DNA from: Astropecten irregularis
Taxonomy: Eukaryota; Echinodermata; Asteroidea; Paxillosida; Astropectinidae
Assembly: GCA_963971285.1 (NCBI GenBank)
Contig: OZ020251.1
Coordinates: 1,240,001-1,304,000, forward strand
Length of the DNA stretch: 64,000 nt
Direction of reading: 5' to 3'
In this document: piece after piece, positions 1 to 64,000 of the stretch
Numbering within the stretch: the first letter of the stretch is position 1
How the letters are laid out: every line of letters begins with the position of its first letter
Made by a program: the position numbers and the translations under genes
The notes under the pieces: generated by a model
Database searches by the model: none
What the model was told of the DNA's origin: nothing
The model's input: only the letters and a program-made list of their open reading frames with translations

Positions 1-740
1 ATGTTCAGGTCTGGTAAAATGCATCAATACTAGACCAGCTGTCCAGTGCGTTTTTTCACGAAATTCGAGCCCTGGACTCTGTCAAAAAATTCACCACTGT
101 TTTCTTGTGATTGGCTGCATAAAACAGTTTTTACATACTACCAAACAAACATTACCTTTATGATAAGGAAATGAAATAAAATAAATTCCAAAGAAGGATC
201 TTACTGTCAATTGTATATTGCAAACAATTATAACAATAACATGACCTATTTCTGTCAGTCTAAGCCAAGTATGGAAATAATTAAAGAATTGAGAACCAGT
301 TGCAATTGCTATAAATTACATGTGAATTTGGCTGGTAACCTGTGTTTATCTAGGCTAAATACAAAGTTGAGCGATTAGCATAAAAATCAGCCAATGGCTG
401 CCAGAAAACTTCTGAATGGTTGCCTAGCAATGACAAGGATTTCTCAAGAAATGCATCATGCAATGATATTTTTTTACACATTCCATCCAATCTTAGCTAT
501 AAATCTACATGTACATGTATATCATTATCATTCAATTAGTCAAACTAAAGTGTTAATCTTTGCAGTAAAGGCTTGTTTAAGTATTATTTCATAACAACTA
601 CAAAAATAAATGTGCAATGAAAATCTACGCTGGCAATTTTCAGTTTGGTTATTAAATATATATAAAGTATTATATTAGAGCATTAATCTAGTATGAAACT
701 AAAAATGACCAAAGATAATTGACGATTTGGGAAACTGCCA
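1..740. other. AT-rich non-coding sequence, nothing recognised
   Basis: Only short random open frames; no domain, splice pattern or repeat structure seen. Confidence 0.5.
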
Positions 741-745
741 AGTAA

Positions 746-917
746 TAGAGGTTATTCACGTGACGTCATTGGCCGTCAAGCACAATGATTGCACATGCCA
801 AATAATATGCTTCAGTGCACACACAACGTACAGTGTCCTACGGGTAACCATGGACAACAAAGACAAGCTTGAAGGCCAAATCACGTGATTTTATGACATC
901 AGTAAATGACCTCTATG
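746..917. mobile_element. Foldback MITE with ATAGAGGTYATTYACGTGAC ends
   Basis: Imperfect terminal inverted repeats: ATAGAGGTTATTCACGTGAC at the left, and the complement ending AAATGACCTCTAT at the right. No coding capacity. A TA duplication is possible. Confidence 0.6.
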
Positions 918-940
918 ACTGGTAGACACTGGTATGGTAT

Positions 941-1188
941 CACAGATCTATACAAACTGGATAGGTCGTGCTGCTCTGCAGGTGAAGCATCCGTGCAGCC
1001 ATCTTGGGATATTCAATACATTGGCAGGCGCGGCAGCCGTCGTATACAGTGAATTGCTGCACTGCTTGCTGTGCAGTCATGCAGTGCAATGAGTATTGTG
1101 CTGAATATCCTAACATGGCAGCTGGTGACTTCACGGCTCGCCGTCTAATCACTGCACCCGCGACCTATCCAGTTTGTAGAGATCAGTG
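941..1188 (+). mobile_element. 248-bp MITE with 8-bp target duplication (copy 1)
   Basis: The ends are inverted repeats (CACAGATCTATACAAACTGG at left; complement ending TAGAGATCAGTG at right), flanked by the 8-bp direct repeat tatggtat at 933-940 and 1189-1196. An 8-bp duplication and ends starting CA fit the hAT or P superfamilies. Non-autonomous. Copy 2 at 18586-18833 lies in the opposite orientation. Confidence 0.85.
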
Positions 1189-1595
1189 TATGGTATCCCA
1201 CTCCAATCAATTTTTCCTTGGTTCACCTTTCCATAGCTAAAAATGTTGCGGTATCAAGGTAACAAAGCAAGATGTAACAATCAATTAAAACTAAGTATAA
1301 TCCAATCACCTTATAATATATTAACATAGAACAATCTTTAATTTCTATAAAAATAAATTTAGCCAAAGCTACTAATAAATAATCATGCTGAATGCCCAAA
1401 TGAATCTAAAATCATTCCAATTAGACAACTATAGTTATTAAAGTTAGTTTTACTGTTAATTTTAACATAAAACGTTATGCAAGGCAGATGGTCTTTTCAT
1501 TATAAAACCTCAATATTGTTTTCCAATCAGTCTATATCCCATATATTAAATAAGACTTGAAGCTATGCATGGTGGAAGTACTAAAAGAAGTTAGG

Positions 1596-1758
1596 TTTGC
1601 GGTGACACCATGTAATCTCTTCTGTGGTTCTGAGAAGAACCGGTGGTCACTCTCCTGAGGCTGAACAGAGCACACTGTTCGAAACGTCGAGATAATACCA
1701 CCTGTTCTTCTCAGAACCACACACTCTCACAGAAGAGATTACATGGTGTCAAACCTAC
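1596..1758. mobile_element. Foldback element with hammerhead-like centre
   Basis: Long inverted arms (around ACACCATGTAATCTCTTCTG and its complement) enclose a segment with the secondary-structure plan of a type I hammerhead ribozyme: GAACAG/CTGTTC stem II, GAAACGTC, and TCTC/GAGA plus GGTGGT/ACCACC stem I. The catalytic CTGATGA is degraded to CTGAGGC. Confidence 0.5.
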
Positions 1759-1759
1759 C

Positions 1760-2150
1760 TACCGAAAACCTACCTTCCATGTATTAACAAAAACTAAATT
1801 TCCTAAAAGCTTCTATAGGTAATTTTTCTGTTAATGAGTTGCATTGTTTCAGGTTAAATTGCCTGGATAAGGTCATAAGGTGTCTTCTAAAGGACAATGA
1901 CTAATAAAATCCCAAAAGCCTTTGAAAGGTCATCAAGGCAATGTACTGCTGACCATTGATGAGAGGTCGTGACCTTTGTCAACTTCCATCTGTTGCATAA
2001 TTATAACCAAATATTAAATCAAAGTAAAATATTTGATAAATCATCGTCATTTTTACTACCTAAGTACCTATTTAACCACATTCAGATCACGACCTGGACT
2101 GGCCCTTTAACTGCCACAAGAGGGCGCACTAACATGAACAACCAGAGACA
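1760..2150. other. Non-coding sequence, nothing recognised
   Basis: AT-rich with no repeats or domains noticed. Confidence 0.45.
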
Positions 2151-2340
2151 AATAAGGGCCTTTACGAAAACAGGCTTGAGGGTACTTGGCTTGGGACTCG
2201 AATTGAAATGATGGGATTGGGCTACATGACAAAGCCAAAGAAAGGCTCCAGCCATGTATCTCAAGCCCTTCATTTCATTTAGGACACAAAATGGCGGTAG
2301 CAAATGAATCCCAAGGCCTAGCTTCAAGCCTCATTTCGTT
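2150..2340. mobile_element. MITE, GGGCCTTTACGAAA family (copy 1)
   Basis: Shares the end GGGCCTTTACGAAA, an interior CTTGGGACT, GGGATTGGGC, CATGTATCTCAAGCCCTTCA and ACACAAAATGGCG with the segment at 47400-47590. The ends are roughly complementary. Confidence 0.55.
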
Positions 2341-2344
2341 AAAC

Positions 2345-3275
2345 ATCTCTTAACCTGCGGTTTGCCATTTTATCTTCTTCATTTTTGTTTTAAAATGTAA
2401 TATTTCATATGTCAATTTATTATATCATTTGTAGAGTTCATAAAGTCATTATAATAATACAAATTCAAGGGAAGAAAACAAATCACATAATAATGTTTCT
2501 CAAAAATACAAAACAAAATTGATGATTGACTTTGATTGGATTATACAAAATATTATCAAAAATATATCACTACGAGCAAATGTTAAAGCAAACTAGAATG
2601 CCGCTGCACGGAATATTTGGCTATAGTACAACGAACATCATCCTTGGCTCCCGGTTTTTGTGTGTATAGAAGAAAACAAATATCAAAGCTGACAGGTTAA
2701 ATCGCTACAACGAACGACCGTTGTTACAATTTCTGAGGATTTTGTTTGTTACATGGCGGTGTTCAATCAAGGAATTTTAGTTTGTATTCCAATGTCATGA
2801 TTAAATATGATGAAACCAATTTACAACAACTATTCTGAAAGACAAATTAGTAATCCTAGTAGAAGAAAAGAAATGAAATCAATGAATATAGAGAAAGCAA
2901 AGCAAATTTCATAAGTCAAAAATAAATGTGTGTGTTATGGAAATAAAAGGACTATCTAGGTGTTATACATGTAGATGTTTTCAACATGACATCAACAATG
3001 CAAAAACATTAGCCATCTTTATAGAACGACTGCATTTTGAGCCCACACATTTGGGTTAATACATGGAAGTACTGTGAACACCACAGTACGTGTGTACAGT
3101 AATGATCAACTGCTGAAAAGTTTGGCATATAGCACAGCTCAAAGGCACAGTAGAAAAATACATCAAATATAGAATCTTATGCAATATATGCCAACCATCT
3201 ATGAAGACCACAGAGGCAAAATCAAATGAATATTTCATTGCAACGTCAATGAAAGTCAAATAAAGCAAAACTGGG
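2345..3275. other. AT-rich non-coding sequence downstream of CSRP
   Basis: No coding or repeat structure recognised; may contain the distal CSRP 3'UTR. Confidence 0.4.
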
Positions 3276-3416
3276 ACAGATTTCACTAACGCTTTGTGAG
3301 CCCAAATCCACCGTTAAACGGAAAATCGATCGCTACTTCGTGTAGTAATTTTCGGTGTAGCGATGGATTTGGACTTTAGCGATGATCGCAAAGCGTTAGT
3401 GAAATCGGCCCCTGAG
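3275..3416. mobile_element. Foldback MITE, GATTTCAC-ended, GCTAGCGATCG-type core
   Basis: Ends CAGATTTCACTAACGCTTTG and CAAAGCGTTAGTGAAATCGG are inverted repeats; inner arms around AATCGATCGCTAC and GTAGCGATGG. Shares its outermost bases with several other foldback families here. Confidence 0.65.
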
Positions 3417-3568
3417 CCGCACACTACAGAATTATCCAAATGTGGATAATGGATAAACATCAGTCATCACCCCACCCCCCTTACCCTCCAACATCCCCAG
3501 CCCTCCAAAAATAAAGACTACATCAGTTTGGTTCTGAGTAGATACATTTGTTCTGAGTTTGTTTGCAT

Positions 3569-3684
3569 ATCGTTATGGCAACACAGTGCAGTTTTACTTG
3601 GTGTTTGCATCGTTATGGCAACACAGTGCAGTTTTACTTGGTGTTTGCATCGTTATGGCAACACAGTGCAGTTTTACTTGGTGT
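3569..3684 (-). repeat. Three tandem copies (about 40 bp) of the CSRP stop codon and adjacent 3'UTR
   Basis: The plus-strand segment cgttatggcaacacagtgca followed by gttttacttggtgttt occurs three times in a row. In the gene's sense each copy starts with the last codons (Asn-Thr-Lys-stop), so the true stop is the first of three, and the other two are 3'UTR duplicates. Confidence 0.85.
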
Positions 3685-3750
3685 TAACGAGAGCACCTGC
3701 TCCACCTCCGTAGCCGTATCCTTTAGGTCCAAAGTTCTTGCCGTAACAAG
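3674..3750 (-). CDS. CSRP: CSRP coding exon 5 (C-terminus and stop)
   Basis: Encodes [19 protein letters not shown] and ALVNTK then TAA. The acceptor is TGCGTAG|CT. The last codons and the following 3'UTR are tandemly repeated just downstream (3569-3680). Confidence 0.93.
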
Positions 3751-6700
3751 CTACGCAAAAGGAAAACACAAGAAATAATGAAGTTTTAATGAACCTTAAT
3801 TAGTAGAAGATAGTTATCATAAACTACAACAGTGTTGCGGGACTGTTGCCATAGTCCTCAAAGAACCATAGATATCTGCATTCTCATGTATGCATTTTCT
3901 TTTGCCATGGCCATTCCACCCACTGTCCAATTCTTGATATTATCTATCCATCCTGTCTTCCTCCGACCTGACCTGGCCTTCCACTTCACCTTCCACCGGC
4001 ATTTGGACTAAGCTATCTGGACGTCTTTTCCAATCAAAAACCTATCATATAATTCTCTACTACAATGTGGACAAAATTCTACTCACATTTGCAGTAAATC
4101 TCCTGATCTTTATCACACATAGTAGTGGAGTCCAGTTTCTTGTTGCATGACTTGCAATTGAAGCATGACTTGTGCCATGTCTGCAATTTTTGTATAAAAA
4201 TACAGAGTCAGTTAGGGTGGTTGGTTTATAGCTTGGTTGATTGGTTTATAGGTTGGTTGATTGGTTTATAGCTTGGTTGATTGGTTTATAGGTTGGTTGA
4301 TTGGTTTATAGGTTGGTTGATTGGTTTATAGGTTGGTTGATTGGTTTATAGGTTGGTTGATTGGTTTATAGGTTGGTTGATTGGTTTATAGGTTGGTTGA
4401 TTGGTTTATAGGTTGGTTGATTGGTTTATAGGTTGGTTGATTGGTTTATAGGTTGGTTGATTGGTTTATAGCTTGGTTGATTGGTTTATAGCTTGGTTGA
4501 TTTATAGGTTGATTGGTTGATAGGTTGGTTGGGTGAATAATAGGTTGGTTGGGTGGTTTATAGGTTGGTAACATAGGGCTGGGTTGCTCAGCTGGTAAGA
4601 GCGCTGGTACAGTATTTCGGAGGTCGCTGGTTTAATCCCTCTCCAGTCAAATTTTCTTTGTTAAATTTTGAATAACAAATTGATGTCTTATATCCTACCT
4701 GTCCAGCCCCGATGACTTTCTCTGCAGCGTAGACTGATTTGCCACATCGGGGGCATTTGTCAGCGCCACCAAACCTCTGGCCCCCAGACCCAGACCCAGC
4801 AGGACGATAGGCAGTCTCACTGGCTGGTTTACTCCTGAAATGACCACAGGACAATCAAACAACTTCAGATAGAGAAATATTTACCCCAAAAAAATATTTA
4901 CAAATACTGAGAATTAGCATATAATTATTTACTTTTTATATGAAGGTGTTTGAACTCTTTAGTCATTATTTCATTATTTCAGTTTATACCAATGATTCAT
5001 GTATAGTTTATTGGTTCAGGCCCATTACTATAACTTGTTTCAACATTACAATAAGGGGAATACAAATGACACAGTGCACCGTACCACGAAGAATCCATAA
5101 TTATGGTCTCTATAGAACTAGAAGGGGTATGTAGTCCACAGCAAGGCAGCAATGAATGCCTCCATCCCTATGGTGTGGATAAAACCAGTCCCTCACAATG
5201 AAACAAGACTGATGGTCTCTTCACAGTATAAATAGGACTGGAAGGTGTACCTAGTCCACAGCAAGGCAGCAATGAATGCCTATACCCTATGGTGTGAAGA
5301 AACCAGTCCCTCACACTGAAACAAGACTGATGGTCTCTTCACAGTATAAATAGGACTGGAAGGGGTACCTAGTCCACAGCAAGGCAGCAATGAATGCCTC
5401 CACCACTATGGTGTGGAGAAACCAGTCCCTCACACTGAAACAAGACTGATGGTCTCTTCACAGTATAAATAGGACTGGAAGGGGTACCTAGTCCACAGCA
5501 AGGCAGCAATGAATGCCTATACCCTATGGTGTGGAGAAACTAGTCCCTCACACTGAAACAAGACTGATGGTCTCTTCACAGTATAAATAGGACTGGAAGG
5601 GGTACCTAGTCCACAGCAAGGCAGCAATGAATGCCTATACCCTATGGTGTGGAGAAACTAGTCCCTCACACTGAAACAAGACCGATGGTCTCTTCACAGT
5701 ATAAATAGGACTGGAAGGGGTACCTAGTCCACAGCAAGGCAGCAATTAATGCCTATTCCCTATGGTGTGGAGAAACTAGTCCCTCACACTGAAACAAGAC
5801 TGATGGTCTCTTCACAGTATAAATAGGACTGGAAGGTGTACCTAGTCCACAGCAAGGCAGCAATGCCTCTACCCCTATGGTGTGGAGAAACCAGTCCCTC
5901 ACACTGAAACAAGACTGATGGTCTCTTCACAGTATAAATAGGACTGGAAGGTGTACCTAGTCCACAGCAAGGCAGCAATGAATGCCCCACCCCTATGGTG
6001 TGGAATAACAAGTCTCTCACACTGCAACAAGACTGATGGTCTCTTCACAGTATAAATAGGACTGGAAGGTGTACCTAGTCCACAGCAAGGCAGCAATGCC
6101 TCTACCCCTATGGTGTGGAGAAACCAGTCCCTCACACTGAAACAAGACTGATGGTCTCTTCACAGTATAAATAGGACTAGAAGTGGTACCTAGTCTACAG
6201 CAAGGCAGCAATGCCTCTACCCCTATGGTGTGGAGAAACCAGTCCCTCACACTGAAACAAGACTGATGGTCTCTTCACAGTATAAATAGGACTGGAAGGG
6301 GTACCTAGTCCACAGCAAGGCAGCAATGAATGCCTATACCCTATGGTGTGGAGAAACCAGTCCCTCACACTGAAACAAGACTCATGGTCTCTTCACAGTA
6401 TTAATAGGACTGGAAGGGGCACCTAGTCCACAGCAAGGCAGCAATGCCTCTACCCCTATGGTGTGGAGAAACCAGTCCCTCACACTGAAACAAGACTCAT
6501 GGTCTCTTCACAGTATAAATAGGACTGGAAGGGGTACCTAGTCCACAGCAAGGCAGCAATGAATGCCCCACCCCTATGGTGTGGAATAACAAGTCTCTCA
6601 TATTGAAACAAGACTGATGGTCTCTTCACAGTATTAATAGGACTGGAAGGGGCACCTAGTCCACAGCAAGGCAGCAATGCCTATACCCTATGGTGTGGAG

Positions 6701-9700
6701 AAACTAGTCCCTCACACTGAAACAAGACTCATGGTCTCTTCACAGTATAAATAGGACTGGAAGGTGTACCTAGTCCACAGCAAGGCAGCAATGAATGCCT
6801 ATACCCTATGGTGTGGAGAAACTAGTCCCTCACACTGAAACAAGACCGATGGTCTCTTCACAGTATAATTAGGACTGGAAGGGGTACCTAGTCCACAGCA
6901 AGGCAGCAATGCCTCTACCCCTATGGTGTGGAGAAACCAGTCCCTCACACTGAAACAAGACTGATGGTCTCTTCACAGTATTAATAGGACTGGAAGGGGT
7001 ACCTAGTCCACAGCAAGGCAGCAATGAATGCCTCCACCCCTATGGTGTGGAGAAACCAGTCCCTCACACTGAAACAAGACTGATGGTCTCTTCACAGTAT
7101 AAATAGGACTGGAAGGGGCACCTAGTCCACAGCAAGGCAGCAATGAATGCCCCACCCCTATGGTGTGGAGAAACCAGTCCCTCACACTGAAACAAGACTC
7201 ATGGTCTCTTCACAGTATAAATGGGACTGGAAGGGGCACCTAGTCCACAGCAAGGCAGCAATGAATGCCCCACCCCTATGGTGTGGAGAAACCAGTCCCT
7301 CACACTGAAACAAGACTGATGGTCTCTTCACAGTATAAATTGGACTGGAAGGGGTACCTAGTCCACAGCAAGGCAGCAATGAATGCCCCACCCCTATGGT
7401 GTGGAGAAACCAGTCCCTCACACTGAAACAAGACTCATGGTCTCTTCACAGTATGAATGGGACTGGAAGGGGCACCTAGTCCACAGCAAGGCAGCAATGA
7501 ATGCCCCACCCCTATGGTGTGGAGAAACTAGTCCCTCACACTGAAACAAGACTGATGGTCTCTTCACAGTATAAATAGGACTGGAAGGGGTACCTAGTCC
7601 ACAGCAAGGCAGCAATGAATGCCCCACCCCTATGGTGTGGAGAAACTAGTCCCTCACACTGAAACAAGACTCATGGTCTCTTCACAGTGCAGTATAAATT
7701 GTACCGTGCAGGATGCTTCTTCCTACACTGTTACTAATACATCCATGCCAACCTGGGGCCAATTTCATAAAACTGTTAAGCACAAAAATTTGCTAAGCAT
7801 GACATTTCTCTCTTAATAAAAACAGGATTAACAACCAAATTTCTGTGCGTTGTGTATCACTTGTGATTGTTCTTTGGCTATTGAACACTGACCATGAACA
7901 TTAAATGGAATTTTTATTGGTGGTTTGTTTGATTGAGCAAGACATTTTGTGCTACGCAATTTGTTTTGCTTAGCAGATCCATGAAATTGGCCCTAGGGGT
8001 TAATTTTACGGCCCTGTTTAGCATAAAAATTTGCTAAGAATGACAATTCTCTCTAAAAACAGGATTTACAACCAAATGTCCATGTGTTGTGTATCACTTG
8101 TGATTGTTCTTTGGCTGTTGTTCGCTAACCATGAATATCAAATAAATTTTCAATGGTGGTTTGTTTTATTGAGGCGAGACATTTTTGTGCTAAGCAAATT
8201 TTTGTGCTTAACAGTTTTATGAAATTGGCCCCTGATTTATTTATCTACAGTCTACACAGCATCACACACTTCCTGAGGTCTCTATTTCTTCCTCTGTGGG
8301 TTGCTGAGTTTGTTTTGTTTCCATTTCCTTGTCTGAGTTAATGTCTACTAGAATGACAATTAGCCTTGACCTGAGATTCCCGAGGCAATACAGAGACAGT
8401 GCATAACGGTTTGTAATTCATGCTGCTTAAAGGGATGGTACAGAATTGGTAAGACAAAATACACTTCATGATCACAGATTCACATAAAACTTACACAGTA
8501 TAATGGTGATGATAGGAGAAAACATCCCATGAAATGTTTTTCTCTGAAATGCCATATTCGTTGAGAAATATATGAAACTATTTTCCGATTGGAATAAATC
8601 GCTTCAAAGCGTTTTATTCATTCGTTGAAATGTGTACAGTTCTCTGTACACGGGTTTTCACTATTTTCTCGTGACCCAGATGGCTGATTGACCTCATACT
8701 TCTACAGGTTTGTAAGTTAAGGTATATGATGGATTACATAATGTACTTTCACTGTCAGAAACGGTTTTGTTGCAAAAACCAGTTCTGTACCATCCCTTTA
8801 ACATGCAGTGTTCTAGCCACCCCGGCCAGCACCAGTCGGGGACAGCTGGCACTCAGCCTTTCCGACCAGCACTAGAGATGAAAAATCATGTTACAACATA
8901 AATGTTGGGTTTTTTTTTCACTGAAAGAACTTAACATTTTAATTTGGAAACAAATTTGGAAAGATAAATTGACCAGATCTCCGATAACAAAACACAATAT
9001 TGCTGACACGCTCACGTACGAACTGACTTGCATTTAGCTACCATGTATTATCTCCTGGAGTCCGGCCGTGTGGGGCGAGATCTCCGCTTGCTACGCTTCA
9101 TAATAAGTAAATTTAGCCGGCACTCAAAATGGGCTAGCTATAACACTGTAAGCATGGTGAGTGTTATTCAGTGTTGTGGCTATTAGTTTGATGATACTGG
9201 AGCTAGGATGATAGGGCTTAGGGCGGTAAGTTTAGGGAGGGGCAGGGGTGTTAATGTGGAGTTTGTAGTGTTATTCAAACCATGGACTGAATAAAAAAGG
9301 GACAATAATTATGGTCTATGATTGGGAAAATGTCCATCATTGGAAAGTATGCACAAAACCAATGGAGCTGTTGCCCAAAAGTCCAAACTAAGAGGAACAA
9401 TGGGGTCCATGATTGCAGCCCTTAACATACATTATACTTGTGGGGGTGGGAGGGCTAGTTTAAGTTATATTATGGGCGTTTATGAAGGCTCCAGCTCAGG
9501 CTCCACCTTTGGCATCCATATGCTGAAAATATAGGTTGTGGTTTTTCATTAAAACTGAAGCTCTGTTTTCCTTTTCAAAGCAGAGAATCTACTTCAAAAC
9601 CGCAGCCAAAAGCCTCTATTTTGATACCTGTCATTTCAGAATGGATTCATGAAATGGTGCTGGAGTCTGAGACAGAGCCAGAGCCTCTGTTTCATAAACC

Positions 9701-11626
9701 CTAGATGTTGGACCAATATCACAGCCATACATATTCAATGGCTCCCTCAGTGTTCATAATTCCTAATCCACTCCCATAGCTATAGCCACAGCCAATAACA
9801 AAGCCATACATACCCAATGGCTCCCTCAGTATTCAGAATGCCTGCTCCACCACCGTAGCCATAGCCCTTTGGTCCAAAATTCTTGCCATGACAAGAGCCA
9901 CAGTACAGTTTCCCATCATGCTCCTTCAGGGTTGATGAGTCCAGCATTTTATTACAAGCAGCTTTCAATTTAAATTGAATGAAGAAAACAAGAATTTGTG
10001 AATACAAGAATTGGTAGCATACCGAAAGAGAAATTTTAACAGATTTACCTTTACAGGGTATAAAGATGGTCCTGGTACAAACATACTGTCAAAATGTGTC
10101 TGCCTGAAATGCTGTATTTATCCAGTAGAGAGCAAAAACAATTTTGATCTTTTAAAGACCCAAAATAATGGCGACAAGATCTTTAAAATACTGTTGCTGT
10201 TTTTCACTGTTTTCTCAAAAAGTGGGCACCGTATGGGACTGAAATTTTCACAGATGACTGTTACTGTATCTTCCTTGATATTTTTGCCCATGAATCTGCA
10301 TTTCTTTGACAAAAACCAATGCATGATGTTATCTTTTAAAGTAAAATATCTTCAGAAGCAATACAAAAACTTTGAGTGATAAACTGCTGTAAAGTTACTG
10401 CTTAGTTACTCTATAATACTCAGATTTAAGAAGACCTGGGGCCGATTTCATAAAGCTCTGCGACGCGTCGCAACTCGATTTGCGACAAGTTCTAGCTGCG
10501 ACGCGTCGCATCTATACGGTGAGTCCATATAGAGAAAGGATGCGTCTTAACTCTGCGACGCGTCGTAAGTTTTATGAAATCAGCTACCTGCTATGTAAAT
10601 GCTATGCACAGAATGGGCCAATCAGCTACCTGCTATGTAAATGCAACGTACAGAATGGGCCAATCAGCTACCTGCTATGTAAATGCTATGCACAGAATGG
10701 GCCAATCAGCTACCTGCTATGTAAATGCTAAGCACAGAATGGGCCAATTAAATCAGCTACCTGCTATGTAAATGCTATGCACAGAATGGGCCAATCAGCT
10801 ACCTGCTATGTAAATGCTATGCACAGAATGGGCCAATCAGCTACCTACTATGTAAATGCAACGTACAGAATGGGCCAATCAGCTACCTGCTATGTAAATG
10901 CTATGCACAGAATGGGCCAATCAGCTACCTGCTATGTAAATGCAACGTACAGAATGGGCCAATCTGCTACCTGCTATGTAAATGCAACGTACAGAATGGG
11001 CCAATCAGCTACCTTCTATGTAAATGCAACGTACAGAATGGGCCAATCAGCTACCTGCTATGTAAATGCTATGCACAGAATGGGCCAATCAGCTACCTGC
11101 TATGTAAATGCTATGCACAGAATGGGCCAATCTGCTACCTGCTATGTAAATGCTATGCACAGAATGGGCCAATCAGCTACCTGCTATGTAAATGCAACGT
11201 ACAGAACGGGCCAATCAGCTACCTGCCATGTAAATGCTATGCACAGAATGGACCAATCAGCTTACTGCTACCTGCTCTTGACTGGTAACTGAGTGCACTC
11301 TACTCAAATAAATAGCAAGTTAAATGTTAAACTGGTACTAATGAACAAAGATTATTGACAATTTGGAGCACAGCCAACCCAGGGCCGGATACCTCTGTTG
11401 GTAGCAGGCACAAACAGCATTCCAATAATTGCAATGAGGTTCGAATCCAACTCAAGTCAATTTTTCTTTCTTCACCTTTCAATGATAAATACAAATAGTG
11501 AGAGTTAAACTTACTGCACTTGGCACACATCTTGTGCCATTTCTGCCCAGCAGCCAGGAATTCTTCAGCCATGTAAACAGTCTTTCCACATAGTGGACAT
11601 TTTGCACCACCGCCAAATGTCGGCAT
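3674..11626 (-). CDS. CSRP: CSRP-type two-LIM-domain protein (muscle LIM / cysteine- and glycine-rich protein), complete
   Basis: Five coding exons join in phase: 11626-11515, 9961-9814, 4834-4699, 4180-4087, 3750-3674, giving 188 residues, close to the usual 190-195 of this family. The start [11 protein letters not shown] matches the family N-terminus. LIM1 runs from Cys10 (CPLC...[11 protein letters not shown]...YCGSC) and LIM2 from Cys114 (CPRC...[11 protein letters not shown]...YCKSC); both are followed by the family signature [16 protein letters not shown]. All zinc-binding Cys/His are present. These proteins are known as adaptors binding alpha-actinin and zyxin at Z-discs, actin cables and in nuclei; no enzymatic role is known. 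All donors and acceptors are GT-AG. A 5'UTR acceptor (TTACAG) lies at about 11649-11654, so at least one more non-coding exon lies upstream. The introns are unusually rich in tandem repeats. Confidence 0.93.
4087..4180 (-). CDS. CSRP: CSRP coding exon 4 (second half of LIM2)
   Basis: Encodes [20 protein letters not shown] and [11 protein letters not shown] plus one base. The acceptor is ATTGCAG|ACATGG and the donor AAAT|GTGAGT. Confidence 0.93.
4215..4565. repeat. 20-bp minisatellite
   Basis: About 15 near-perfect copies of GGTTTATAGGTTGGTTGATT in the CSRP intron between exons 3 and 4; a SINE abuts its right end. Confidence 0.9.
4570..4680 (+). mobile_element. tRNA-derived SINE, CTCCAGTCAA-tail family
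   Basis: tRNA-like head GGGTTGCTCAGCTGGTAAGA (A-box) with a diverged B-box GGTTTAATCC, then CTCCAGTCAAATTTTCTTTG and TTAAATTTTGAATAAC. Same layout as copies near 11.4, 36.8, 42.2, 42.4 and 46.4 kb. Confidence 0.75.
4699..4834 (-). CDS. CSRP: CSRP coding exon 3 (inter-LIM linker and first half of LIM2)
   Basis: Encodes [20 protein letters not shown] and then [19 protein letters not shown]. The acceptor is TTTCAG|G and the donor GACAG|GTAGGA. A tRNA-derived SINE begins about 20 bases beyond the donor. Confidence 0.92.
5098..7692. repeat. Large minisatellite, about 22 units of about 118 bp
   Basis: Units contain TATGGTGTGGAGAAACCAGT, ACACTGAAACAAGACTGATG, GGTCTCTTCACAGTATAAAT, AGGACTGGAAGGGGTACCTA and GTCCACAGCAAGGCAGCAAT. 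Length varies with a few bases at ATGAATGCC. It lies in the CSRP intron separating LIM1 from LIM2. Any protein read from it is a repeat artefact. Confidence 0.95.
7755..7993. mobile_element. Foldback MITE, GGGGCCAATTTCATAAAACT family (copy 1)
   Basis: Ends GGGGCCAATTTCATAAAACT and its near complement; subterminal AAGCACAAAAATTTGCTAAG. Confidence 0.8.
8000..8233. mobile_element. Foldback MITE, GGGGCCAATTTCATAAAACT family (copy 2)
   Basis: Directly follows copy 1 with the same interior (CAAATGTCCATGTGTTGTGT, GTGATTGTTCTTTGGCTGTT). The left end is degraded. Confidence 0.75.
8431..8797. mobile_element. TTAA-flanked MITE (Kolobok/piggyBac-like)
   Basis: Inverted ends AGGGATGGTACAGAATTGGT and ACCAGTTCTGTACCATCCCT, flanked directly by TTAA at 8427-8430 and 8798-8801. 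367 bp, non-coding. Confidence 0.8.
9484..9705. mobile_element. MITE with GGCTCC-rich ends (copy A)
   Basis: Core CATATGCTGAAAATATAGGT ... AAAACCGCAGCCAAAAGCCT ... GAATGGATTCATGAAATGG shared with copies near 23.8, 28.4, 28.7, 30.5, 46.4 and 61.9 kb. Confidence 0.75.
9814..9961 (-). CDS. CSRP: CSRP coding exon 2 (second half of LIM1, Gly-rich linker)
   Basis: Encodes [19 protein letters not shown], then [20 protein letters not shown] and the linker [11 protein letters not shown]. The acceptor is TTGAAAG|CT and the donor GG|GTATGT. A MITE copy starts only about 45 bases upstream of the acceptor. Confidence 0.92.
10008..10345. mobile_element. TTAA-type MITE, GTATGATATTACC-ended family (copy 1, left end missing)
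   Basis: Shares GGTAGCATACCGAAA, TTTTTCACTGTTTTCTCAAA, GGGCACCGTATGGGACTGA and TATCTTCCTTGATATTTTTG with copies at 21568-21935 and 35136-35381. Confidence 0.7.
10440..10584. mobile_element. Foldback MITE with GCGACGCGTCGC palindromes
   Basis: Ends GGGGCCGATTTCATAAAGCT and TTTTATGAAATC are inverted; the interior has several copies of TGCGACGCGTCGC. Outer bases match other foldback families here. Confidence 0.65.
10580..11265. repeat. 42-bp minisatellite, about 16 units
   Basis: Unit AATGGGCCAATCAGCTACCT + GCTATGTAAATGCTATGCAC + AG, with a second variant GCAACGTACAG in the middle. The length is a multiple of three, so one frame stays open over the array, giving a spurious 14-residue protein repeat. 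Confidence 0.93.
11340..11500 (+). mobile_element. tRNA-derived SINE, CTCCAGTCAA-tail family (diverged)
   Basis: ACAAAGATTATTGACAATTT head, A-box-like region at CCTCTGTTGGTAGC, B-box GAGGTTCGAATCCAA, tail TCAAGTCAATTTTTCTTTC. Ends a few bases from the CSRP exon 1 donor. Confidence 0.65.
11515..11626 (-). CDS. CSRP: CSRP coding exon 1 (start codon, first half of LIM1)
   Basis: Encodes [18 protein letters not shown] and on to WHKMCAKC. The donor reads TGCA|GTAAGT and leaves one base, which joins CT of the next exon to form Thr. The exon also carries about 22 bases of 5'UTR back to an acceptor near 11649. Confidence 0.93.
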
Positions 11627-11701
11627 ATTGACAAGAAATGATTCCTCCCTGTAATTATACAATGACATTAACAAAATGTATCAGATTGAACGATGATATT
11701 G

Positions 11702-11836
11702 AGGGCCTGTTTGTTTAACACACAAGATCATGGATCCAACTGAGCCAGATCCCATTTTAGCGTACCCTGCATGTGCATGGGATGTGGATCCGCAGATCTG
11801 GCATCCTGTGCGTAGTGCGTTAAACAAACAGACCCT
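11702..11836. mobile_element. Foldback MITE, GGGCCTGTTTGTTTAAC ends
   Basis: Inverted ends GGGCCTGTTTGTTTAAC and GTTAAACAAACAGACCC, with inner GGATCC-containing arms. Confidence 0.65.
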
Positions 11837-12224
11837 TAACCCAGCAGTTCTATGGCAAACAGGGCAACCCAATAAGTCTTTTCCATGTATGATGTATTAT
11901 TACAGCATCCTGAAAAAACAAACTTTACGAGGTAGTGTGGCATTCTTCCCTTTAATACAAGTCAATACACCGATCCAGTACTAGGCCACGCCCACCATAG
12001 CAACAGCCAAGCAAGTACGACGCACACGCGCACGCACACAATCAAGTGTCACGATCGCACACACGTGACAAATTGCATACACTCAACCCGTTTTGGAAAA
12101 AGCCAAAAATTTACTTTTCCCCTTAGCCAGAGTATCGAGAGTCAGAAATATAATGAAAATATAAACACCACTTGACCGTGGTTAAGAATAAAACTCGGGT
12201 TTGTAAAAGAATTGCCTTGTACAT

Positions 12225-13010
12225 GCCCACTGGGCATTTTACCCGTTATTACCCGGGTTATAACGGGTAATAACAGTGATATTACCCGGTAATATCAACT
12301 GGGTAATAACAGGGAAATAGTAGACCAATCTTTCCCCGTTACTACCCCTTAATATGTAACCGATATTTCTGTTATTGCTATGTTATTACCACTTGATATT
12401 ACCCCTTTTACCATGATATTACCATAAGAATGTAACCGATATTTCTGGTCTTTCCTCGTTATTACCATCCGATATTACCCCTTTTACCATGATATTACTG
12501 TGGAAATGTAACCGATATTTCTGGCATTTCCCCGTTATTACCATCCGATATTACCCCTTTTACCCAATATTACCACGGAAATGTAACTGATATTTCTGGC
12601 ATTTCCGTGTTATTACCATCCGATATTACCCCTTTTACCTAATATTACTGGGTAATAACAGGGAAATAGTAGACCAATCTTTCCCTGTTACTACCCCTTA
12701 ATATGTAACCGATATTTCTGTTATTGCTATGTTATTACCGCTTGATATTACCCCTTTTACCATGATATTACCATGAGAATGTAACCGATATTTCTGGCAT
12801 TTCCCAGTTATTACCATCCGATATTTCCCCTTTTACCCAATATTACCGGGGTAATGTAACCGATATTTCTGGCATTTCCCCGTTATTACCATCCGATATT
12901 TCCCCTTTTACCCAATATTACCAGGGTAATGTAACCGATATTTCTGGCATTTCCCCGTTATTACCATCAAATATTACCCCTTTTACCCAATATTACTGTA
13001 CGTGAGAATG
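12225..13010. repeat. Complex minisatellite (about 83-bp unit with higher-order repeat)
   Basis: Units contain GTAACCGATATTTCTGGCAT, TTCCCCGTTATTACCATCCG and ATATTACCCCTTTTACC. A longer block beginning GGGTAATAACAGGGAAATAG recurs about 350 bp later (12301 and 12651). The left edge holds palindromic ACCCGTTATTACCCGGGTTA. Confidence 0.85.
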
Positions 13011-13243
13011 TACAATAATTGATACTTCTGCCATGGCAAAGTTTTCACTGCTGGACATGCATCAGTGTTTACCTGAAATACAAAGGTTCAATGCTGACTA
13101 AATCCATTTCAATCATTAGGCTTATGTGCTATTGAATATCTGCAAGGGTTTTACAAAGGAAGCACACACAAACACATCTATTTTCATCATATTCTGTATA
13201 TGTATTCATCAACAAGACTTTCTTGTATAAAAACATAATATGA

Positions 13244-13630
13244 AAGGCAAAATTAGAGCTCATTCAGACAAATTCATTTTCCTTGACCCCATGGTGAATT
13301 TTAAATTTTGTCCAGGACTCCAGACATATATCATTCAAATAAGGTATTTAAATGCTTTAATTGGTTCACTCATTTCCATCATCTGACCTCCCAAGCCGCA
13401 TTCGAAGTTGCAAGGTTGAACAAAAGGTTGAACAATCAACAATGTTGAATCTTTTGTTCAACCTTGCAACTTCAAATGCCCTTGGGAGGTCAGACATGGA
13501 AATGATTGAAGTTGAACAAATTGAAGCATTAAATACCTTGTTTGGTTAATATGTCTGGACAAAATTCACCATGGGGTCAAGCAAAATGAATTTGTCTTTG
13601 ATGTACGTTTATGAGCTCTAATTTTGCCTT
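13244..13630. mobile_element. Foldback element with arms of about 185 bp
   Basis: Ends AAGGCAAAATTAGAGCTCA and complement; inverted segments include CCTTGACCCCATGGTGAATT, TTTGTCCAGGACT, AAGGTATTTAAATGCTT and TTGCAAGGTTGAACAAAAG. Short central loop near 13430-13445. Confidence 0.8.
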
Positions 13631-13679
13631 ACAAATATTCTTCAACGTTGCCACAAAAAGTCAAAACAGTACAGGATTG

Positions 13680-13800
13680 GTAACATACCCAAACAGAAAT
13701 GTTCACAGATTTATAAATATAACTTTCATGGTATGGAGCTGGTAGAAGCATACCGTTAAAATATTTCCGCCTGAAATGGTGTATTTGTCCAGAAATTATA
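13680..13800. mobile_element. Fragment of the GTATGATATTACC-ended TTAA MITE family
   Basis: GGTAACATACCCAAACAGAA and CCTGAAATGGTGTATTTGTC resemble the copy at 10008-10345. Followed by a (TC)n run at 13817-13840. Confidence 0.5.
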
Positions 13801-13839
13801 GTTAAACAAATAAAAGACTCTCTCTCTCTCTCTCTCTCT

Positions 13840-14395
13840 CGGCTCCTCGTCGATGTCCCTTTGGCTAGGGTACTCCAGTATATCCTCGTCGCCAAAATGT
13901 TATGTCCTTACTGATAGACTTTAAAATGTGAGCACAAAGGAGACTGCAACATGTAGTACTGGCTACATCATGTATTGTATGTGATGACTGGATCTCAATG
14001 GTGGTAACCACGCAACTAATCCAAAAGTACAATTACAAGGCGCGATATGCACATGCGCACATAGTCATCAAGCATCAAGCACACAATGTCAGTATCCTCA
14101 ATGTTTACTCGCTATCGTCGTGCATAGTGTCAAGGATGGCTCCTCCTCGATCTGCTCTGATTCCCTTCAGCTTTGCTTCTCTGGTTATGGAGGCCATCTT
14201 TATGAGTGAAGCCATCTTGGTGTTCATGGTTGGCCTCAAATTCTTTCTTGACCGGTGGCCGTCAACTATTTCTGAAAGCATCAAAGAAATATAGAGAAAT
14301 ATGCATACAGATTAATTTCTAAGTTATAAGTAGGAATTTGTACCAGAACTAGCTAGCCACAGGCTGTTTTCTCAAAATATCCACTGGCATTCTGT
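13840..14395. other. Non-coding intronic sequence, nothing recognised
   Basis: Contains an open frame of 98 codons (13998-14294) with no recognisable domain and no family resemblance. Confidence 0.4.
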
Positions 14396-14399
14396 TTCT

Positions 14400-17046
14400 G
14401 GGCAATTCCATGGGAAGGTGGACATGGCACTAAAATTTCAAGTTCATCCCACCACAAATAAATTACTTATTATGTTTTACCAATATGTTAAAGTCCAAGA
14501 AACAAAAAGAATTAAATAAATCGGTCGAATATTTTCCGAGATACAGATAAAAACGTAGAAGAGATATTTCAGTCATCAAAACTGCTCAAATGTATTAATA
14601 AATTGATTTTTTACTTATTTAATGGGAAAATTATTTTAGGACTTTCATTAATTAAATTTAGGGAAGCAAATTGGATTTACTTCAGTTTCCTAAAAGGATA
14701 TTTCTACACCATCTTCCCAAAATGTTCATCATTATGCAAAAGTTGAGCACTTGAGTCATGTAACGCGAGTTACCAAAAAAGTGAACTTTTTTTGTTCTGA
14801 AGAAAGTAGAAGAGGTTATTTGTTTGGGATCAGAATTTTCTAAATTCACCCCACCCTGATTCTATAAGCAAAATGTTTGCCTAAATAGATAGTGTCATCA
14901 AAGAAAAAAATGGCATCAAACAGTGTAACGCGAGTTACTATGTAACATGAGTTACCACCATGTAACGCGAGTTACCGTCTATAAACACAAGTTTCGGCCT
15001 TTATGAGCAAATCCTGACCCTCAATCGACCTATAGTGAAGTGAACACAATCAGATGCAGTGTTATGCAGACTATAATTTGCATTGAAACAAAAGAGGGTA
15101 GCCTTTTAATTGAAATCTGCATATTATGTAAGGTCATTACAAGGTCATTGAGGACATGCCGCAATCCTGAACAAAGCCAGGCCTCACTTTCACTTATGAA
15201 TGTGCATATACTGTTTGAGAGGTTCTCTTGAAACCCAAAATCATCTTGAATTGTCAACATCAAGATCATTGGAGGGTAAGTGGATTCAATAAATTTGTAC
15301 CTGTATCTATTATCAAAATAATATTAAAAAACTTAAATATTTATGACGTATGAAATGAAAGTGAATTACATGTATACGGTTTCCCTGTTATTGCGCTGAA
15401 ATGTTCTATTTTCTGTTTTCATCCCAACAGGAATCCTCTGCATGCACTTGATAAAGCATGTGAATAATGAAATTGTCTGCTATCTCCTCTCTACTGACAT
15501 CTAGTCTGTCAATGAAGAGATGCCTACAAATGGAAATGCAGCCTACAAGTACATGTAGGAGATTGGTGTGATGTGTGCAGCTGACTATGATTTGGCATTC
15601 TATACCCTGGTGAAGGTGCCCAGGATGACTACAAAGTATCTATAATGGAGCCAGCAGGGCCAAACTGGAAATGGCTAACACCCAGAGATGCAATCTATTA
15701 GGAGGAACATGATGCTCAAGATACAAAACCCAGCAATTGCTAATTTAAAAGGTGTCACTACAAGTTCACCACAAACAAAAGTTGTACGAAGTCAAATCCA
15801 AACATTGCTAGCAAACGACATCTATTGAAGGACACTTGTTTGATATACATGTCCATTATTAAAAACTTAAGCATTTATTTAAAGTGTGTACACATAATTA
15901 TACATGTGTACATGGTGTAGTAGTTCTGAAAACTGTATTCCATCTCAATTCTTTGTCAATTTGAAGAACATGTTCAAAAAAGGTAGTTGGTATTTTTCTT
16001 CTTCTTTTTTTAATGGTATTTGAATAATTCATGTGTTGCATGGAATTCCTGAAATAGAAATAATGTTAATTTCCAAAGAAGAAAAACTTACTAAGATGTT
16101 TTCTTTTATGCAAGTTAAATATGTATTTGAAAATGTGTTAACAGTGTTATTTTTATAGTTAATAAAAACTGAATGAAAAGTATTACATTTACCCATCCCT
16201 TGGTATACATGTATGTCTGCTGTACTAGTGTTGTTGGCTAAAATATTGTCATTTGTTTGATCTGGTTTTAATGATAACAACATTACTTGTCAATTCCAAG
16301 CTTTCAAGTTCAGTGTAATTTGAATATAATTCTTTTGACTTACAACTTTTGTTTTTGCTCAAAGTTGAAAATTTTTCTTTCCAGTTTTCACATTGATAGT
16401 GCAAATAATCAGGGCATATATCTAAGATCAATATAACACTTTGATTTGAGTGGGCGAAGCTCTTAATTAGCACATTCCTTTTGAAAATTGAAGTTAATGA
16501 GTAAAATAAGTGTTCTAGAGTTTAATTTTATTCAACCTACAAAGGTTGGCATCTGTCAAAATACTTAAAACAAGATGAACTGTCATCAGAATGTTTGTAT
16601 GTCCATAATTTGTGCCGAGCTGTTTGAATGGACATGATGTAACGCGAGTTACCGTAACGCGAGTTACCGACATATATGCTCCCTGCATTTTACCAGTTCA
16701 TTATTTCTCAACTTTGATATTATTAATTGATAAGTCACACCCCACTATCAATTCAAGGTAGGAAAGGTTTTATCAAGATTGTCTAGTATGAGGAGACTTT
16801 GCCAAAGTAGGCTTTCATGAAATTGACCATGTCCTTTTTCCGTAACGCGAGTTACCGAAATTAAACGAGCCACAAATCTCAATATGTTTGTCCAATGTTT
16901 TTCTTTTATGATTAATTTTGTTGGTCTATGTTTACTCTACCCATAGTGAAAAAAGTAACTTGTAGATCCTAATGATGACTGAGATATAGGCACATTCTCC
17001 TAAAATGTACCCATTATTTGTAACGCGAGTTACCGTGGAATTGCCC
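14400..17046. mobile_element. 2.65-kb transposon-like unit with internal directional repeats
   Basis: Inverted ends GGGCAATTCCATGG (14400-14413) and CCGTGGAATTGCCC (17033-17046), flanked on both sides by TTCT. Eight copies of GTAACGCGAGTTACC (one with ATG for GCG) lie inside at 14760, 14925, 14942, 14962, 16639, 16654, 16842 and 17020, all in one orientation. The last overlaps the right inverted end. No long open frame, so non-autonomous or decayed. The superfamily is not recognised. Confidence 0.65.
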
Positions 17047-17049
17047 TTC

Positions 17050-17725
17050 TAATGAATTTTGCTTTTGACACCATTAACATTTTTCAAATTTTTTATCTAT
17101 TGTCGATCGATGTTTAGAAGTATCCTGCATGTTTGTGAACTTCAATTTAGTTAACCACGGCCCCTTTAATATATAGGAGTGAGCTGAAATTTTCACAGGT
17201 TTATCATTTCATGTACATGCTTGATCAGAGTGCTGCTCTGTGACCTTTATCAAGCATTTACTTAGGAACCAAAAAAATATCATTCAGTGTGGCCATTTCA
17301 AGCTTTCACTGCCACAGAATTAATCCCTAAATGTAGCCTAAAGAAAAAGTGAAATATTCCACAGTTGGCCATGAGGCCAGTTCAGTAAACACCTAAACCC
17401 CTTAAGTTAAACTCTATATAGTTATGCTCATTACAGTCTCCCTTAGTTCAGTAGAAACATCAAAGCAATAAGGGGAATTATCTATTCTGAATCAGAATAT
17501 ATGACCAATAACGGACCAAGATGTCAGCCTTTTAAAGGCTGACTCCTTGTTCAACTTTACCAAAAATAGGAAATTGGCCTTCTACATATTAATTACTTTA
17601 TTAGGCCCTCACAGTTAAATAGATCGAGTGTCACAATAATCTAGAAAATCTCTACTTCTAATACATGGTATTAAAGTAATAACGTGTAAAACATTAGCTA
17701 CAGAAAAATTAACGAACTTTTCCTA
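17050..17725. other. Non-coding sequence, nothing recognised
   Basis: No domain or repeat noticed. Confidence 0.4.
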
Positions 17726-17727
17726 CC

Positions 17728-17800
17728 TGAAAAGGAGAAGTAGAGCAGAGAAGCAGCAGTCAACTCAGCAGAATTGTTAACTCACTGAAGAGCAATGGCA
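17728..17800 (-). other. Possible non-coding first exon of CSRP
   Basis: On the minus strand CTTCTCCTTTTCAG|GTAGGA is a plausible splice donor after a stretch without coding potential. Upstream (17.89-18.0 kb) lie a MEF2-like AT-rich site (CTATGAATAATAAG, near 17950) and an E-box CAGCTG near 17990, as expected for a muscle gene. The same sequence could also be read as an acceptor. No transcript evidence. Confidence 0.25.
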
Positions 17801-18585
17801 AAGTGAATCACCTATTCTCCTTTTCCCTCCAAAACCAACTGAATTTATCCAGTTCACCAGTCCCTTCTTTACTACTGGTCTATTTGTCCTTCTGAATATT
17901 CCATGTTATAATCCTGACTTTTGATTGGTCCTCATTGTTTAAGGCTTATTATTCATAGATGCCCCACCTCAACTCACAGATGCATTACAGCTGTGCATGG
18001 TGGGCATTTTGCAGGCTAGTTCAGTCAGGTCAATATAGAGCAAGGTCAAGTGTTTGACCACCAGGGCAACATTGGGTTTGTTGCCAGAAGGCCTGAACTG
18101 GCTCATAGCAGAATTCCTTAAGGGAATCAGCTAAGTACATGTAGGTCAGGGATTGTGAAATCTTGGACCATAATGCAGGGTTCAGGTACAAGTTGCATGA
18201 TTGTATATATGTATACACCACATATAAAAAAAATACTGTACATGTACATGTAATAAATGTACATGTATGTATGTAGTACAGTGTCCATGTGGCCATCCTC
18301 CTTCTGTCAAATGCACGTACATGTATGCAAAAAAAAAAAAAACTCAACGAAGTGTGTAGTAAAGAATACAAAATTCATAACGTTATGTCGGACAAAATGG
18401 CGGCAATTTGTCAAACCTTAAGACAACGCGTTGTGATTAGCCAAGGGGGTGTCAAGGGGCGTGGCCTAATGGATAGGTGTACTAAGATCCAATGGGAGAC
18501 TTTTGACTAACCATTGTTAACCTCAAGAGGGCGCTCTTCACTGTTCTCGGGAAACGTGTGTCATGTTACTTTTGTGCGCTAATAT

Positions 18586-18833
18586 CACTGATCTATACAA
18601 ACTGGATAGGTCGCGGGTGCAGTGATTAGACGGCGAGCCATGAAGTCACCAGTGGCCATGTTAGGATATTTAGCACAATACTCATTGCACTGCATGACTG
18701 CAAAGCGAGCAGTGCAGCAATTCTCTATATACGCCGGCTGCCGGGCCTGCCAATGTATTGAATATCCCAAAATGGCCGCACGGATGCTTCACCTGCAGAG
18801 CAGCACGACCTATACAGTTTGTATAGATCAGTG
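18586..18833 (-). mobile_element. 248-bp MITE with 8-bp target duplication (copy 2)
   Basis: Same family and exactly the same length as 941-1188, inverted. Ends are CACTGATCTATACAAACTGG and its complement; flanked by the 8-bp direct repeat gctaatat at 18578-18585 and 18834-18841. Confidence 0.87.
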
Positions 18834-18878
18834 GCTAATATACGTCGTAAACACAACCGGCGTAACATAAGCGCATGA

Positions 18879-19092
18879 AAATGGCGTGTACATACTGTGC
18901 AGTGCCCAGTTGTGGAGGCAGGGGGGACATGAGTTCCCCAAGAACAAGGAAATGCAGAATATGTGGCGATTAGCCATCAAAAGGGCGAGTTACAAGCGAT
19001 CATGGTGGCCGACAGCAAACATCATAATGTTTTGTGCACAAGTTTTTACTTTGGCAAGCGAGACCAAGCACATTATTCCTCGCCAAACATAA
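18879..19092 (+). pseudogene. THAP-domain remnant with a frameshift
   Basis: One frame starts MKMACTYCAVPSCGGRG, the C-x2-C-x4-C opening of a THAP zinc finger. After a run of six G the match continues one frame over: HEFPKNKEMQNMWRLAIKR, then WWPTANIIMFCAQVF, matching the HxFP...W...I.R...PT....C...F pattern. The His of the usual C-x3-HF-like motif is replaced (CAQVF). THAP domains bind DNA and occur in P-element transposases and host regulators. It lies about 45 bases from an 8-bp-TSD MITE. It could instead be one exon of a gene with a sequencing indel. Confidence 0.5.
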
Positions 19093-19299
19093 GAATTTCA
19101 CCTCAATATGTATTTTCGGGCATTAAAATTGGGTTGGGCGGCAATGAGAAGCCAAAAGTTGCTTTTAAATGTCCTGAATTTAATGTTCACAGCATTTTAC
19201 TTAAAGCGTGTACAAAAGTTTTCAGGAGACTTTTTGTTTGCTGCCCTCTATCGACAGCTCGCTCCAAAAGTCTCCCATGACAAAACGACAAGATGAAAT

Positions 19300-20345
19300 A
19301 CCCATGGACATTCACGAAGTAAGTACATATACTACAAAGTGGTTAGCACTATGCAAGGCCTAGTAGTAGTATATTTAGGTTACTACATGTAACGGCCTAC
19401 ATCATTAGTACATGTAGGCCTACTTGTTGGTAGTACTGGTACGTAGTGACGTTACAACTTTATACAAGCATATGCATGGAGGAGTTCCCCTATGGTTACA
19501 AGTAATTGAGTAGGCCCAGTACTAAAAAAAAAACTTAGTAAAATGAGGAATGTTTTGTATACATGTAGAAAACAGCCCCAGTAACTGCTTAAGATGCCAA
19601 AACTGCCAAACGGAACATCATTCTGACAGCTAAATAATAACATCTTTATTATTTCGAACCTGACCATGACTTCTACCTCCATGCTTCTACACAAAGAGTG
19701 AACTCCGAGTAAAAATAAAAGCCACGCCCAAAAGTTCAATCTCACCCAAACAATAGACAACATATTAATGTACTGTGCACTAGGCCTACATAGGCTTACA
19801 CTGTGTACATATCCATACCGTTATACATTGGCCTATACAATAGCACACAGACCGCGACCTCCATGAACGAACTAACTTCGTCAATATCAATAAACATCAC
19901 GTTTTAATCAATTTCTGGTCTCTTAAAATGGTTTCACATCAAGACCATACACTTCACACGTGGCTGAATGATAGTAACAATCTAACATACATAAAATGTT
20001 ATAAGTGATAACTTACACGTATTTTTTGAAGACGGAATTCACAAAACTTCCTCAGGTCCACCTGTTGATTGTAATGTCGTACAGTTCAACTTGTGCGTAA
20101 TGTACGGTGGTGTTGAAATGCCACAAAGAAGAACTTATTTCTGCGTTTGTTCGGCCATAGAGGATCAGGAAAGAATGACTTTCCTTTCTCCATGTTTCGG
20201 TCATTGATCATGTCAGTAGCCAGAATTTATTTACAGGTTTGATTTACAGTTTGGTTTGTTGTTTAGTTGATGTTCGTGGTTTTTAATCAAGCCTACATGT
20301 AGATGGATCCTAGGTAGTTCCATATTATAGAGGGCGCTATTTACG
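19300..20345. other. Non-coding intergenic sequence
   Basis: No gene found; the region between CSRP and the GPCR. Confidence 0.4.
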
Positions 20346-20596
20346 GCGCGGCCGATTGCTTTCATAAAACAGTTACTAAGCACAAAAAATTTCTAAGCAT
20401 GACATTTCAGTCTTAATAAAAACAGGGTTAACAACCAAATTTTCACGTGTTGTGTATCACTTTTGATTGTTCTTTGGCTGTTGTTCGCTGTCCATGAATA
20501 TCAAATGGAATTTTCAATTGCGGTTTGTTTTATTGTGCGAGACATTTTTGTGCTAAGCAACTTTTTGTGCTTAACAGTTTTATGAAATTGGCCCCA
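20346..20596. mobile_element. Foldback MITE, GGGGCCAATTTCATAAAACT family (copy 3)
   Basis: Interior CCAAATTTTCACGTGTTGTG and right end TTTTATGAAATTGGCCCC match copies 1, 2 and 4; the left end is altered. Confidence 0.75.
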
Positions 20597-20599
20597 GAA

Positions 20600-21560
20600 G
20601 GACTCTCGACGAAACTTCACAACTTTCGTGCCTAAACGAAAACCAAATTAATTAGTGTCGGAATTTATAAATAAACACTTGGTCTTAACATCAATCATTT
20701 TCACAATAAGTTTCACGTAAGCACATTATTTATTTAATCCAAACAACTTTTTGTATAACATTTATACGAGTGACAATGAAGTATTCCGTGTAGTGTTAGG
20801 AAAGAATCTCAGTTGTATGTATTTTTTTAGCGGAGCAAGGACCAAGCAAATTCCACCATGTATGTCATTTTTACGTCATATTTTTTATATGAGTGGCGAA
20901 TAAACTATGAATTCAATTGAGTTGACAAGCACAATTTTGCTATATAATTCACCAACTCTATTCAAAGCTTTCACTGATTGCAATACCAATAATGAATGTT
21001 TATGAGTGGGATGTTGAGAATATTTTCATTAGTTACAAGATAAAATGTTCAATTCAACGACCACGCGGGCATGATAAACAAATATAAACGAGTGTTTCAT
21101 ATTCGTGCAATGGTAAGAATAATTACATTCGACATGAAATTATTCTTACCATTCCACTCATAAACATTAATTATTTGTATACTGTACGTAACTGGATCTA
21201 CAAACAGAACTAAGACAAAATAATGATGTCAGCAGCAACAACAACAACAATAACAATAACACACATTAACTACAACAACAAATAATCAACATTTTCGTAA
21301 CATTCGTAATTAATACAACTGAGGTTGCCGATTCAAACTTGCCGCTCCAGTCAGCAATTTTTCTTTGTTCCGTTTTCAATAACAGTTATGCAAATAGCTA
21401 TCATTCAAAATGATCCCGTAACTAATTTAAAAGAAACTCAATTTTTTTACGTTTAAAATGTGAGAGGTGATGAAGTCAACTGTCTTCTATTATACGGTAC
21501 AGTGAGTTTGAATTTTAAAGAGCAAACTACATGGAAAAGACATCATAAAATCATATATTT
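20600..21560. other. AT-rich intergenic sequence with (CAA)n and a SINE tail fragment
   Basis: A (AAC/AAT)n microsatellite at about 21235-21290 and a SINE fragment at 21325-21390 (GCCGCTCCAGTCAGC). Nothing else recognised. Confidence 0.45.
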
Positions 21561-21567
21561 CGCTTAA

Positions 21568-21935
21568 AGATAATATCATACTCTGGTTTTTGTCAAAGAA
21601 ATGCAGATTCACGGGCAAAAATATCAAGGAAGATACAATAACAGTCATCTGTGAAAGTTGCAGTCCCATACGGTGAACACTTTTTGAGAAAACAGTGAAA
21701 AACGGACACAGGTCGTTTCTATTTTATTTTTTATCTTTAAAAGATCAAAAATGATTTCAATTGGCTCACTAGTTTTACTCTTTTCTGGATAAAAACAGCA
21801 TTTCAGGCAGAGCAATTTTAACAGTAAGTTTCTACCATCATGCACCATCTTTATACCCTGTAAAAAGTTAGAGGTAAATCTGTGGAGATTTCTGTTTCAG
21901 TATGCCGCGCCACCAAAGTATGATTATTAGTACCT
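21568..21935. mobile_element. TTAA-flanked MITE (copy 2, full length)
   Basis: TTAA at 21564-21567 and 21936-21939 flank inverted ends AGATAATATCATACTCTGG and CCAAAGTATGATTATTAG plus TACCT. Same family as 10008 and 35136, in inverse orientation. Confidence 0.8.
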
Positions 21936-22109
21936 TTAATTTCACCTGACATTTTAATACACTGAATACAAATACAGCTAATAGCTATCATTTTTCTTTT
22001 GGTTACAACAACGGCAATGAAAAAAGTTAAAATTTAAGCTCATAATTATGGTAAATTGGTGCATGTGTGTTCATTGTCACTCTGATGACTCACTTTTTAT
22101 GCATGATTG

Positions 22110-23042
22110 TTAATTAGTGTTTTCTCTTACTGAGCTGGCTTCAGACGTAGGCCTAACCTTACCACAGAATATCTCGCGCAGTCCCTTGCGAAACTGACGG
22201 TACTTGAAGGCGTAGATGACAGGATTCAAGCAGGAATTGGTGGCTACCATTGCTACCGATATCAGATGATACCAGCTATTTAATACGATCGGATAGCCGA
22301 GGTTGTAAAGGAGAAAGACAAGCTGATTTGGGCTCCAGCAGATCATGAATGTGATGAATACGATCAAGAGGGTTTTGAAGGTGTTTCGTCTTGCTCGGTT
22401 TAGGGACTCCGCCATACCTGCCGCTTGGCCGACACCTGGACCCACCCTGGCGGCTCCTCTCTTCAGCTCCAGGCTAGTGTGAATATAGGCGAAGAGCATT
22501 ACTGCAACTGGTAATATGTACTGCATGAAGATAGACAAAACTCCTATTGTTTGCGATCCAATAATTGGAACGCATCTGCCTTTCTGAATGTCAAAGATGG
22601 TTATACCTTGAGCTGTGGACATGATAGCAATCATCCAGCACATGGCGATTGCTAAACCGACTTTGAGCCGAGGGTGACGGGAGAACGCTGCCTGGTACTT
22701 GAACGGAAAGACGATTGCGAAGTACCTCTCCAGGGTGACAGCGAGTAGATTGAACGTTGAAGTGACGAAGAAGGTGAACTTCACCCTATGAGACAACCAG
22801 ATGCGGCAAAGGAACCAGCCAGCTGCATTGTCCAGTAGCGGGTAAGGCTCTGGGAGTTCACTATGCAGAATAATCACAGTGGAGCCCAGGAAATCTACCA
22901 CAGCCTGGTGGAAGATGAAGACATTGGTACGAGTCTGCATGGCAGGGACTCTCCAGATGACCAGACATACCAGACTATTGCCCAAAATGCCTACAATACC
23001 AACGATGGCATTGAAAATGCGCAAAGCGAGTATCTCTTCCAT
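22110..23042 (-). CDS. Class A (rhodopsin-like) G-protein-coupled receptor, single exon, 310 aa
   Basis: Seven hydrophobic segments with class A marks: TM1 GILGN, TM2 HQAVVDFLG with the conserved Asp, TM3 Cys in LCRIW and ERY (instead of DRY) in LERYFAIVFPF, an extracellular-loop-2 Cys (KGRCVPI), TM6 FMICWSPNQ, TM7 NSCLNPVIYAF followed by the helix-8 segment KYRQFRKGL. A plasma-membrane receptor; the ligand cannot be told. It belongs with the large lineage-expanded neuropeptide/orphan-type receptors of echinoderms and amphioxus (inference). The Met before EEILALRIFN was chosen because it places a short N-terminus directly before TM1; an upstream in-frame Met (23300) would add 86 residues of non-family sequence. 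The short N-terminus has no glycosylation site and no signal peptide. Confidence 0.88.
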   Translation of the reverse strand: MEEILALRIFNAIVGIVGILGNSLVCLVIWRVPAMQTRTNVFIFHQAVVDFLGSTVIILHSELPEPYPLLDNAAGWFLCRIWLSHRVKFTFFVTSTFNLLAVTLERYFAIVFPFKYQAAFSRHPRLKVGLAIAMCWMIAIMSTAQGITIFDIQKGRCVPIIGSQTIGVLSIFMQYILPVAVMLFAYIHTSLELKRGAARVGPGVGQAAGMAESLNRARRNTFKTLLIVFITFMICWSPNQLVFLLYNLGYPIVLNSWYHLISVAMVATNSCLNPVIYAFKYRQFRKGLREIFCGKVRPTSEASSVRENTN

Positions 23043-23770
23043 GATTTTTTGGAAGATGACAAACCAGCAAATCAACTTGCAAACCAAACAAAGTTGAAGA
23101 ATCACAGCGTCATTGATCAGATTTTGGTTTAATATCGAAAGTCGTAGAAGTCTTCTCTCTGTCGCCAATTCAATGCCTCTTGGTCTCGATTGCAAACGAT
23201 ATTTAAGGACAATCGAGCAATTAACTTTAACAGGGAGCAATGGAGGAAAGTAAAACATACAAGAAAGAAACTTCCATCGCAAGATATGCTTAAGTGCCAC
23301 ATTTGGGCGGATATCCGGTCAATGCAAAAAATTGCCATCCTTCAAACCACTTTACGTTCATTTTGAGAAACGTTTCTGAAGTTGATACGTGCTTAACTCT
23401 ACAAAACGTCGATAAATGGGCTGAAAAATGAAAGACGTGTGTTGCTATAGCAACCTGCCCAAAATGCATTAGATAGAGCCGAGCAAATAGGAATATATCT
23501 CATTGAACCACTTAAAATAAGTTTAATTCCCATTGAAGGACAACAAAGAAGTCCAAACTCCGTAGAGTTTACGTCTGGGCAACTGCCATTGGCTGGAATG
23601 AGTGGCAGTGACGTGACGACAGAGTGGAACAAAAATACGCATGTGCAAGACCGTTACCATAGATATACCTCATGATAAGGCTTATACGCCAGCATCCATG
23701 CACAGAGAGCCTATATTCAATGGTTTATATTCATTCCCCACTTGAGCTGGCTGCGTGGCTCGCCGTTGGT
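23043..23770. other. Upstream region of the GPCR, no gene recognised
   Basis: Probably holds the GPCR 5'UTR and promoter; no clear TATA box identified. Confidence 0.35.
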
Positions 23771-23774
23771 AACT

Positions 23775-24030
23775 TTGGGGGTTTACAAAACGGAGGCTTA
23801 GGCTCAGGCTCAGGCTCAGGCCCCAGCTCTGACATCCATAAATTATGCTTAAAATATAGGCTGTGGCTTTTCATTGAAGATGAAGCCCTGTTTTCCTTTT
23901 CAAACCAGAAAATCTACTTCAGAACCGCAGCCAAAAGCCTCTATTTTGTTACCCATTATTTTAGAATGGATTCACGAAATGGAGACGAGGCCTGAAACGG
24001 AGCCTGAGCCTCCGTTTCGTAAACGCCCTT
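23775..24030. mobile_element. MITE with GGCTCA/GGCTCC-rich ends (copy B)
   Basis: Left end TTTACAAAACGGAGGCTTAG then (GGCTCA)n; right end GAGCCTCCGTTTCGTAAAC; shared core GAACCGCAGCCAAAAGCCTC. Confidence 0.78.
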
Positions 24031-24339
24031 TAAAACATTTGGGTATACCAAAGGCAACAATCAAACGATTGTAATACATTAAAATAAGTAAGAAATCTTC
24101 AGGCAACCTGTCGCTTAATTTTGACACTATACTATAAGTCGACCACTGCAGTGACTGAGACGCACAGTCATAGTTGTGTTTTTCACCGACTGAATTTCAA
24201 AGGTCGCTTAATATGCTTCGTGCGCAGTGGCGTAAACATAGGATCCGATTTCAGAGAGGGCACATAATGGGGTACACCAATTTGTGTCAAAGAGGCACTG
24301 AGATATTGAAGTTTACATCAGTAAAATGATACTTATGAA

Positions 24340-24385
24340 ATCCTGATGAGGACTAGCGCAGGATATAGTCGAAACGTTGAGACCT
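24340..24385 (+). ncRNA. Hammerhead-ribozyme-like motif
   Basis: CTGATGA at 24343-24349, then stem II GACTA (24351-24355) / TAGTC (24366-24370) around a 10-base loop, then GAAAC (24371-24375) and GTT. This is the core order of type I hammerheads such as those in Penelope-like elements, where stem III is the dinucleotide pair AC/GU. Stem I pairing is weak here (about 2 bp) and one extra G lies before stem II, so activity is doubtful. Confidence 0.4.
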
Positions 24386-24819
24386 TACGAGAAGTGAGAA
24401 CGAAATAGAAGTGCGAAAGTACAAACGATTCTTGGGTGTTTCCGCAAACCGATCCGATTGTCGCCATACAAAGCCTCAAATCCTTCTTATCAGTAAAACT
24501 GTTCTTCAAAAATAAGATTGATAATGGTGGGATGGAGGGCACCGTGGAGTGCCCAGGAGGGCACCAGGGGGCATCAACATCTAGTGGGAGGTACGTAGGC
24601 CTACGTGTCTTCATCTTGTTCGTGCGAAGTGACATTAACTTCGCAGCTCAGCATTTGCAATGAATCATTCGGTAGAAGTTGACGGCACGTTTCAACTTAT
24701 GAGAATTGTTAACATGAGACTGATTCATGTTTTTGGTTTAGGCAAACAGTATATGATTGATTGTTCCACCTGACAGAGAACCAACAATTAAATCGGTCCG
24801 GGAGGTAAAGGAATGGGGT

Positions 24820-24828
24820 GTATAAAAC
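24820..24828 (+). promoter_or_regulatory. TATA box of the C1q gene
   Basis: GTATAAAAC lies about 190 bases before the start codon and about 30 before a plausible transcription start near 24850, in the right orientation for the collagen/C1q gene. Confidence 0.6.
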
Positions 24829-25013
24829 CAGACCGTGAGAGACTGGAGGATTGATAAGGTCTAGTATCTGACAATTCTTGCTCATTCCTTGTCTTGGCTA
24901 CTATGCATGCAGACAGCTAGGCTGGTACTATCCTGTGATCACAAGTTTCCCTGAACTACCAAATCATTTCATCTCCAGCTCAACTGAACCGAAAAACAGA
25001 CGTTGAAACCAAC

Positions 25014-25025
25014 ATGGCAGCAAAG
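25014..25025 (+). CDS. C1q gene coding exon 1 (MAAK)
   Basis: ATG in context AACATGG, four codons, then GTAAGT. Phase 0 joins exon 2 to continue into a typical signal peptide. Confidence 0.7.
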
Positions 25026-25254
25026 GTAAGTAAAAATCCATCTGGCAAACATTTCAGACTGTAAGGTGACATATCACAGATCCATGATGTGGTCGTACGT
25101 CTTCTTGGAAAAGTTGAGAATAAAACTTATTCTTCAACAAAATGATAGCTTAAAATTTACGTCATGATGGTGATTCTTGTCTCATGGCGATTTTCCACTT
25201 CATGATCACGTGATGCCACGCCACATCTTTTTCATCGTTCTCCTTTCTTCACAG

Positions 25255-25818
25255 GTATGCGTGAAACAAAAGGGGGAGGCATCCTTGGTCTTACCGGTGA
25301 TACTGTTATTGTGGTTCTCATCAGCATTCTGTCTTGCACAGACAGAACCAGATTCTGCAACCTCAGAGAAAGGATCTTGCTGTGCTACCAATGCTTGCTA
25401 TCAAGGTCAGGTAGGCGCCCCTGGGCATCCAGGTATCCCTGGGGTACCAGGAATCAACGGTATGCAAGAAGCGAATGGCCCTAAAGGTGACCCTGGACTT
25501 GGTTCCCCTGGACCGAAAGGTGACCATGGAGTTCAAGGGTCAAATGGAGATCCAGGCAATCCAGGAATCCGTGGGTTACCTGGAAAGATCGGCCCCTCGG
25601 GAATAATCGGAGAAAGTGGACAAAAGGGAAGGAAAGGTGAACCTGGGGAAACTACTCATTACACCCCAACAGCGCCCTCTATCGGTTTCAACGCTTTCCT
25701 GACACAAAGTGTCCAGGTTTCTCTGGGCAATGTAGTCGTCTTTGATGACGTCACGACTAACATTGGAAATGGGTACGATTCGCAGTCAGGCATGTTTACA
25801 TGCTCGATTCCTGTGCCC
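25255..25818 (+). CDS. C1q gene exon 2, signal peptide, collagen-like stretch and start of C1q domain
   Basis: Open from the acceptor to the hairpin; Gly-X-Y triplets such as GPKGDPGLGSPGPKGDHG and ending FTCSIPV. Confidence 0.8.
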
Positions 25819-25916
25819 GATTTCACGAAACTTTACGCAGTTGCGTAAGTCCACTTACGCCATGAAATTTGTGGCGTAAGTGGACTTACGCAACTGCGTA
25901 AAGTTTCGTGAAATCG
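25818..25916. mobile_element. 99-bp perfect foldback insertion inside the C1q coding sequence
   Basis: Arms 25818-25862 and 25872-25916 are exact reverse complements over 45 bases, with a 9-base loop TGAAATTTG. Ends CGATTTCACGAAACTTTACG match the outer bases of other foldback families here. No clear target duplication. Confidence 0.9.
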
Positions 25917-26261
25917 ACTGCTGGACTGTATTTCTTTACTTGTTCGGTGATAATATCTGATTCGGGCAAACGGTATCCGGTTTTCGCCAAGCTGAAAAAG
26001 AACGATGAGTTTATTGCTACGGTTTATAATGGCATCGGAATTAGAGGCACCGACGTAAGCAATTCGGTTGTTGTTATGCTGGAGACGGGAGACCGAGTTT
26101 GGCTTGAAGCTGTTGATACAAGAGATAGACATCGGCCTGTGCCTACCGGATATCCGTTTTGGCGTAGGCCTACCCAAAATCCCGTCAGCATTAGTGTATC
26201 CACTGGTGATAATAAACAGACATCTTTTGCTGGGTTTCTGATAAGCAGCATTGGCGTCTAA
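25917..26261 (+). CDS. C1q gene, remaining C1q domain after the insertion
   Basis: Reads TAGLYFFTCSVIISDSGKRY, YNGIGIRG, VVVMLETGDRVWLEAV and FAGFLISS, the beta-strand pattern of C1q domains, to a TAA stop. Confidence 0.8.
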   Translation, partial: TAGLYFFTCSVIISDSGKRYPVFAKLKKNDEFIATVYNGIGIRGTDVSNSVVVMLETGDRVWLEAVDTRDRHRPVPTGYPFWRRPTQNPVSISVSTGDNKQTSFAGFLISSIGV

Positions 26262-26401
26262 TCTCAAACACTGGAGTATGAGGATGTGTTGTGAGCCCAC
26301 TTACTACCTACGTACGTAAGCAGTGCATTGTGGGGCAAAGTTGTGCTAAATTGTGTACACAAAATCCCATAAGCGGAGTAATGTGGTTTCGCATGTACAT
26401 T

Positions 26402-26622
26402 CGGGTTATATACCAGGGCTGGATTTCACCAAACACTAAGATTAATCTTAAGATGAGTTTTCAGGATCACCATAGTGATTTGTATTGTGACATCACACCT
26501 TGCTTAGCAATTAGGATTGATCTCAGACTTAAGATCAATCTTCGTGAAATCGAACCCAGGACATAAGAATTTAAGCATCAGTATACTGATGCTTAAATTC
26601 TTATGTCCTGGCATATAACCCG
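26402..26622. mobile_element. Nested foldbacks: a GATTTCAC-ended MITE inserted in a palindrome
   Basis: The outer palindrome has arms CGGGTTATATACCAGG (left) and CCTGGCATATAACCCG (right) and a perfect 56-bp palindrome at 26556-26611. The MITE (about 26418-26554; inner ends GATTTCACCAAACACTAAG and complement) is bracketed by CCAGG on both sides, as a 5-bp target duplication would be. Confidence 0.65.
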
Positions 26623-26624
26623 GA

Positions 26625-27250
26625 TAATATCATATACACTTAACAAAAGTTTGCATTTCTATTAAGATTTATGTACTCTGTAAAATAAAAGATTTGCCAA
26701 CGTTTTCAAACATTTTCCTCCACTCGTTGTCATGGGACATAATCCTTGGTTGTGTGACATCAGAAAATAAACCAATTAACTACATTGGAATAGGCCTATA
26801 TCCTTGCGAGACTCTTTATCAATTACATAACAAGTTACATAAGAATATCACTGAATCGACGTCATACATATTTTCCAGTGCAAATAGCACATTTATTGAT
26901 AGGCAAAAGTGTTGAACTACACATTATTTGGATGTCAAGGCACGTCATAAGCTATCACCATGGCAATATGATAAATAAACAACGTGATTTCAAATTGGAA
27001 TACTTAGCGCGTCTCATTCCATTCACTATTGAACGCTTTAAATGTGACATAGTTAATAATTAAAAATGCATATCTGTTTAAATTAAACATGTAATAATTA
27101 TTGATTCCCAACTATTATTCGTGCTCAAAACATACACCGAATTTCTTTTGTAATCTTAAAATCATTTGAATATTTTGTAATGATATGAAATAATTAATCA
27201 ATCATGAAGGTGTTTTTTTTGTTATGATTACTAACGCTTGGAATAAAACG
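26625..27250. other. AT-rich non-coding sequence, nothing recognised
   Basis: No domain, splice pattern or repeat noticed. Confidence 0.4.
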
Positions 27251-27257
27251 ATAATTA

Positions 27258-27352
27258 GTCTGGTTCCCAGACCAAGAAAAACTCCGACTATTCTCTGTGG
27301 CAGTTTTGTAACAAGAGTCGTCAGGGAATCTCTGAGCAAGGAACCAGACTAT
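27258..27352. mobile_element. Short MITE, GTCTGGTTCC ends with TA duplication
   Basis: TA|GTCTGGTTCC at left and GGAACCAGAC|TA at right, about 95 bp; fits a Tc1/mariner-like non-autonomous element. Confidence 0.65.
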
Positions 27353-27374
27353 ACAATAGTGTAGCAGTGTTTAG

Positions 27375-27481
27375 CAATACACGGGTTTACACTTCGAAAA
27401 AAGCGCATGCGTGATAGTGCCTCGTTTTGAAGTTGCGATCAAAATCTAAGATGGCCGCCATGGTGTAAACCCGTGTATGCC
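27375..27481. mobile_element. Short MITE, ACACGGGTTTACAC ends
   Basis: Inverted ends ACACGGGTTTACAC and GTGTAAACCCGTGT, flanked by T/A bases; about 100 bp. Confidence 0.65.
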
Positions 27482-27484
27482 AGA

Positions 27485-28280
27485 TTATTGTACGATGTGA
27501 ACAATGAATTTGCTATATGCTATCCGTTGTGTATAATGATTAAGGAGAAACTGCATTATAATCCGAAATTCCTGAACGTTTTCAAGAGAATAATGCTCTC
27601 ACCTGAACGTGGTGGAACAATGTAGACATCAAATGCCTTGCAATCCTCGCAGAGACCACAGAGTGTATTACATATAGAGTTGAGCGTCCTCGCAATGCAA
27701 GCTACTGAATTTGAACTGCCGCGCCCTTCAAGACCGACTCACTGTAATTAATGCACAATATTGCTACGCGGAATAGGTAAAATAGTCCTACAACACAGAT
27801 GAATGGCGCAGCTATACATTGAGAAAATTGTCAATAATGATTCCATATAAATAAATGCCAATAAAAACGCACAATGTATGTCATGAATGCAGAGGATATC
27901 AGTTCTTACTGTCACTAAAAGTCTACTTTAAGACAGTCATGGAATTTTAAAAAATGTGAATGAATACTTGTGTGAATTTACTTTCATCTTTGGAAATATC
28001 TCGAAAGATTTGAGGCCATTTGGTGAATTCATAAACATTTTATGGCTACACTCACACTTGTATTTGTACAGGATTTTTCTATGTGTTTTTCTATTTGTTA
28101 CTCAGTACCAGTGCATTATGAAGAACACGGGCGAGTCACTACTAGTTCTACATGACTGTATTACTAAAATTTTTAATTGTTTGCACATGGAATAACATTA
28201 TAGATAACATTATAAGTAAAAAGTCGTTAAGTGTCATAGACAAAATTCCGTCCACTTATACTACACCCACCCCGACTTGT
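27485..28280. other. Non-coding sequence, nothing recognised
   Basis: AT-rich; no gene or repeat structure noticed. Confidence 0.4.
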
Positions 28281-28284
28281 CTCA

Positions 28285-28695
28285 AGATAGGCGATTCCAA
28301 ATAGTGCGCCACCAAGAGTTTGCAACGCGTTGGCCAATCACAATGCGCGGAATTTTTAATTTGTCGACCCTTTGCGGATGCGCACTGGGTCAACAAATTT
28401 CGTGCATTGTGATTTGCCAAGGCCCTTTTCCAAACCTCGGCTCCGGCTCCGGCTTAATTTCGTGAACCCATTCTAAAATAACGGGTAGCAAAATAGAGAC
28501 TTTTGGCTATGGTGTGGAAGTAGATACTCTGGTTTGAACCAGAAAACAGAGATTCAGCTTCAATAAAAAGCCACAAGCTATATTTTCAGCATATGGATGA
28601 CAGCGCTGGAGCCGGAGCCTGAGCCGGAGCCGAGATTTGGAAAAGGGCCTAACGCTTTGTAAACTCTTGTTGGCGCACTAATTTGGAATCGCCCT
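28285..28695. mobile_element. Foldback MITE split by a GGCTCC-ended MITE (copy C)
   Basis: Outer ends GGCGATTCCAAATAGTGCGC and its complement near 28690; inner arms TTGGCCAATCACAATGC and GCATTGTGATTTGCCAA. The right arm is interrupted at 28421 by a GGCTCC-family element (GGCCCTTTTCCAAACCTCGG to complement, about 28421-28651). Confidence 0.75.
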
Positions 28696-28715
28696 ATTAA
28701 CCTTAAGAGACTATA

Positions 28716-28945
28716 GGGCCCTTTTCCAAACCTCAGCTCCGGCTTCGGCTTCGTCTCTGTCATCCATATGCTGAAAATATAGGTTGTGGCTCTTCCTTTA
28801 AGCCGAATCTCTGTTTTCTTGTTCAAAGTAGAGAGTCTACTTCCAAACCGCAGCCAATAGCCTCTATTTTGATACTCGTTATTTTGGATTCACGAAATGG
28901 AGCTGGATCCTGAGCCGGAGCAGAGGTTTGAAAAAGTGTCATAGC
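28716..28945. mobile_element. MITE with GGCTCC-rich ends (copy D)
   Basis: Starts GGGCCCTTTTCCAAACCTCA; core CATATGCTGAAAATATAGGT; right end AGCCGGAGCAGAGGTTTG. Confidence 0.75.
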
Positions 28946-28949
28946 ACTT

Positions 28950-29570
28950 TGGTGTCGCTACCGGAACTAGGCTTTTCTCCTCGTCCATTCATAGTTAACA
29001 TTACTGGGTCAGTAATATATTATGGATGTGTACGTGAAACTTTTCATAATTCAGTGCTGTACATTATTACATAGAAAAATAAGTAAAATGTTTAATTAAT
29101 ATTTTTAAATTTTTAAAAAAGACACCCAAGTGAACTGTACAAGCTGTCTGTGTTTGTCTAACATTTATACTAAACTAACAATAACTAACACACGAGACTT
29201 TACCATCGTCATAAGTTACAAAGATTGAGAATGGGATAAAATGTGTGAACACAGTGAGGAATTAATGTATGATTTATCTGGATATAATAAGCTTTCTTCT
29301 CAAACATGATAATGCAATTGAATGCAAAAAAATGCCAATTTCAATATGACTTAAACACGTGACACTATATTCAAAGAAAAGAATCAATAATGATAATTTC
29401 CATAAAAAGACTGATGCATTTTTCCGAAAAGAAAATCAAAATCAAAAAACGAATAAAGTGTGTTTGTCGTTTATGGTGCATCAATTTCACTGATTGGTGT
29501 AAATGAATGATTGATTATTTTAAAACCGGCAATATATTACAACCCCAATATTGCTGTCTGATTGAATCTA
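28950..29570. other. AT-rich non-coding sequence, nothing recognised
   Basis: No features recognised. Confidence 0.4.
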
Positions 29571-29574
29571 CCAA

Positions 29575-29731
29575 GATGGACGTCACACATCTACCTCAGT
29601 CATGGAAGGTAGAAGAGACCTCCGTCTGGGAGGTGGCCGTAGAGGGCCTGTTGCTAAGGAACGGCTACGACCTGTTAAACAAGATTCAACATGATATAAC
29701 AAGATTTAATACATGTCTGAAAAAAATATGA
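29575..29731 (+). other. Short open frame with coding-like composition, unrecognised
   Basis: ATG in good context (AAGATGG) opens MDVTHLPQSWKVEETSVWEV and AVEGLLLRNGYDLLNKIQHD to a TGA after 51 codons. It is more GC-rich and less repetitive than its surroundings, with amphipathic spacing. It could be a small gene, an exon or a remnant; no family recognised. Confidence 0.25.
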
Positions 29732-29739
29732 TGGCGAGG

Positions 29740-30120
29740 GGAGTGTGGCCTGAGATACGCAGGGTGTGGCCATGGGGGATGGAAGGGCGTGGATTTGGGT
29801 GTGGTCACGAGCATGAGGGATTTTAAGATGAATGGGCGTTGGTGTGATCATGGGGAGATGGGAGGGACAGGGGTGAATAGGTTATGGGTGTGGCCAGGGG
29901 CATAATGGGCGTGGTCATGAGGAGATGAAACAGGTATGTTGATGGGCCATGGGCTTGGATATGGGTGTGGTCATGAGCACTGGACATATAGGCATGGGAA
30001 TGAGGATGGATGGGCGTGGTTGCCAGATGAGATTAGATATGGGTGTGGTCAGGAGCGGTGAATCTGAGATGGGCGTGGGGATGGGCGTGGAAATGGGGCA
30101 ATTGGATGGGCATGGCATAG
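29740..30120. repeat. Degenerate GGGCGTGG-type minisatellite
   Basis: Many imperfect repeats of ATGGGCGTGG and GGGTGTGGTCATGAGC next to the last Kv exon. It gives spurious Gly/Met-rich open frames. Confidence 0.7.
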
Positions 30121-30163
30121 AAGGTACCATGATGCATAACAAATGCATTTCCTCTACTCTAAT

Positions 30164-30456
30164 CTACACGAGATCAGAAGACTCACCATTTTGCCGAGGC
30201 ACAGCACCATTAGGTGCAAAGCTCTCCCTCCTCCCAACCCCTGCATGACCAGACGGCATAAGGCTTGCTCGTTTACCAATCCGTCGTTGCTGTGAAGGAG
30301 ACAATCCTCCTGACGTCCTGTGAGGAGATGCAGGTGATCTAGCTCTAGTAGGACTCTCAGTCACTTCATCGGTGAAGTACACGGATATCTGTGTCTTCTC
30401 ACCAATTGCTGATGTAGCCATTCTCACACTGCCATTGGCTGTCACAACGCCAGATA
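30164..30456 (-). CDS. Shaw/KCNC: Kv channel exon 3 (C-terminal tail and stop)
   Basis: Acceptor TTCTACCTCAG|TA completes the split codon in phase. Reads SGVVTANGSVRMATSAIGEK, YFTDEVTESPTRARSPASPH, GLSPSQQRRIGKRASLMPSG to GESSDLV and TAG. Rich in likely phosphorylation sites; ends DLV, which resembles a class III PDZ ligand (inference). Assigned to the channel by strand, phase and being the next coding-like segment. Confidence 0.7.
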
Positions 30457-33400
30457 CTGAGGTAGAAGACAAATCAATGCAATGGTTGGCGTAATGTAAA
30501 ATGGGCTCTTTTCCAAACCTTGGCTGCGGCTCCGGCTCCGGCTCCGGCTCCAGCTCTGCCATCAATATACCGAAAATAATGTTTATAGGTTGTGGTTTTT
30601 CATTGAAGCTGAAGCTCTGTTTTCTTTTTCAAACCAGAGAATCTACTTCCAAACCGCAGGCAAAAGCCTCTATTTTGATACCAGTTATTTTAGAATGGAT
30701 TAACGAAATGGAGCCGGAGCCTGAGCTGGAGCAGAGGTTTGGGAAAGGGCCATGGTCATTCAAGGATGCGTTCGTTTAGCTTACACAAGTCGACACCAGT
30801 CAACCTCGCCCGCCATCCTCTCGCTTGCTTTGTGCAGTATACGCGACCATCCCCAGGGCAGGGCTACCCCGTGGAGGCTAAACGAACGCACCTCATGGAA
30901 AGGCATCATCATCTGAAGAATGAGGGTAATTAATTTAAACTCAGAGAATCGATGATGAGTTAATTGCGAGAATTTACCGCCTTTTAGCTTCATCCTCTGT
31001 GTTGTGGGTATTCAATATTCACAGAGGGAAATATTCTTTGAGTTTTTTAGAGAAAATCTAATCTTAGCCCTGCTTCGCATTATTTTGGTACATGATATAA
31101 ACAGCGCCATCTATCGACCCAGCAGGTTCATCGATAATTCATGGCAAACAAGCCGAAATGAACTGAACAACATGTATGTGTATGATTTGATTGTGCACGA
31201 ATAATTTAAAGCCCAACTAAAAAGCTCGGGATGGTATTTTTAATTTTTGTGTTTCCTGGTAGTTTATGGACTTAACAATACACAGAAATTAACATTTGTC
31301 AAGTATTACACTGAATACACTATTTAGAGTAGTTTTATTTCTCCCCCACTTTGCCCGAAATCCGAAAAGCGCGAGGTCAAATTATAGCGTGTTTGTAAAC
31401 ACAATGACGTCATTTCGGGACACGAGTTGCATGCCACATAACAGTATGCGTCTGGCATCCGTATGCAAGTACGCGTACAACCACTTGACATTTGAACCGG
31501 TACCAGACTAGCCACGCTGCCTCGCCACACGTACACACAGTCAATATCGGTCCGAATTGCTTTTGATTTCTTATTGTTTGTTCTTGAACTTACAGTTATG
31601 TCTTCTTCTGTATGTTTTTTTTTATATGTGTGTAAAAATCATAACACTCTATGCAATTTTCCAATAAACTATAGAGCTACCCAAGCAAAAAACCTAGGCA
31701 AAATCTCAGCGAGGCGACACGCGGGTTGCCATGTACGTGCCTGCTGTGCCATGTCTCTCTCATCTCAAAGAATTAGAAAGATTACATGGCTACCGCGATG
31801 TCCCTCGATCAGCTTGTATTGTCAAACAAGCCTTCGGAAAGATCGGAAACTTAACAGAATCCATGGATAATATAAACCCCAACATCATCACTGATATTTT
31901 GTTCATGATCCACGATTCATCCGATCGCAATGTCTTCCAACCACCTCCACGATTTAACGAACAGCGGTGCATGCTAACGTAACCATCGTCCGGCAGCCGT
32001 TGCCCACTATGATCGCACAACCACCGTGAGCGTGGCATGCATGTACCGGGCCTGGCGAGCCTGTCACACGGCCCAGCTCCGTACATCGTGCACGGTGAAC
32101 CCTCGTGCTGCTGTGTGCGCTGTGCAGTATGTCCGGAAACACGACAACAAAAATGGCTGCGTTCGTTGCCGTCGTACCGGTGAGTTTCTTGCCTCCATTC
32201 GCATTCGTGTTCGGTGCTTTTGGACCATGACCTACCTCCATGGATGGACACATATTTTGAGTTTGATTCAGTATTTCTTTTCGCCGGGAAAATGAACATT
32301 TATCCCAGTTTTTAACTGGCCTGCCGGGCTACCGAGAGCCGAGAGAATTTCACTCGCCCGCTGCATGCTGCTTTCACGCGACCGAGCGACCGCGTACTAT
32401 TTTGATTCCTGCACGGTATGGATCTTTTATTGAATCCATTTTTTTCTGCAGTATGTTTAAGTTGTCATTCCTTAGGCCTAAAGAAAGTTTCCTTGACAAA
32501 TTTGGCCTGGAATCTTGGTCTATACAAATTTAGTTTATAATTTTATGTACATACGATTTTTCTTGTCCCGTGGAAATATGAAATACGTACGCCCGTCCCG
32601 TTGGGATGATCATGTTTCTCAGCTCAAACAATCATGCACGTTTCAACAACTGAACGAAGTATTTCCACTCACTCACTCTCTAACATCTATTCCCAGATTT
32701 TCAAGAAAATTATAAGGTGACTAGTAGTAATATAGAGGACCAAAATCAATTGATGTTTGCTTAAGAAGGTCTAAGAAGGAAAGCATTTTGAAACTTGCAA
32801 ATACACGGCATGATCCATGCAACGTACACGTACATGTACACACACGTACACGGCCACACACTCACGGGGATTGTTTGCAATTCGTCCCGAAATGACGTCA
32901 CAGGGGTCAATGCATACGATGAATAAGTAATTAGGTTTTCTGAAATCGGTAAATTGGGGTTCGCCAAAACGCCCACTTTGATGTTTTTTTTACAACACAA
33001 AATCAAAATTACAAGTAATTGTACTATTAAATTTGGGAAAGGGATACTATAATCTGTCTAAAAAACCAAAATTGGTAAATTAAGTGGATATCATTTTAGT
33101 TGGGCTTTAAAAGAAAATCAACCTAAGCTTTAAGCCCAAGTAAAGCATAAATTCAAATGAATATTTTCAGTCCAACATATGAAATTCTCCGTAAAGTGTT
33201 GTTAATGTTTTAGATCAAATATGAAAAGTAAAAGCGGCATTCCGAAGTCAATCATACAAGTTTGATACTTAGGACATTCTTATGAATGTGGCAAACAATT
33301 CCGGCCATTTAACTTTAGGAAATTATACGATACAAAATATCGCATGCATGGAAATTATTATCTTTCGAGTGAAAGAGGGAACAGTTAAGGAAAAGGAGTA

Positions 33401-36400
33401 ACTACTCTGAAGTGTCTGCATACAATAATTGTATGAATTTATCTCCTGTAATGTTTATTTAGATTAACATTGATCTATACGTCACTGATTCGGCAATTAG
33501 TCTTAACCAATCACTGAACTGGGATTGGATCTGGTAGAACAATCTCCCGGATGTGGATCTATTGAAATATCCAAAGATAATGGCATCCTCCAAATATCAA
33601 AGAGACTTAGCTTCAATAATGATTAAAATCAACACAATGGGATAATTATCTTGAAGTACAGACCAATGTTTATGCAAGCTCGTTAGGCCTGTCACTTGGC
33701 AGTGATAATTATTCCCAATCTTAAAGATGTATTTGACTTTCGATCATTTATGTGGTCTCATGTCATATTTTATCTGAATCGGGGTATGAAATTATGTTGA
33801 TTACAATAAATGTGTGTGTTTAGCAGAATCGAGAATGTGAAGTACATTTGGAACTGTGCCATCAGGAGTTACAATCACTTATCCCAAATAGCAACCCTCC
33901 TCACATTGCGACTGAATTTATGAACCAGTATCAATGAAATCCCTTTCCGTGGGAGAATCATTTTTAAAAAGACCCCACACCAGTCGATACATTACTGACA
34001 GCTTACCAAGGAAAAACATGACAACAAGATAACGTCATGTTTTCTCAGCTCCCCTTGGTTACTGCGGTACGTGGGTTCCCCCAGCAAACACAGCTACCAG
34101 CTGTTTAAAAAAACTACGAGAAGACCGTAAATTGACTATCAGATTCGACCGTGCCGAAGCGTGTATCCCCCGCCCAGCACACACGAACCACACGCGCCAC
34201 AAACACGGTGATTGGCTGGTATAGGTCCGTGCAGCCTTATTCAGCCATTTACTTTCATTTATGAATATAAACGATCGATATCAATTAGACCTTACATCAA
34301 CAAAAATGTGGTTGAGGATTATTAACTGAGGATTTATCAGTACAAGGAGCTATCAAAAGTGCCATATGCTTTTCGCCTGGGCTGCAAATGTCACGGTGTT
34401 CATAAAAAGCAAAGTTAAAGACATTTGAAAGGAAATGTTGACCATAAATGCTGTCACTTTTGTCTCGGAATGTTTTTTTTTTTTTAAGATACCAAGACAT
34501 TCTAATTTCCATGTTAGTCATAACCTAATAAGTTAAAACCCTACTGGTCTTAGTTAAACAAAGGTCTGCTGTTCTGTTAAACATATCTCGTTTAATATTG
34601 TCTATTGACTTTATGTGACAAGTACAAATTTAAATGTCAAATACAAAATGTTCATACAGGAGACAAAAACTCGGTCAACATGGCGTATTTGCCAAACTCC
34701 CTTTGTGAAAGCTGTTAGTTCCCTTCTCTCGTGGTTTATGGTTTGTAATAGCTCAATCCATTCCATTTTTGTTTAATTTCTGGGAAGGACAGTGGCAATA
34801 TCTATATGCACAGGATGGAACGATGGAACGAGGACCTTGTTTGGACCGCGTCGCCACGGTGGAGGCAACGGGCAGATGTTTCAGTTTCCGCCCAGAGGTT
34901 TTTCTCCTGGGCTCCCGATCATGCCAACGAACCCCGGAACCAATTGAGCGAATACTGGCGTCCTTCAAGAAACGCTGGTAGCTGTTTCATGAGGTCTGGG
35001 GGAATTTAAAGTCAGATTTCTATAATTTCTTTCCACCTGCTTGTGATTGTGTTTATTTTTTATCCATCTACCGTCATAAGTTATAAATGCAGTCACAGTA
35101 GACCCAACAAAAGCGGCCTCCTCTGTCCTTTAAAGTAAAGGTACTATCATACTTTGGTAGCATACCGAAACAGAAATCTTCACAGATTTACCTACCTTTA
35201 AAGATCAAAAATAAAAGAGAAAAGACTTAAGAAATAATGTGGCCGTTTTTCACTGTTTTCACAAAACGTGGGCACCGTATGGGACTGACATTTTCACAGA
35301 TGACTGATACTATATCTTCCTTGATATCTTTGCCCATGAATCTGTATTTTTTTTTATAAAAACCAAAGTATGATATTACCTTTAAGAGGATATGATAACA
35401 ACAATTTAACCAGAAGTACTTGTAAAAAATAACAATGATCTAATAAAATAATGAAAGAATGATTTTTAAAATATAGCCCTGTTAAAAGGAAACCAGGGAC
35501 CTGTCTATAGCTTTGACATGACCGAGGTCAAGCCTAAGGGCGGAGCACATGACACGGTCTAAGGCCCTCTGGAACTTGGCAAGTCAGTAAAAAAACCTGA
35601 AATATTTGCAATAACGACTGAGTTTACTGGGCCAGTTTATACCCAAGTGGTGTGCATTGGCCAGACACAAAAAAGTATAAAGCAACTACATGTATACACG
35701 AATGGACCTCATGCGGGAACTCATTACGACAACATTATTTTGTACCACGTTTTAAACGAGACAACAAAGTGCAATTCATCACGTAATTGTTCAACTTTTG
35801 CCAAACGTTTCAGAACTGCTTTCTTTCAGTCAGTTCTGTGCAAAATTAGTACAATTTATTAAACGTTTTGATTTCAATTACAGAGCGAACGTCCATCCCA
35901 TAATGATGGCATGCTGGGTGATGTTAGACTTGCAACAGTCGTCGCCAATTACGCACAAACATCCGATAAAAATGATTACCTAGTCACTCGTGCCATGTCA
36001 GTGAGATTGACTCTAACCAAACCATCTATCTTATATATATAAGCTTTATGGTGATCTTTCCTGCCACCCTGTTACCATGACAACCTCCTCTACGAGTCAT
36101 CCCTCTGACTGAGCACTAGACCCCCTAGTGTGGTCAATCGATGCTATTACAGTAACAACCAAACGTCTCAAAAACTGATACTATAAAGTTGACGACCCAA
36201 AGGACAGCTGTTCAAGTATATGATTCCTAACTAACACCATAGATATACTATTATCGTTTGATCTCTGAAGTATTGATGTTTTTTTGCTGTGTTTGTTGAT
36301 TTGTTTTGTTTATTTGCTTGAGTCTTTTCAGGTTGCGTGATTTTATTTAATTGTAGGTTTTCGATTGGTACTCCGTGGGTTGTCTTTGCTCATTTTACCA

Positions 36401-39400
36401 CAGGTCGTTCTGGAAAGGGCATTCGCCAGTCACAAGATAAACTCACGAATAATGCTCAGATTATGTGAAACAACATTCCATTAAAATCAATTCAATTTCC
36501 CGTTACAATAATACATGCACAGGATCACTTTAAGATAAATTTTGGTAAATTATTGTGCAAAAAGAGTACAAATCTTGTTGGCCTTTGAGACAAATCCTGC
36601 TAGGACCTTAAGGACCTACCAGATAACCCAAATTAATTCTTATATATTTCAGTTGCAGCATTCCTGCGCCTTTCGGTGAAATGATCCTTGGGGTATGGCG
36701 GTGTGTGCGTGGTTTCATGGCTTCTGACTGCCAAACGAACAAAGATAATTGACTATTGGGGTCACCACCAACTTAGGGCTGGATGGTTCAGTTGGTAGAA
36801 CGCCGGTACGGTATTCAGGAGGTCGCCGGTTCGAATCCCACTCCAGTCAATTTTTTTTGGTTAAATTTTCAATGACTTATATATTTCAGGTTATTGTTAT
36901 CCTTAATGGCACCTCTGTGAAGACCAAGACTTATTTGCATAAAAATAATATGCAGCCGTTTATTATAGTTTGATTAACTATACAATAAAATACATTAGTA
37001 TTTTCTGGACTAAGTTTCTTACCTGTACGTAGGCAACTATCTTCACTTCGAAGGCTATTGGTGTCATATTCATTGGTAGACTGCGTCGAATAACCACTTA
37101 TACTAGATGACGTCATATGATTGCCTTGTGTCTTCAAGACGTCTGCAGCACCAACCAGGGCTCTCTTCCTCTTCTTAGGTAACTTCTGACTGGCTTGCGC
37201 ATGCGTGTAATACAGCGAGAAGTTGTTGACGATGACAGGAATTGGTAGAGCGAGAGTTAGGACGCCAATAATGGCCGTACATGCACCAATAATCCTACCC
37301 AGCCATGAGTGTGGTACCACATCTCCATACCCGACCGTGGTAATGGTGACAACCACCCACCAGAATCCAACTGGAATATCGGTGAACTTGTTCTCATCAC
37401 CCTCTGCAATGGTCCATTTCTCAGCGTAATAGATCAAGCTTGCTGAGACGAGTGTTACCAGGGTTATAAACACGATCATCAGAAGTAGTTCCTTGGCACT
37501 CGCACGCACCGTGTGTACTAGGATTTTCAACCCACTAAGATGCCTTGCAAGTTTGAAGATGCGGAAGATTCTGACGATACGCAAGAAACTTAAGAAGTCA
37601 CCCAGTATGGGAACAGATCCCGTGTTGCTGATAACCCTCCCCAGATCCACGTAGAAAGGTATGACCGCTATGATATCAATGACATTTTCCACAGTGATAA
37701 AGAACCGAAGTTTATTAGGACAGAAAGTGAATCGTACAAGAAGTTCTACTGTGAAGAAGGTCACACAGACGCCCTCTATGATAAAGAGTGACATTCCTGC
37801 TTCTAGTATGTCTGCCGCTGATCCGCTGGTACTGGTGCTGTTATAGTGAAAGTTCTCCATAGTTTCCAGACAGAATGTTGTGATAGAAAGTACAACAAAC
37901 AGAAGTGACACAAACGCGAACAGCTGGGGAGAAAAAGAAAATAGTAAGCGGAATTAATTCAACAAAAAAATACAACATCACCAAGACGATGAATAAAAAT
38001 GTAGGTACTTCTGTTGCAAGTGACCATGATCTTTAATACATAAACATATTTATTCATTTCAGGGTTGGATCCAGGGGAGGAGGCGGGCGTACATCCCCTC
38101 TTCTTTCAGCCCCCCCCCCCCCCCACCAAATAAAAAACCAACATGATAAAGAGGGAGGGAAACTCAAAAAGAGAAGGAAAAAAGAGAGGGGAGACAAAAT
38201 TAATTGTCCAGGGGCCAATTTCATAAAACTGTTAAGCACAAGAATTTGCTAAGCATTACATTTCTGTCTTAATAAAAACAGGGTTAACAACCAAATTTCC
38301 ACGTGTTGTGTATCACTTGTGATTGTTCTTTGGCTGTTGTTCGCTGACCATGAATATCAAATGGAATTTTAAATGTCTGGTTTGTTTTTTTGGGCGAGAC
38401 ATTTTTGTGCTAAGCAACTTTTTGTGCTTAACAGTTTTATGAAATTGGCCCCAGTTCATATCAGGCCCGCCGCAAACTGCTAGCTTTGATCACCCAGAAA
38501 TGCATCCGTCGATATTGAATTGGTGGATTTTATTTTCAACAGCCCCCCCCCCCCCCCCTGGAAAATCCTGGATCCGCTCCTGCATTTAAGCCATTCAAAT
38601 TAGAACCAAATAGATAAATCAATAAATAAACAAAAGTAAGCAAACAAACAAAACAAAACTGAAGTTGGATTCAGACCGGCGACCTCTACACCAGTCCATG
38701 GTCATAGTTTGGTTTCTCACTTCAGTCAATTTCCTTTGGTAATTTAAATATATTTTAATCATCACAGTGAACTTTCTCCGGCTGTAATTCTCTTTTCCCA
38801 ATGTGAATCAAATTGCAACGTGTCAGACTCTAGTGTGGGCAAATTGGAGGGGAAAAAATCTATTTATGAATAATTTAAAGTATACACGGAAATACTGGGG
38901 CAGCGACATGCATTTTTCATTGATATGAAAATAATACAAAAATGGCGTCCCGTGTTTGGAACTGGATGGTCAACATTATTTGCAGGAGAACTATAAGACA
39001 GGTGACCAGCGCGAATGATGAATAATCTACTAGGAATATGATGTCACTTTGGTACCATTTACATGGTGCTTCAGGTGCAGTATGGCCTGAAGGTTAATAC
39101 CTAGTCATCGATCTTACCCTTTGTATAGATACTCTTCCTAAGAGCACAACGGAACCCACCTACGCTCGTGGAAAATATCCATAATAATTATACCATTACC
39201 AATGCAATGGAGTGATCAGACTTATGCTAAGAACATTTATGAAATTGCTTTATAATGTTGATTACAAATTATACCAATGTATGTATAGTATGTATACTAG
39301 TTACTACAATGCTACATTGGGAGATATATACTTAGCTTATAAAACCCGGTTATACCAAGATGTATAGCAAGCCATGTGCTTAAAGGCGCCTTTCCATATA

Positions 39401-42400
39401 CGCGTTTTTTTCATCCGCTGCGTGTCGCAATAAAATTGCAGATATTTAAGTTCTAAATCTATGTAAAATTGCCCAATCAAAAAGACGCACAATGAACTAT
39501 GTTTTTGCGACGGAAATAGCCGACAGTCAACGTAACTATCCGAAGTTGGACGAAAACGAGTTCGTAATGTTTCGGATTTTTCCGTAAAAAGTCAAAAGTT
39601 GACTTTTTTGGTCACGTGACCCTCCAGTGAATTTAGCCGATACCGGACCCTATATTGGACAGACAATAGTCGGGAGCTTTTGGGGTCCGGGAAGGCTACG
39701 CACACGCAACGTATACGCAGTGGATGAACCAAAACGCGCATATTATGGGAAGGCACCTTTACTCTTTTACTTGGCAAGAAGCTTCCTTACTAAAGGTAAT
39801 CATACATTTTAAAAACATCAAATCATGCATGGTTATATTTCTAATCAGAATCTTTCAAAACTATTATTTTTCTAAATTGCAAAATAGGGAGACAGCCTCA
39901 GACAGGTTACCGGTAGCGTCTTAAAGTTACAATTTTGGGTAGCACCGGTAAATAGGGAATGCTGTGGGAAATGTTGTCTCCCCAAACAAATTCTACATCT
40001 TAAAGACATATTTTGATAGAAGACAAAGAATGCTCTCAATATGAACATATGTCAATTTAAAGTTCATTGGTTTGGGGGATGCTTAGAAAAAGGTAAGTAA
40101 AGTCGTGTGCACGTCCCTATGGGAATGTCTCCATAAGTACCGAAGTACCCATTATCGGTAATATTCACTACAGTTAATATCTCAATTAATAGAAAAATCT
40201 AGAAAATAAATTATTAACCTATTCTTAGCGGACCAGCAGATATAATGGTGAGGGGGAAAAGTAGTAAAATATTAATTAGTTCCGTTTTAATGACAAGTAT
40301 ATCACAAGCAAACATTTAGCAGACTGTTTGTATAAAATGCATAGCGTTTTAACTGGTGTACAATAGATTGACATTAGACTAGTGTGTGTAGGCCTATTGA
40401 CGTCATACCAGCAGGTGCACAGGATGGGGCTGAGGTTGCAGATACAATGCATAATCGTTGAGTTATACACAAGACGGTTATATTCAAATTGTCATGGACA
40501 AAAAAATTGAAAACCTGACCATACCGCCACCAAGCTTGCAGTCAGGATGGAATGAACATACAAACAAACAGCATGACGGACATGGGGATGTGCAGCCTCC
40601 AAAAATAACTCGCAATAGTAAAAGTTCCAAACTATAGTCAAAATATGGAAGAAACTGACGAATTATACAAGACGTGTGAAGCATTTGTATTGCATTAAGT
40701 ATTTAAAGCGACAATAAACCATTTTCTTTCTGATCGTTTATAAAATCTTAAAAATTCCTGTTTCTGCTGAAATAATGCATTGATAGCGTTATTCTATATA
40801 GGCCTAGTCATCAGACATGACAGGGAAAATAATGATGGCATTTCTGGCGTCATCCTGCTTCCTATTCACAATGTACATGTATAACAACTGATTGATTTTG
40901 ACTAAGATTCCCCGAAAATACGTTTGCAGTCTACGGAGAAATAAACGCACTTGAGCTTCAATCGCATAAGTCAACCTGGTAGATGATCTATTCTGCAGAA
41001 ATTCTCGGAAAATCAATTTGCAAACAAAATTGTTTGCATTAGGTGCAACTGTCCGTGAGAGTTTAGGGAAAAGAACATCAAGCATCTGTCATTCTTACAC
41101 AAAGTATCTTTACTCATCCTCAGTAGTTTTATCATTAGATCCATTAGCCCCGCCCTATTTGTTTCTGACCAATCACAGTCGTGACTTATGTCAGACACGC
41201 GTTCACTAAAGTGCGACTATTGGTCGACAAGACTACGCGCGCGTATGGAGCGCGCGACTGGAACGCGCAGTGTGACATTGGAGAGGAACGCGTGCTCATT
41301 GCCCACGTAGGCCTAGCCTTCGTATTACAAGTAATTAACTGCAAGTAATAAATTAATTAATTAATTAACTGCTGCAAACTGCTCATCAACTAAAATATTG
41401 AACTGAAATGATAATAATTTTTATACAAAGCTTGGAATTGGGAGGGCATGATGTTTCGATCCTAGCGGATCTTTTAAAGGCTTAACCTTTGTGAAAGATC
41501 CTGCTGGGATCGAAACGTCAGGCACTCCCAATTACTACATAAAGCACGTTAATAAAAAGATCAAACTACAAGAGTCACTTTCCCACAATTTAAACTAAAT
41601 CTTCAAAATGTTCTTTGCATTTTGTTCAACTGGTAACATGATCATACCAGTATATAGAAGCTGTAGAGAATACAGATGATTCATGATCCTTATACACAGG
41701 ATGAAGCAGTCTTATTCCCTGGTGTATAGGTAGACATGTGTGTCACATAATACTACACCTCCACATTCAAAAACACTTCCATCTTTTGTTGTGTTTTGAA
41801 AACTATTATTATTACATTTTTATTCAAAGGTACTAAAGCTCATAGAGGACGCAGTCGCGGCGCTCAAAATAGACGGAAATTTGAGAATGAAAACTTAGCC
41901 CACCTATACTGTGGAGTGAATCGCTTATCATTTTATCATGATACTCATGCAATGGGTTACTTTCATAGACGATTCAACTCGACATAATGTGAAACGCGGT
42001 CAGTACCCATACATTACCCCTGCCTTACCAATAACAATAGGTTGTTTTCCTATCAGCTGATATTCTAGACCACACAAGTTGTTTTTCAGAATGGTAAATA
42101 TTAATGGAATAGTTTTGATCGCCCTATGACATGAATCCTCGAAGGTTCAGCTAACAGACTTATAGTCTAAAGAAATAATAAAGTGAACAAAGAGAAATTG
42201 ACTGGAGCGGGAGTCAAACCGGCGACCTCCTGAATACCGCACAGGCGCTCTACCAACTGAGCTATCTAGCCCTACGTTGGTGTGACCCCAATAGTAAATT
42301 ATCCTTGTTCGAACAAGGATAATTTACTATTGAGAATAATTGACAATGATAATTGACTTGTTCGAGCAAGGGTAATTGACTATTGGGGTCACCACCAACG

Positions 42401-45400
42401 TAGGACTGGGTAGCTCAGTTGGTAGAGCGCCTGTGCGGTATTCAGGACGGTCGCCGGTTCGAATCCCGCTCCAGTCAATTTCTCTTTGTTCACTTTTCAA
42501 TGAATTTAAATTCAGTCAGTTTCCCTTGTGGTTATTTGATGATTGAAATAATAAAGTAATAATTTGACAGGGTGTGATGATTTTTGAAAATGAAATTTCA
42601 CGTCACATCAGGAAGGTCGTGAACGCCAGTGTGACATGTTATACATAACGGTAAAAGAACGATTAATTATCATTAAGACACATATACTAATGCGCTGCAA
42701 TTGATTTTAAAATCCTCAATTCATTTGTGACTTTTTCATTTCAATTTATTTAAAACAGATTTTGAATTACATCTAACATTTTATGGAATATTGTTTTACT
42801 TGTCACTTGGAGATGATTTTCCTCCTGTAGTACAATCTCAATTCTCGATTCATGCTCAACTTAAAAGTAAATTAGTGTTTTTAAAAAAGGTCTTGAACGC
42901 GCATTGAAATGAGTCGGGCTATTACTGCTAGAAACTTCCATCACTTTAAACATTTCGATCATAACGAACTTCCTTGATTTTAAAGAAACAAACTGCTGCA
43001 AACTGTTCATTAGCCAAAATGACCTGAAATGTATCAAATGGAAAGCTTGACGCGTTTCGATCCTAGCAGGATCTTTCTCAAATGCTCAATGGGGTTAGAT
43101 TATGTTAAAGAGTAAAATATTTACTGAAACAATTTTACAGTCCAGGTAGATCTGAATACACATGCCTTAAGTGTGCGCAAAATTGCTGTTTGATGCAAAA
43201 CAGTTTGTAGCTATAATTCACCTCAAGACTCAGCTACGGCTAGGTCTATCGTCTAGATGTCTCCGCGTAATTCCAATGGAGCGAAGACCTAGAACTTGCT
43301 CTAGACAACATATTCGGATGCAGCCAGAGCTACGGCTAGGTCTATCGTCTAGATGTCTCCGCGTAATTCCAATGGAGCGAAGACCTAGAACTTGCTCTAG
43401 ACAACATATTCGGATGCAGCCAGAGCTACGGCTAGGTCTATTGTCTTGGTGTCTCCACGTATTTCCAATGGAGCAAAGACCTAGACCTAGCCCTAGACAA
43501 CAGATTCGGATGCAGCCAGAGCTGCGGCTAGGTCTATTGTCTTGGTGTCTCCACATATTTCCAATGGAGCGAAGACCTAGACCTAGCCCTAGACAACAGA
43601 TTCGGATGCAGCCTCAGATTGGCACATTGATGTATATGCTGACCTCTGACCTATGCAAATTGCTCTTCCGGAGGTGGCGCCATGTCGAATTCTACTATAG
43701 TCAATATGACTGATACTAAATGCTGCGATAAAAATATGAAAATGACTGAGCAATTAAAAGAATAATTAATGAATATATTAAAGAAAAACATTGTGTTTTT
43801 TTTTTTTTTGTTGGGAGGTGATTGTTTGTTTGTTTGTTATTTGTAATTTGTTAATGACAGACCCCCTCTGACCCCCCCCCGGACACATTAGCCTGCCAAT
43901 CCGTCATCAATGTAACACGATCCATAGCTTGATATATTCCTGTATTATCACATCAGACAGCATTCCATCTCCTTGTAACATTAGATATGCACATGTTGAA
44001 AATGGATGAGAAAATAATCTGACTGCAGATATTCCTCACACTTATAAAAATAGAATGGTAAAGTCATACCAATGGTGCACAATAACACTAGGTTTACATT
44101 GTCCCATAGCAATGCACGTCAGTCTGCGTGTGGATGGAACAAACATCCATAGGTTATGCGTGGGACACGCTTTAGCTATATAATAATGCTCGGAGTATCA
44201 CCTTTCCTTGAAGAATACTGGTCATTTAATCAGAGGTAATTGTGAGGTTTACTGCCATCAACATCTAGGCTCTATAGATTAGGGAAAGCAAGTAAATTAC
44301 TATTTATGTGCATGAATATATTTCTATATTTCAGAGTAATGATTTGGTTAACTTCGCAGAGAGATAATTTGGTTATTGATTTAGGAAATGTATTCTGTCT
44401 TTTTGCCAAATTTTTAGCAAGGAAGAAAAGATGATTTAAATGTTAAATAAACAATTTTTGTAGGATTTTCGAGGCTTTGAGCTTTGAACAGAAACATCGC
44501 GACAAATCATAAACGGCCGTTTACAATGCAATTTAAATATTGTCAAATGTTTGGTTGTTGACGAAAAATAATTGTTAATAATTGTTCTGTTATCGTCTAG
44601 TCATGAAAAAGTATCAATTTATCATTTATATCATTTCCCTCCAATTAATGAAAGATTACTTTCTGCCATATATAGGCCTATCGATTATTTGATACATTCA
44701 TCTTCCGATGATAATTAAATTTGTGCTAATTGGTGCAGACACGGCTGATCGATTTACGCTAGACCGCGTGAATAACTCATCTGTGAAGACTGATGCTAAA
44801 TATAGACCCAATTATTACACCTTTTGCAATTATATTCAAGTTATTTCCACATGATCGCACCGTGCGTGAATATTGTCCGATTTATCTATGATTCATTTAA
44901 CTCTCCCTATCCTCAATGAAAGTTACAAATTGAACAATGTCAATAATATACCAATTAATTTGTATAAATCTGACATTTACATTAATAGTCTTCAAAATTA
45001 TAACTGACCGGGGGTTGATTTCACGAAGCCCTACGATCGATCGTAACTCGAGTTACAAATGATAACCCATCGTACCTTACGTATGTCTGCAATGCATCAT
45101 ACGTCCTACGATTGATAGCAAGTTACGATGAGTTTGGTGAAATCGACCCGTTTTATACACACTCACCAGCATAATACCAATGTCGCTGAAATATTAATAA
45201 AAGGCTTAATAATAATGTCCTACATTTCTTTCTTTTATAGAATTAAAAGAATTATAATATGGAAATAATTCGCTTGACATAGGCCTACTTGTTATCTTTA
45301 ATATTGTTGTTGCTAAGTAGCCACTTCAGATTAGTGATATAACAACAAGCATGACGAGAACCACTCTGGGAAATGAAACAAATAATAAAACGCATACAAA

Positions 45401-48400
45401 ATTAAACATTTCAAGTCATTTACACGGCTCTAACGCGTGGGAATGTAGCATACGATGCGGCTGTATTGTTTGAATAACACACGCTCGATAGTCCATTGGC
45501 GCTCTCTTCACTCTATGGCAAATGCCCACGCATTTTGACAAGACGACTACATGCACAACAAAATGTAGCCATGTTGGTATGATTAGCCCTCTCAAAACTC
45601 ATGCTTGGATTGGAAGTTTCTCACTTCTTTTCCTTGCTTGCTTAATGTTTCTGTTTGGTAAACGTTATGATGTATTTACATGTAATGTTAATTTTAAAAT
45701 CATGTCTATATCTAAACAAAAAAGACACGTAGGCCCTATATTTATGAACAAAGTCGCATATGGGTTGACAGACATCGCCATCCTAATTATTACACGAGTA
45801 ATTTCGTTATTTATGGCTCTGAGAGCAAAAATAAATATATAAAATACAGAAAGAAAGATCAATACCAGTAATTAACTGCTGCAACTGCTAATCAGCCAAA
45901 ATAATGACCTGAAATATATAAAACTCCTTGGAGTTAGGAGGGACTGACGCGTCAGACCGAAACGCGTCAGGCCCTCCTAAAGAACGAACGAATTAAATAA
46001 CTTAATAAATAAATTCTGAGAATAAATAATAAAAAAGTGAAAAACACAGGATTTCAGAATCTCATTATTAACTTGTACAAAGTTATAAACACTTCAAGTT
46101 ATACCTTTATTTAAATGAACAATATTGTTCGATGTTATTGGATGTTCATTATTGATGTATTTGGGATACCAACATTTTGATTCACTCCGACCAGCACCTG
46201 CGATTCGCCGCGACGGACTTTAAGATGCACCCTTTTTTCCAGATTCTGATATATTTTGCATAAATTTGCATATTTTAAATGATAATTTACATTATTCATC
46301 ACAACTTATAATAGTGATCGCCTTTTGATCACTGTTTTTCTTTATCTGTATCCACCGCGATGAATAACCCTTTTCATTCTAGTCATTGAAGCGGGATTCG
46401 AACTGGCGACCTCCTGAATACCGTACCGGCGCTCTTACCAAAAGCTTAAGCTGAAGCTCTGATTTCTTTTTCAAACCAGATAATCTACTTCCGAACCGCA
46501 ACAAAAAGTCTCCATTTTCATACCCGTTATTTCAAAATGGAGTCATGAAATGGAGGCGAACCCGGAGCCTGAGCCAGAGCCAGAGCCGAGTTTTGAGAAA
46601 GGCCCGTGTATCTCTTCTCAGAGAGCTATATACACTCAGTCTTAAAAGTCTAATACATGGTGTCACCTCAAAATCCTACATCATGTCATAGTGTGTTACA
46701 CATCAGGGGTTGATTTCACGAAGCCCAACGATCGATCGTAACTCGAGTTACGAAGGATAACCGTCACCGTATACTAGTAAGTCTATGTAGGATTGCGATG
46801 CATAAGTCGTCCTACGATTAATAGTAACTTACGATGAGTTTGGCGAAATCGACCCCTGGAGACAGACTTCTTTTATTTCACTGCAAGCGCCATTTGGAAA
46901 GCCGTGTAACTTTAGTGGATCGCGGCATTATCATAAATTTATCATTTCATTTTTGTTTCGACAAATGTCAGAGGAGTCGGACGGCAAATCTTTAAACAGA
47001 TCAATTCACCGAATGGTTAAGCAAGATAACAGAAATCCCAGCTGCTATAGTTGAAATGTGAATTATAAACGTCGTTTATGAAGACCGCCGGCCGTTAATA
47101 ACATGTATAACATGCTTTACCAAACCATGGATTACCGTACCAGCCATGTTATGTCTCAGCTAAACACGAAACCAGGGCCCAATTTCATAGAGCACACAAA
47201 TTGCTTAAGCATGAAAAGTCTTCATTGATCAAACAGTTACCAACCAAATTGTCATGTGATGTGTTCTGCTTTTGACTTGTATTCGGCCATTGTTTGCTGA
47301 GCATAACACTCACAAGGAGTTTTGGCTGGCAGACTGATTTTATTTTACAAGATTGTTAGTGCTAAAGCAAATGTTGGTGCTTAAGCAGCTCTATGAAATT
47401 GGCCCCAGACTTGAAGCTAGGCTTGGGACTTATTTCGAAATGAAGGGATTGGGCCACATGACGAACCCGCAGAAAGGCTCCAACTTCGCCATGTATCTCA
47501 AGCCCTTCATTTCATTTAAGACACAAAATGGCGATAGCAAAATAAATCCTAAATTTGGATTCAAGCCTAATTTCGTAAAGGCCCATTGGCTACCTTTAAA
47601 GCTTTATACATTTGAAAGACCTTGGCCTATCCTCGCAAAGATCTGGTACTATGAAATACTTGAGCTTTTATGACATAAATAGGTTCCATTCGTCACAGTT
47701 TCCTATAATATTGCGTCATTCCATTTATAGATTTTAAGTGCAAAGCATTTGTTGGCACGAAACCTTTGGCTTATACAAATTCCAATTGATATCTATTTCT
47801 TATGAAAAATAATATATTATTATAAATTACACAAGATATTTCATGCTTCATATGAAACAAAAAATGCTTGGAATTTTAGCTGGTACTCGGCGTGACATAG
47901 AACAAAGCAAGACATTATCATGCTCTGCCCATAACAGTTGCATGAAACTAACACTGGTTCTCTATTGATTTTCAGCTTATTTATAGTTTTTTTTTAATAG
48001 TTTTCTGCAAAGCAGTTACATCCATTCACATTATGCTGCGGCTGGAACGTTTCCCACAGAGGAAGAACGAACGCAATTTGTTGTGCAGGTGCGCGGTGCC
48101 AGTCGTGACACAACCAATGTTTCATGTCTTTGCGCATTGTTGATGAAAATTCATGCCGAAACTTAAAGGCAACCTACATGTATCATGTATGAATCATGAA
48201 TGTACCTAATGCAAGCGCACAGGAAATTTTCTTGATAGGTCTTCAAATATGATACATTTTTGTAGACATAGTTTTATGTTATTGAGGCATACCTGGATGT
48301 GATTACCCATAGACCTATTGTCTCGCGTGAATATATGTTATTATAGACCCTTCATGTGGCTGAATGAGTATTGTAAGATTCCCTCAAATACATTCGTCAG

Positions 48401-50068
48401 AATTATATCAGAGTAAAGTGATTCCTTAATTGTTATATCTGCTGGGTTTTAATGAAAATTATATACCGTCTGAAAGAAGGAAATAATGCAAAGCTATCTC
48501 GTATTTTGTCAATGTTTGATAGGGATTTATGTTAGGGGACTCAAAAAAGAAAATTACATAAATATTCACGATTTATCCTCCAAATAAGATTTTGAGCAGG
48601 CATTGTGCTTCACAGTCTGACAATGAATTCCTTAGCGTTTTGCAGTCACTTATACGTGGCTTCAATTTCTATGTAACCATGGAAACCAGTATCAATAAAG
48701 AATATTTATCCCGCTGTTGACTGTGTTATGCATATCGCATTACTACAAGTATACTGCGCACTCACCGTATCCGCTTACGCTAACACGTTACAATTGGATC
48801 TGGGGGAAAAAGATCATGCCTCCTACACACCCCTCCCCAAAGGCCACGCCCCCATGCCACATTTTGTCTATGTTTTACTTGTTTGGCCTAATTTAAACCG
48901 CTCTTTTGAGCCCAGGGACCGATTTCAAGATGCACTATAAGATTGATCTTAAACCGTGAATCAATCTTAATTGCTAAGCAAAGTGTGACGTCAAAATATA
49001 AACTACTATGGTAACAGTGACATTTCAAAGTTAAGATTAATCTTAGCGTTCCGTGAAATCGACCATCCAACCGTAAATTATTATTATTATTATTATTTGT
49101 TTCAGGTAATGAAACCAATGATTCGTCAAAAGCGCTCTAGGCAATGTAGCTCGAAAGCCGGATGAAACCTTTTTATGGAAAGATGATGAGAAGAAGATAC
49201 AGTTTTAGAGGTGGGAGGAAAAACCCCAGTGTAATCTGGGTAAAACCCACGGAATCAGGTAGGGACTGAAAACCCAATCCACTTGTGGACCGAGCCGGAC
49301 TCGAACCCGGGCCGCAAGAGGTGAAAGGCGAGGAAAGAACCGCTACGCCAACCTGACTCCCAATCAACCCCTCCCCTTATAACTCAAGTTAGATGCTTCA
49401 TCAACTGATGGATGTCTTACCTTAGCCGCTCGTGATGAATAAGGCTCATCCACCATGGCCCATACCCTTGGCTGATATCTCTTATACCAGCTTTTCTTAG
49501 CCGTCTTGTACTCCTCTTCGATACCGAAGATTCTAGCAACATCTTCTTCCTCTTCACTGTCACTCTTGTCAATGGGTCCATTAAGCTTAGCTAGAGTCTC
49601 CTGTGCATCTCTGTGCTCTGTGTGGTAAGACCAACAACAAGCTTCAATTTGTTTCTCGTCAATCCCCCAGAATTGCAGCTCTTCTTCGAAGGCGGGGCCG
49701 CAGACATCCCGAGGGGCGTGAAGCTTCCCAATCCGGTAGTAATTCAAGACGGAATCGAACATCCTCGGATGTCTGTCGAAGAAGAATTCCCCGGTACTTG
49801 GGTCGAAATCTGTGCTGTTTGTGGCGGTAGACTGGGCCAACCAGGCCAGTCTTGTATCGGGGATGTTCTTGAGGGTTGATTTATAGGTTTCATGTCTCAC
49901 ACCACCAACGTTAATCCGGATCTTGTTGTTCTGAGTTGATTGTCCAGCTCTGAGAGATTGAAGATGTTCACTGGCTAATCTCTCAGTTCCTTCCCCCTCT
50001 GGGCCTCCATCATGTTCCCCTTTGCTGCGTTCCATGGGAACACTCAGTCGAGGTAACATGGACCTCAC
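30164..50068 (-). CDS. Shaw/KCNC: Shaw-type (Kv3) voltage-gated potassium channel
   Basis: Exons 50068-49421, 37923-37023 and 30456-30164 join in phase to 613 residues. T1 domain from residue 50 (IRINVGGVRHETY) carries the zinc site H117-x5-C123-x20-CC144-145 of non-Shaker channels. S1 starts at 217 (SLLFVVLSITTFCLET). S4 is at 331-347 with LRIVRIFRIFKLAR, few positive charges as in Drosophila Shaw. Pore TTVGYGD at 411-417. S6 PIP (443-445) where most channels have PVP. After S6, THAQASQKLPKKRKR matches Shaw. Exon 3 is a Ser/Pro/Arg-rich tail. It forms tetrameric plasma-membrane K+ channels; Shaw channels set resting potential and fast repolarisation. A strong donor (ATG|GTGAGT at 30186) allows an alternative longer tail. 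The two introns are 11.5 and 6.6 kb. Confidence 0.92.
30506..30755. mobile_element. MITE with GGCTCC-rich ends (copy E)
   Basis: Left GGGCTCTTTTCCAAACCTTG and (GGCTCC)n; right CAGAGGTTTGGGAAAGGGCC; shared core. Begins about 50 bases upstream of the Kv exon 3 acceptor. Confidence 0.8.
30763..30890. mobile_element. Short MITE, TGCGTTCGTTTAGC ends
   Basis: Inverted ends ATGCGTTCGTTTAGCTT and AGGCTAAACGAACGCA; GC-rich interior. Confidence 0.6.
31210..33105. mobile_element. 1.9-kb TTAA-flanked element with long inverted arms and GC-rich interior
   Basis: Ends AGCCCAACTAAAA (31210) and TTTTAGTTGGGCT (to 33105), flanked by TTAA at 31206-31209 and 33106-33109. Inner arms include AATGACGTCATTTCGGGAC and complement near 32885. 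The interior (31.7-32.4 kb) is GC-rich. It contains an open frame of 83 codons (31731-31979; HLKELERLHGYRDVPRSACI) and an ATG followed by a donor-like CCG|GTGAGT near 32190. TTAA duplication fits Kolobok or piggyBac. No transposase recognised. Confidence 0.65.
33110..34780. other. AT-rich intronic sequence, nothing recognised
   Basis: No coding segment or repeat family noticed in this part of Kv intron 2. Confidence 0.4.
34790..35010. other. GC-rich island with several open frames, possible exon
   Basis: All three plus frames and one minus frame are open over 40-70 codons. One plus frame is Gly/Pro-rich (RHGGGNGQMFQFPPRGFSPG). A minus-strand acceptor CCCCCAG near 35005 could feed an alternative Kv exon. 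No family recognised. Confidence 0.2.
35136..35381. mobile_element. TTAA-type MITE (copy 3, internally deleted)
   Basis: AGGTACTATCATACTTTGGT to CCAAAGTATGATATTACCT followed by TTAA; same interior as copies at 10008 and 21568 but shorter. Confidence 0.75.
35390..36735. other. Intronic sequence, nothing recognised
   Basis: No features recognised. Confidence 0.4.
36738..36895 (+). mobile_element. tRNA-derived SINE, CTCCAGTCAA-tail family
   Basis: Head GATAATTGACTATTGGGGTC, A-box GGATGGTTCAGTTGGTAG, B-box GGTTCGAATCC, then CACTCCAGTCAATTTTTTTT and TTAAATTTTCAATGAC. Lies 130 bases from the Kv exon 2 donor. Confidence 0.82.
37023..37923 (-). CDS. Shaw/KCNC: Kv channel exon 2 (S1 to S6 and proximal tail)
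   Basis: Acceptor TCTCCCCAG|CTG and donor ACAG|GTAAGA. 300 codons plus one base; holds all six membrane segments, the voltage sensor and the GYGD filter. Confidence 0.95.
38211..38452. mobile_element. Foldback MITE, GGGGCCAATTTCATAAAACT family (copy 4, best ends)
   Basis: Starts GGGGCCAATTTCATAAAACT and ends with its complement TTTTATGAAATTGGCCCC; 242 bp. Flanked on both sides by poly-C tracts (38110, 38543). Confidence 0.85.
38630..39380. other. Intronic sequence with SINE fragment at left
   Basis: A diverged SINE-like fragment (GGATTCAGACCGGCGACCTC and CTTCAGTCAATTTCCTTTGG) at 38660-38750; nothing else recognised. Confidence 0.4.
39383..39768. mobile_element. Foldback MITE, AAAGGCGCCTTTCC ends
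   Basis: TTAA|AGGCGCCTTTCCATATACGC at left; GCATATTATGGGAAGGCACC|TTTA at right; inner ATCCGCTGCGT and ACGCAGTGGAT are also inverted. Confidence 0.7.
39770..41360. other. Intronic sequence, nothing recognised
   Basis: A CpG-rich patch at 41215-41300 (several GCGCGC) could be regulatory; no coding segments. Confidence 0.35.
41362..41550. mobile_element. Retroelement fragment with GATCCTGCTGGGATCGAAACG motif, inverted pair
   Basis: Contains GCTGCAAACTGCTCATCAAC and, in both orientations, the hairpin preceding GAAACGTC. Shares sequence with 42990, 45870, 51358 and 52515 copies; possibly Penelope-like ends. Confidence 0.5.
42165..42300 (-). mobile_element. tRNA-derived SINE (head-to-head pair, minus copy)
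   Basis: Minus strand: A-box GATAGCTCAGTTGGTAGAGC, GCGGTATTCAGGAGGTCGCC, B-box-like GGTTTGACTCC, CGCTCCAGTCAATTTCTCTT. Confidence 0.85.
42345..42525 (+). mobile_element. tRNA-derived SINE (head-to-head pair, plus copy)
   Basis: GTAATTGACTATTGGGGTCA head, GACTGGGTAGCTCAGTTGGT, B-box CGGTTCGAATCCCG, CTCCAGTCAATTTCTCTTTG. The tRNA-like region closes an acceptor stem (GACTGG/CCAGTC) but the anticodon arm is malformed, so it is not a tRNA gene. Confidence 0.87.
42990..43125 (-). mobile_element. Retroelement fragment, GATCCTGCTAGGATCGAAACG family
   Basis: Plus strand AACTGCTGCAAACTGTTCAT ... GACGCGTTTCGATCCTAGCA; matches 51358 and 52515 copies. Confidence 0.55.
43232..43615. repeat. 96-bp minisatellite, four units
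   Basis: Units GCTACGGCTAGGTCTATCGT ... CCAATGGAGCGAAGACCTAG ... ATTCGGATGCAGCCAGA. 96 is a multiple of three, leaving both strands open (spurious 180- and 108-codon frames). Confidence 0.92.
43620..45005. other. Intronic sequence, nothing recognised
   Basis: AT-rich with T- and C-runs near 43795-43880; no coding segments. Confidence 0.4.
45011..45149. mobile_element. Foldback MITE, CGATCGATCGTAACTCGAGT family (copy 1)
   Basis: Ends GGGGTTGATTTCACGAAGCC and GTTTGGTGAAATCGACCC; palindromic ACGATCGATCGT and GTAACTCGAGTTAC inside. Confidence 0.8.
45870..45990. mobile_element. Retroelement fragment, CTGCTGCAAACTGC family
   Basis: AATTAACTGCTGCAACTGCT ... GAGTTAGGAGGGACTGACGC; the GATCC hairpin is lost and an inverted GACCGAAACGCGTC remains. 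Confidence 0.5.
46385..46440 (-). mobile_element. SINE fragment (minus), truncated by a MITE
   Basis: GAAGCGGGATTCGAACTGGC and GACCTCCTGAATACCGTACC are the complement of the SINE B-box region; it stops abruptly at the next element. Confidence 0.75.
46442..46605. mobile_element. MITE with GGCTCC-rich ends (copy F, left half missing)
   Basis: Begins inside the core (AAGCTGAAGCTCTGATTTC), runs through CCGAACCGCAACAAAAAGTC to GAGCCAGAGCCGAGTTTTG. Confidence 0.7.
46707..46857. mobile_element. Foldback MITE, CGATCGATCGTAACTCGAGT family (copy 2)
   Basis: GGGGTTGATTTCACGAAGCC to GGCGAAATCGACCCC. Confidence 0.8.
47174..47406. mobile_element. Diverged foldback MITE, GGGCCCAATTTCATAGAGC type
   Basis: Ends GGGCCCAATTTCATAGAGC and GCTCTATGAAATTGGCCCC; interior CCAACCAAATTGTCATGTG related to the GGGGCCAATTTC family. 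Confidence 0.7.
47400..47592. mobile_element. MITE, GGGCCTTTACGAAA family (copy 2)
   Basis: Abuts the preceding element; GACTTGAAGCTAGGCTTGGG to AAGCCTAATTTCGTAAAGGC; same as 2150-2340. Confidence 0.6.
47600..48905. other. Intronic sequence, nothing recognised
   Basis: No features recognised. Confidence 0.4.
48912..49066. mobile_element. Foldback MITE, TTAATCTTAA core family (copy 2)
   Basis: GACCGATTTCAAGATGC at left, TCCGTGAAATCGACC at right; inner AAGATTGATCTTAA and TTAAGATTAATCTTAG. Same type as the nested MITE at 26418. Confidence 0.7.
49078..49365 (-). mobile_element. tRNA-derived SINE of a second family, (AAT)n tail
   Basis: Minus strand: GTTGGCGTAGCGGTTCTTTC (A-box region), GGGTTCGAGTCCGG (B-box), then GTGGGTTTTACCCAG and GGGGTTTTTCCTCCCACCTC, ending in an (AAT)n tail at 49078-49097. 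Starts 56 bases from the Kv exon 1 donor. Confidence 0.8.
49421..50068 (-). CDS. Shaw/KCNC: Kv channel exon 1 (N-terminus and T1 tetramerisation domain)
   Basis: 216 codons, MRSMLPRLSV to DEPYSSRAAK, then donor AAG|GTAAGA. A second Met at residue 12 (MERSKG) is an alternative start. An acidic linker SDSEEEEDVARIFG precedes S1. Confidence 0.92.
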
Positions 50069-51350
50069 TATGACTAGGGTGACAGAAGCTTTTCAAATCA
50101 CTAGGATCGAGTCGGTTGTTTGTTACAAGAGCATCACCTCAGCGGAGTCCATAAAGGCCGTGCGAGACTCTTTCAGCTAGTTCACCATCTACGCGCCTGT
50201 AGAACAAACTAGAATATATGGCATTACTATAGATTACGCGTATCAATCTGCTTTGGCATTCAGGGGAATATTTCAAGGAACAAACAAACATCCAGAGATA
50301 AAGCTGGTATCTAGTTTACCAGTCGTCTTCATTTACAAGATGTTCCTATCGGTAGAATCGTCATGCCATCATCCTAGGACTTGCATGATGTAACGATGGC
50401 AACACCTCCCCAAACACGGGATGCTTCTTTGATTGCTCCAGATGTGCTGGTTTCCACCATCGACTCAAAGTTGAATGCCGCAGGGTACAAGCTGATTAAA
50501 ATATACCAGAGTATAGAACTCAAACTACAGCTCACAAAACTGATCCTGCATTAAAACACACATCATGTATTTTGATGGTCTTTTTCTGGCGGTTTTAAGT
50601 TATCCACATAAAGATGTTTGGGAGCGCCGTCTGTGTTTTGGAAACGCGACTCCAAACATGCCGATGAAACAAAATTATGTCGTCAAAGAAAAACTGAGCA
50701 AAGCTCTGAACATGTTGGACCAATGGGAGGATAGGACGCATGCGCAGAGCAAATACACCTGTCATATAAGAACAGGTGCAATGCATTGATTTTGACGGAG
50801 AGCCAAGAACGCCAATCAATTGTCATGCAAATGAGCCGCTGTGCCTCCCCTCCTATTGCATTTTTTCTTTCCATCTTGGGAGGTTTTTTTATTCGCTAAA
50901 TGCGGGATTTTATGTTTTTTCTTTCCTTTTCTAATTTTAGATTTCAGTTTGCTTTTATGTTTCCTCTTTAATGTATGCTAATGTTTCCGTCTTGGGGTCG
51001 GGGTGGGGTTGGAGTGGAGTAGATATTCCTCACTTTGTCATTTTAAGGAGATTGTTTTAATAACATAATGAGTGTAGTTTCCTTTCTCCTTGACTCTGGA
51101 AACTAGCAAATCTGGTTTTATGACGGTGTTTACAGCAGGTTATGATATCGATGAGTCAGATTGTGTACAGACTAAAACCCAGCCTTCTTCGCTATGTACA
51201 TTTTACATTCAAATGAATGTCGTTTCACGTCCGAGTACAGATTTCCAGAAAGGATACCAATAATCTGCAAGGAAAGACGAAAATAATATTCATGAGCTAA
51301 CAATGTACAATATACTTACATTATATTCGTATATTTATATCACATAATTC
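50069..51350. other. Upstream region of the Kv channel gene
   Basis: Expected to hold the 5'UTR and promoter; no TATA box or further coding exon identified. Confidence 0.4.
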
Positions 51351-51357
51351 TTTTAAT

Positions 51358-51535
51358 ACAAGTAATAAACTGCTGCAAACTGCTCATCAGCCAAAATGAC
51401 CTGAAATATATCAAATGCTTGGAGTTAGGAGGGCCTGACGCGTTTCGATCCTAGCAGGATCTTTCTCAAAGGCTAAATGGTCATAGTTAGGAGGGCCTGA
51501 CGCGTTTCGATCCTAGCAAGATCTTTCTCATAATT
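51358..51535 (-). mobile_element. Retroelement fragment, GATCCTGCTAGGATCGAAACG family, partly duplicated
   Basis: AACTGCTGCAAACTGCTCAT ... GGAGGGCCTGACGCGTTTCG, ATCCTAGCAGGATCTTTCTC; the last about 50 bases occur twice in tandem. Confidence 0.6.
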
Positions 51536-51989
51536 CTTTTATAATACTTTTCGTCACAAAGTAATACCAGTTGAAAGTCTCCATAATGTCACGACAAAGC
51601 TTGATTTGTGTAAATAATTTGAAACATAATTTGTTTCTATAAATTCAGCGAGCAGTCACGCAAATTCAACTGTTTGTATTTTTATGAACATGTAGCAATA
51701 AACCATTCAATTCAATTCAATTCAATTCAATTTGTTCGTCATAAAATTCTACATTAACGATATTTAATCACCTATAATGCTGCTGTTTACCTTTAAAGTG
51801 AGAAGCAGCACGTGGTCATCTAAGTCATCAATGATGATCAATATAACATTTGGCCTTGTATAACAGTCACATTATTGAATCATTATCGACTGTTCTACAT
51901 ATAGTCTGCCCAAATTAATTTCATGAAATGAAGTGACGTCATTCCATGTTGTTTGACAACATATAATATACATGTATGTGTTTACTGTT

Positions 51990-52330
51990 CATTGGTTGAC
52001 AACATTCTGCATTTTGTCTTTACTGTTTGACATTTTGTGTTTACTGTTTACTGTTTGACAACATTTTCTGTGTTTACTGTTAACTGTTTGACAACATTTT
52101 CTATGTTTACTGTTTGACAACATTTTCTGTGTTTACTGTTTGACAACATGTTCTGTGTTTACTGTTTACTGTTTGACAACATTTTCTGTGTTTACTGTTT
52201 ACTGTTTGACAACATTTTCTGTGTTTACTGTTTGACAGCATTTTCTGTGTTTACTGTTTGACAGCATTTTCTGTGTTTACTGTTTACTGTTTGACAACAT
52301 TCTTTGTTCACTGTCCGCGACAAAATTCTG
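51990..52330. repeat. Minisatellite, TGTTTACTGTTTGACAACAT type
   Basis: About 12 irregular copies of CTGTGTTTACTGTTTGACAA + CATTTT. Confidence 0.88.
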
Positions 52331-52514
52331 TTTACTGTTGACTTTTTTTAACGGCCCATCCTCCAAACCCTTCCACGGCGTCTATCATCGTAGATGAACA
52401 CGTGTTCATTGCCCACGTGTGTAGTGCCAGAGCCAAGCTAGCTGGATCGGTCTTACACTTTTCACTTCATTTCTTGACGCTATTTCTCATAATTATTCCA
52501 ATAAATTTACATTT

Positions 52515-52640
52515 TTAGAAGTAATAAACTGCTGCAAACTGCTCATCAGCCAACAATTACCTGAAATAATTTATATATAAAATGCTTGGAGTTAGGAGGG
52601 CCTGACGCATTCGATCCTATCAGGATCTTTCTCAAAGGAA
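52515..52640 (-). mobile_element. Retroelement fragment, GATCCTGATAGGATC family
   Basis: AACTGCTGCAAACTGCTCAT ... TTAGGAGGGCCTGACGC ... CGATCCTATCAGGATCTTTC. Confidence 0.58.
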
Positions 52641-53838
52641 TGACAAGAAGACAAGAACATGCAAGTAAAGATGCCAATGATCGCGACAGAGGAGGTGGTA
52701 GGAGTGTGGGGGTAGGTAGGATTGCTCAGAGGAAGTGAGTTCAGATAAGAAAGATCAAAGGTACCAAACTACAATTTACATTTTTGTTAAAATATAATAA
52801 TTACTCTCCACGCTACACAAGAGAAACAAAACGTCACGGTTCAATGGTCTGCATATAGTTGCACAAATTTTTATTAATTTATACTACATTAATGTCAAAA
52901 AGGGTAGGTTGTTACGTACAATAAGTCCTTGCTATACAAAATAATACAGTTATTAGACACCATGCAACTGACCAACACAGGCCAACAGAGGGCGTACATT
53001 TACAAAGCTTCATGAGTGTCGTTTAAAGAGAGCACCAATAAATTAGGCAAACAAAGTTCAACTTAACAAAATGCTAAGCCTTAACCAAAAAAATAATAAT
53101 TCAACAAAAAACAAAATCGTTAACCGTCTACGATCGAACATGCCACAACCTCATCGAAAAAAACGCTTGGTCACCGATGACGTCATTGACAAAGAATGAA
53201 TAAATTTGAATAATGAATAAAATTGTATATATAATGAGATGAGGCACGACTAAACGGCCAGAAAGTGTAGCATTATGTCAAATACATTGGCTTATTGGTC
53301 CGTTCAGATTGTGTCCACAATTTAACGGTTAATAATTGTCGCTTTAATACGCATGCGCTATATTCACTGCAGAAGACTCGTTCCTAAGCAACAACATGAC
53401 AAGGGATTCCAACAAAAACAGGAACTTTGCGTCTAAAAATTAAAAATTGCGTCATAAAAGAAATATAATGTAAATAACTTCAAAACAATTTGAATCTGGC
53501 AAAATGTAATTAATTATAAAACAGATGATTGGTCTCTTTTGAAAATGTATCATGCAAAACCATAAGTCAATATTTCATATGATTCAACATCAATAAAATT
53601 GTTGGCAAAAATGTTTTTACTAAAAGACTTCAAACGAAGTCTCGGTACACTATATGAATGGAAGGATCTATTATCACAATGGGGGGTGTACTTTGATCAA
53701 CTTGGGAGGGGCTACATTGACTGAACTCTAAGCACCACATTCATCACATACAAGGAAGCCCTACATTTAATTATCAAAAGGTCTACCAATGTTGGACACA
53801 TGCCCAAACATTATACATCTACTGGAACACTCAAGTCG

Positions 53839-53905
53839 TGACGTCATTTACCAAAATTCATGACGTCTATACGAAAATCATGACGTCATGATTAAATGAC
53901 GTTGG
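53839..53905. promoter_or_regulatory. Cluster of CRE-like sites
   Basis: TGACGTCA at 53839 and 53881, TGACGTCT at 53861, TGACGTTG at 53898; another TGACGTCA near 53177. Typical CREB/ATF recognition sequence; function not shown. Confidence 0.4.
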
Positions 53906-55854
53906 CACGACATTCGTGACAATATGACGGCCATTTTGTGCTTGGCTGAAACTGCTCCAAGTCCAAGGCAAAGTGCTTAGATGATGCCTCACACGTAGGT
54001 GTCGCTTAGTAAAAGGGCGTTACAAGGCAAGTAACAAAATGGCCGCCGAATGCAAAGTTTATAAAATGGCTGCCACTATATCTTGTGTTTCGCCGTTCCA
54101 AGTTACAAACGACCATGCACATTATACACCAACGGGAACCACTGAAATCACATTGGATATCAGCGATCAAGTCTAAGTTACATGAATACAACAATTATGG
54201 CATAACACCATGTAGCAATTTTGGCACCGCTGATAGGTCGGGAAAACAACGCAGCTACTACTAACACTGTACACTTTCAATTTTACATGAATATTTGTAG
54301 TATCTATTTAGTTATATTATGTTTACGAATACACAATATACAGCAATGTAATTCACAACAGCTTGTTGCCTACTCAAGATCAAACATAACATCGATTTCA
54401 TAAACTATAATATACACAGTATTTTTTTTAACACGTCAGATGACACCAACTACACGTCAAATGACAAAAACTTTGCCTCAAAAAGGTGGTGTTTCTATAA
54501 AAAATAAAAACCACGGATCCATTACTTCATAATAAATTTCAGATAAATTGTACAGAGACAACATTAACAGGACATTAATAAAATGACGAAAAATGTTAAT
54601 ATAACAGTTGTAAATGTCCATAGATTATTTCAGTTTCAACAAACCACGTCATAACAAAGTCAATCAAGTCTTGCAACTGTAAGTAGGTCTGGAAATCCTG
54701 CAGTCGTGTGCACAGTGAACCTGTCACAGCACCGTACAACACTGCACAACTTCCGGACCCAAATATCGCAACACTTTCAGTCTATATAGTAAAATCTACA
54801 CAAGTTATGCACCTGAATTGATACATCTATTGAATATTCATGTCACGCACACCTAGTCTACCACGTCACTTCTAATGAATATTAAACAGTCCCATACACA
54901 ACACCAATGGCTAGCTTAGACAAACGACAGAATGACGTCATTAATTATTCATTATTATCATTATTATTCATATTTCTTATAAAAAAGGAAGAATGATCAA
55001 CTCGTACATGTATTTCATTTGCGATCAAGCTGGTTCTAGTAACACTGATTATCGTCACATTGATTTAGTATAAACACGAGGGGTAATAACACTTTAATAT
55101 CCTGAGTCATCAGCAAAGCAAAGCAATGGAACCCCGCAATATAATTAATAGTAATACTTTTAAGGGTCTTTCAAAAATGTTGGCTGAAACATTACTTGTA
55201 CGGCACTGATAATTCCTAAGGATTGTCAAAATTATGAGCATCTTGCCCAATGAAATGCTACAGAATGTAACAAGCCATAGTGAACATGAATAATGCATGA
55301 ATCGTCAAAATGATGAGCATCTTACCCAATGAAATGCTACAGAATGTAACAAGGCATAGTGAACATGAATAATGCATGAATCTCTCTTAAATGACAATCG
55401 ATGGAGGATAAATGTAACTGACGTCATAACAATTATTATCAATTGGTGTAATTTTGGTCGATTTATCAGCTGAAATATTTCACATAAGATGAGACGTTAG
55501 ACGTAACACGCTGTAAGATACTTATTCATGTTGGCAAACTCTACAATCCAGAGCTTCTTTGTGCTCTTTGCAATTCTTAGTTCTAATTTTCTTTTAAACA
55601 AAGAACCGTCATGGCTATTCGCAACAAATATGTTTTTTTTTTTCTCCAGTGCTTTCTTCAAAAGCACAAATAAAAAATAAAAATGCACAAAGAAAAGGTT
55701 TTTTTAAAGTTATTTTGAGTAGAATTTAGTATAAGGCAGTTATTTTAAATAACAATGAATATGTATAAAAAACGGACAACACAATGGATAACAGAAACGG
55801 TTATACAAGACCCCTAATAAGACAAAAGACTGGATGATTTGAATATGGAAATCT

Positions 55855-56070
55855 GCTTCATGAATATGCAAAACCTATGTAAATAAGCCGGTTATGCAAA
55901 TACCCATAAATTTACATACAAATCCGTAGGATGTGGATTTCGCTTCATGAAAATGCAATCCATTAAGAAGTGACTGCAAATATGAATATGCATATGCTGT
56001 GCTTAATGAATATGCATATTATTCACAAGCATTGTCATGCATAATTCATACCTCATGAATATGCAACACG
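55855..56070. promoter_or_regulatory. Cluster of POU/octamer-like motifs
   Basis: At least six copies of ATGAATATGCA or TTATGCAAAT-like sequence in 200 bases. Confidence 0.35.
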
Positions 56071-56288
56071 TCATTAGGGGTCGTTATATCCTCCCATTTT
56101 CCATAGGTCGTTCTCCTCACCATCAAGATTATATTTTCAACTTCAAACTGTTTCAACTTTTATCGAATTTTAGGGGTAAAGATTAAGACAATGGCTTAGA
56201 ATGATCGGGTGGGAACTGTTGTAGAGCACGGGAGAGGATGAAATATGAGACAAGACCTGAAACATTTCAGCTTAGATTAGATTGGATT

Positions 56289-56712
56289 CCTAGGATCGAT
56301 TTCACCAAACTCATCGTAAGTTACTATTATTGTAGGACTGATGATGCATTGCAGCCCTACATTGGTTATCCTTTGTAACTCGAGTTACGATCGATCGTAG
56401 GGCTTGGTGAAATCAACCCCAGCGCAGGGTCTATTTCACGAAATTTATCGTAAGTTACTATTATTGTAGGACTTATGATGCATTGCAGCCCTACATAGGA
56501 TTCAATGTGTTATCCTTTGTAACTCGAGTTACGATCGATTGTCAGGCTTGGTGAAATCAACCCCAGCGCAGGGTCTATTTCACCAAACTCATTGTAACTT
56601 ATTATCAATCGTAGGACTTGTGAAGCTTTACAGCTCTATAAAGGATACGATGGGTTATCCTTTGTAACTCGAGTTACGATCGATCGTAAGGCTTCGTGAA
56701 ATCACCTCCTGG
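56289..56712. mobile_element. Three tandem copies of the CGATCGATCG foldback MITE (reverse orientation)
   Basis: Copies at about 56289-56420, 56428-56571 and 56574-56711, each from GATTTCACCAAACTCATCGT-like to TTACGATCGATCGTAGGGCT-like sequence. Copies 1-2 and 2-3 share the linker CCAGCGCAGGGTCTATTTCA. Confidence 0.82.
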
Positions 56713-56714
56713 AT

Positions 56715-59700
56715 TCAATTGAAATCTGACAGACTTTGACAATCGTAGCAAACGTTATCTATCATTCAGGGCTCATATTCCCTCTACTACCTTCAACAAT
56801 TCACCCTGAAACATGAAGTTATGGATACAAACCCAGTCTTGCTTGACAACTCGATTGACACAACAACATAAGCATCTTTCAAAGTTGTTAAAATACCTGA
56901 TAAATGTATACATGAATACTTGGAAACGTTCAAATTTCAAACAGGGCAATAATGCTTGCATTCTAAGCTAGACGAACATTAATATAGCACAACAGGCAGA
57001 AAATAAACTGACTTTTTCAGAAACTGCACCAACTGAATTAATGAGCAGATTTTACATTCATTGTCGAAAGACAAACCATGTCCTTCAAAAGAAAACGTTT
57101 ATATTGTACTTGGTAGATTTCTTTAAAACAACTTTAAGACTTTAAGTTATTGATTATTATTATTTATTGTTATTATTACTATTATTTTGTACTTATTAAC
57201 AATAGGCATAATTAATTTTGCTGAAAATGATTTCATGGGCCAAGGCAGTGGCCTCTGTCAGAAAAGCGAAAAAATAATTATAGAAGTATTTGCTAAACTA
57301 AATTATAACTTTTTTTTTTAAATCGTTAACACTGAGGTATGAACTGGTTTTACTGTGCTGGTTCAGATTGATTATGATTTTGGTTTATTGTCCTTGTTTC
57401 CCTTTTCTCTTTTTCTTTTCGTTTTTTTTTCTTTTTATTACAAAATAATTACCAGCTTTTTAATTACTTCAGAAGTATATGGCTGATGTTTAGACACCGT
57501 ACATGTAAAATGATAAAAAGAAATAATTTTATGGTGACCCAAAAATGATAACAAAGCCAGCATGTAAGAGACAAGTGATCATGTCTGTTTATGAGCGATG
57601 ATCAAGTAAACTCAAGGTATTATTGCCACATTTTGGCCACTTATTTTTCTAAAATGTGGCCAGTGATGATTAAGACAACATGGAGAAGTGAAGGCCAATT
57701 GTGGAATGTGGCCTGTAAATAATGGGATAACACTGTGTAATGAAGGCCGATTATTGGTTCCTTCATTTATCATTGCCACTTGCGTAGTTTTAAGGGAAAT
57801 GACCATTCAATTGTGGTTCTATTTATTATTCAAAGAATATATGCAAATATTATGCAAATGAGGTATGAGCAATTATTATGCACAAGACTTATGTTTTTTT
57901 TTTTCAGTTGATAAACTATTTTTACATACATATTTACACACCGACTATTAACTACGATTCATTACACTCTCTGACATAATTATACACTTAAGTCATCATG
58001 GCTTATCCATCAAGAATGTCAAAAGTGCCACTCTAAGCAATTCTCTATTTTTTTTACCAAGTCTGAAAATTATGTTGTATCAAAACCAAAATCTGTTGAC
58101 GATAGCATACCTTCAATTTTGTACCTTGCGTAGATTTCAATTAACGAGCAACCTGTTTGGTTTATTACATACACTTATTATGGTTTAATCAGATCACTGA
58201 CACAGCCATCAGCAAATAGGATGAGACCTTTTATGCACAACGGATCTTCACCAGGTTTTCATACAACACAACACCACGATTCTATACTTGTTTTTTTTCA
58301 TTATTTTTTATATACAATCAGTCACATCATCAGCTAGCAATATCTTTGTAAAGCAATAATTCACAATAGTGAATTTGTCAAAACCGATATATATTTAAAA
58401 GCTAATAACAAGCATACAGCTTCCAAGTGTTCAAGTTAAAGCCAAGGATGCCAAGACAATTTGCAAGAAAATTCCTTGAACTCAGAAAGAGAAAGTGAAG
58501 GAGAAATGGCGTAGGTCACTATGTCATGCTGAGATGGTTATAAATGTTAACATATCCAAATAAACAGCAATGAAACTTGAAAGCAAATGAAACTAAATCA
58601 GCTGCAGTAATATAATCACCTTGAATATATCTCAAACTGAGAACCCGAAGATTTTCTGAATTCCTGTAGCCTAAATCTCCACTCTGTCTAATCTCAAAAA
58701 GCCGCTTAGCACAATTCAACATAATGCTTAGCACAAATGAGAATCGGATTTATCTAAAGCAAAACTCAGAGAGGTAAACACGACAGGAAACAGTCAATAT
58801 ATAACGATAATACGACTGTTTGGGGCTGATATCTATGCAAATTCATTATGGTGTTCAGAATCGTTTAAATGTTGCATTATATTGCAAATATTGATGGCAT
58901 AATAATCTGAGGTAGGTTAAGGATTAGATTCATGCTTGCCGGTTTTCATCATTTTTATCGTTTGTCAGTGAACAATGAAATGACAAATCTATAAGGCCTT
59001 GATGCGCTTTGTATGCCAGATTTTTACGTTTATCCTTTTTTATTGAAGCTCAAGAAAATGTTGAAGCTCAAGTCTTGTGTGGTCAATGTGTTTATGACTA
59101 GATGACCACTCTGGCCAATGTCCATAGTGGTCATCAATCGTGGTCATCAATGCCTTTCATGGACAAGAAAAAGTCAATATGACTCGTCCATTTCTTGGAT
59201 TGCAGAAGTAATTCTAAGTCACAGTTTAGTAGTCTGGCATCGGACTCAGGAACCAGTTTCATCAGTGGATCTACTAAGCATATAAGCATTTCCAATCAGC
59301 TAACACTGGTTACCAGCCAAGTTTCAAGCAATGCATATTGAATGCGACTGGTAAACCGCACATTTACTGTTAAGCTTGAAACAAATCCGCTGAGCAGAAA
59401 CATAATACCAATCATGGCATCGGGCAGTGGGGTCAGATTAAACTAAATTTCATGTATGCAAATGAACACTGAATATTCATAAATGCACAATGAATATTTA
59501 ACAGAGGTAATATTAATAGATGAGGGAATGCAACATGTAAAGAAATAAACCTTAAAAGATAAACATGCAAATGGCACTGTAATATGAATATTCATCAAGT
59601 GAATGACCTCATCTGATGAATATTCAACAAGTGAATGAACTCATCTGATGAATATTCATAACATGGAACAACCTGCAATTAATAAGAGCAGCACTAGCGC

Positions 59701-60530
59701 GACTACAATGCAAAAGCCGTCTTCAGTGGAAGATATGCAACCTACCACTGGGGTCTTATAATATGAGCTAACAAGTACACACAATACTTGTACATAATCC
59801 TCATATAATCCTTTCACAAACAAGTCATTATTGTGCTCAAACTTTTTTAGAGAGCCCTCCTCCCCCCTGTAAACCACAGATTTGATCGAATCAAAACCTC
59901 CCCACCAAAAACATAAAACTGCTTAAAAAATGATAACGCTACATTTTTTAGTTTGGCACAAATTTATTCACTCTCTTCAATTTGCCTGCACAAAATGATC
60001 AGTCTAAACCAAATGAGGAGAAAAAGTTATTGATTTTGGTCGGACATCTTTGTGGAAATGCAGCAGATTTATTTGGCACATGCTCCAATTTCTATTCTTG
60101 TCAAAGGAACCATCCCAAATCCACACAGTGTGGTATTATGAAGGACACAGGACTGTAGAGCCCAGGCACTGTAGCTTTATATGGGGCTTGATGGCCCAAC
60201 TTGGTCCAAGTCCAATGAAATCTGAAGTACAGACACAGCCCGCTGTGATTGTAGTGGATTCAGGAAGGTTCCTATCCAAAACACTCGAGGAGTGTAGCGT
60301 TAAATTCCATGCATCATTTTTTACTAATTGCAAGTATGGCAACCAATGATATGTTGCCATGGTCACAAAGTAAAGCGCCCTCTATAGGTTGCACAAGTAA
60401 AGGATAGATATCCAGCACGCTGGAATATCTTCTACCATCCTGTGCATGCATGTTTGAATGTATAATGCAGGTCTAAAAAAGAAAAAGAAAAGAAACAAAA
60501 CCCTGATGAGACTTGAATTTCCTTGCCATG
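56715..60530. other. Long AT-rich stretch without genes
   Basis: Candidate distal SoxD 3'UTR or downstream regulatory region. Octamer-like ATGCAAAT at 57840-57870, and GAATATTCAT repeats at 59470-59660. No coding exon recognised. Confidence 0.4.
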
Positions 60531-60532
60531 AA

Positions 60533-60882
60533 TCAATACTCGGTAGGTGATTCCAGCGACATTGGTGACGATACCTGACCCAGTGAATACGCTCCTTCCA
60601 CCATGGACAAACCCTGGGGTGACATGGGACCGATGTTTGGCGCCCTCACCATATGCTCACCATCCCGTGTGTAGAAGACATGCCTGACCTCCTGCCTCTT
60701 AGCTCTCATCAAGGCCTTATACTCCCCGATCTTCAGCTTCTTACCGTCGATGATGCAGGTGCGTTTGGGGCGGGGCTTGTACTTGTAGTCTGGATATTTC
60801 TCCAGGTGAGCCTTACTGAGGCGAGCTTGTTCCTCGTAGTAGGGCTGCTTCTCTGCATTGGACATGGTCTTCCACTTAGAAC
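60533..60882 (-). CDS. SoxD: SoxD last exon (rest of HMG box, C-terminus, stop)
   Basis: Acceptor ATCATAAAG|GT. Reads [40 protein letters not shown], then the SoxD block, and ends [14 protein letters not shown] with TGA. Confidence 0.95.
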
Positions 60883-62400
60883 CTTTATGATGATAATAGA
60901 CAGAAGAAAACAATTACAGGTGAATTCACAGGTGACAGGTGTAGTCACAGGTGACAGGTGTAGTCACAGGTGACAGGTGTAGTCACAGGTGACAGGTGTA
61001 GTCACAGGTGACAGGTGTAGTCACATGTGTAGTGACAGGTGACAGGTGAATTCACAGGTGACAGGTGTAGTCACAGGTGACAGGTGTAGTCACATGTGAC
61101 CTTGCAGGACTGATGACAGAATGAAGAATAAAAGATGATTTACAGGTAGACACAAGGGATAGGTGGCCAGAGTGCGGGCAAAATGAAATCAAGACTGCCA
61201 AAACAACAGCTGGATGTAATCAACTCATTAGCTGACCGTCTGACAACTAACTGACCAGTCAACCAAGTGACCATGGGGGAGGGAGCTTCTGTTTGCCTGG
61301 CAGACTGGGTTACTGGCCAACCCAAATGAGAGCAACAAGGTGGCATCTGGGGGAGTAAGTTAACCAGCCAGTCAACCAGAAAGCCAAACAGTCTGCCAGC
61401 CAACAAGCCAACCAGCCAGCCAAGCAAGCAGCAACCAGCCAACCGGCCAACCAATCAACCATCCAGACAGTCTGCAAACCAACCGACCAACCGTCCAATC
61501 AGCCTGCCAGCCTGCCAACCAGCCAGCCTGCCAACCAGCCTGCCAAGCAAGCAGCAAACTGGGGAGCTAGCCAACCAGCCAATCAACAATCTAACCAGCC
61601 AGTCTGCCAACCAGCCAACCAACCATCCAGAGAGCCAATCAATATCTCAATCAATCAGGGAGCCAGCTAACCATATACAGCTGCCTGATTCACACTCACC
61701 TAATATTTTGCTGATGTTAGAGTTGTGCATATCTGGATGTCTAGCTAGAATCTTCCTTCGTTCCTCCTTGGCCCAAACCATGAATGCATTCATTGGCCTC
61801 TTGATGTGTGGTCTGTTAGCATCAAGCTTCCTGGTATCACGGTACATGCGTGCAATTGTTGCTACAAAAAGCAAATGGAAATCACAAATTAGTCAACTGA
61901 AAATGTTTCCTATATAGAGAGTTTACGAAACAGAGGCTCAGGCTCAAGCTCAGGTTCAGGTTCAGGCTCAGGCTCGGGCTCGGGCTCGGGCTCGGGCTCC
62001 AGCTTTGTCAACCATATGCTGAAAATATAGGTTGCGGTTTTTCAATGAAGCTGAAGCTCTGTTTTCTTTTTCAAACCAGAGAATCAACTTCAGAACTGCA
62101 GCCAAAAGCCTCTATTTTGAAACCCTTTATTTCAGAATGAATTCATGAATCGGAGCTGGAGCATCCGTTTCGTAAACTCCCATAGACAGAAATGGCAGCA
62201 AATTGCTAGGCTTATTCCAATAGCATTTTTCATAGCTCTGAACATCTCTGAGGTAAGCTCCCAAACTCCCAAATAAGTACCAAAGTTGAAGACTTACAGT
62301 TGTCGACTTGAACGTCCATCTTGGGTCGTCCATCCTCATCAGTCAGGTCAATGACGATGGATTTCTTCATACTCTGCAACATATGCAAAGGGTACGTGTT
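60533..62400 (-). CDS. SoxD: SoxD (Sox5/6/13) transcription factor, last three coding exons
   Basis: Exons 62400-62298, 61861-61700 and 60882-60533 join in phase. The HMG box begins [19 protein letters not shown] in the middle exon, crosses the intron at SKILG|SKWK and ends at [13 protein letters not shown]. After it come [20 protein letters not shown], the block specific to SoxD proteins. SoxD factors bind ACAAT-type sites and act as architectural cofactors (known in cartilage, neural and muscle fate in vertebrates). The tail is short (ends SLESPTEY) compared with vertebrate SoxD, which have an acidic C-terminus. The leucine zipper and earlier exons lie beyond 62400, probably beyond the window. 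Confidence 0.95.
60917..61105. repeat. 19-bp minisatellite
   Basis: About nine copies of TCACAGGTGACAGGTGTAG in the last SoxD intron, starting about 35 bases from the acceptor. Confidence 0.9.
61360..61640. repeat. Degenerate CCAACCAGCCAG repeat
   Basis: Irregular repeats of CCAGCC, CTGCCAACCAGC and similar in the SoxD intron; gives spurious Trp/Leu/Ala-rich frames on the minus strand. Confidence 0.8.
61700..61861 (-). CDS. SoxD: SoxD exon with first part of the HMG box
   Basis: Acceptor CTTTTTGTAG|CA, donor TTAG|GTGAGT. Reads [17 protein letters not shown] then the HMG box to NSNISKIL plus one base. Confidence 0.95.
61918..62185. mobile_element. MITE with GGCTC-rich ends (copy G)
   Basis: GTTTACGAAACAGAGGCTCA then (GGCTCA/GGCTCG)n; core GAACTGCAGCCAAAAGCCTC; right GGAGCATCCGTTTCGTAAAC. 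In the SoxD intron. Confidence 0.8.
62298..62400 (-). CDS. SoxD: SoxD exon before the HMG box
   Basis: Acceptor CCTTTCAG|AAC, donor AACT|GTAAGT. Reads [34 protein letters not shown] plus one base, which with CA of the next exon makes Ser. Confidence 0.8.
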
Positions 62401-62791
62401 CTGAAAGGAATATCATGAACATCAAGGGAGAAAGAAAGACAGAAAGAGAGGATGAATGGCTGGGAGGAAATACACAGGCAACTAGAGATGGTACTCATTG
62501 TAAGTAAGTATAGAAGGAACTGGAATACAGTGCATCTTCTACACATGCTGTGATGCACTTGGACCCGGAAATACAACGAAACTTACAGACATGACAGAGG
62601 GGATAGGACAGGTACATGTACTTGTAAGAATAGTGCCTTATAATTACTGTTGCATGCCTTTCCTATTCAATACCAACAACGAGATTTTGAGCCAGAGCTT
62701 AGTCTAGTGTCTCTTGCTTTATCCTGTTAATTGATTGGGACAAATAATTGATGTGTAAGAACTGTTGTGTATTGCGTTTTGTACAACCTGG

Positions 62792-62925
62792 AGTCGATTT
62801 CACGAAGCCCAACGATCGGACGTAACTCGAGTTACGAAGGATAACCCATCGTATCCTACGTAGGGAAACAATGCATCACCAGTCCTATGATTGATAGTAA
62901 GCAGGAGATGAAATCAACTTCAGTC
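62792..62925. mobile_element. Foldback MITE, CGATCGATCG family (right end degraded)
   Basis: GTCGATTTCACGAAGCCCAA, CGTAACTCGAGTTACGAAGG; ends at GGAGATGAAATCAAC. Confidence 0.65.
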
Positions 62926-62929
62926 TCTT

Positions 62930-63515
62930 GGTGTCCTGCAGAGCGGGTAGACAGTGCACTGCACTGGCATTGTTCCTCAAATCAGTGGCCTGATGATTGT
63001 TTTTGGTGGCCCTGAGCCAGCAGACCACTGTTAATTTTGATCCCTGGTAAGTCAGGATTACTTTGGTGAAATGGATTTCGGTGAAAAGCCAATTTACAAA
63101 ACCTGTTTTTCAAATCTTCTCAGAAACCACGGTGCCTTCAATGTCTTGACATCTTGATATCTCACTCTCAGGGAATTTGGTACCAAAATAGGAGCTCAGA
63201 GAGTCGGAACTTTGGTCATATATGAATCATGGTGATTCAGATATACCATGACATCCTGTCTAGTTCCTATACACTGATACAAGGATTGATAATAGGCCAA
63301 GCAGCTGGGTATCTGACTAAAAATTTGCACTTCCCTCTGAGGTTAAGTACAACATTTCCCTGCGGGGATCGGACGTCTGAAACTGCAGACCGTCCAAGCC
63401 ACTTTCTAATGGTCAAGATGGATGTGGTCATTACTTCGTACCAACATTAATAAAGTTATCAAGCAACTGAAACTGTCACCTGACCTTGAGTAGGAGGGCA
63501 GCATCCTAGTTTGGC
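62930..63515. other. Non-coding sequence, nothing recognised
   Basis: No SoxD upstream exon identified here. Confidence 0.4.
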
Positions 63516-63518
63516 CAG

Positions 63519-63665
63519 GGGTCGATTTCATGAAGCCCTACGATCGATCGTAACTTGAGTTACGAAGGATATACCATTGTATCCTACATGTACATAGGGC
63601 AGCAATGCAATCATAAGTCTAACGATTGATAGTACCAGTAAGTTATGATGAGTCTGGTAAAATTC
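63519..63665. mobile_element. Foldback MITE, CGATCGATCG family
   Basis: GGGGTCGATTTCATGAAGCC, CGATCGATCGTAACTTGAGT; right end GATGAGTCTGGTAAAATTCG diverged. Confidence 0.7.
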
Positions 63666-63716
63666 GAACTTTAAAGGATACATCTGAGCCAGAACACCAG
63701 CTCTTGCTGGATTCAC

Positions 63717-63852
63717 AACAAAATGACCATAATGACCAAAATGAGTCAAATGACCCAAATGAGTCAAATGACCCAAATGACCAACATGACCAACATGACC
63801 AAAATGACCCAAAAGACCAAAATGACCAAAATGACCAAAATGACCAAAATTT
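63717..63852. repeat. Short-period minisatellite, CAAAATGAC type
   Basis: About 15 copies of CCAAAATGA/CCCAAATGA/GTCAAATGA in a row; both strands stay open by chance. Confidence 0.9.
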
Positions 63853-64000
63853 ATGATTCTAAAGAGGACGGCTTGATGCTTCTTGGAGAGGAATGAGGAC
63901 TCCAACTACTAGGTAGGTATCCAGTAAGAATGTCAGGTCAATGGAAGATATTACAGATGGACTGACACACGACCAAAGAGGAGAAAAGAGTGAGATGTAA

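Follow-up and report, generated by a model that had tools for sequence, protein, structure and literature searches.

A ZDHHC13/17-CSRP-Shaw-SoxD gene block in the starfish Astropecten irregularis as a probable remnant of an ancestral chromosome

Described vertebrate gene orders and linkage groups

The arrangements closest to the one reported here are found in vertebrate gene lists. For human 12q21, a passage of PMC4754774 lists OSBPL8, ZDHHC17, CSRP2, E2F7 and NAV3 and places KCNC2 in the interval before these. On mouse chromosome 7, Zdhhc13 (48438751-48477188) and Csrp3 (48480146-48497781) are 3 kb apart, and Kcnc1 (46045921-46088128) lies 2.35 Mb from Zdhhc13 and ~2.4 Mb from Csrp3, as calculated from the coordinates in PMC11329421. 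On chicken chromosome 5, SOX6 is followed by MYOD1 and KCNC1, and 10 listed genes separate SOX6 and KCNC1 (PMC8130382). These published tables are the source for the positions of ZDHHC17 before CSRP2, Zdhhc13 adjoining Csrp3 and SOX6 near KCNC1 that are used below. At a larger scale, a four-fold vertebrate paralogon on human chromosomes 1, 11, 12 and 19 has already been described around the MRF genes (passages of PMC7530620), and another study found that the sea stars it examined retain the linkage groups of bilaterians apart from one additional fusion (passages of PMC11310086). The block itself was not found in literature searches covering titles, the beginnings of abstracts and passages of PMC1978502, PMC6292497, PMC3914808, PMC4754774, PMC7530620, PMC5524304 and PMC10927551.

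Genes of the block and other families in the genome

We analyzed a stretch of 64,000 nucleotides (hereafter the window) on chromosome 8 of A. irregularis (21.66 Mb; contig C15 below, other C-numbers being other contigs of the same genome). Its minus strand was observed to carry, in the order CSRP-Shaw-SoxD, the whole of a CSRP gene, a gene for a Shaw/Kv3 channel and the HMG-encoding part of SoxD. This order on one strand had been proposed in a preliminary description and was borne out by spliced exons and family matches; the names given there to the three families (CSRP, Shaw/KCNC and SoxD) were all correct, each passing structure-library or profile tests. Single-exon LIM and HMG matches were below the Pfam cut-offs, and the joined proteins were used as the test. 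Neither the window nor the eight 10-kb flanking stretches read contained runs of N.

The CSRP-family gene (3674-11626, minus strand) has a complete coding sequence of 188 aa with a LIM-Gly-LIM-Gly layout, identified by GT/AG splicing, Pfam LIM and a match to CRP1. Its five coding exons lie at 11626-11515, 9961-9814, 4834-4699, 4180-4087 and 3750-3674, with the stop codon ending at 3674. Pfam found two LIM stretches in the joined protein, and the best match was CRP1 (1b8t) with 221 bits over residues 1-187; the gene thus shows the CSRP hallmarks of two LIM domains with a glycine-rich stretch after each and a length of ~190 aa. Two further CSRP-family loci were found in the starfish at C15:6.23 Mb and C14:19.95 Mb (three in all). 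LIM2 of the window gene is 69-70% identical to CRP1/CRP2, and the identity to CRP1 LIM1, from pairwise comparison, is 52% for the window gene, 57% for the locus at C15:6.23 Mb and 65% for the C14 locus. The window gene is one of three candidate orthologues of CSRP1/2/3.

The Shaw/Kv3 gene, also on the minus strand, comprises a first coding exon with the T1 domain (49421-50059; BTB_2 104 bits) and an exon encoding S1-S6, the pore signature TTVGYGD and the start of the C-terminus (37023-37923; Ion_trans 149 bits, with splice sites), and the translated join of the two is in phase. Against solved structures, the T1 exon scored 200 bits with Kv3.1, 159 with the Shaw T1 structure and 95 with Kv2.1, and the channel exon 261 bits with Kv3.1, 202 with Shaker, 189 with Kv2.1 and 176 with Kv4; the leads of Kv3.1 over the next non-Shaw family (~105 bits for T1 and ~59 bits for the channel) place the gene in Kv3. 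A PVP hinge in S6 is typical of Kv3 but not defining. S6 here reads LPIPVIV, with no PVP hinge, and this is taken as a local substitution because both domain tests put the gene in Kv3. The frame 30164-30628, kept open by 11 acceptors, is a candidate last exon; it starts in a stretch resembling a repeat that recurs in the flanks, and neither Pfam nor NCBIfam gave a match. The Rfam model 'potassium channel RNA editing signal' matched the Shaw pore exon. A functional editing hairpin there was rejected, as its folding gave z +0.60 with 145 of 200 shuffles folding at least as well, and the same model also matched both of the other Kv loci scanned.

The last SoxD exon (60533-60882, minus strand), identified by a Pfam match below the cut-off, splicing and the match of the joined box, carries the second half of the HMG box, a C-terminal extension and the stop codon, and the first half of the box lies in an exon at 61700-61861 on the same strand, identified by splicing and the joined-box match. 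The joined box matched SOX-5 with 154 bits and the next sequence with 111, which marks it as SoxD-type. A further upstream exon (62298-62400, minus strand), placed only by position and reading frame, is in phase with the HMG exon. Beyond the window, which the preliminary description did not go past, SoxD-like frames were found at C15:1321212-1322165 and C15:1322736-1323194, neither with a Pfam match. An upstream frame on the same strand, with no match in Pfam or NCBIfam, is rich in leucine and glutamine and coiled-coil-like, and its splicing to the HMG exons is putative; a SoxD gene so composed would be long, at 19 kb from the coiled-coil-like frame to the HMG exon.

Past CSRP, the nearest recognized host gene, 14.7 kb off and on the same strand, is an ankyrin-DHHC gene of the HIP14 type (ZDHHC13/17). 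Its first exon matched ZDHHC17 best (85 bits; best alignment 70.5 bits), and a further ankyrin exon gave a single-stretch match of 172 bits to HIP14/ZDHHC17. In the latter search HIP14 ranked eighth by summed score, after designed and ankyrin repeat proteins, because the many repeats of those proteins add up. The DHHC exon (C15:1217347-1217472, same strand) lies 8.5 kb past the last listed ankyrin exon and matches DHHC palmitoyltransferases with 60 bits. The locus thus combines HIP14-like ankyrin repeats with a DHHC domain, probably in a single transcript. The frame C15:1215623-1215907, taken as a further exon of this gene, had no Pfam match. The spacing observed for the four genes ZDHHC13/17, CSRP, Shaw and SoxD is ~85 kb on one strand from the DHHC exon to the HMG box, or 106 kb when the SoxD-like upstream frames are counted. 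A Kv1 gene was found at a distance of 464 kb on the same chromosome, as a 613-aa open frame at C15:1742 kb that scored 636 bits with both Kv1.2 and Kv1.3, 280 with Kv3.1, 250 with Kv2.1 and 248 with Kv4, and is therefore a Kv1 channel.

Two other genes, both absent from the preliminary description, lie between CSRP and Shaw. A single-exon rhodopsin-type GPCR gene (22110-23318, minus strand; Pfam 7tm_1 112 bits), whose best solved relatives are the opioid and galanin receptors (~80-82 bits), is outside the conserved block though between two of its members. A collagen-C1q gene (25174-26261, plus strand) shows Pfam Collagen and C1q in two adjoining open frames, which reflects an intron or a frame break.

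We also observed the places of other families from the human 11p15 region, which were probed exon by exon with the best candidates scored, so that a missed exon is possible. None of the five families probed (MRF, aromatic hydroxylases, E2F7/8, inward rectifiers and LDH) had a match on C15, and we therefore rejected a mapping of the whole human 11p15 neighborhood to this chromosome. C16 carried the matches of MRF and the aromatic hydroxylases as well as the paired E2F domains, C11 those of the inward rectifiers, and C8, C10 and C48 those of LDH/MDH. PI3K_C2, left out of this count, gave six matches, three on C29, two on C21 and one weak match at C15:13.48 Mb, for which no PI3-kinase appeared among the solved structures matched.

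Ancestral linkage, shuffling and chance

Ancestral linkage of ZDHHC, CSRP, KCNC and SoxD appears well supported, since ZDHHC and CSRP are neighbors in the human and mouse lists and Kv1 lies 464 kb off; its age rests on one starfish and the published vertebrate tables. The block is probably what remains of part of an ancestral chromosome, and not a new genetic system. Weighing against this reading are the five probed families without a match on C15, the two other CSRP-family loci with LIM1 closer to that of CRP1, the eighth rank of HIP14 by summed score and the number of four-gene blocks that random order inside a conserved chromosome would give (0.02-1.3). The proposal that an ancestral block was copied in the vertebrate duplications is still the best reading, strengthened by the ZDHHC13/17 member and by Kv1 on the chromosome. 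The age, the duplication history and the cause of retention, which we infer, are probably as follows. Before the split of echinoderms and vertebrates, a HIP14-type ZDHHC, CSRP, Shaw/Kv3 and SoxD would have been linked, with Kv1 further off. This starfish, from a class that is slow to rearrange its chromosomes, has kept the four genes close on one strand. In the vertebrate line the segment would have been copied by genome duplications, after which rearrangement, and the intermingling of genes from one or more other ancestral chromosomes, would have loosened the copies. The block would act as linkage alone, with its retention attributed by default to slow rearrangement and not to a control element that the genes share.

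The four genes could instead have shared only an ancestral chromosome and been brought close by normal shuffling of genes along it. If gene order is random in a chromosome of 1000 genes, a figure that like the other gene numbers is assumed, 0.6-9.6 triplets and 0.02-1.3 four-gene blocks would be expected on it; the ancestral linkage groups kept in sea stars (passages of PMC11310086) and the larger distances of the second CSRP-family locus and Kv1 on the same chromosome also fit such shuffling. However, in the starfish as in two vertebrate copies ZDHHC13/17 adjoins CSRP, which is adjacency and not loose linkage, and we consider this account rather unlikely. A bolder version of the preferred history, in which ZDHHC13/17-CSRP-Shaw-SoxD was compact in the echinoderm-chordate ancestor, stayed intact in sea stars for >500 million years by cis-regulatory constraint, and was opened in the vertebrate line by a merger of its chromosome with that of MRF, the aromatic hydroxylases and E2F7/8 and the mixing of the two, is speculative and decidedly unlikely.

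Long developmental regulator genes often hold bystander genes, and SoxD, whose gene would span 19 kb, is such a regulator, so long-range control elements of SoxD or the channel within neighboring genes might hold the block together. In the amniote tables, however, SOX6 and KCNC1 are 10 listed genes apart and Kcnc1 and Csrp3 ~2.4 Mb apart, so these genes do without tight linkage there, and retention by shared regulation, which the preliminary description had suggested, is very improbable. With assumed gene numbers, a fully random order would yield 0.35-0.89 CSRP-Shaw-SoxD-like triplets per genome, which makes the triplet weak by itself at the genome scale, but pure coincidence, with the genes unlinked in the common ancestor and joined separately in starfish and vertebrates, is a negligible prospect given that the expectation falls to 0.002-0.008 for the four-gene block and that Kv1 is also on the chromosome. 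A binomial value of 0.037 was set aside, together with an adjacent value of 4e-5, because two of the hits it counts in seven families, Kv1 and ZDHHC, were not blind probes.

Read as a surviving ancestral piece, a compact block whose members are dispersed in vertebrates offers an anchor for retracing the chromosome from which human 11p15, 12q21 and 1q32 descend. Taken with the location of MRF, aromatic hydroxylases and E2F7/8 on another starfish chromosome, it suggests that the vertebrate region mixes at least two ancestral chromosomes, which is directly testable in other chromosome-level genomes.

Comparison with described systems

The preliminary description had likened the gene order to that of human 11p15. 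The relative order agrees, but the tightness does not, given the 10 listed genes from SOX6 to KCNC1 in chicken and the 2.35 Mb from Kcnc1 to Zdhhc13 in mouse, and the neighbor on the Shaw side is CSRP in the starfish versus ZDHHC in the vertebrate lists. The ZDHHC13/17-CSRP pair of mammals is the nearest counterpart, adjoining in the starfish, on mouse chromosome 7 and in the human 12q21 list; whereas the starfish ZDHHC lies beyond CSRP as seen from Shaw, the mouse and human ZDHHC lie between KCNC and CSRP.

SOX13, CSRP1 and KCNC3 have human chromosomal places within the set 1, 11, 12 and 19. The paralogon on these chromosomes, as far as its published passages go, shares them with SOX6/KCNC1/CSRP3, KCNC2/CSRP2, CSRP1/SOX13 and KCNC3, and has the same one-to-four relation by genome duplication. 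It differs in being built on MRF, whose starfish matches are on C16, apart from the block, and KCNC, CSRP and SOX6 do not figure in the main text of PMC7530620. The Bilaterian and Eleutherozoan ancestral linkage groups, as described in passages of PMC11310086, show whole-chromosome conservation with rare fusions in sea stars. The block would be a local piece of one such group, but those groups are set by chromosome membership and not by gene order.

Gene identities within the block

The minus-strand gene at window positions 3674–11626 on chromosome 8 (contig C15) was resolved completely into five coding exons with consensus splice sites, encoding 188 residues. Two LIM stretches were recognized by Pfam and the best full-length match in a solved-structure search was CRP1 (221 bits), so that its proposed CSRP identity was borne out and membership of the CSRP family is certain. 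The starfish genome contained three CSRP-family loci (in the window, at C15:6.23 Mb and on C14), with weaker LIM matches of 29–36% identity on C12, C24 and C11. LIM2 of the window gene was 69–70% identical to CRP1/CRP2, while its LIM1 was 52% identical to CRP1 LIM1, below the 57% and 65% of the loci at C15:6.23 Mb and on C14, respectively, and one-to-one orthology to vertebrate CSRP leans on the ZDHHC neighbor. A CSRP intron contained a 118-base satellite of 22 copies with a 93% match (5112–7688).

That neighbor is an ankyrin gene 14.7 kb beyond CSRP on the same strand. The best solved match of its first exon was ZDHHC17 (85 bits), and its second exon matched HIP14/ZDHHC17 with 172 bits in one stretch, a match ranked eighth, after repeat proteins that gain from summing over many repeats. 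A DHHC exon 8.5 kb further on matched DHHC palmitoyltransferases with up to 60 bits, and from these matches we read the ankyrin and DHHC exons as a putative ZDHHC13/17 gene. Between it and CSRP, an uninterrupted transposon-like frame of 1144 aa (C15:1232785–1236216, minus), with a 2A-type motif (GDVESNPGP) near its start and a Spin/Ssty domain at its C-terminus (Pfam), is probably a mobile element or a derivative of one. Between CSRP and the channel gene, Pfam recognized a GPCR of rhodopsin type as well as a collagen-C1q gene.

The T1 and transmembrane exons of the channel gene (49421–50059 and 37023–37923, minus) join in phase, and both identified it as Shaw/Kv3, as had been suggested: the T1 exon matched Kv3.1 with 200 bits and the Shaw T1 structure with 159 (nearest other family, 95), and the transmembrane exon matched Kv3.1 with 261 bits (nearest other family, 202). 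The transmembrane exon matched eight places in the genome, including itself; the next by score were on C22 (42%) and then C15 (44%), over 198–263 residues, and the remainder were weaker or short pieces. This search thus yielded no second Shaw gene. The S6 hinge reads PIP, the Kv2 form, in place of PVP, the Kv3 norm. An Rfam match to RF00485 ('potassium channel RNA editing signal', 37222–37335, minus, 64.7 bits) was rejected as an editing signal and attributed to coding similarity, because the model also matches the Kv1 and C22 channel loci and no unusual folding was seen in the Shaw match. Sequences resembling tRNA-Thr(GGT) occur three times, nearly identical and distributed over both strands (36777–36849, 42199–42271 and 42404–42477); they probably represent a short repeat of tRNA origin.

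Joining two exons (60533–61861, minus) gave an HMG box that matched SOX-5 with 154 bits against 111 for the runner-up sequence, in agreement with SoxD. The genome search listed 26 HMG matches, counted without regard to subfamily. Further SoxD-like frames lie upstream on this strand, reaching C15:1323194, with no family match in Pfam or NCBIfam, and in the 20 kb from C15:1324001 no further gene was recognized by eye. From the DHHC exon (C15:1217347), the distance is about 85 kb to the HMG box (C15:1301861) and about 106 kb to the last SoxD-like frame.

Genome-wide searches

The genome examined comprised 475.7 Mb in 168 contigs (475,729,200 bases), with 21,656,159 bases in C15 and 21,457,805 in C16. 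In the mitochondrial contig C168 (16,335 bases), COX1 contained 10 internal TGA codons and AAA at conserved asparagine sites, and translation with table 9 gave the expected protein; the code is therefore the echinoderm mitochondrial code. A stop-free COX1 frame lay at C131:32162–33484 on a 103-kb contig, which may be bacterial, and a further COX1 copy with TGA on C25 may be a nuclear mitochondrial insert. The published A. irregularis assembly is given as 475.80 Mb, and as 475,837,774 bases in 186 scaffolds, with 22 chromosomes (chromosomes 8 and 9 of 21.66 and 21.46 Mb, in line with C15 and C16) and a 16.34-kb mitochondrion (PMC11480709).

Among families probed from the vertebrate KCNC/CSRP/SOX6 region, none of five (MRF, aromatic hydroxylases, E2F, inward rectifiers and LDH) had a match on C15 in the exon-by-exon genome search. 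Both MRF matches and all 28 aromatic hydroxylase matches were on chromosome 9 (C16), as was the sole close pair among five E2F domain matches, the arrangement expected of E2F7/8; the other three were on C23, C9 and C27. All four inward rectifier matches were on C11, and seven LDH/MDH matches, the two enzymes not being told apart, were on C8 (4), C10 (2) and C48 (1); six PI3K_C2 matches, including a weak one on C15 that hit no PI3-kinase among solved structures, were left out of the family count. On C16, the two MRF matches were 65 kb apart (19280396–19346036) and the E2F pair followed 0.17 Mb on (19516731–19518371); PMC7530620 reports clustering of an echinoderm MRF pair. A Kv1 gene (Kv1.2/Kv1.3, 636 bits; Kv3.1, 280) lay on C15, 464 kb from Shaw. 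We infer that two or more ancestral chromosomes contributed to the vertebrate region, although a chromosome fission in the starfish lineage would fit as well.

Probable common descent and vertebrate gene order

The model of chance linkage assumed 20,000 genes in human and 22,000 in the starfish, with 25–40 genes per human window and a paralogue factor of 1.3. Full shuffling gave 0.35–0.89 triplets and 0.002–0.008 four-gene blocks per genome under these gene numbers, whereas shuffling within a 1000-gene chromosome with 10–40 eligible neighbors gave 0.6–9.6 and 0.02–1.3, respectively. Accordingly, of the ancestral block proposed in the preliminary description, linkage by common descent is well supported but its tightness as a conserved feature is only suggestive. 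Most likely, the linkage would simply have been inherited in a slowly rearranging class: for the sea stars treated in the excerpted part of PMC11310086, where Astropecten is not named, one interchromosomal fusion is reported since the eleutherozoan ancestor. Regulatory constraint keeping the block together is a possible, hypothetical alternative, but amniote gene spacing makes it doubtful that such constraint is needed in general. No part of the block acts as a system.

The order had been likened to that of human 11p15, which carries SOX6, KCNC1 and CSRP3, with CSRP1 and SOX13 on 1q32. The relative order SoxD-KCNC-CSRP does match, but apart from the ZDHHC-CSRP pair vertebrate spacing is loose: on mouse chromosome 7 (Myod1, Kcnc1, ..., Tph1, ..., Zdhhc13, Csrp3, E2f8, Nav2), the table of PMC11329421, restricted to brain-expressed genes, places Kcnc1 2.35 Mb from Zdhhc13 and leaves a gap of 3.0 kb between Zdhhc13 and Csrp3, both distances by our computation. 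Around one 1-Mb window of chicken chromosome 5, PMC8130382 lists SOX6, C11orf58, PLEKHA7, RPS13, PIK3C2A, NUCB2, KCNJ11, ABCC8, USH1C, FTL, MYOD1, KCNC1 and SERGEF, and for human chromosome 12 PMC4754774 lists TPH2, KCNC2 and KRR1, with other genes interposed, then PHLDA1, NAP1L1, BBS10, OSBPL8, ZDHHC17, CSRP2, E2F7, NAV3 and SYT1. The duplication part of this history is already known, since the four-fold MRF paralogon on human chromosomes 1, 11, 12 and 19 has been published (PMC7530620). In these partial mouse and human lists ZDHHC and CSRP are adjacent, as in the starfish, but the starfish ZDHHC gene lies on the opposite side of CSRP.
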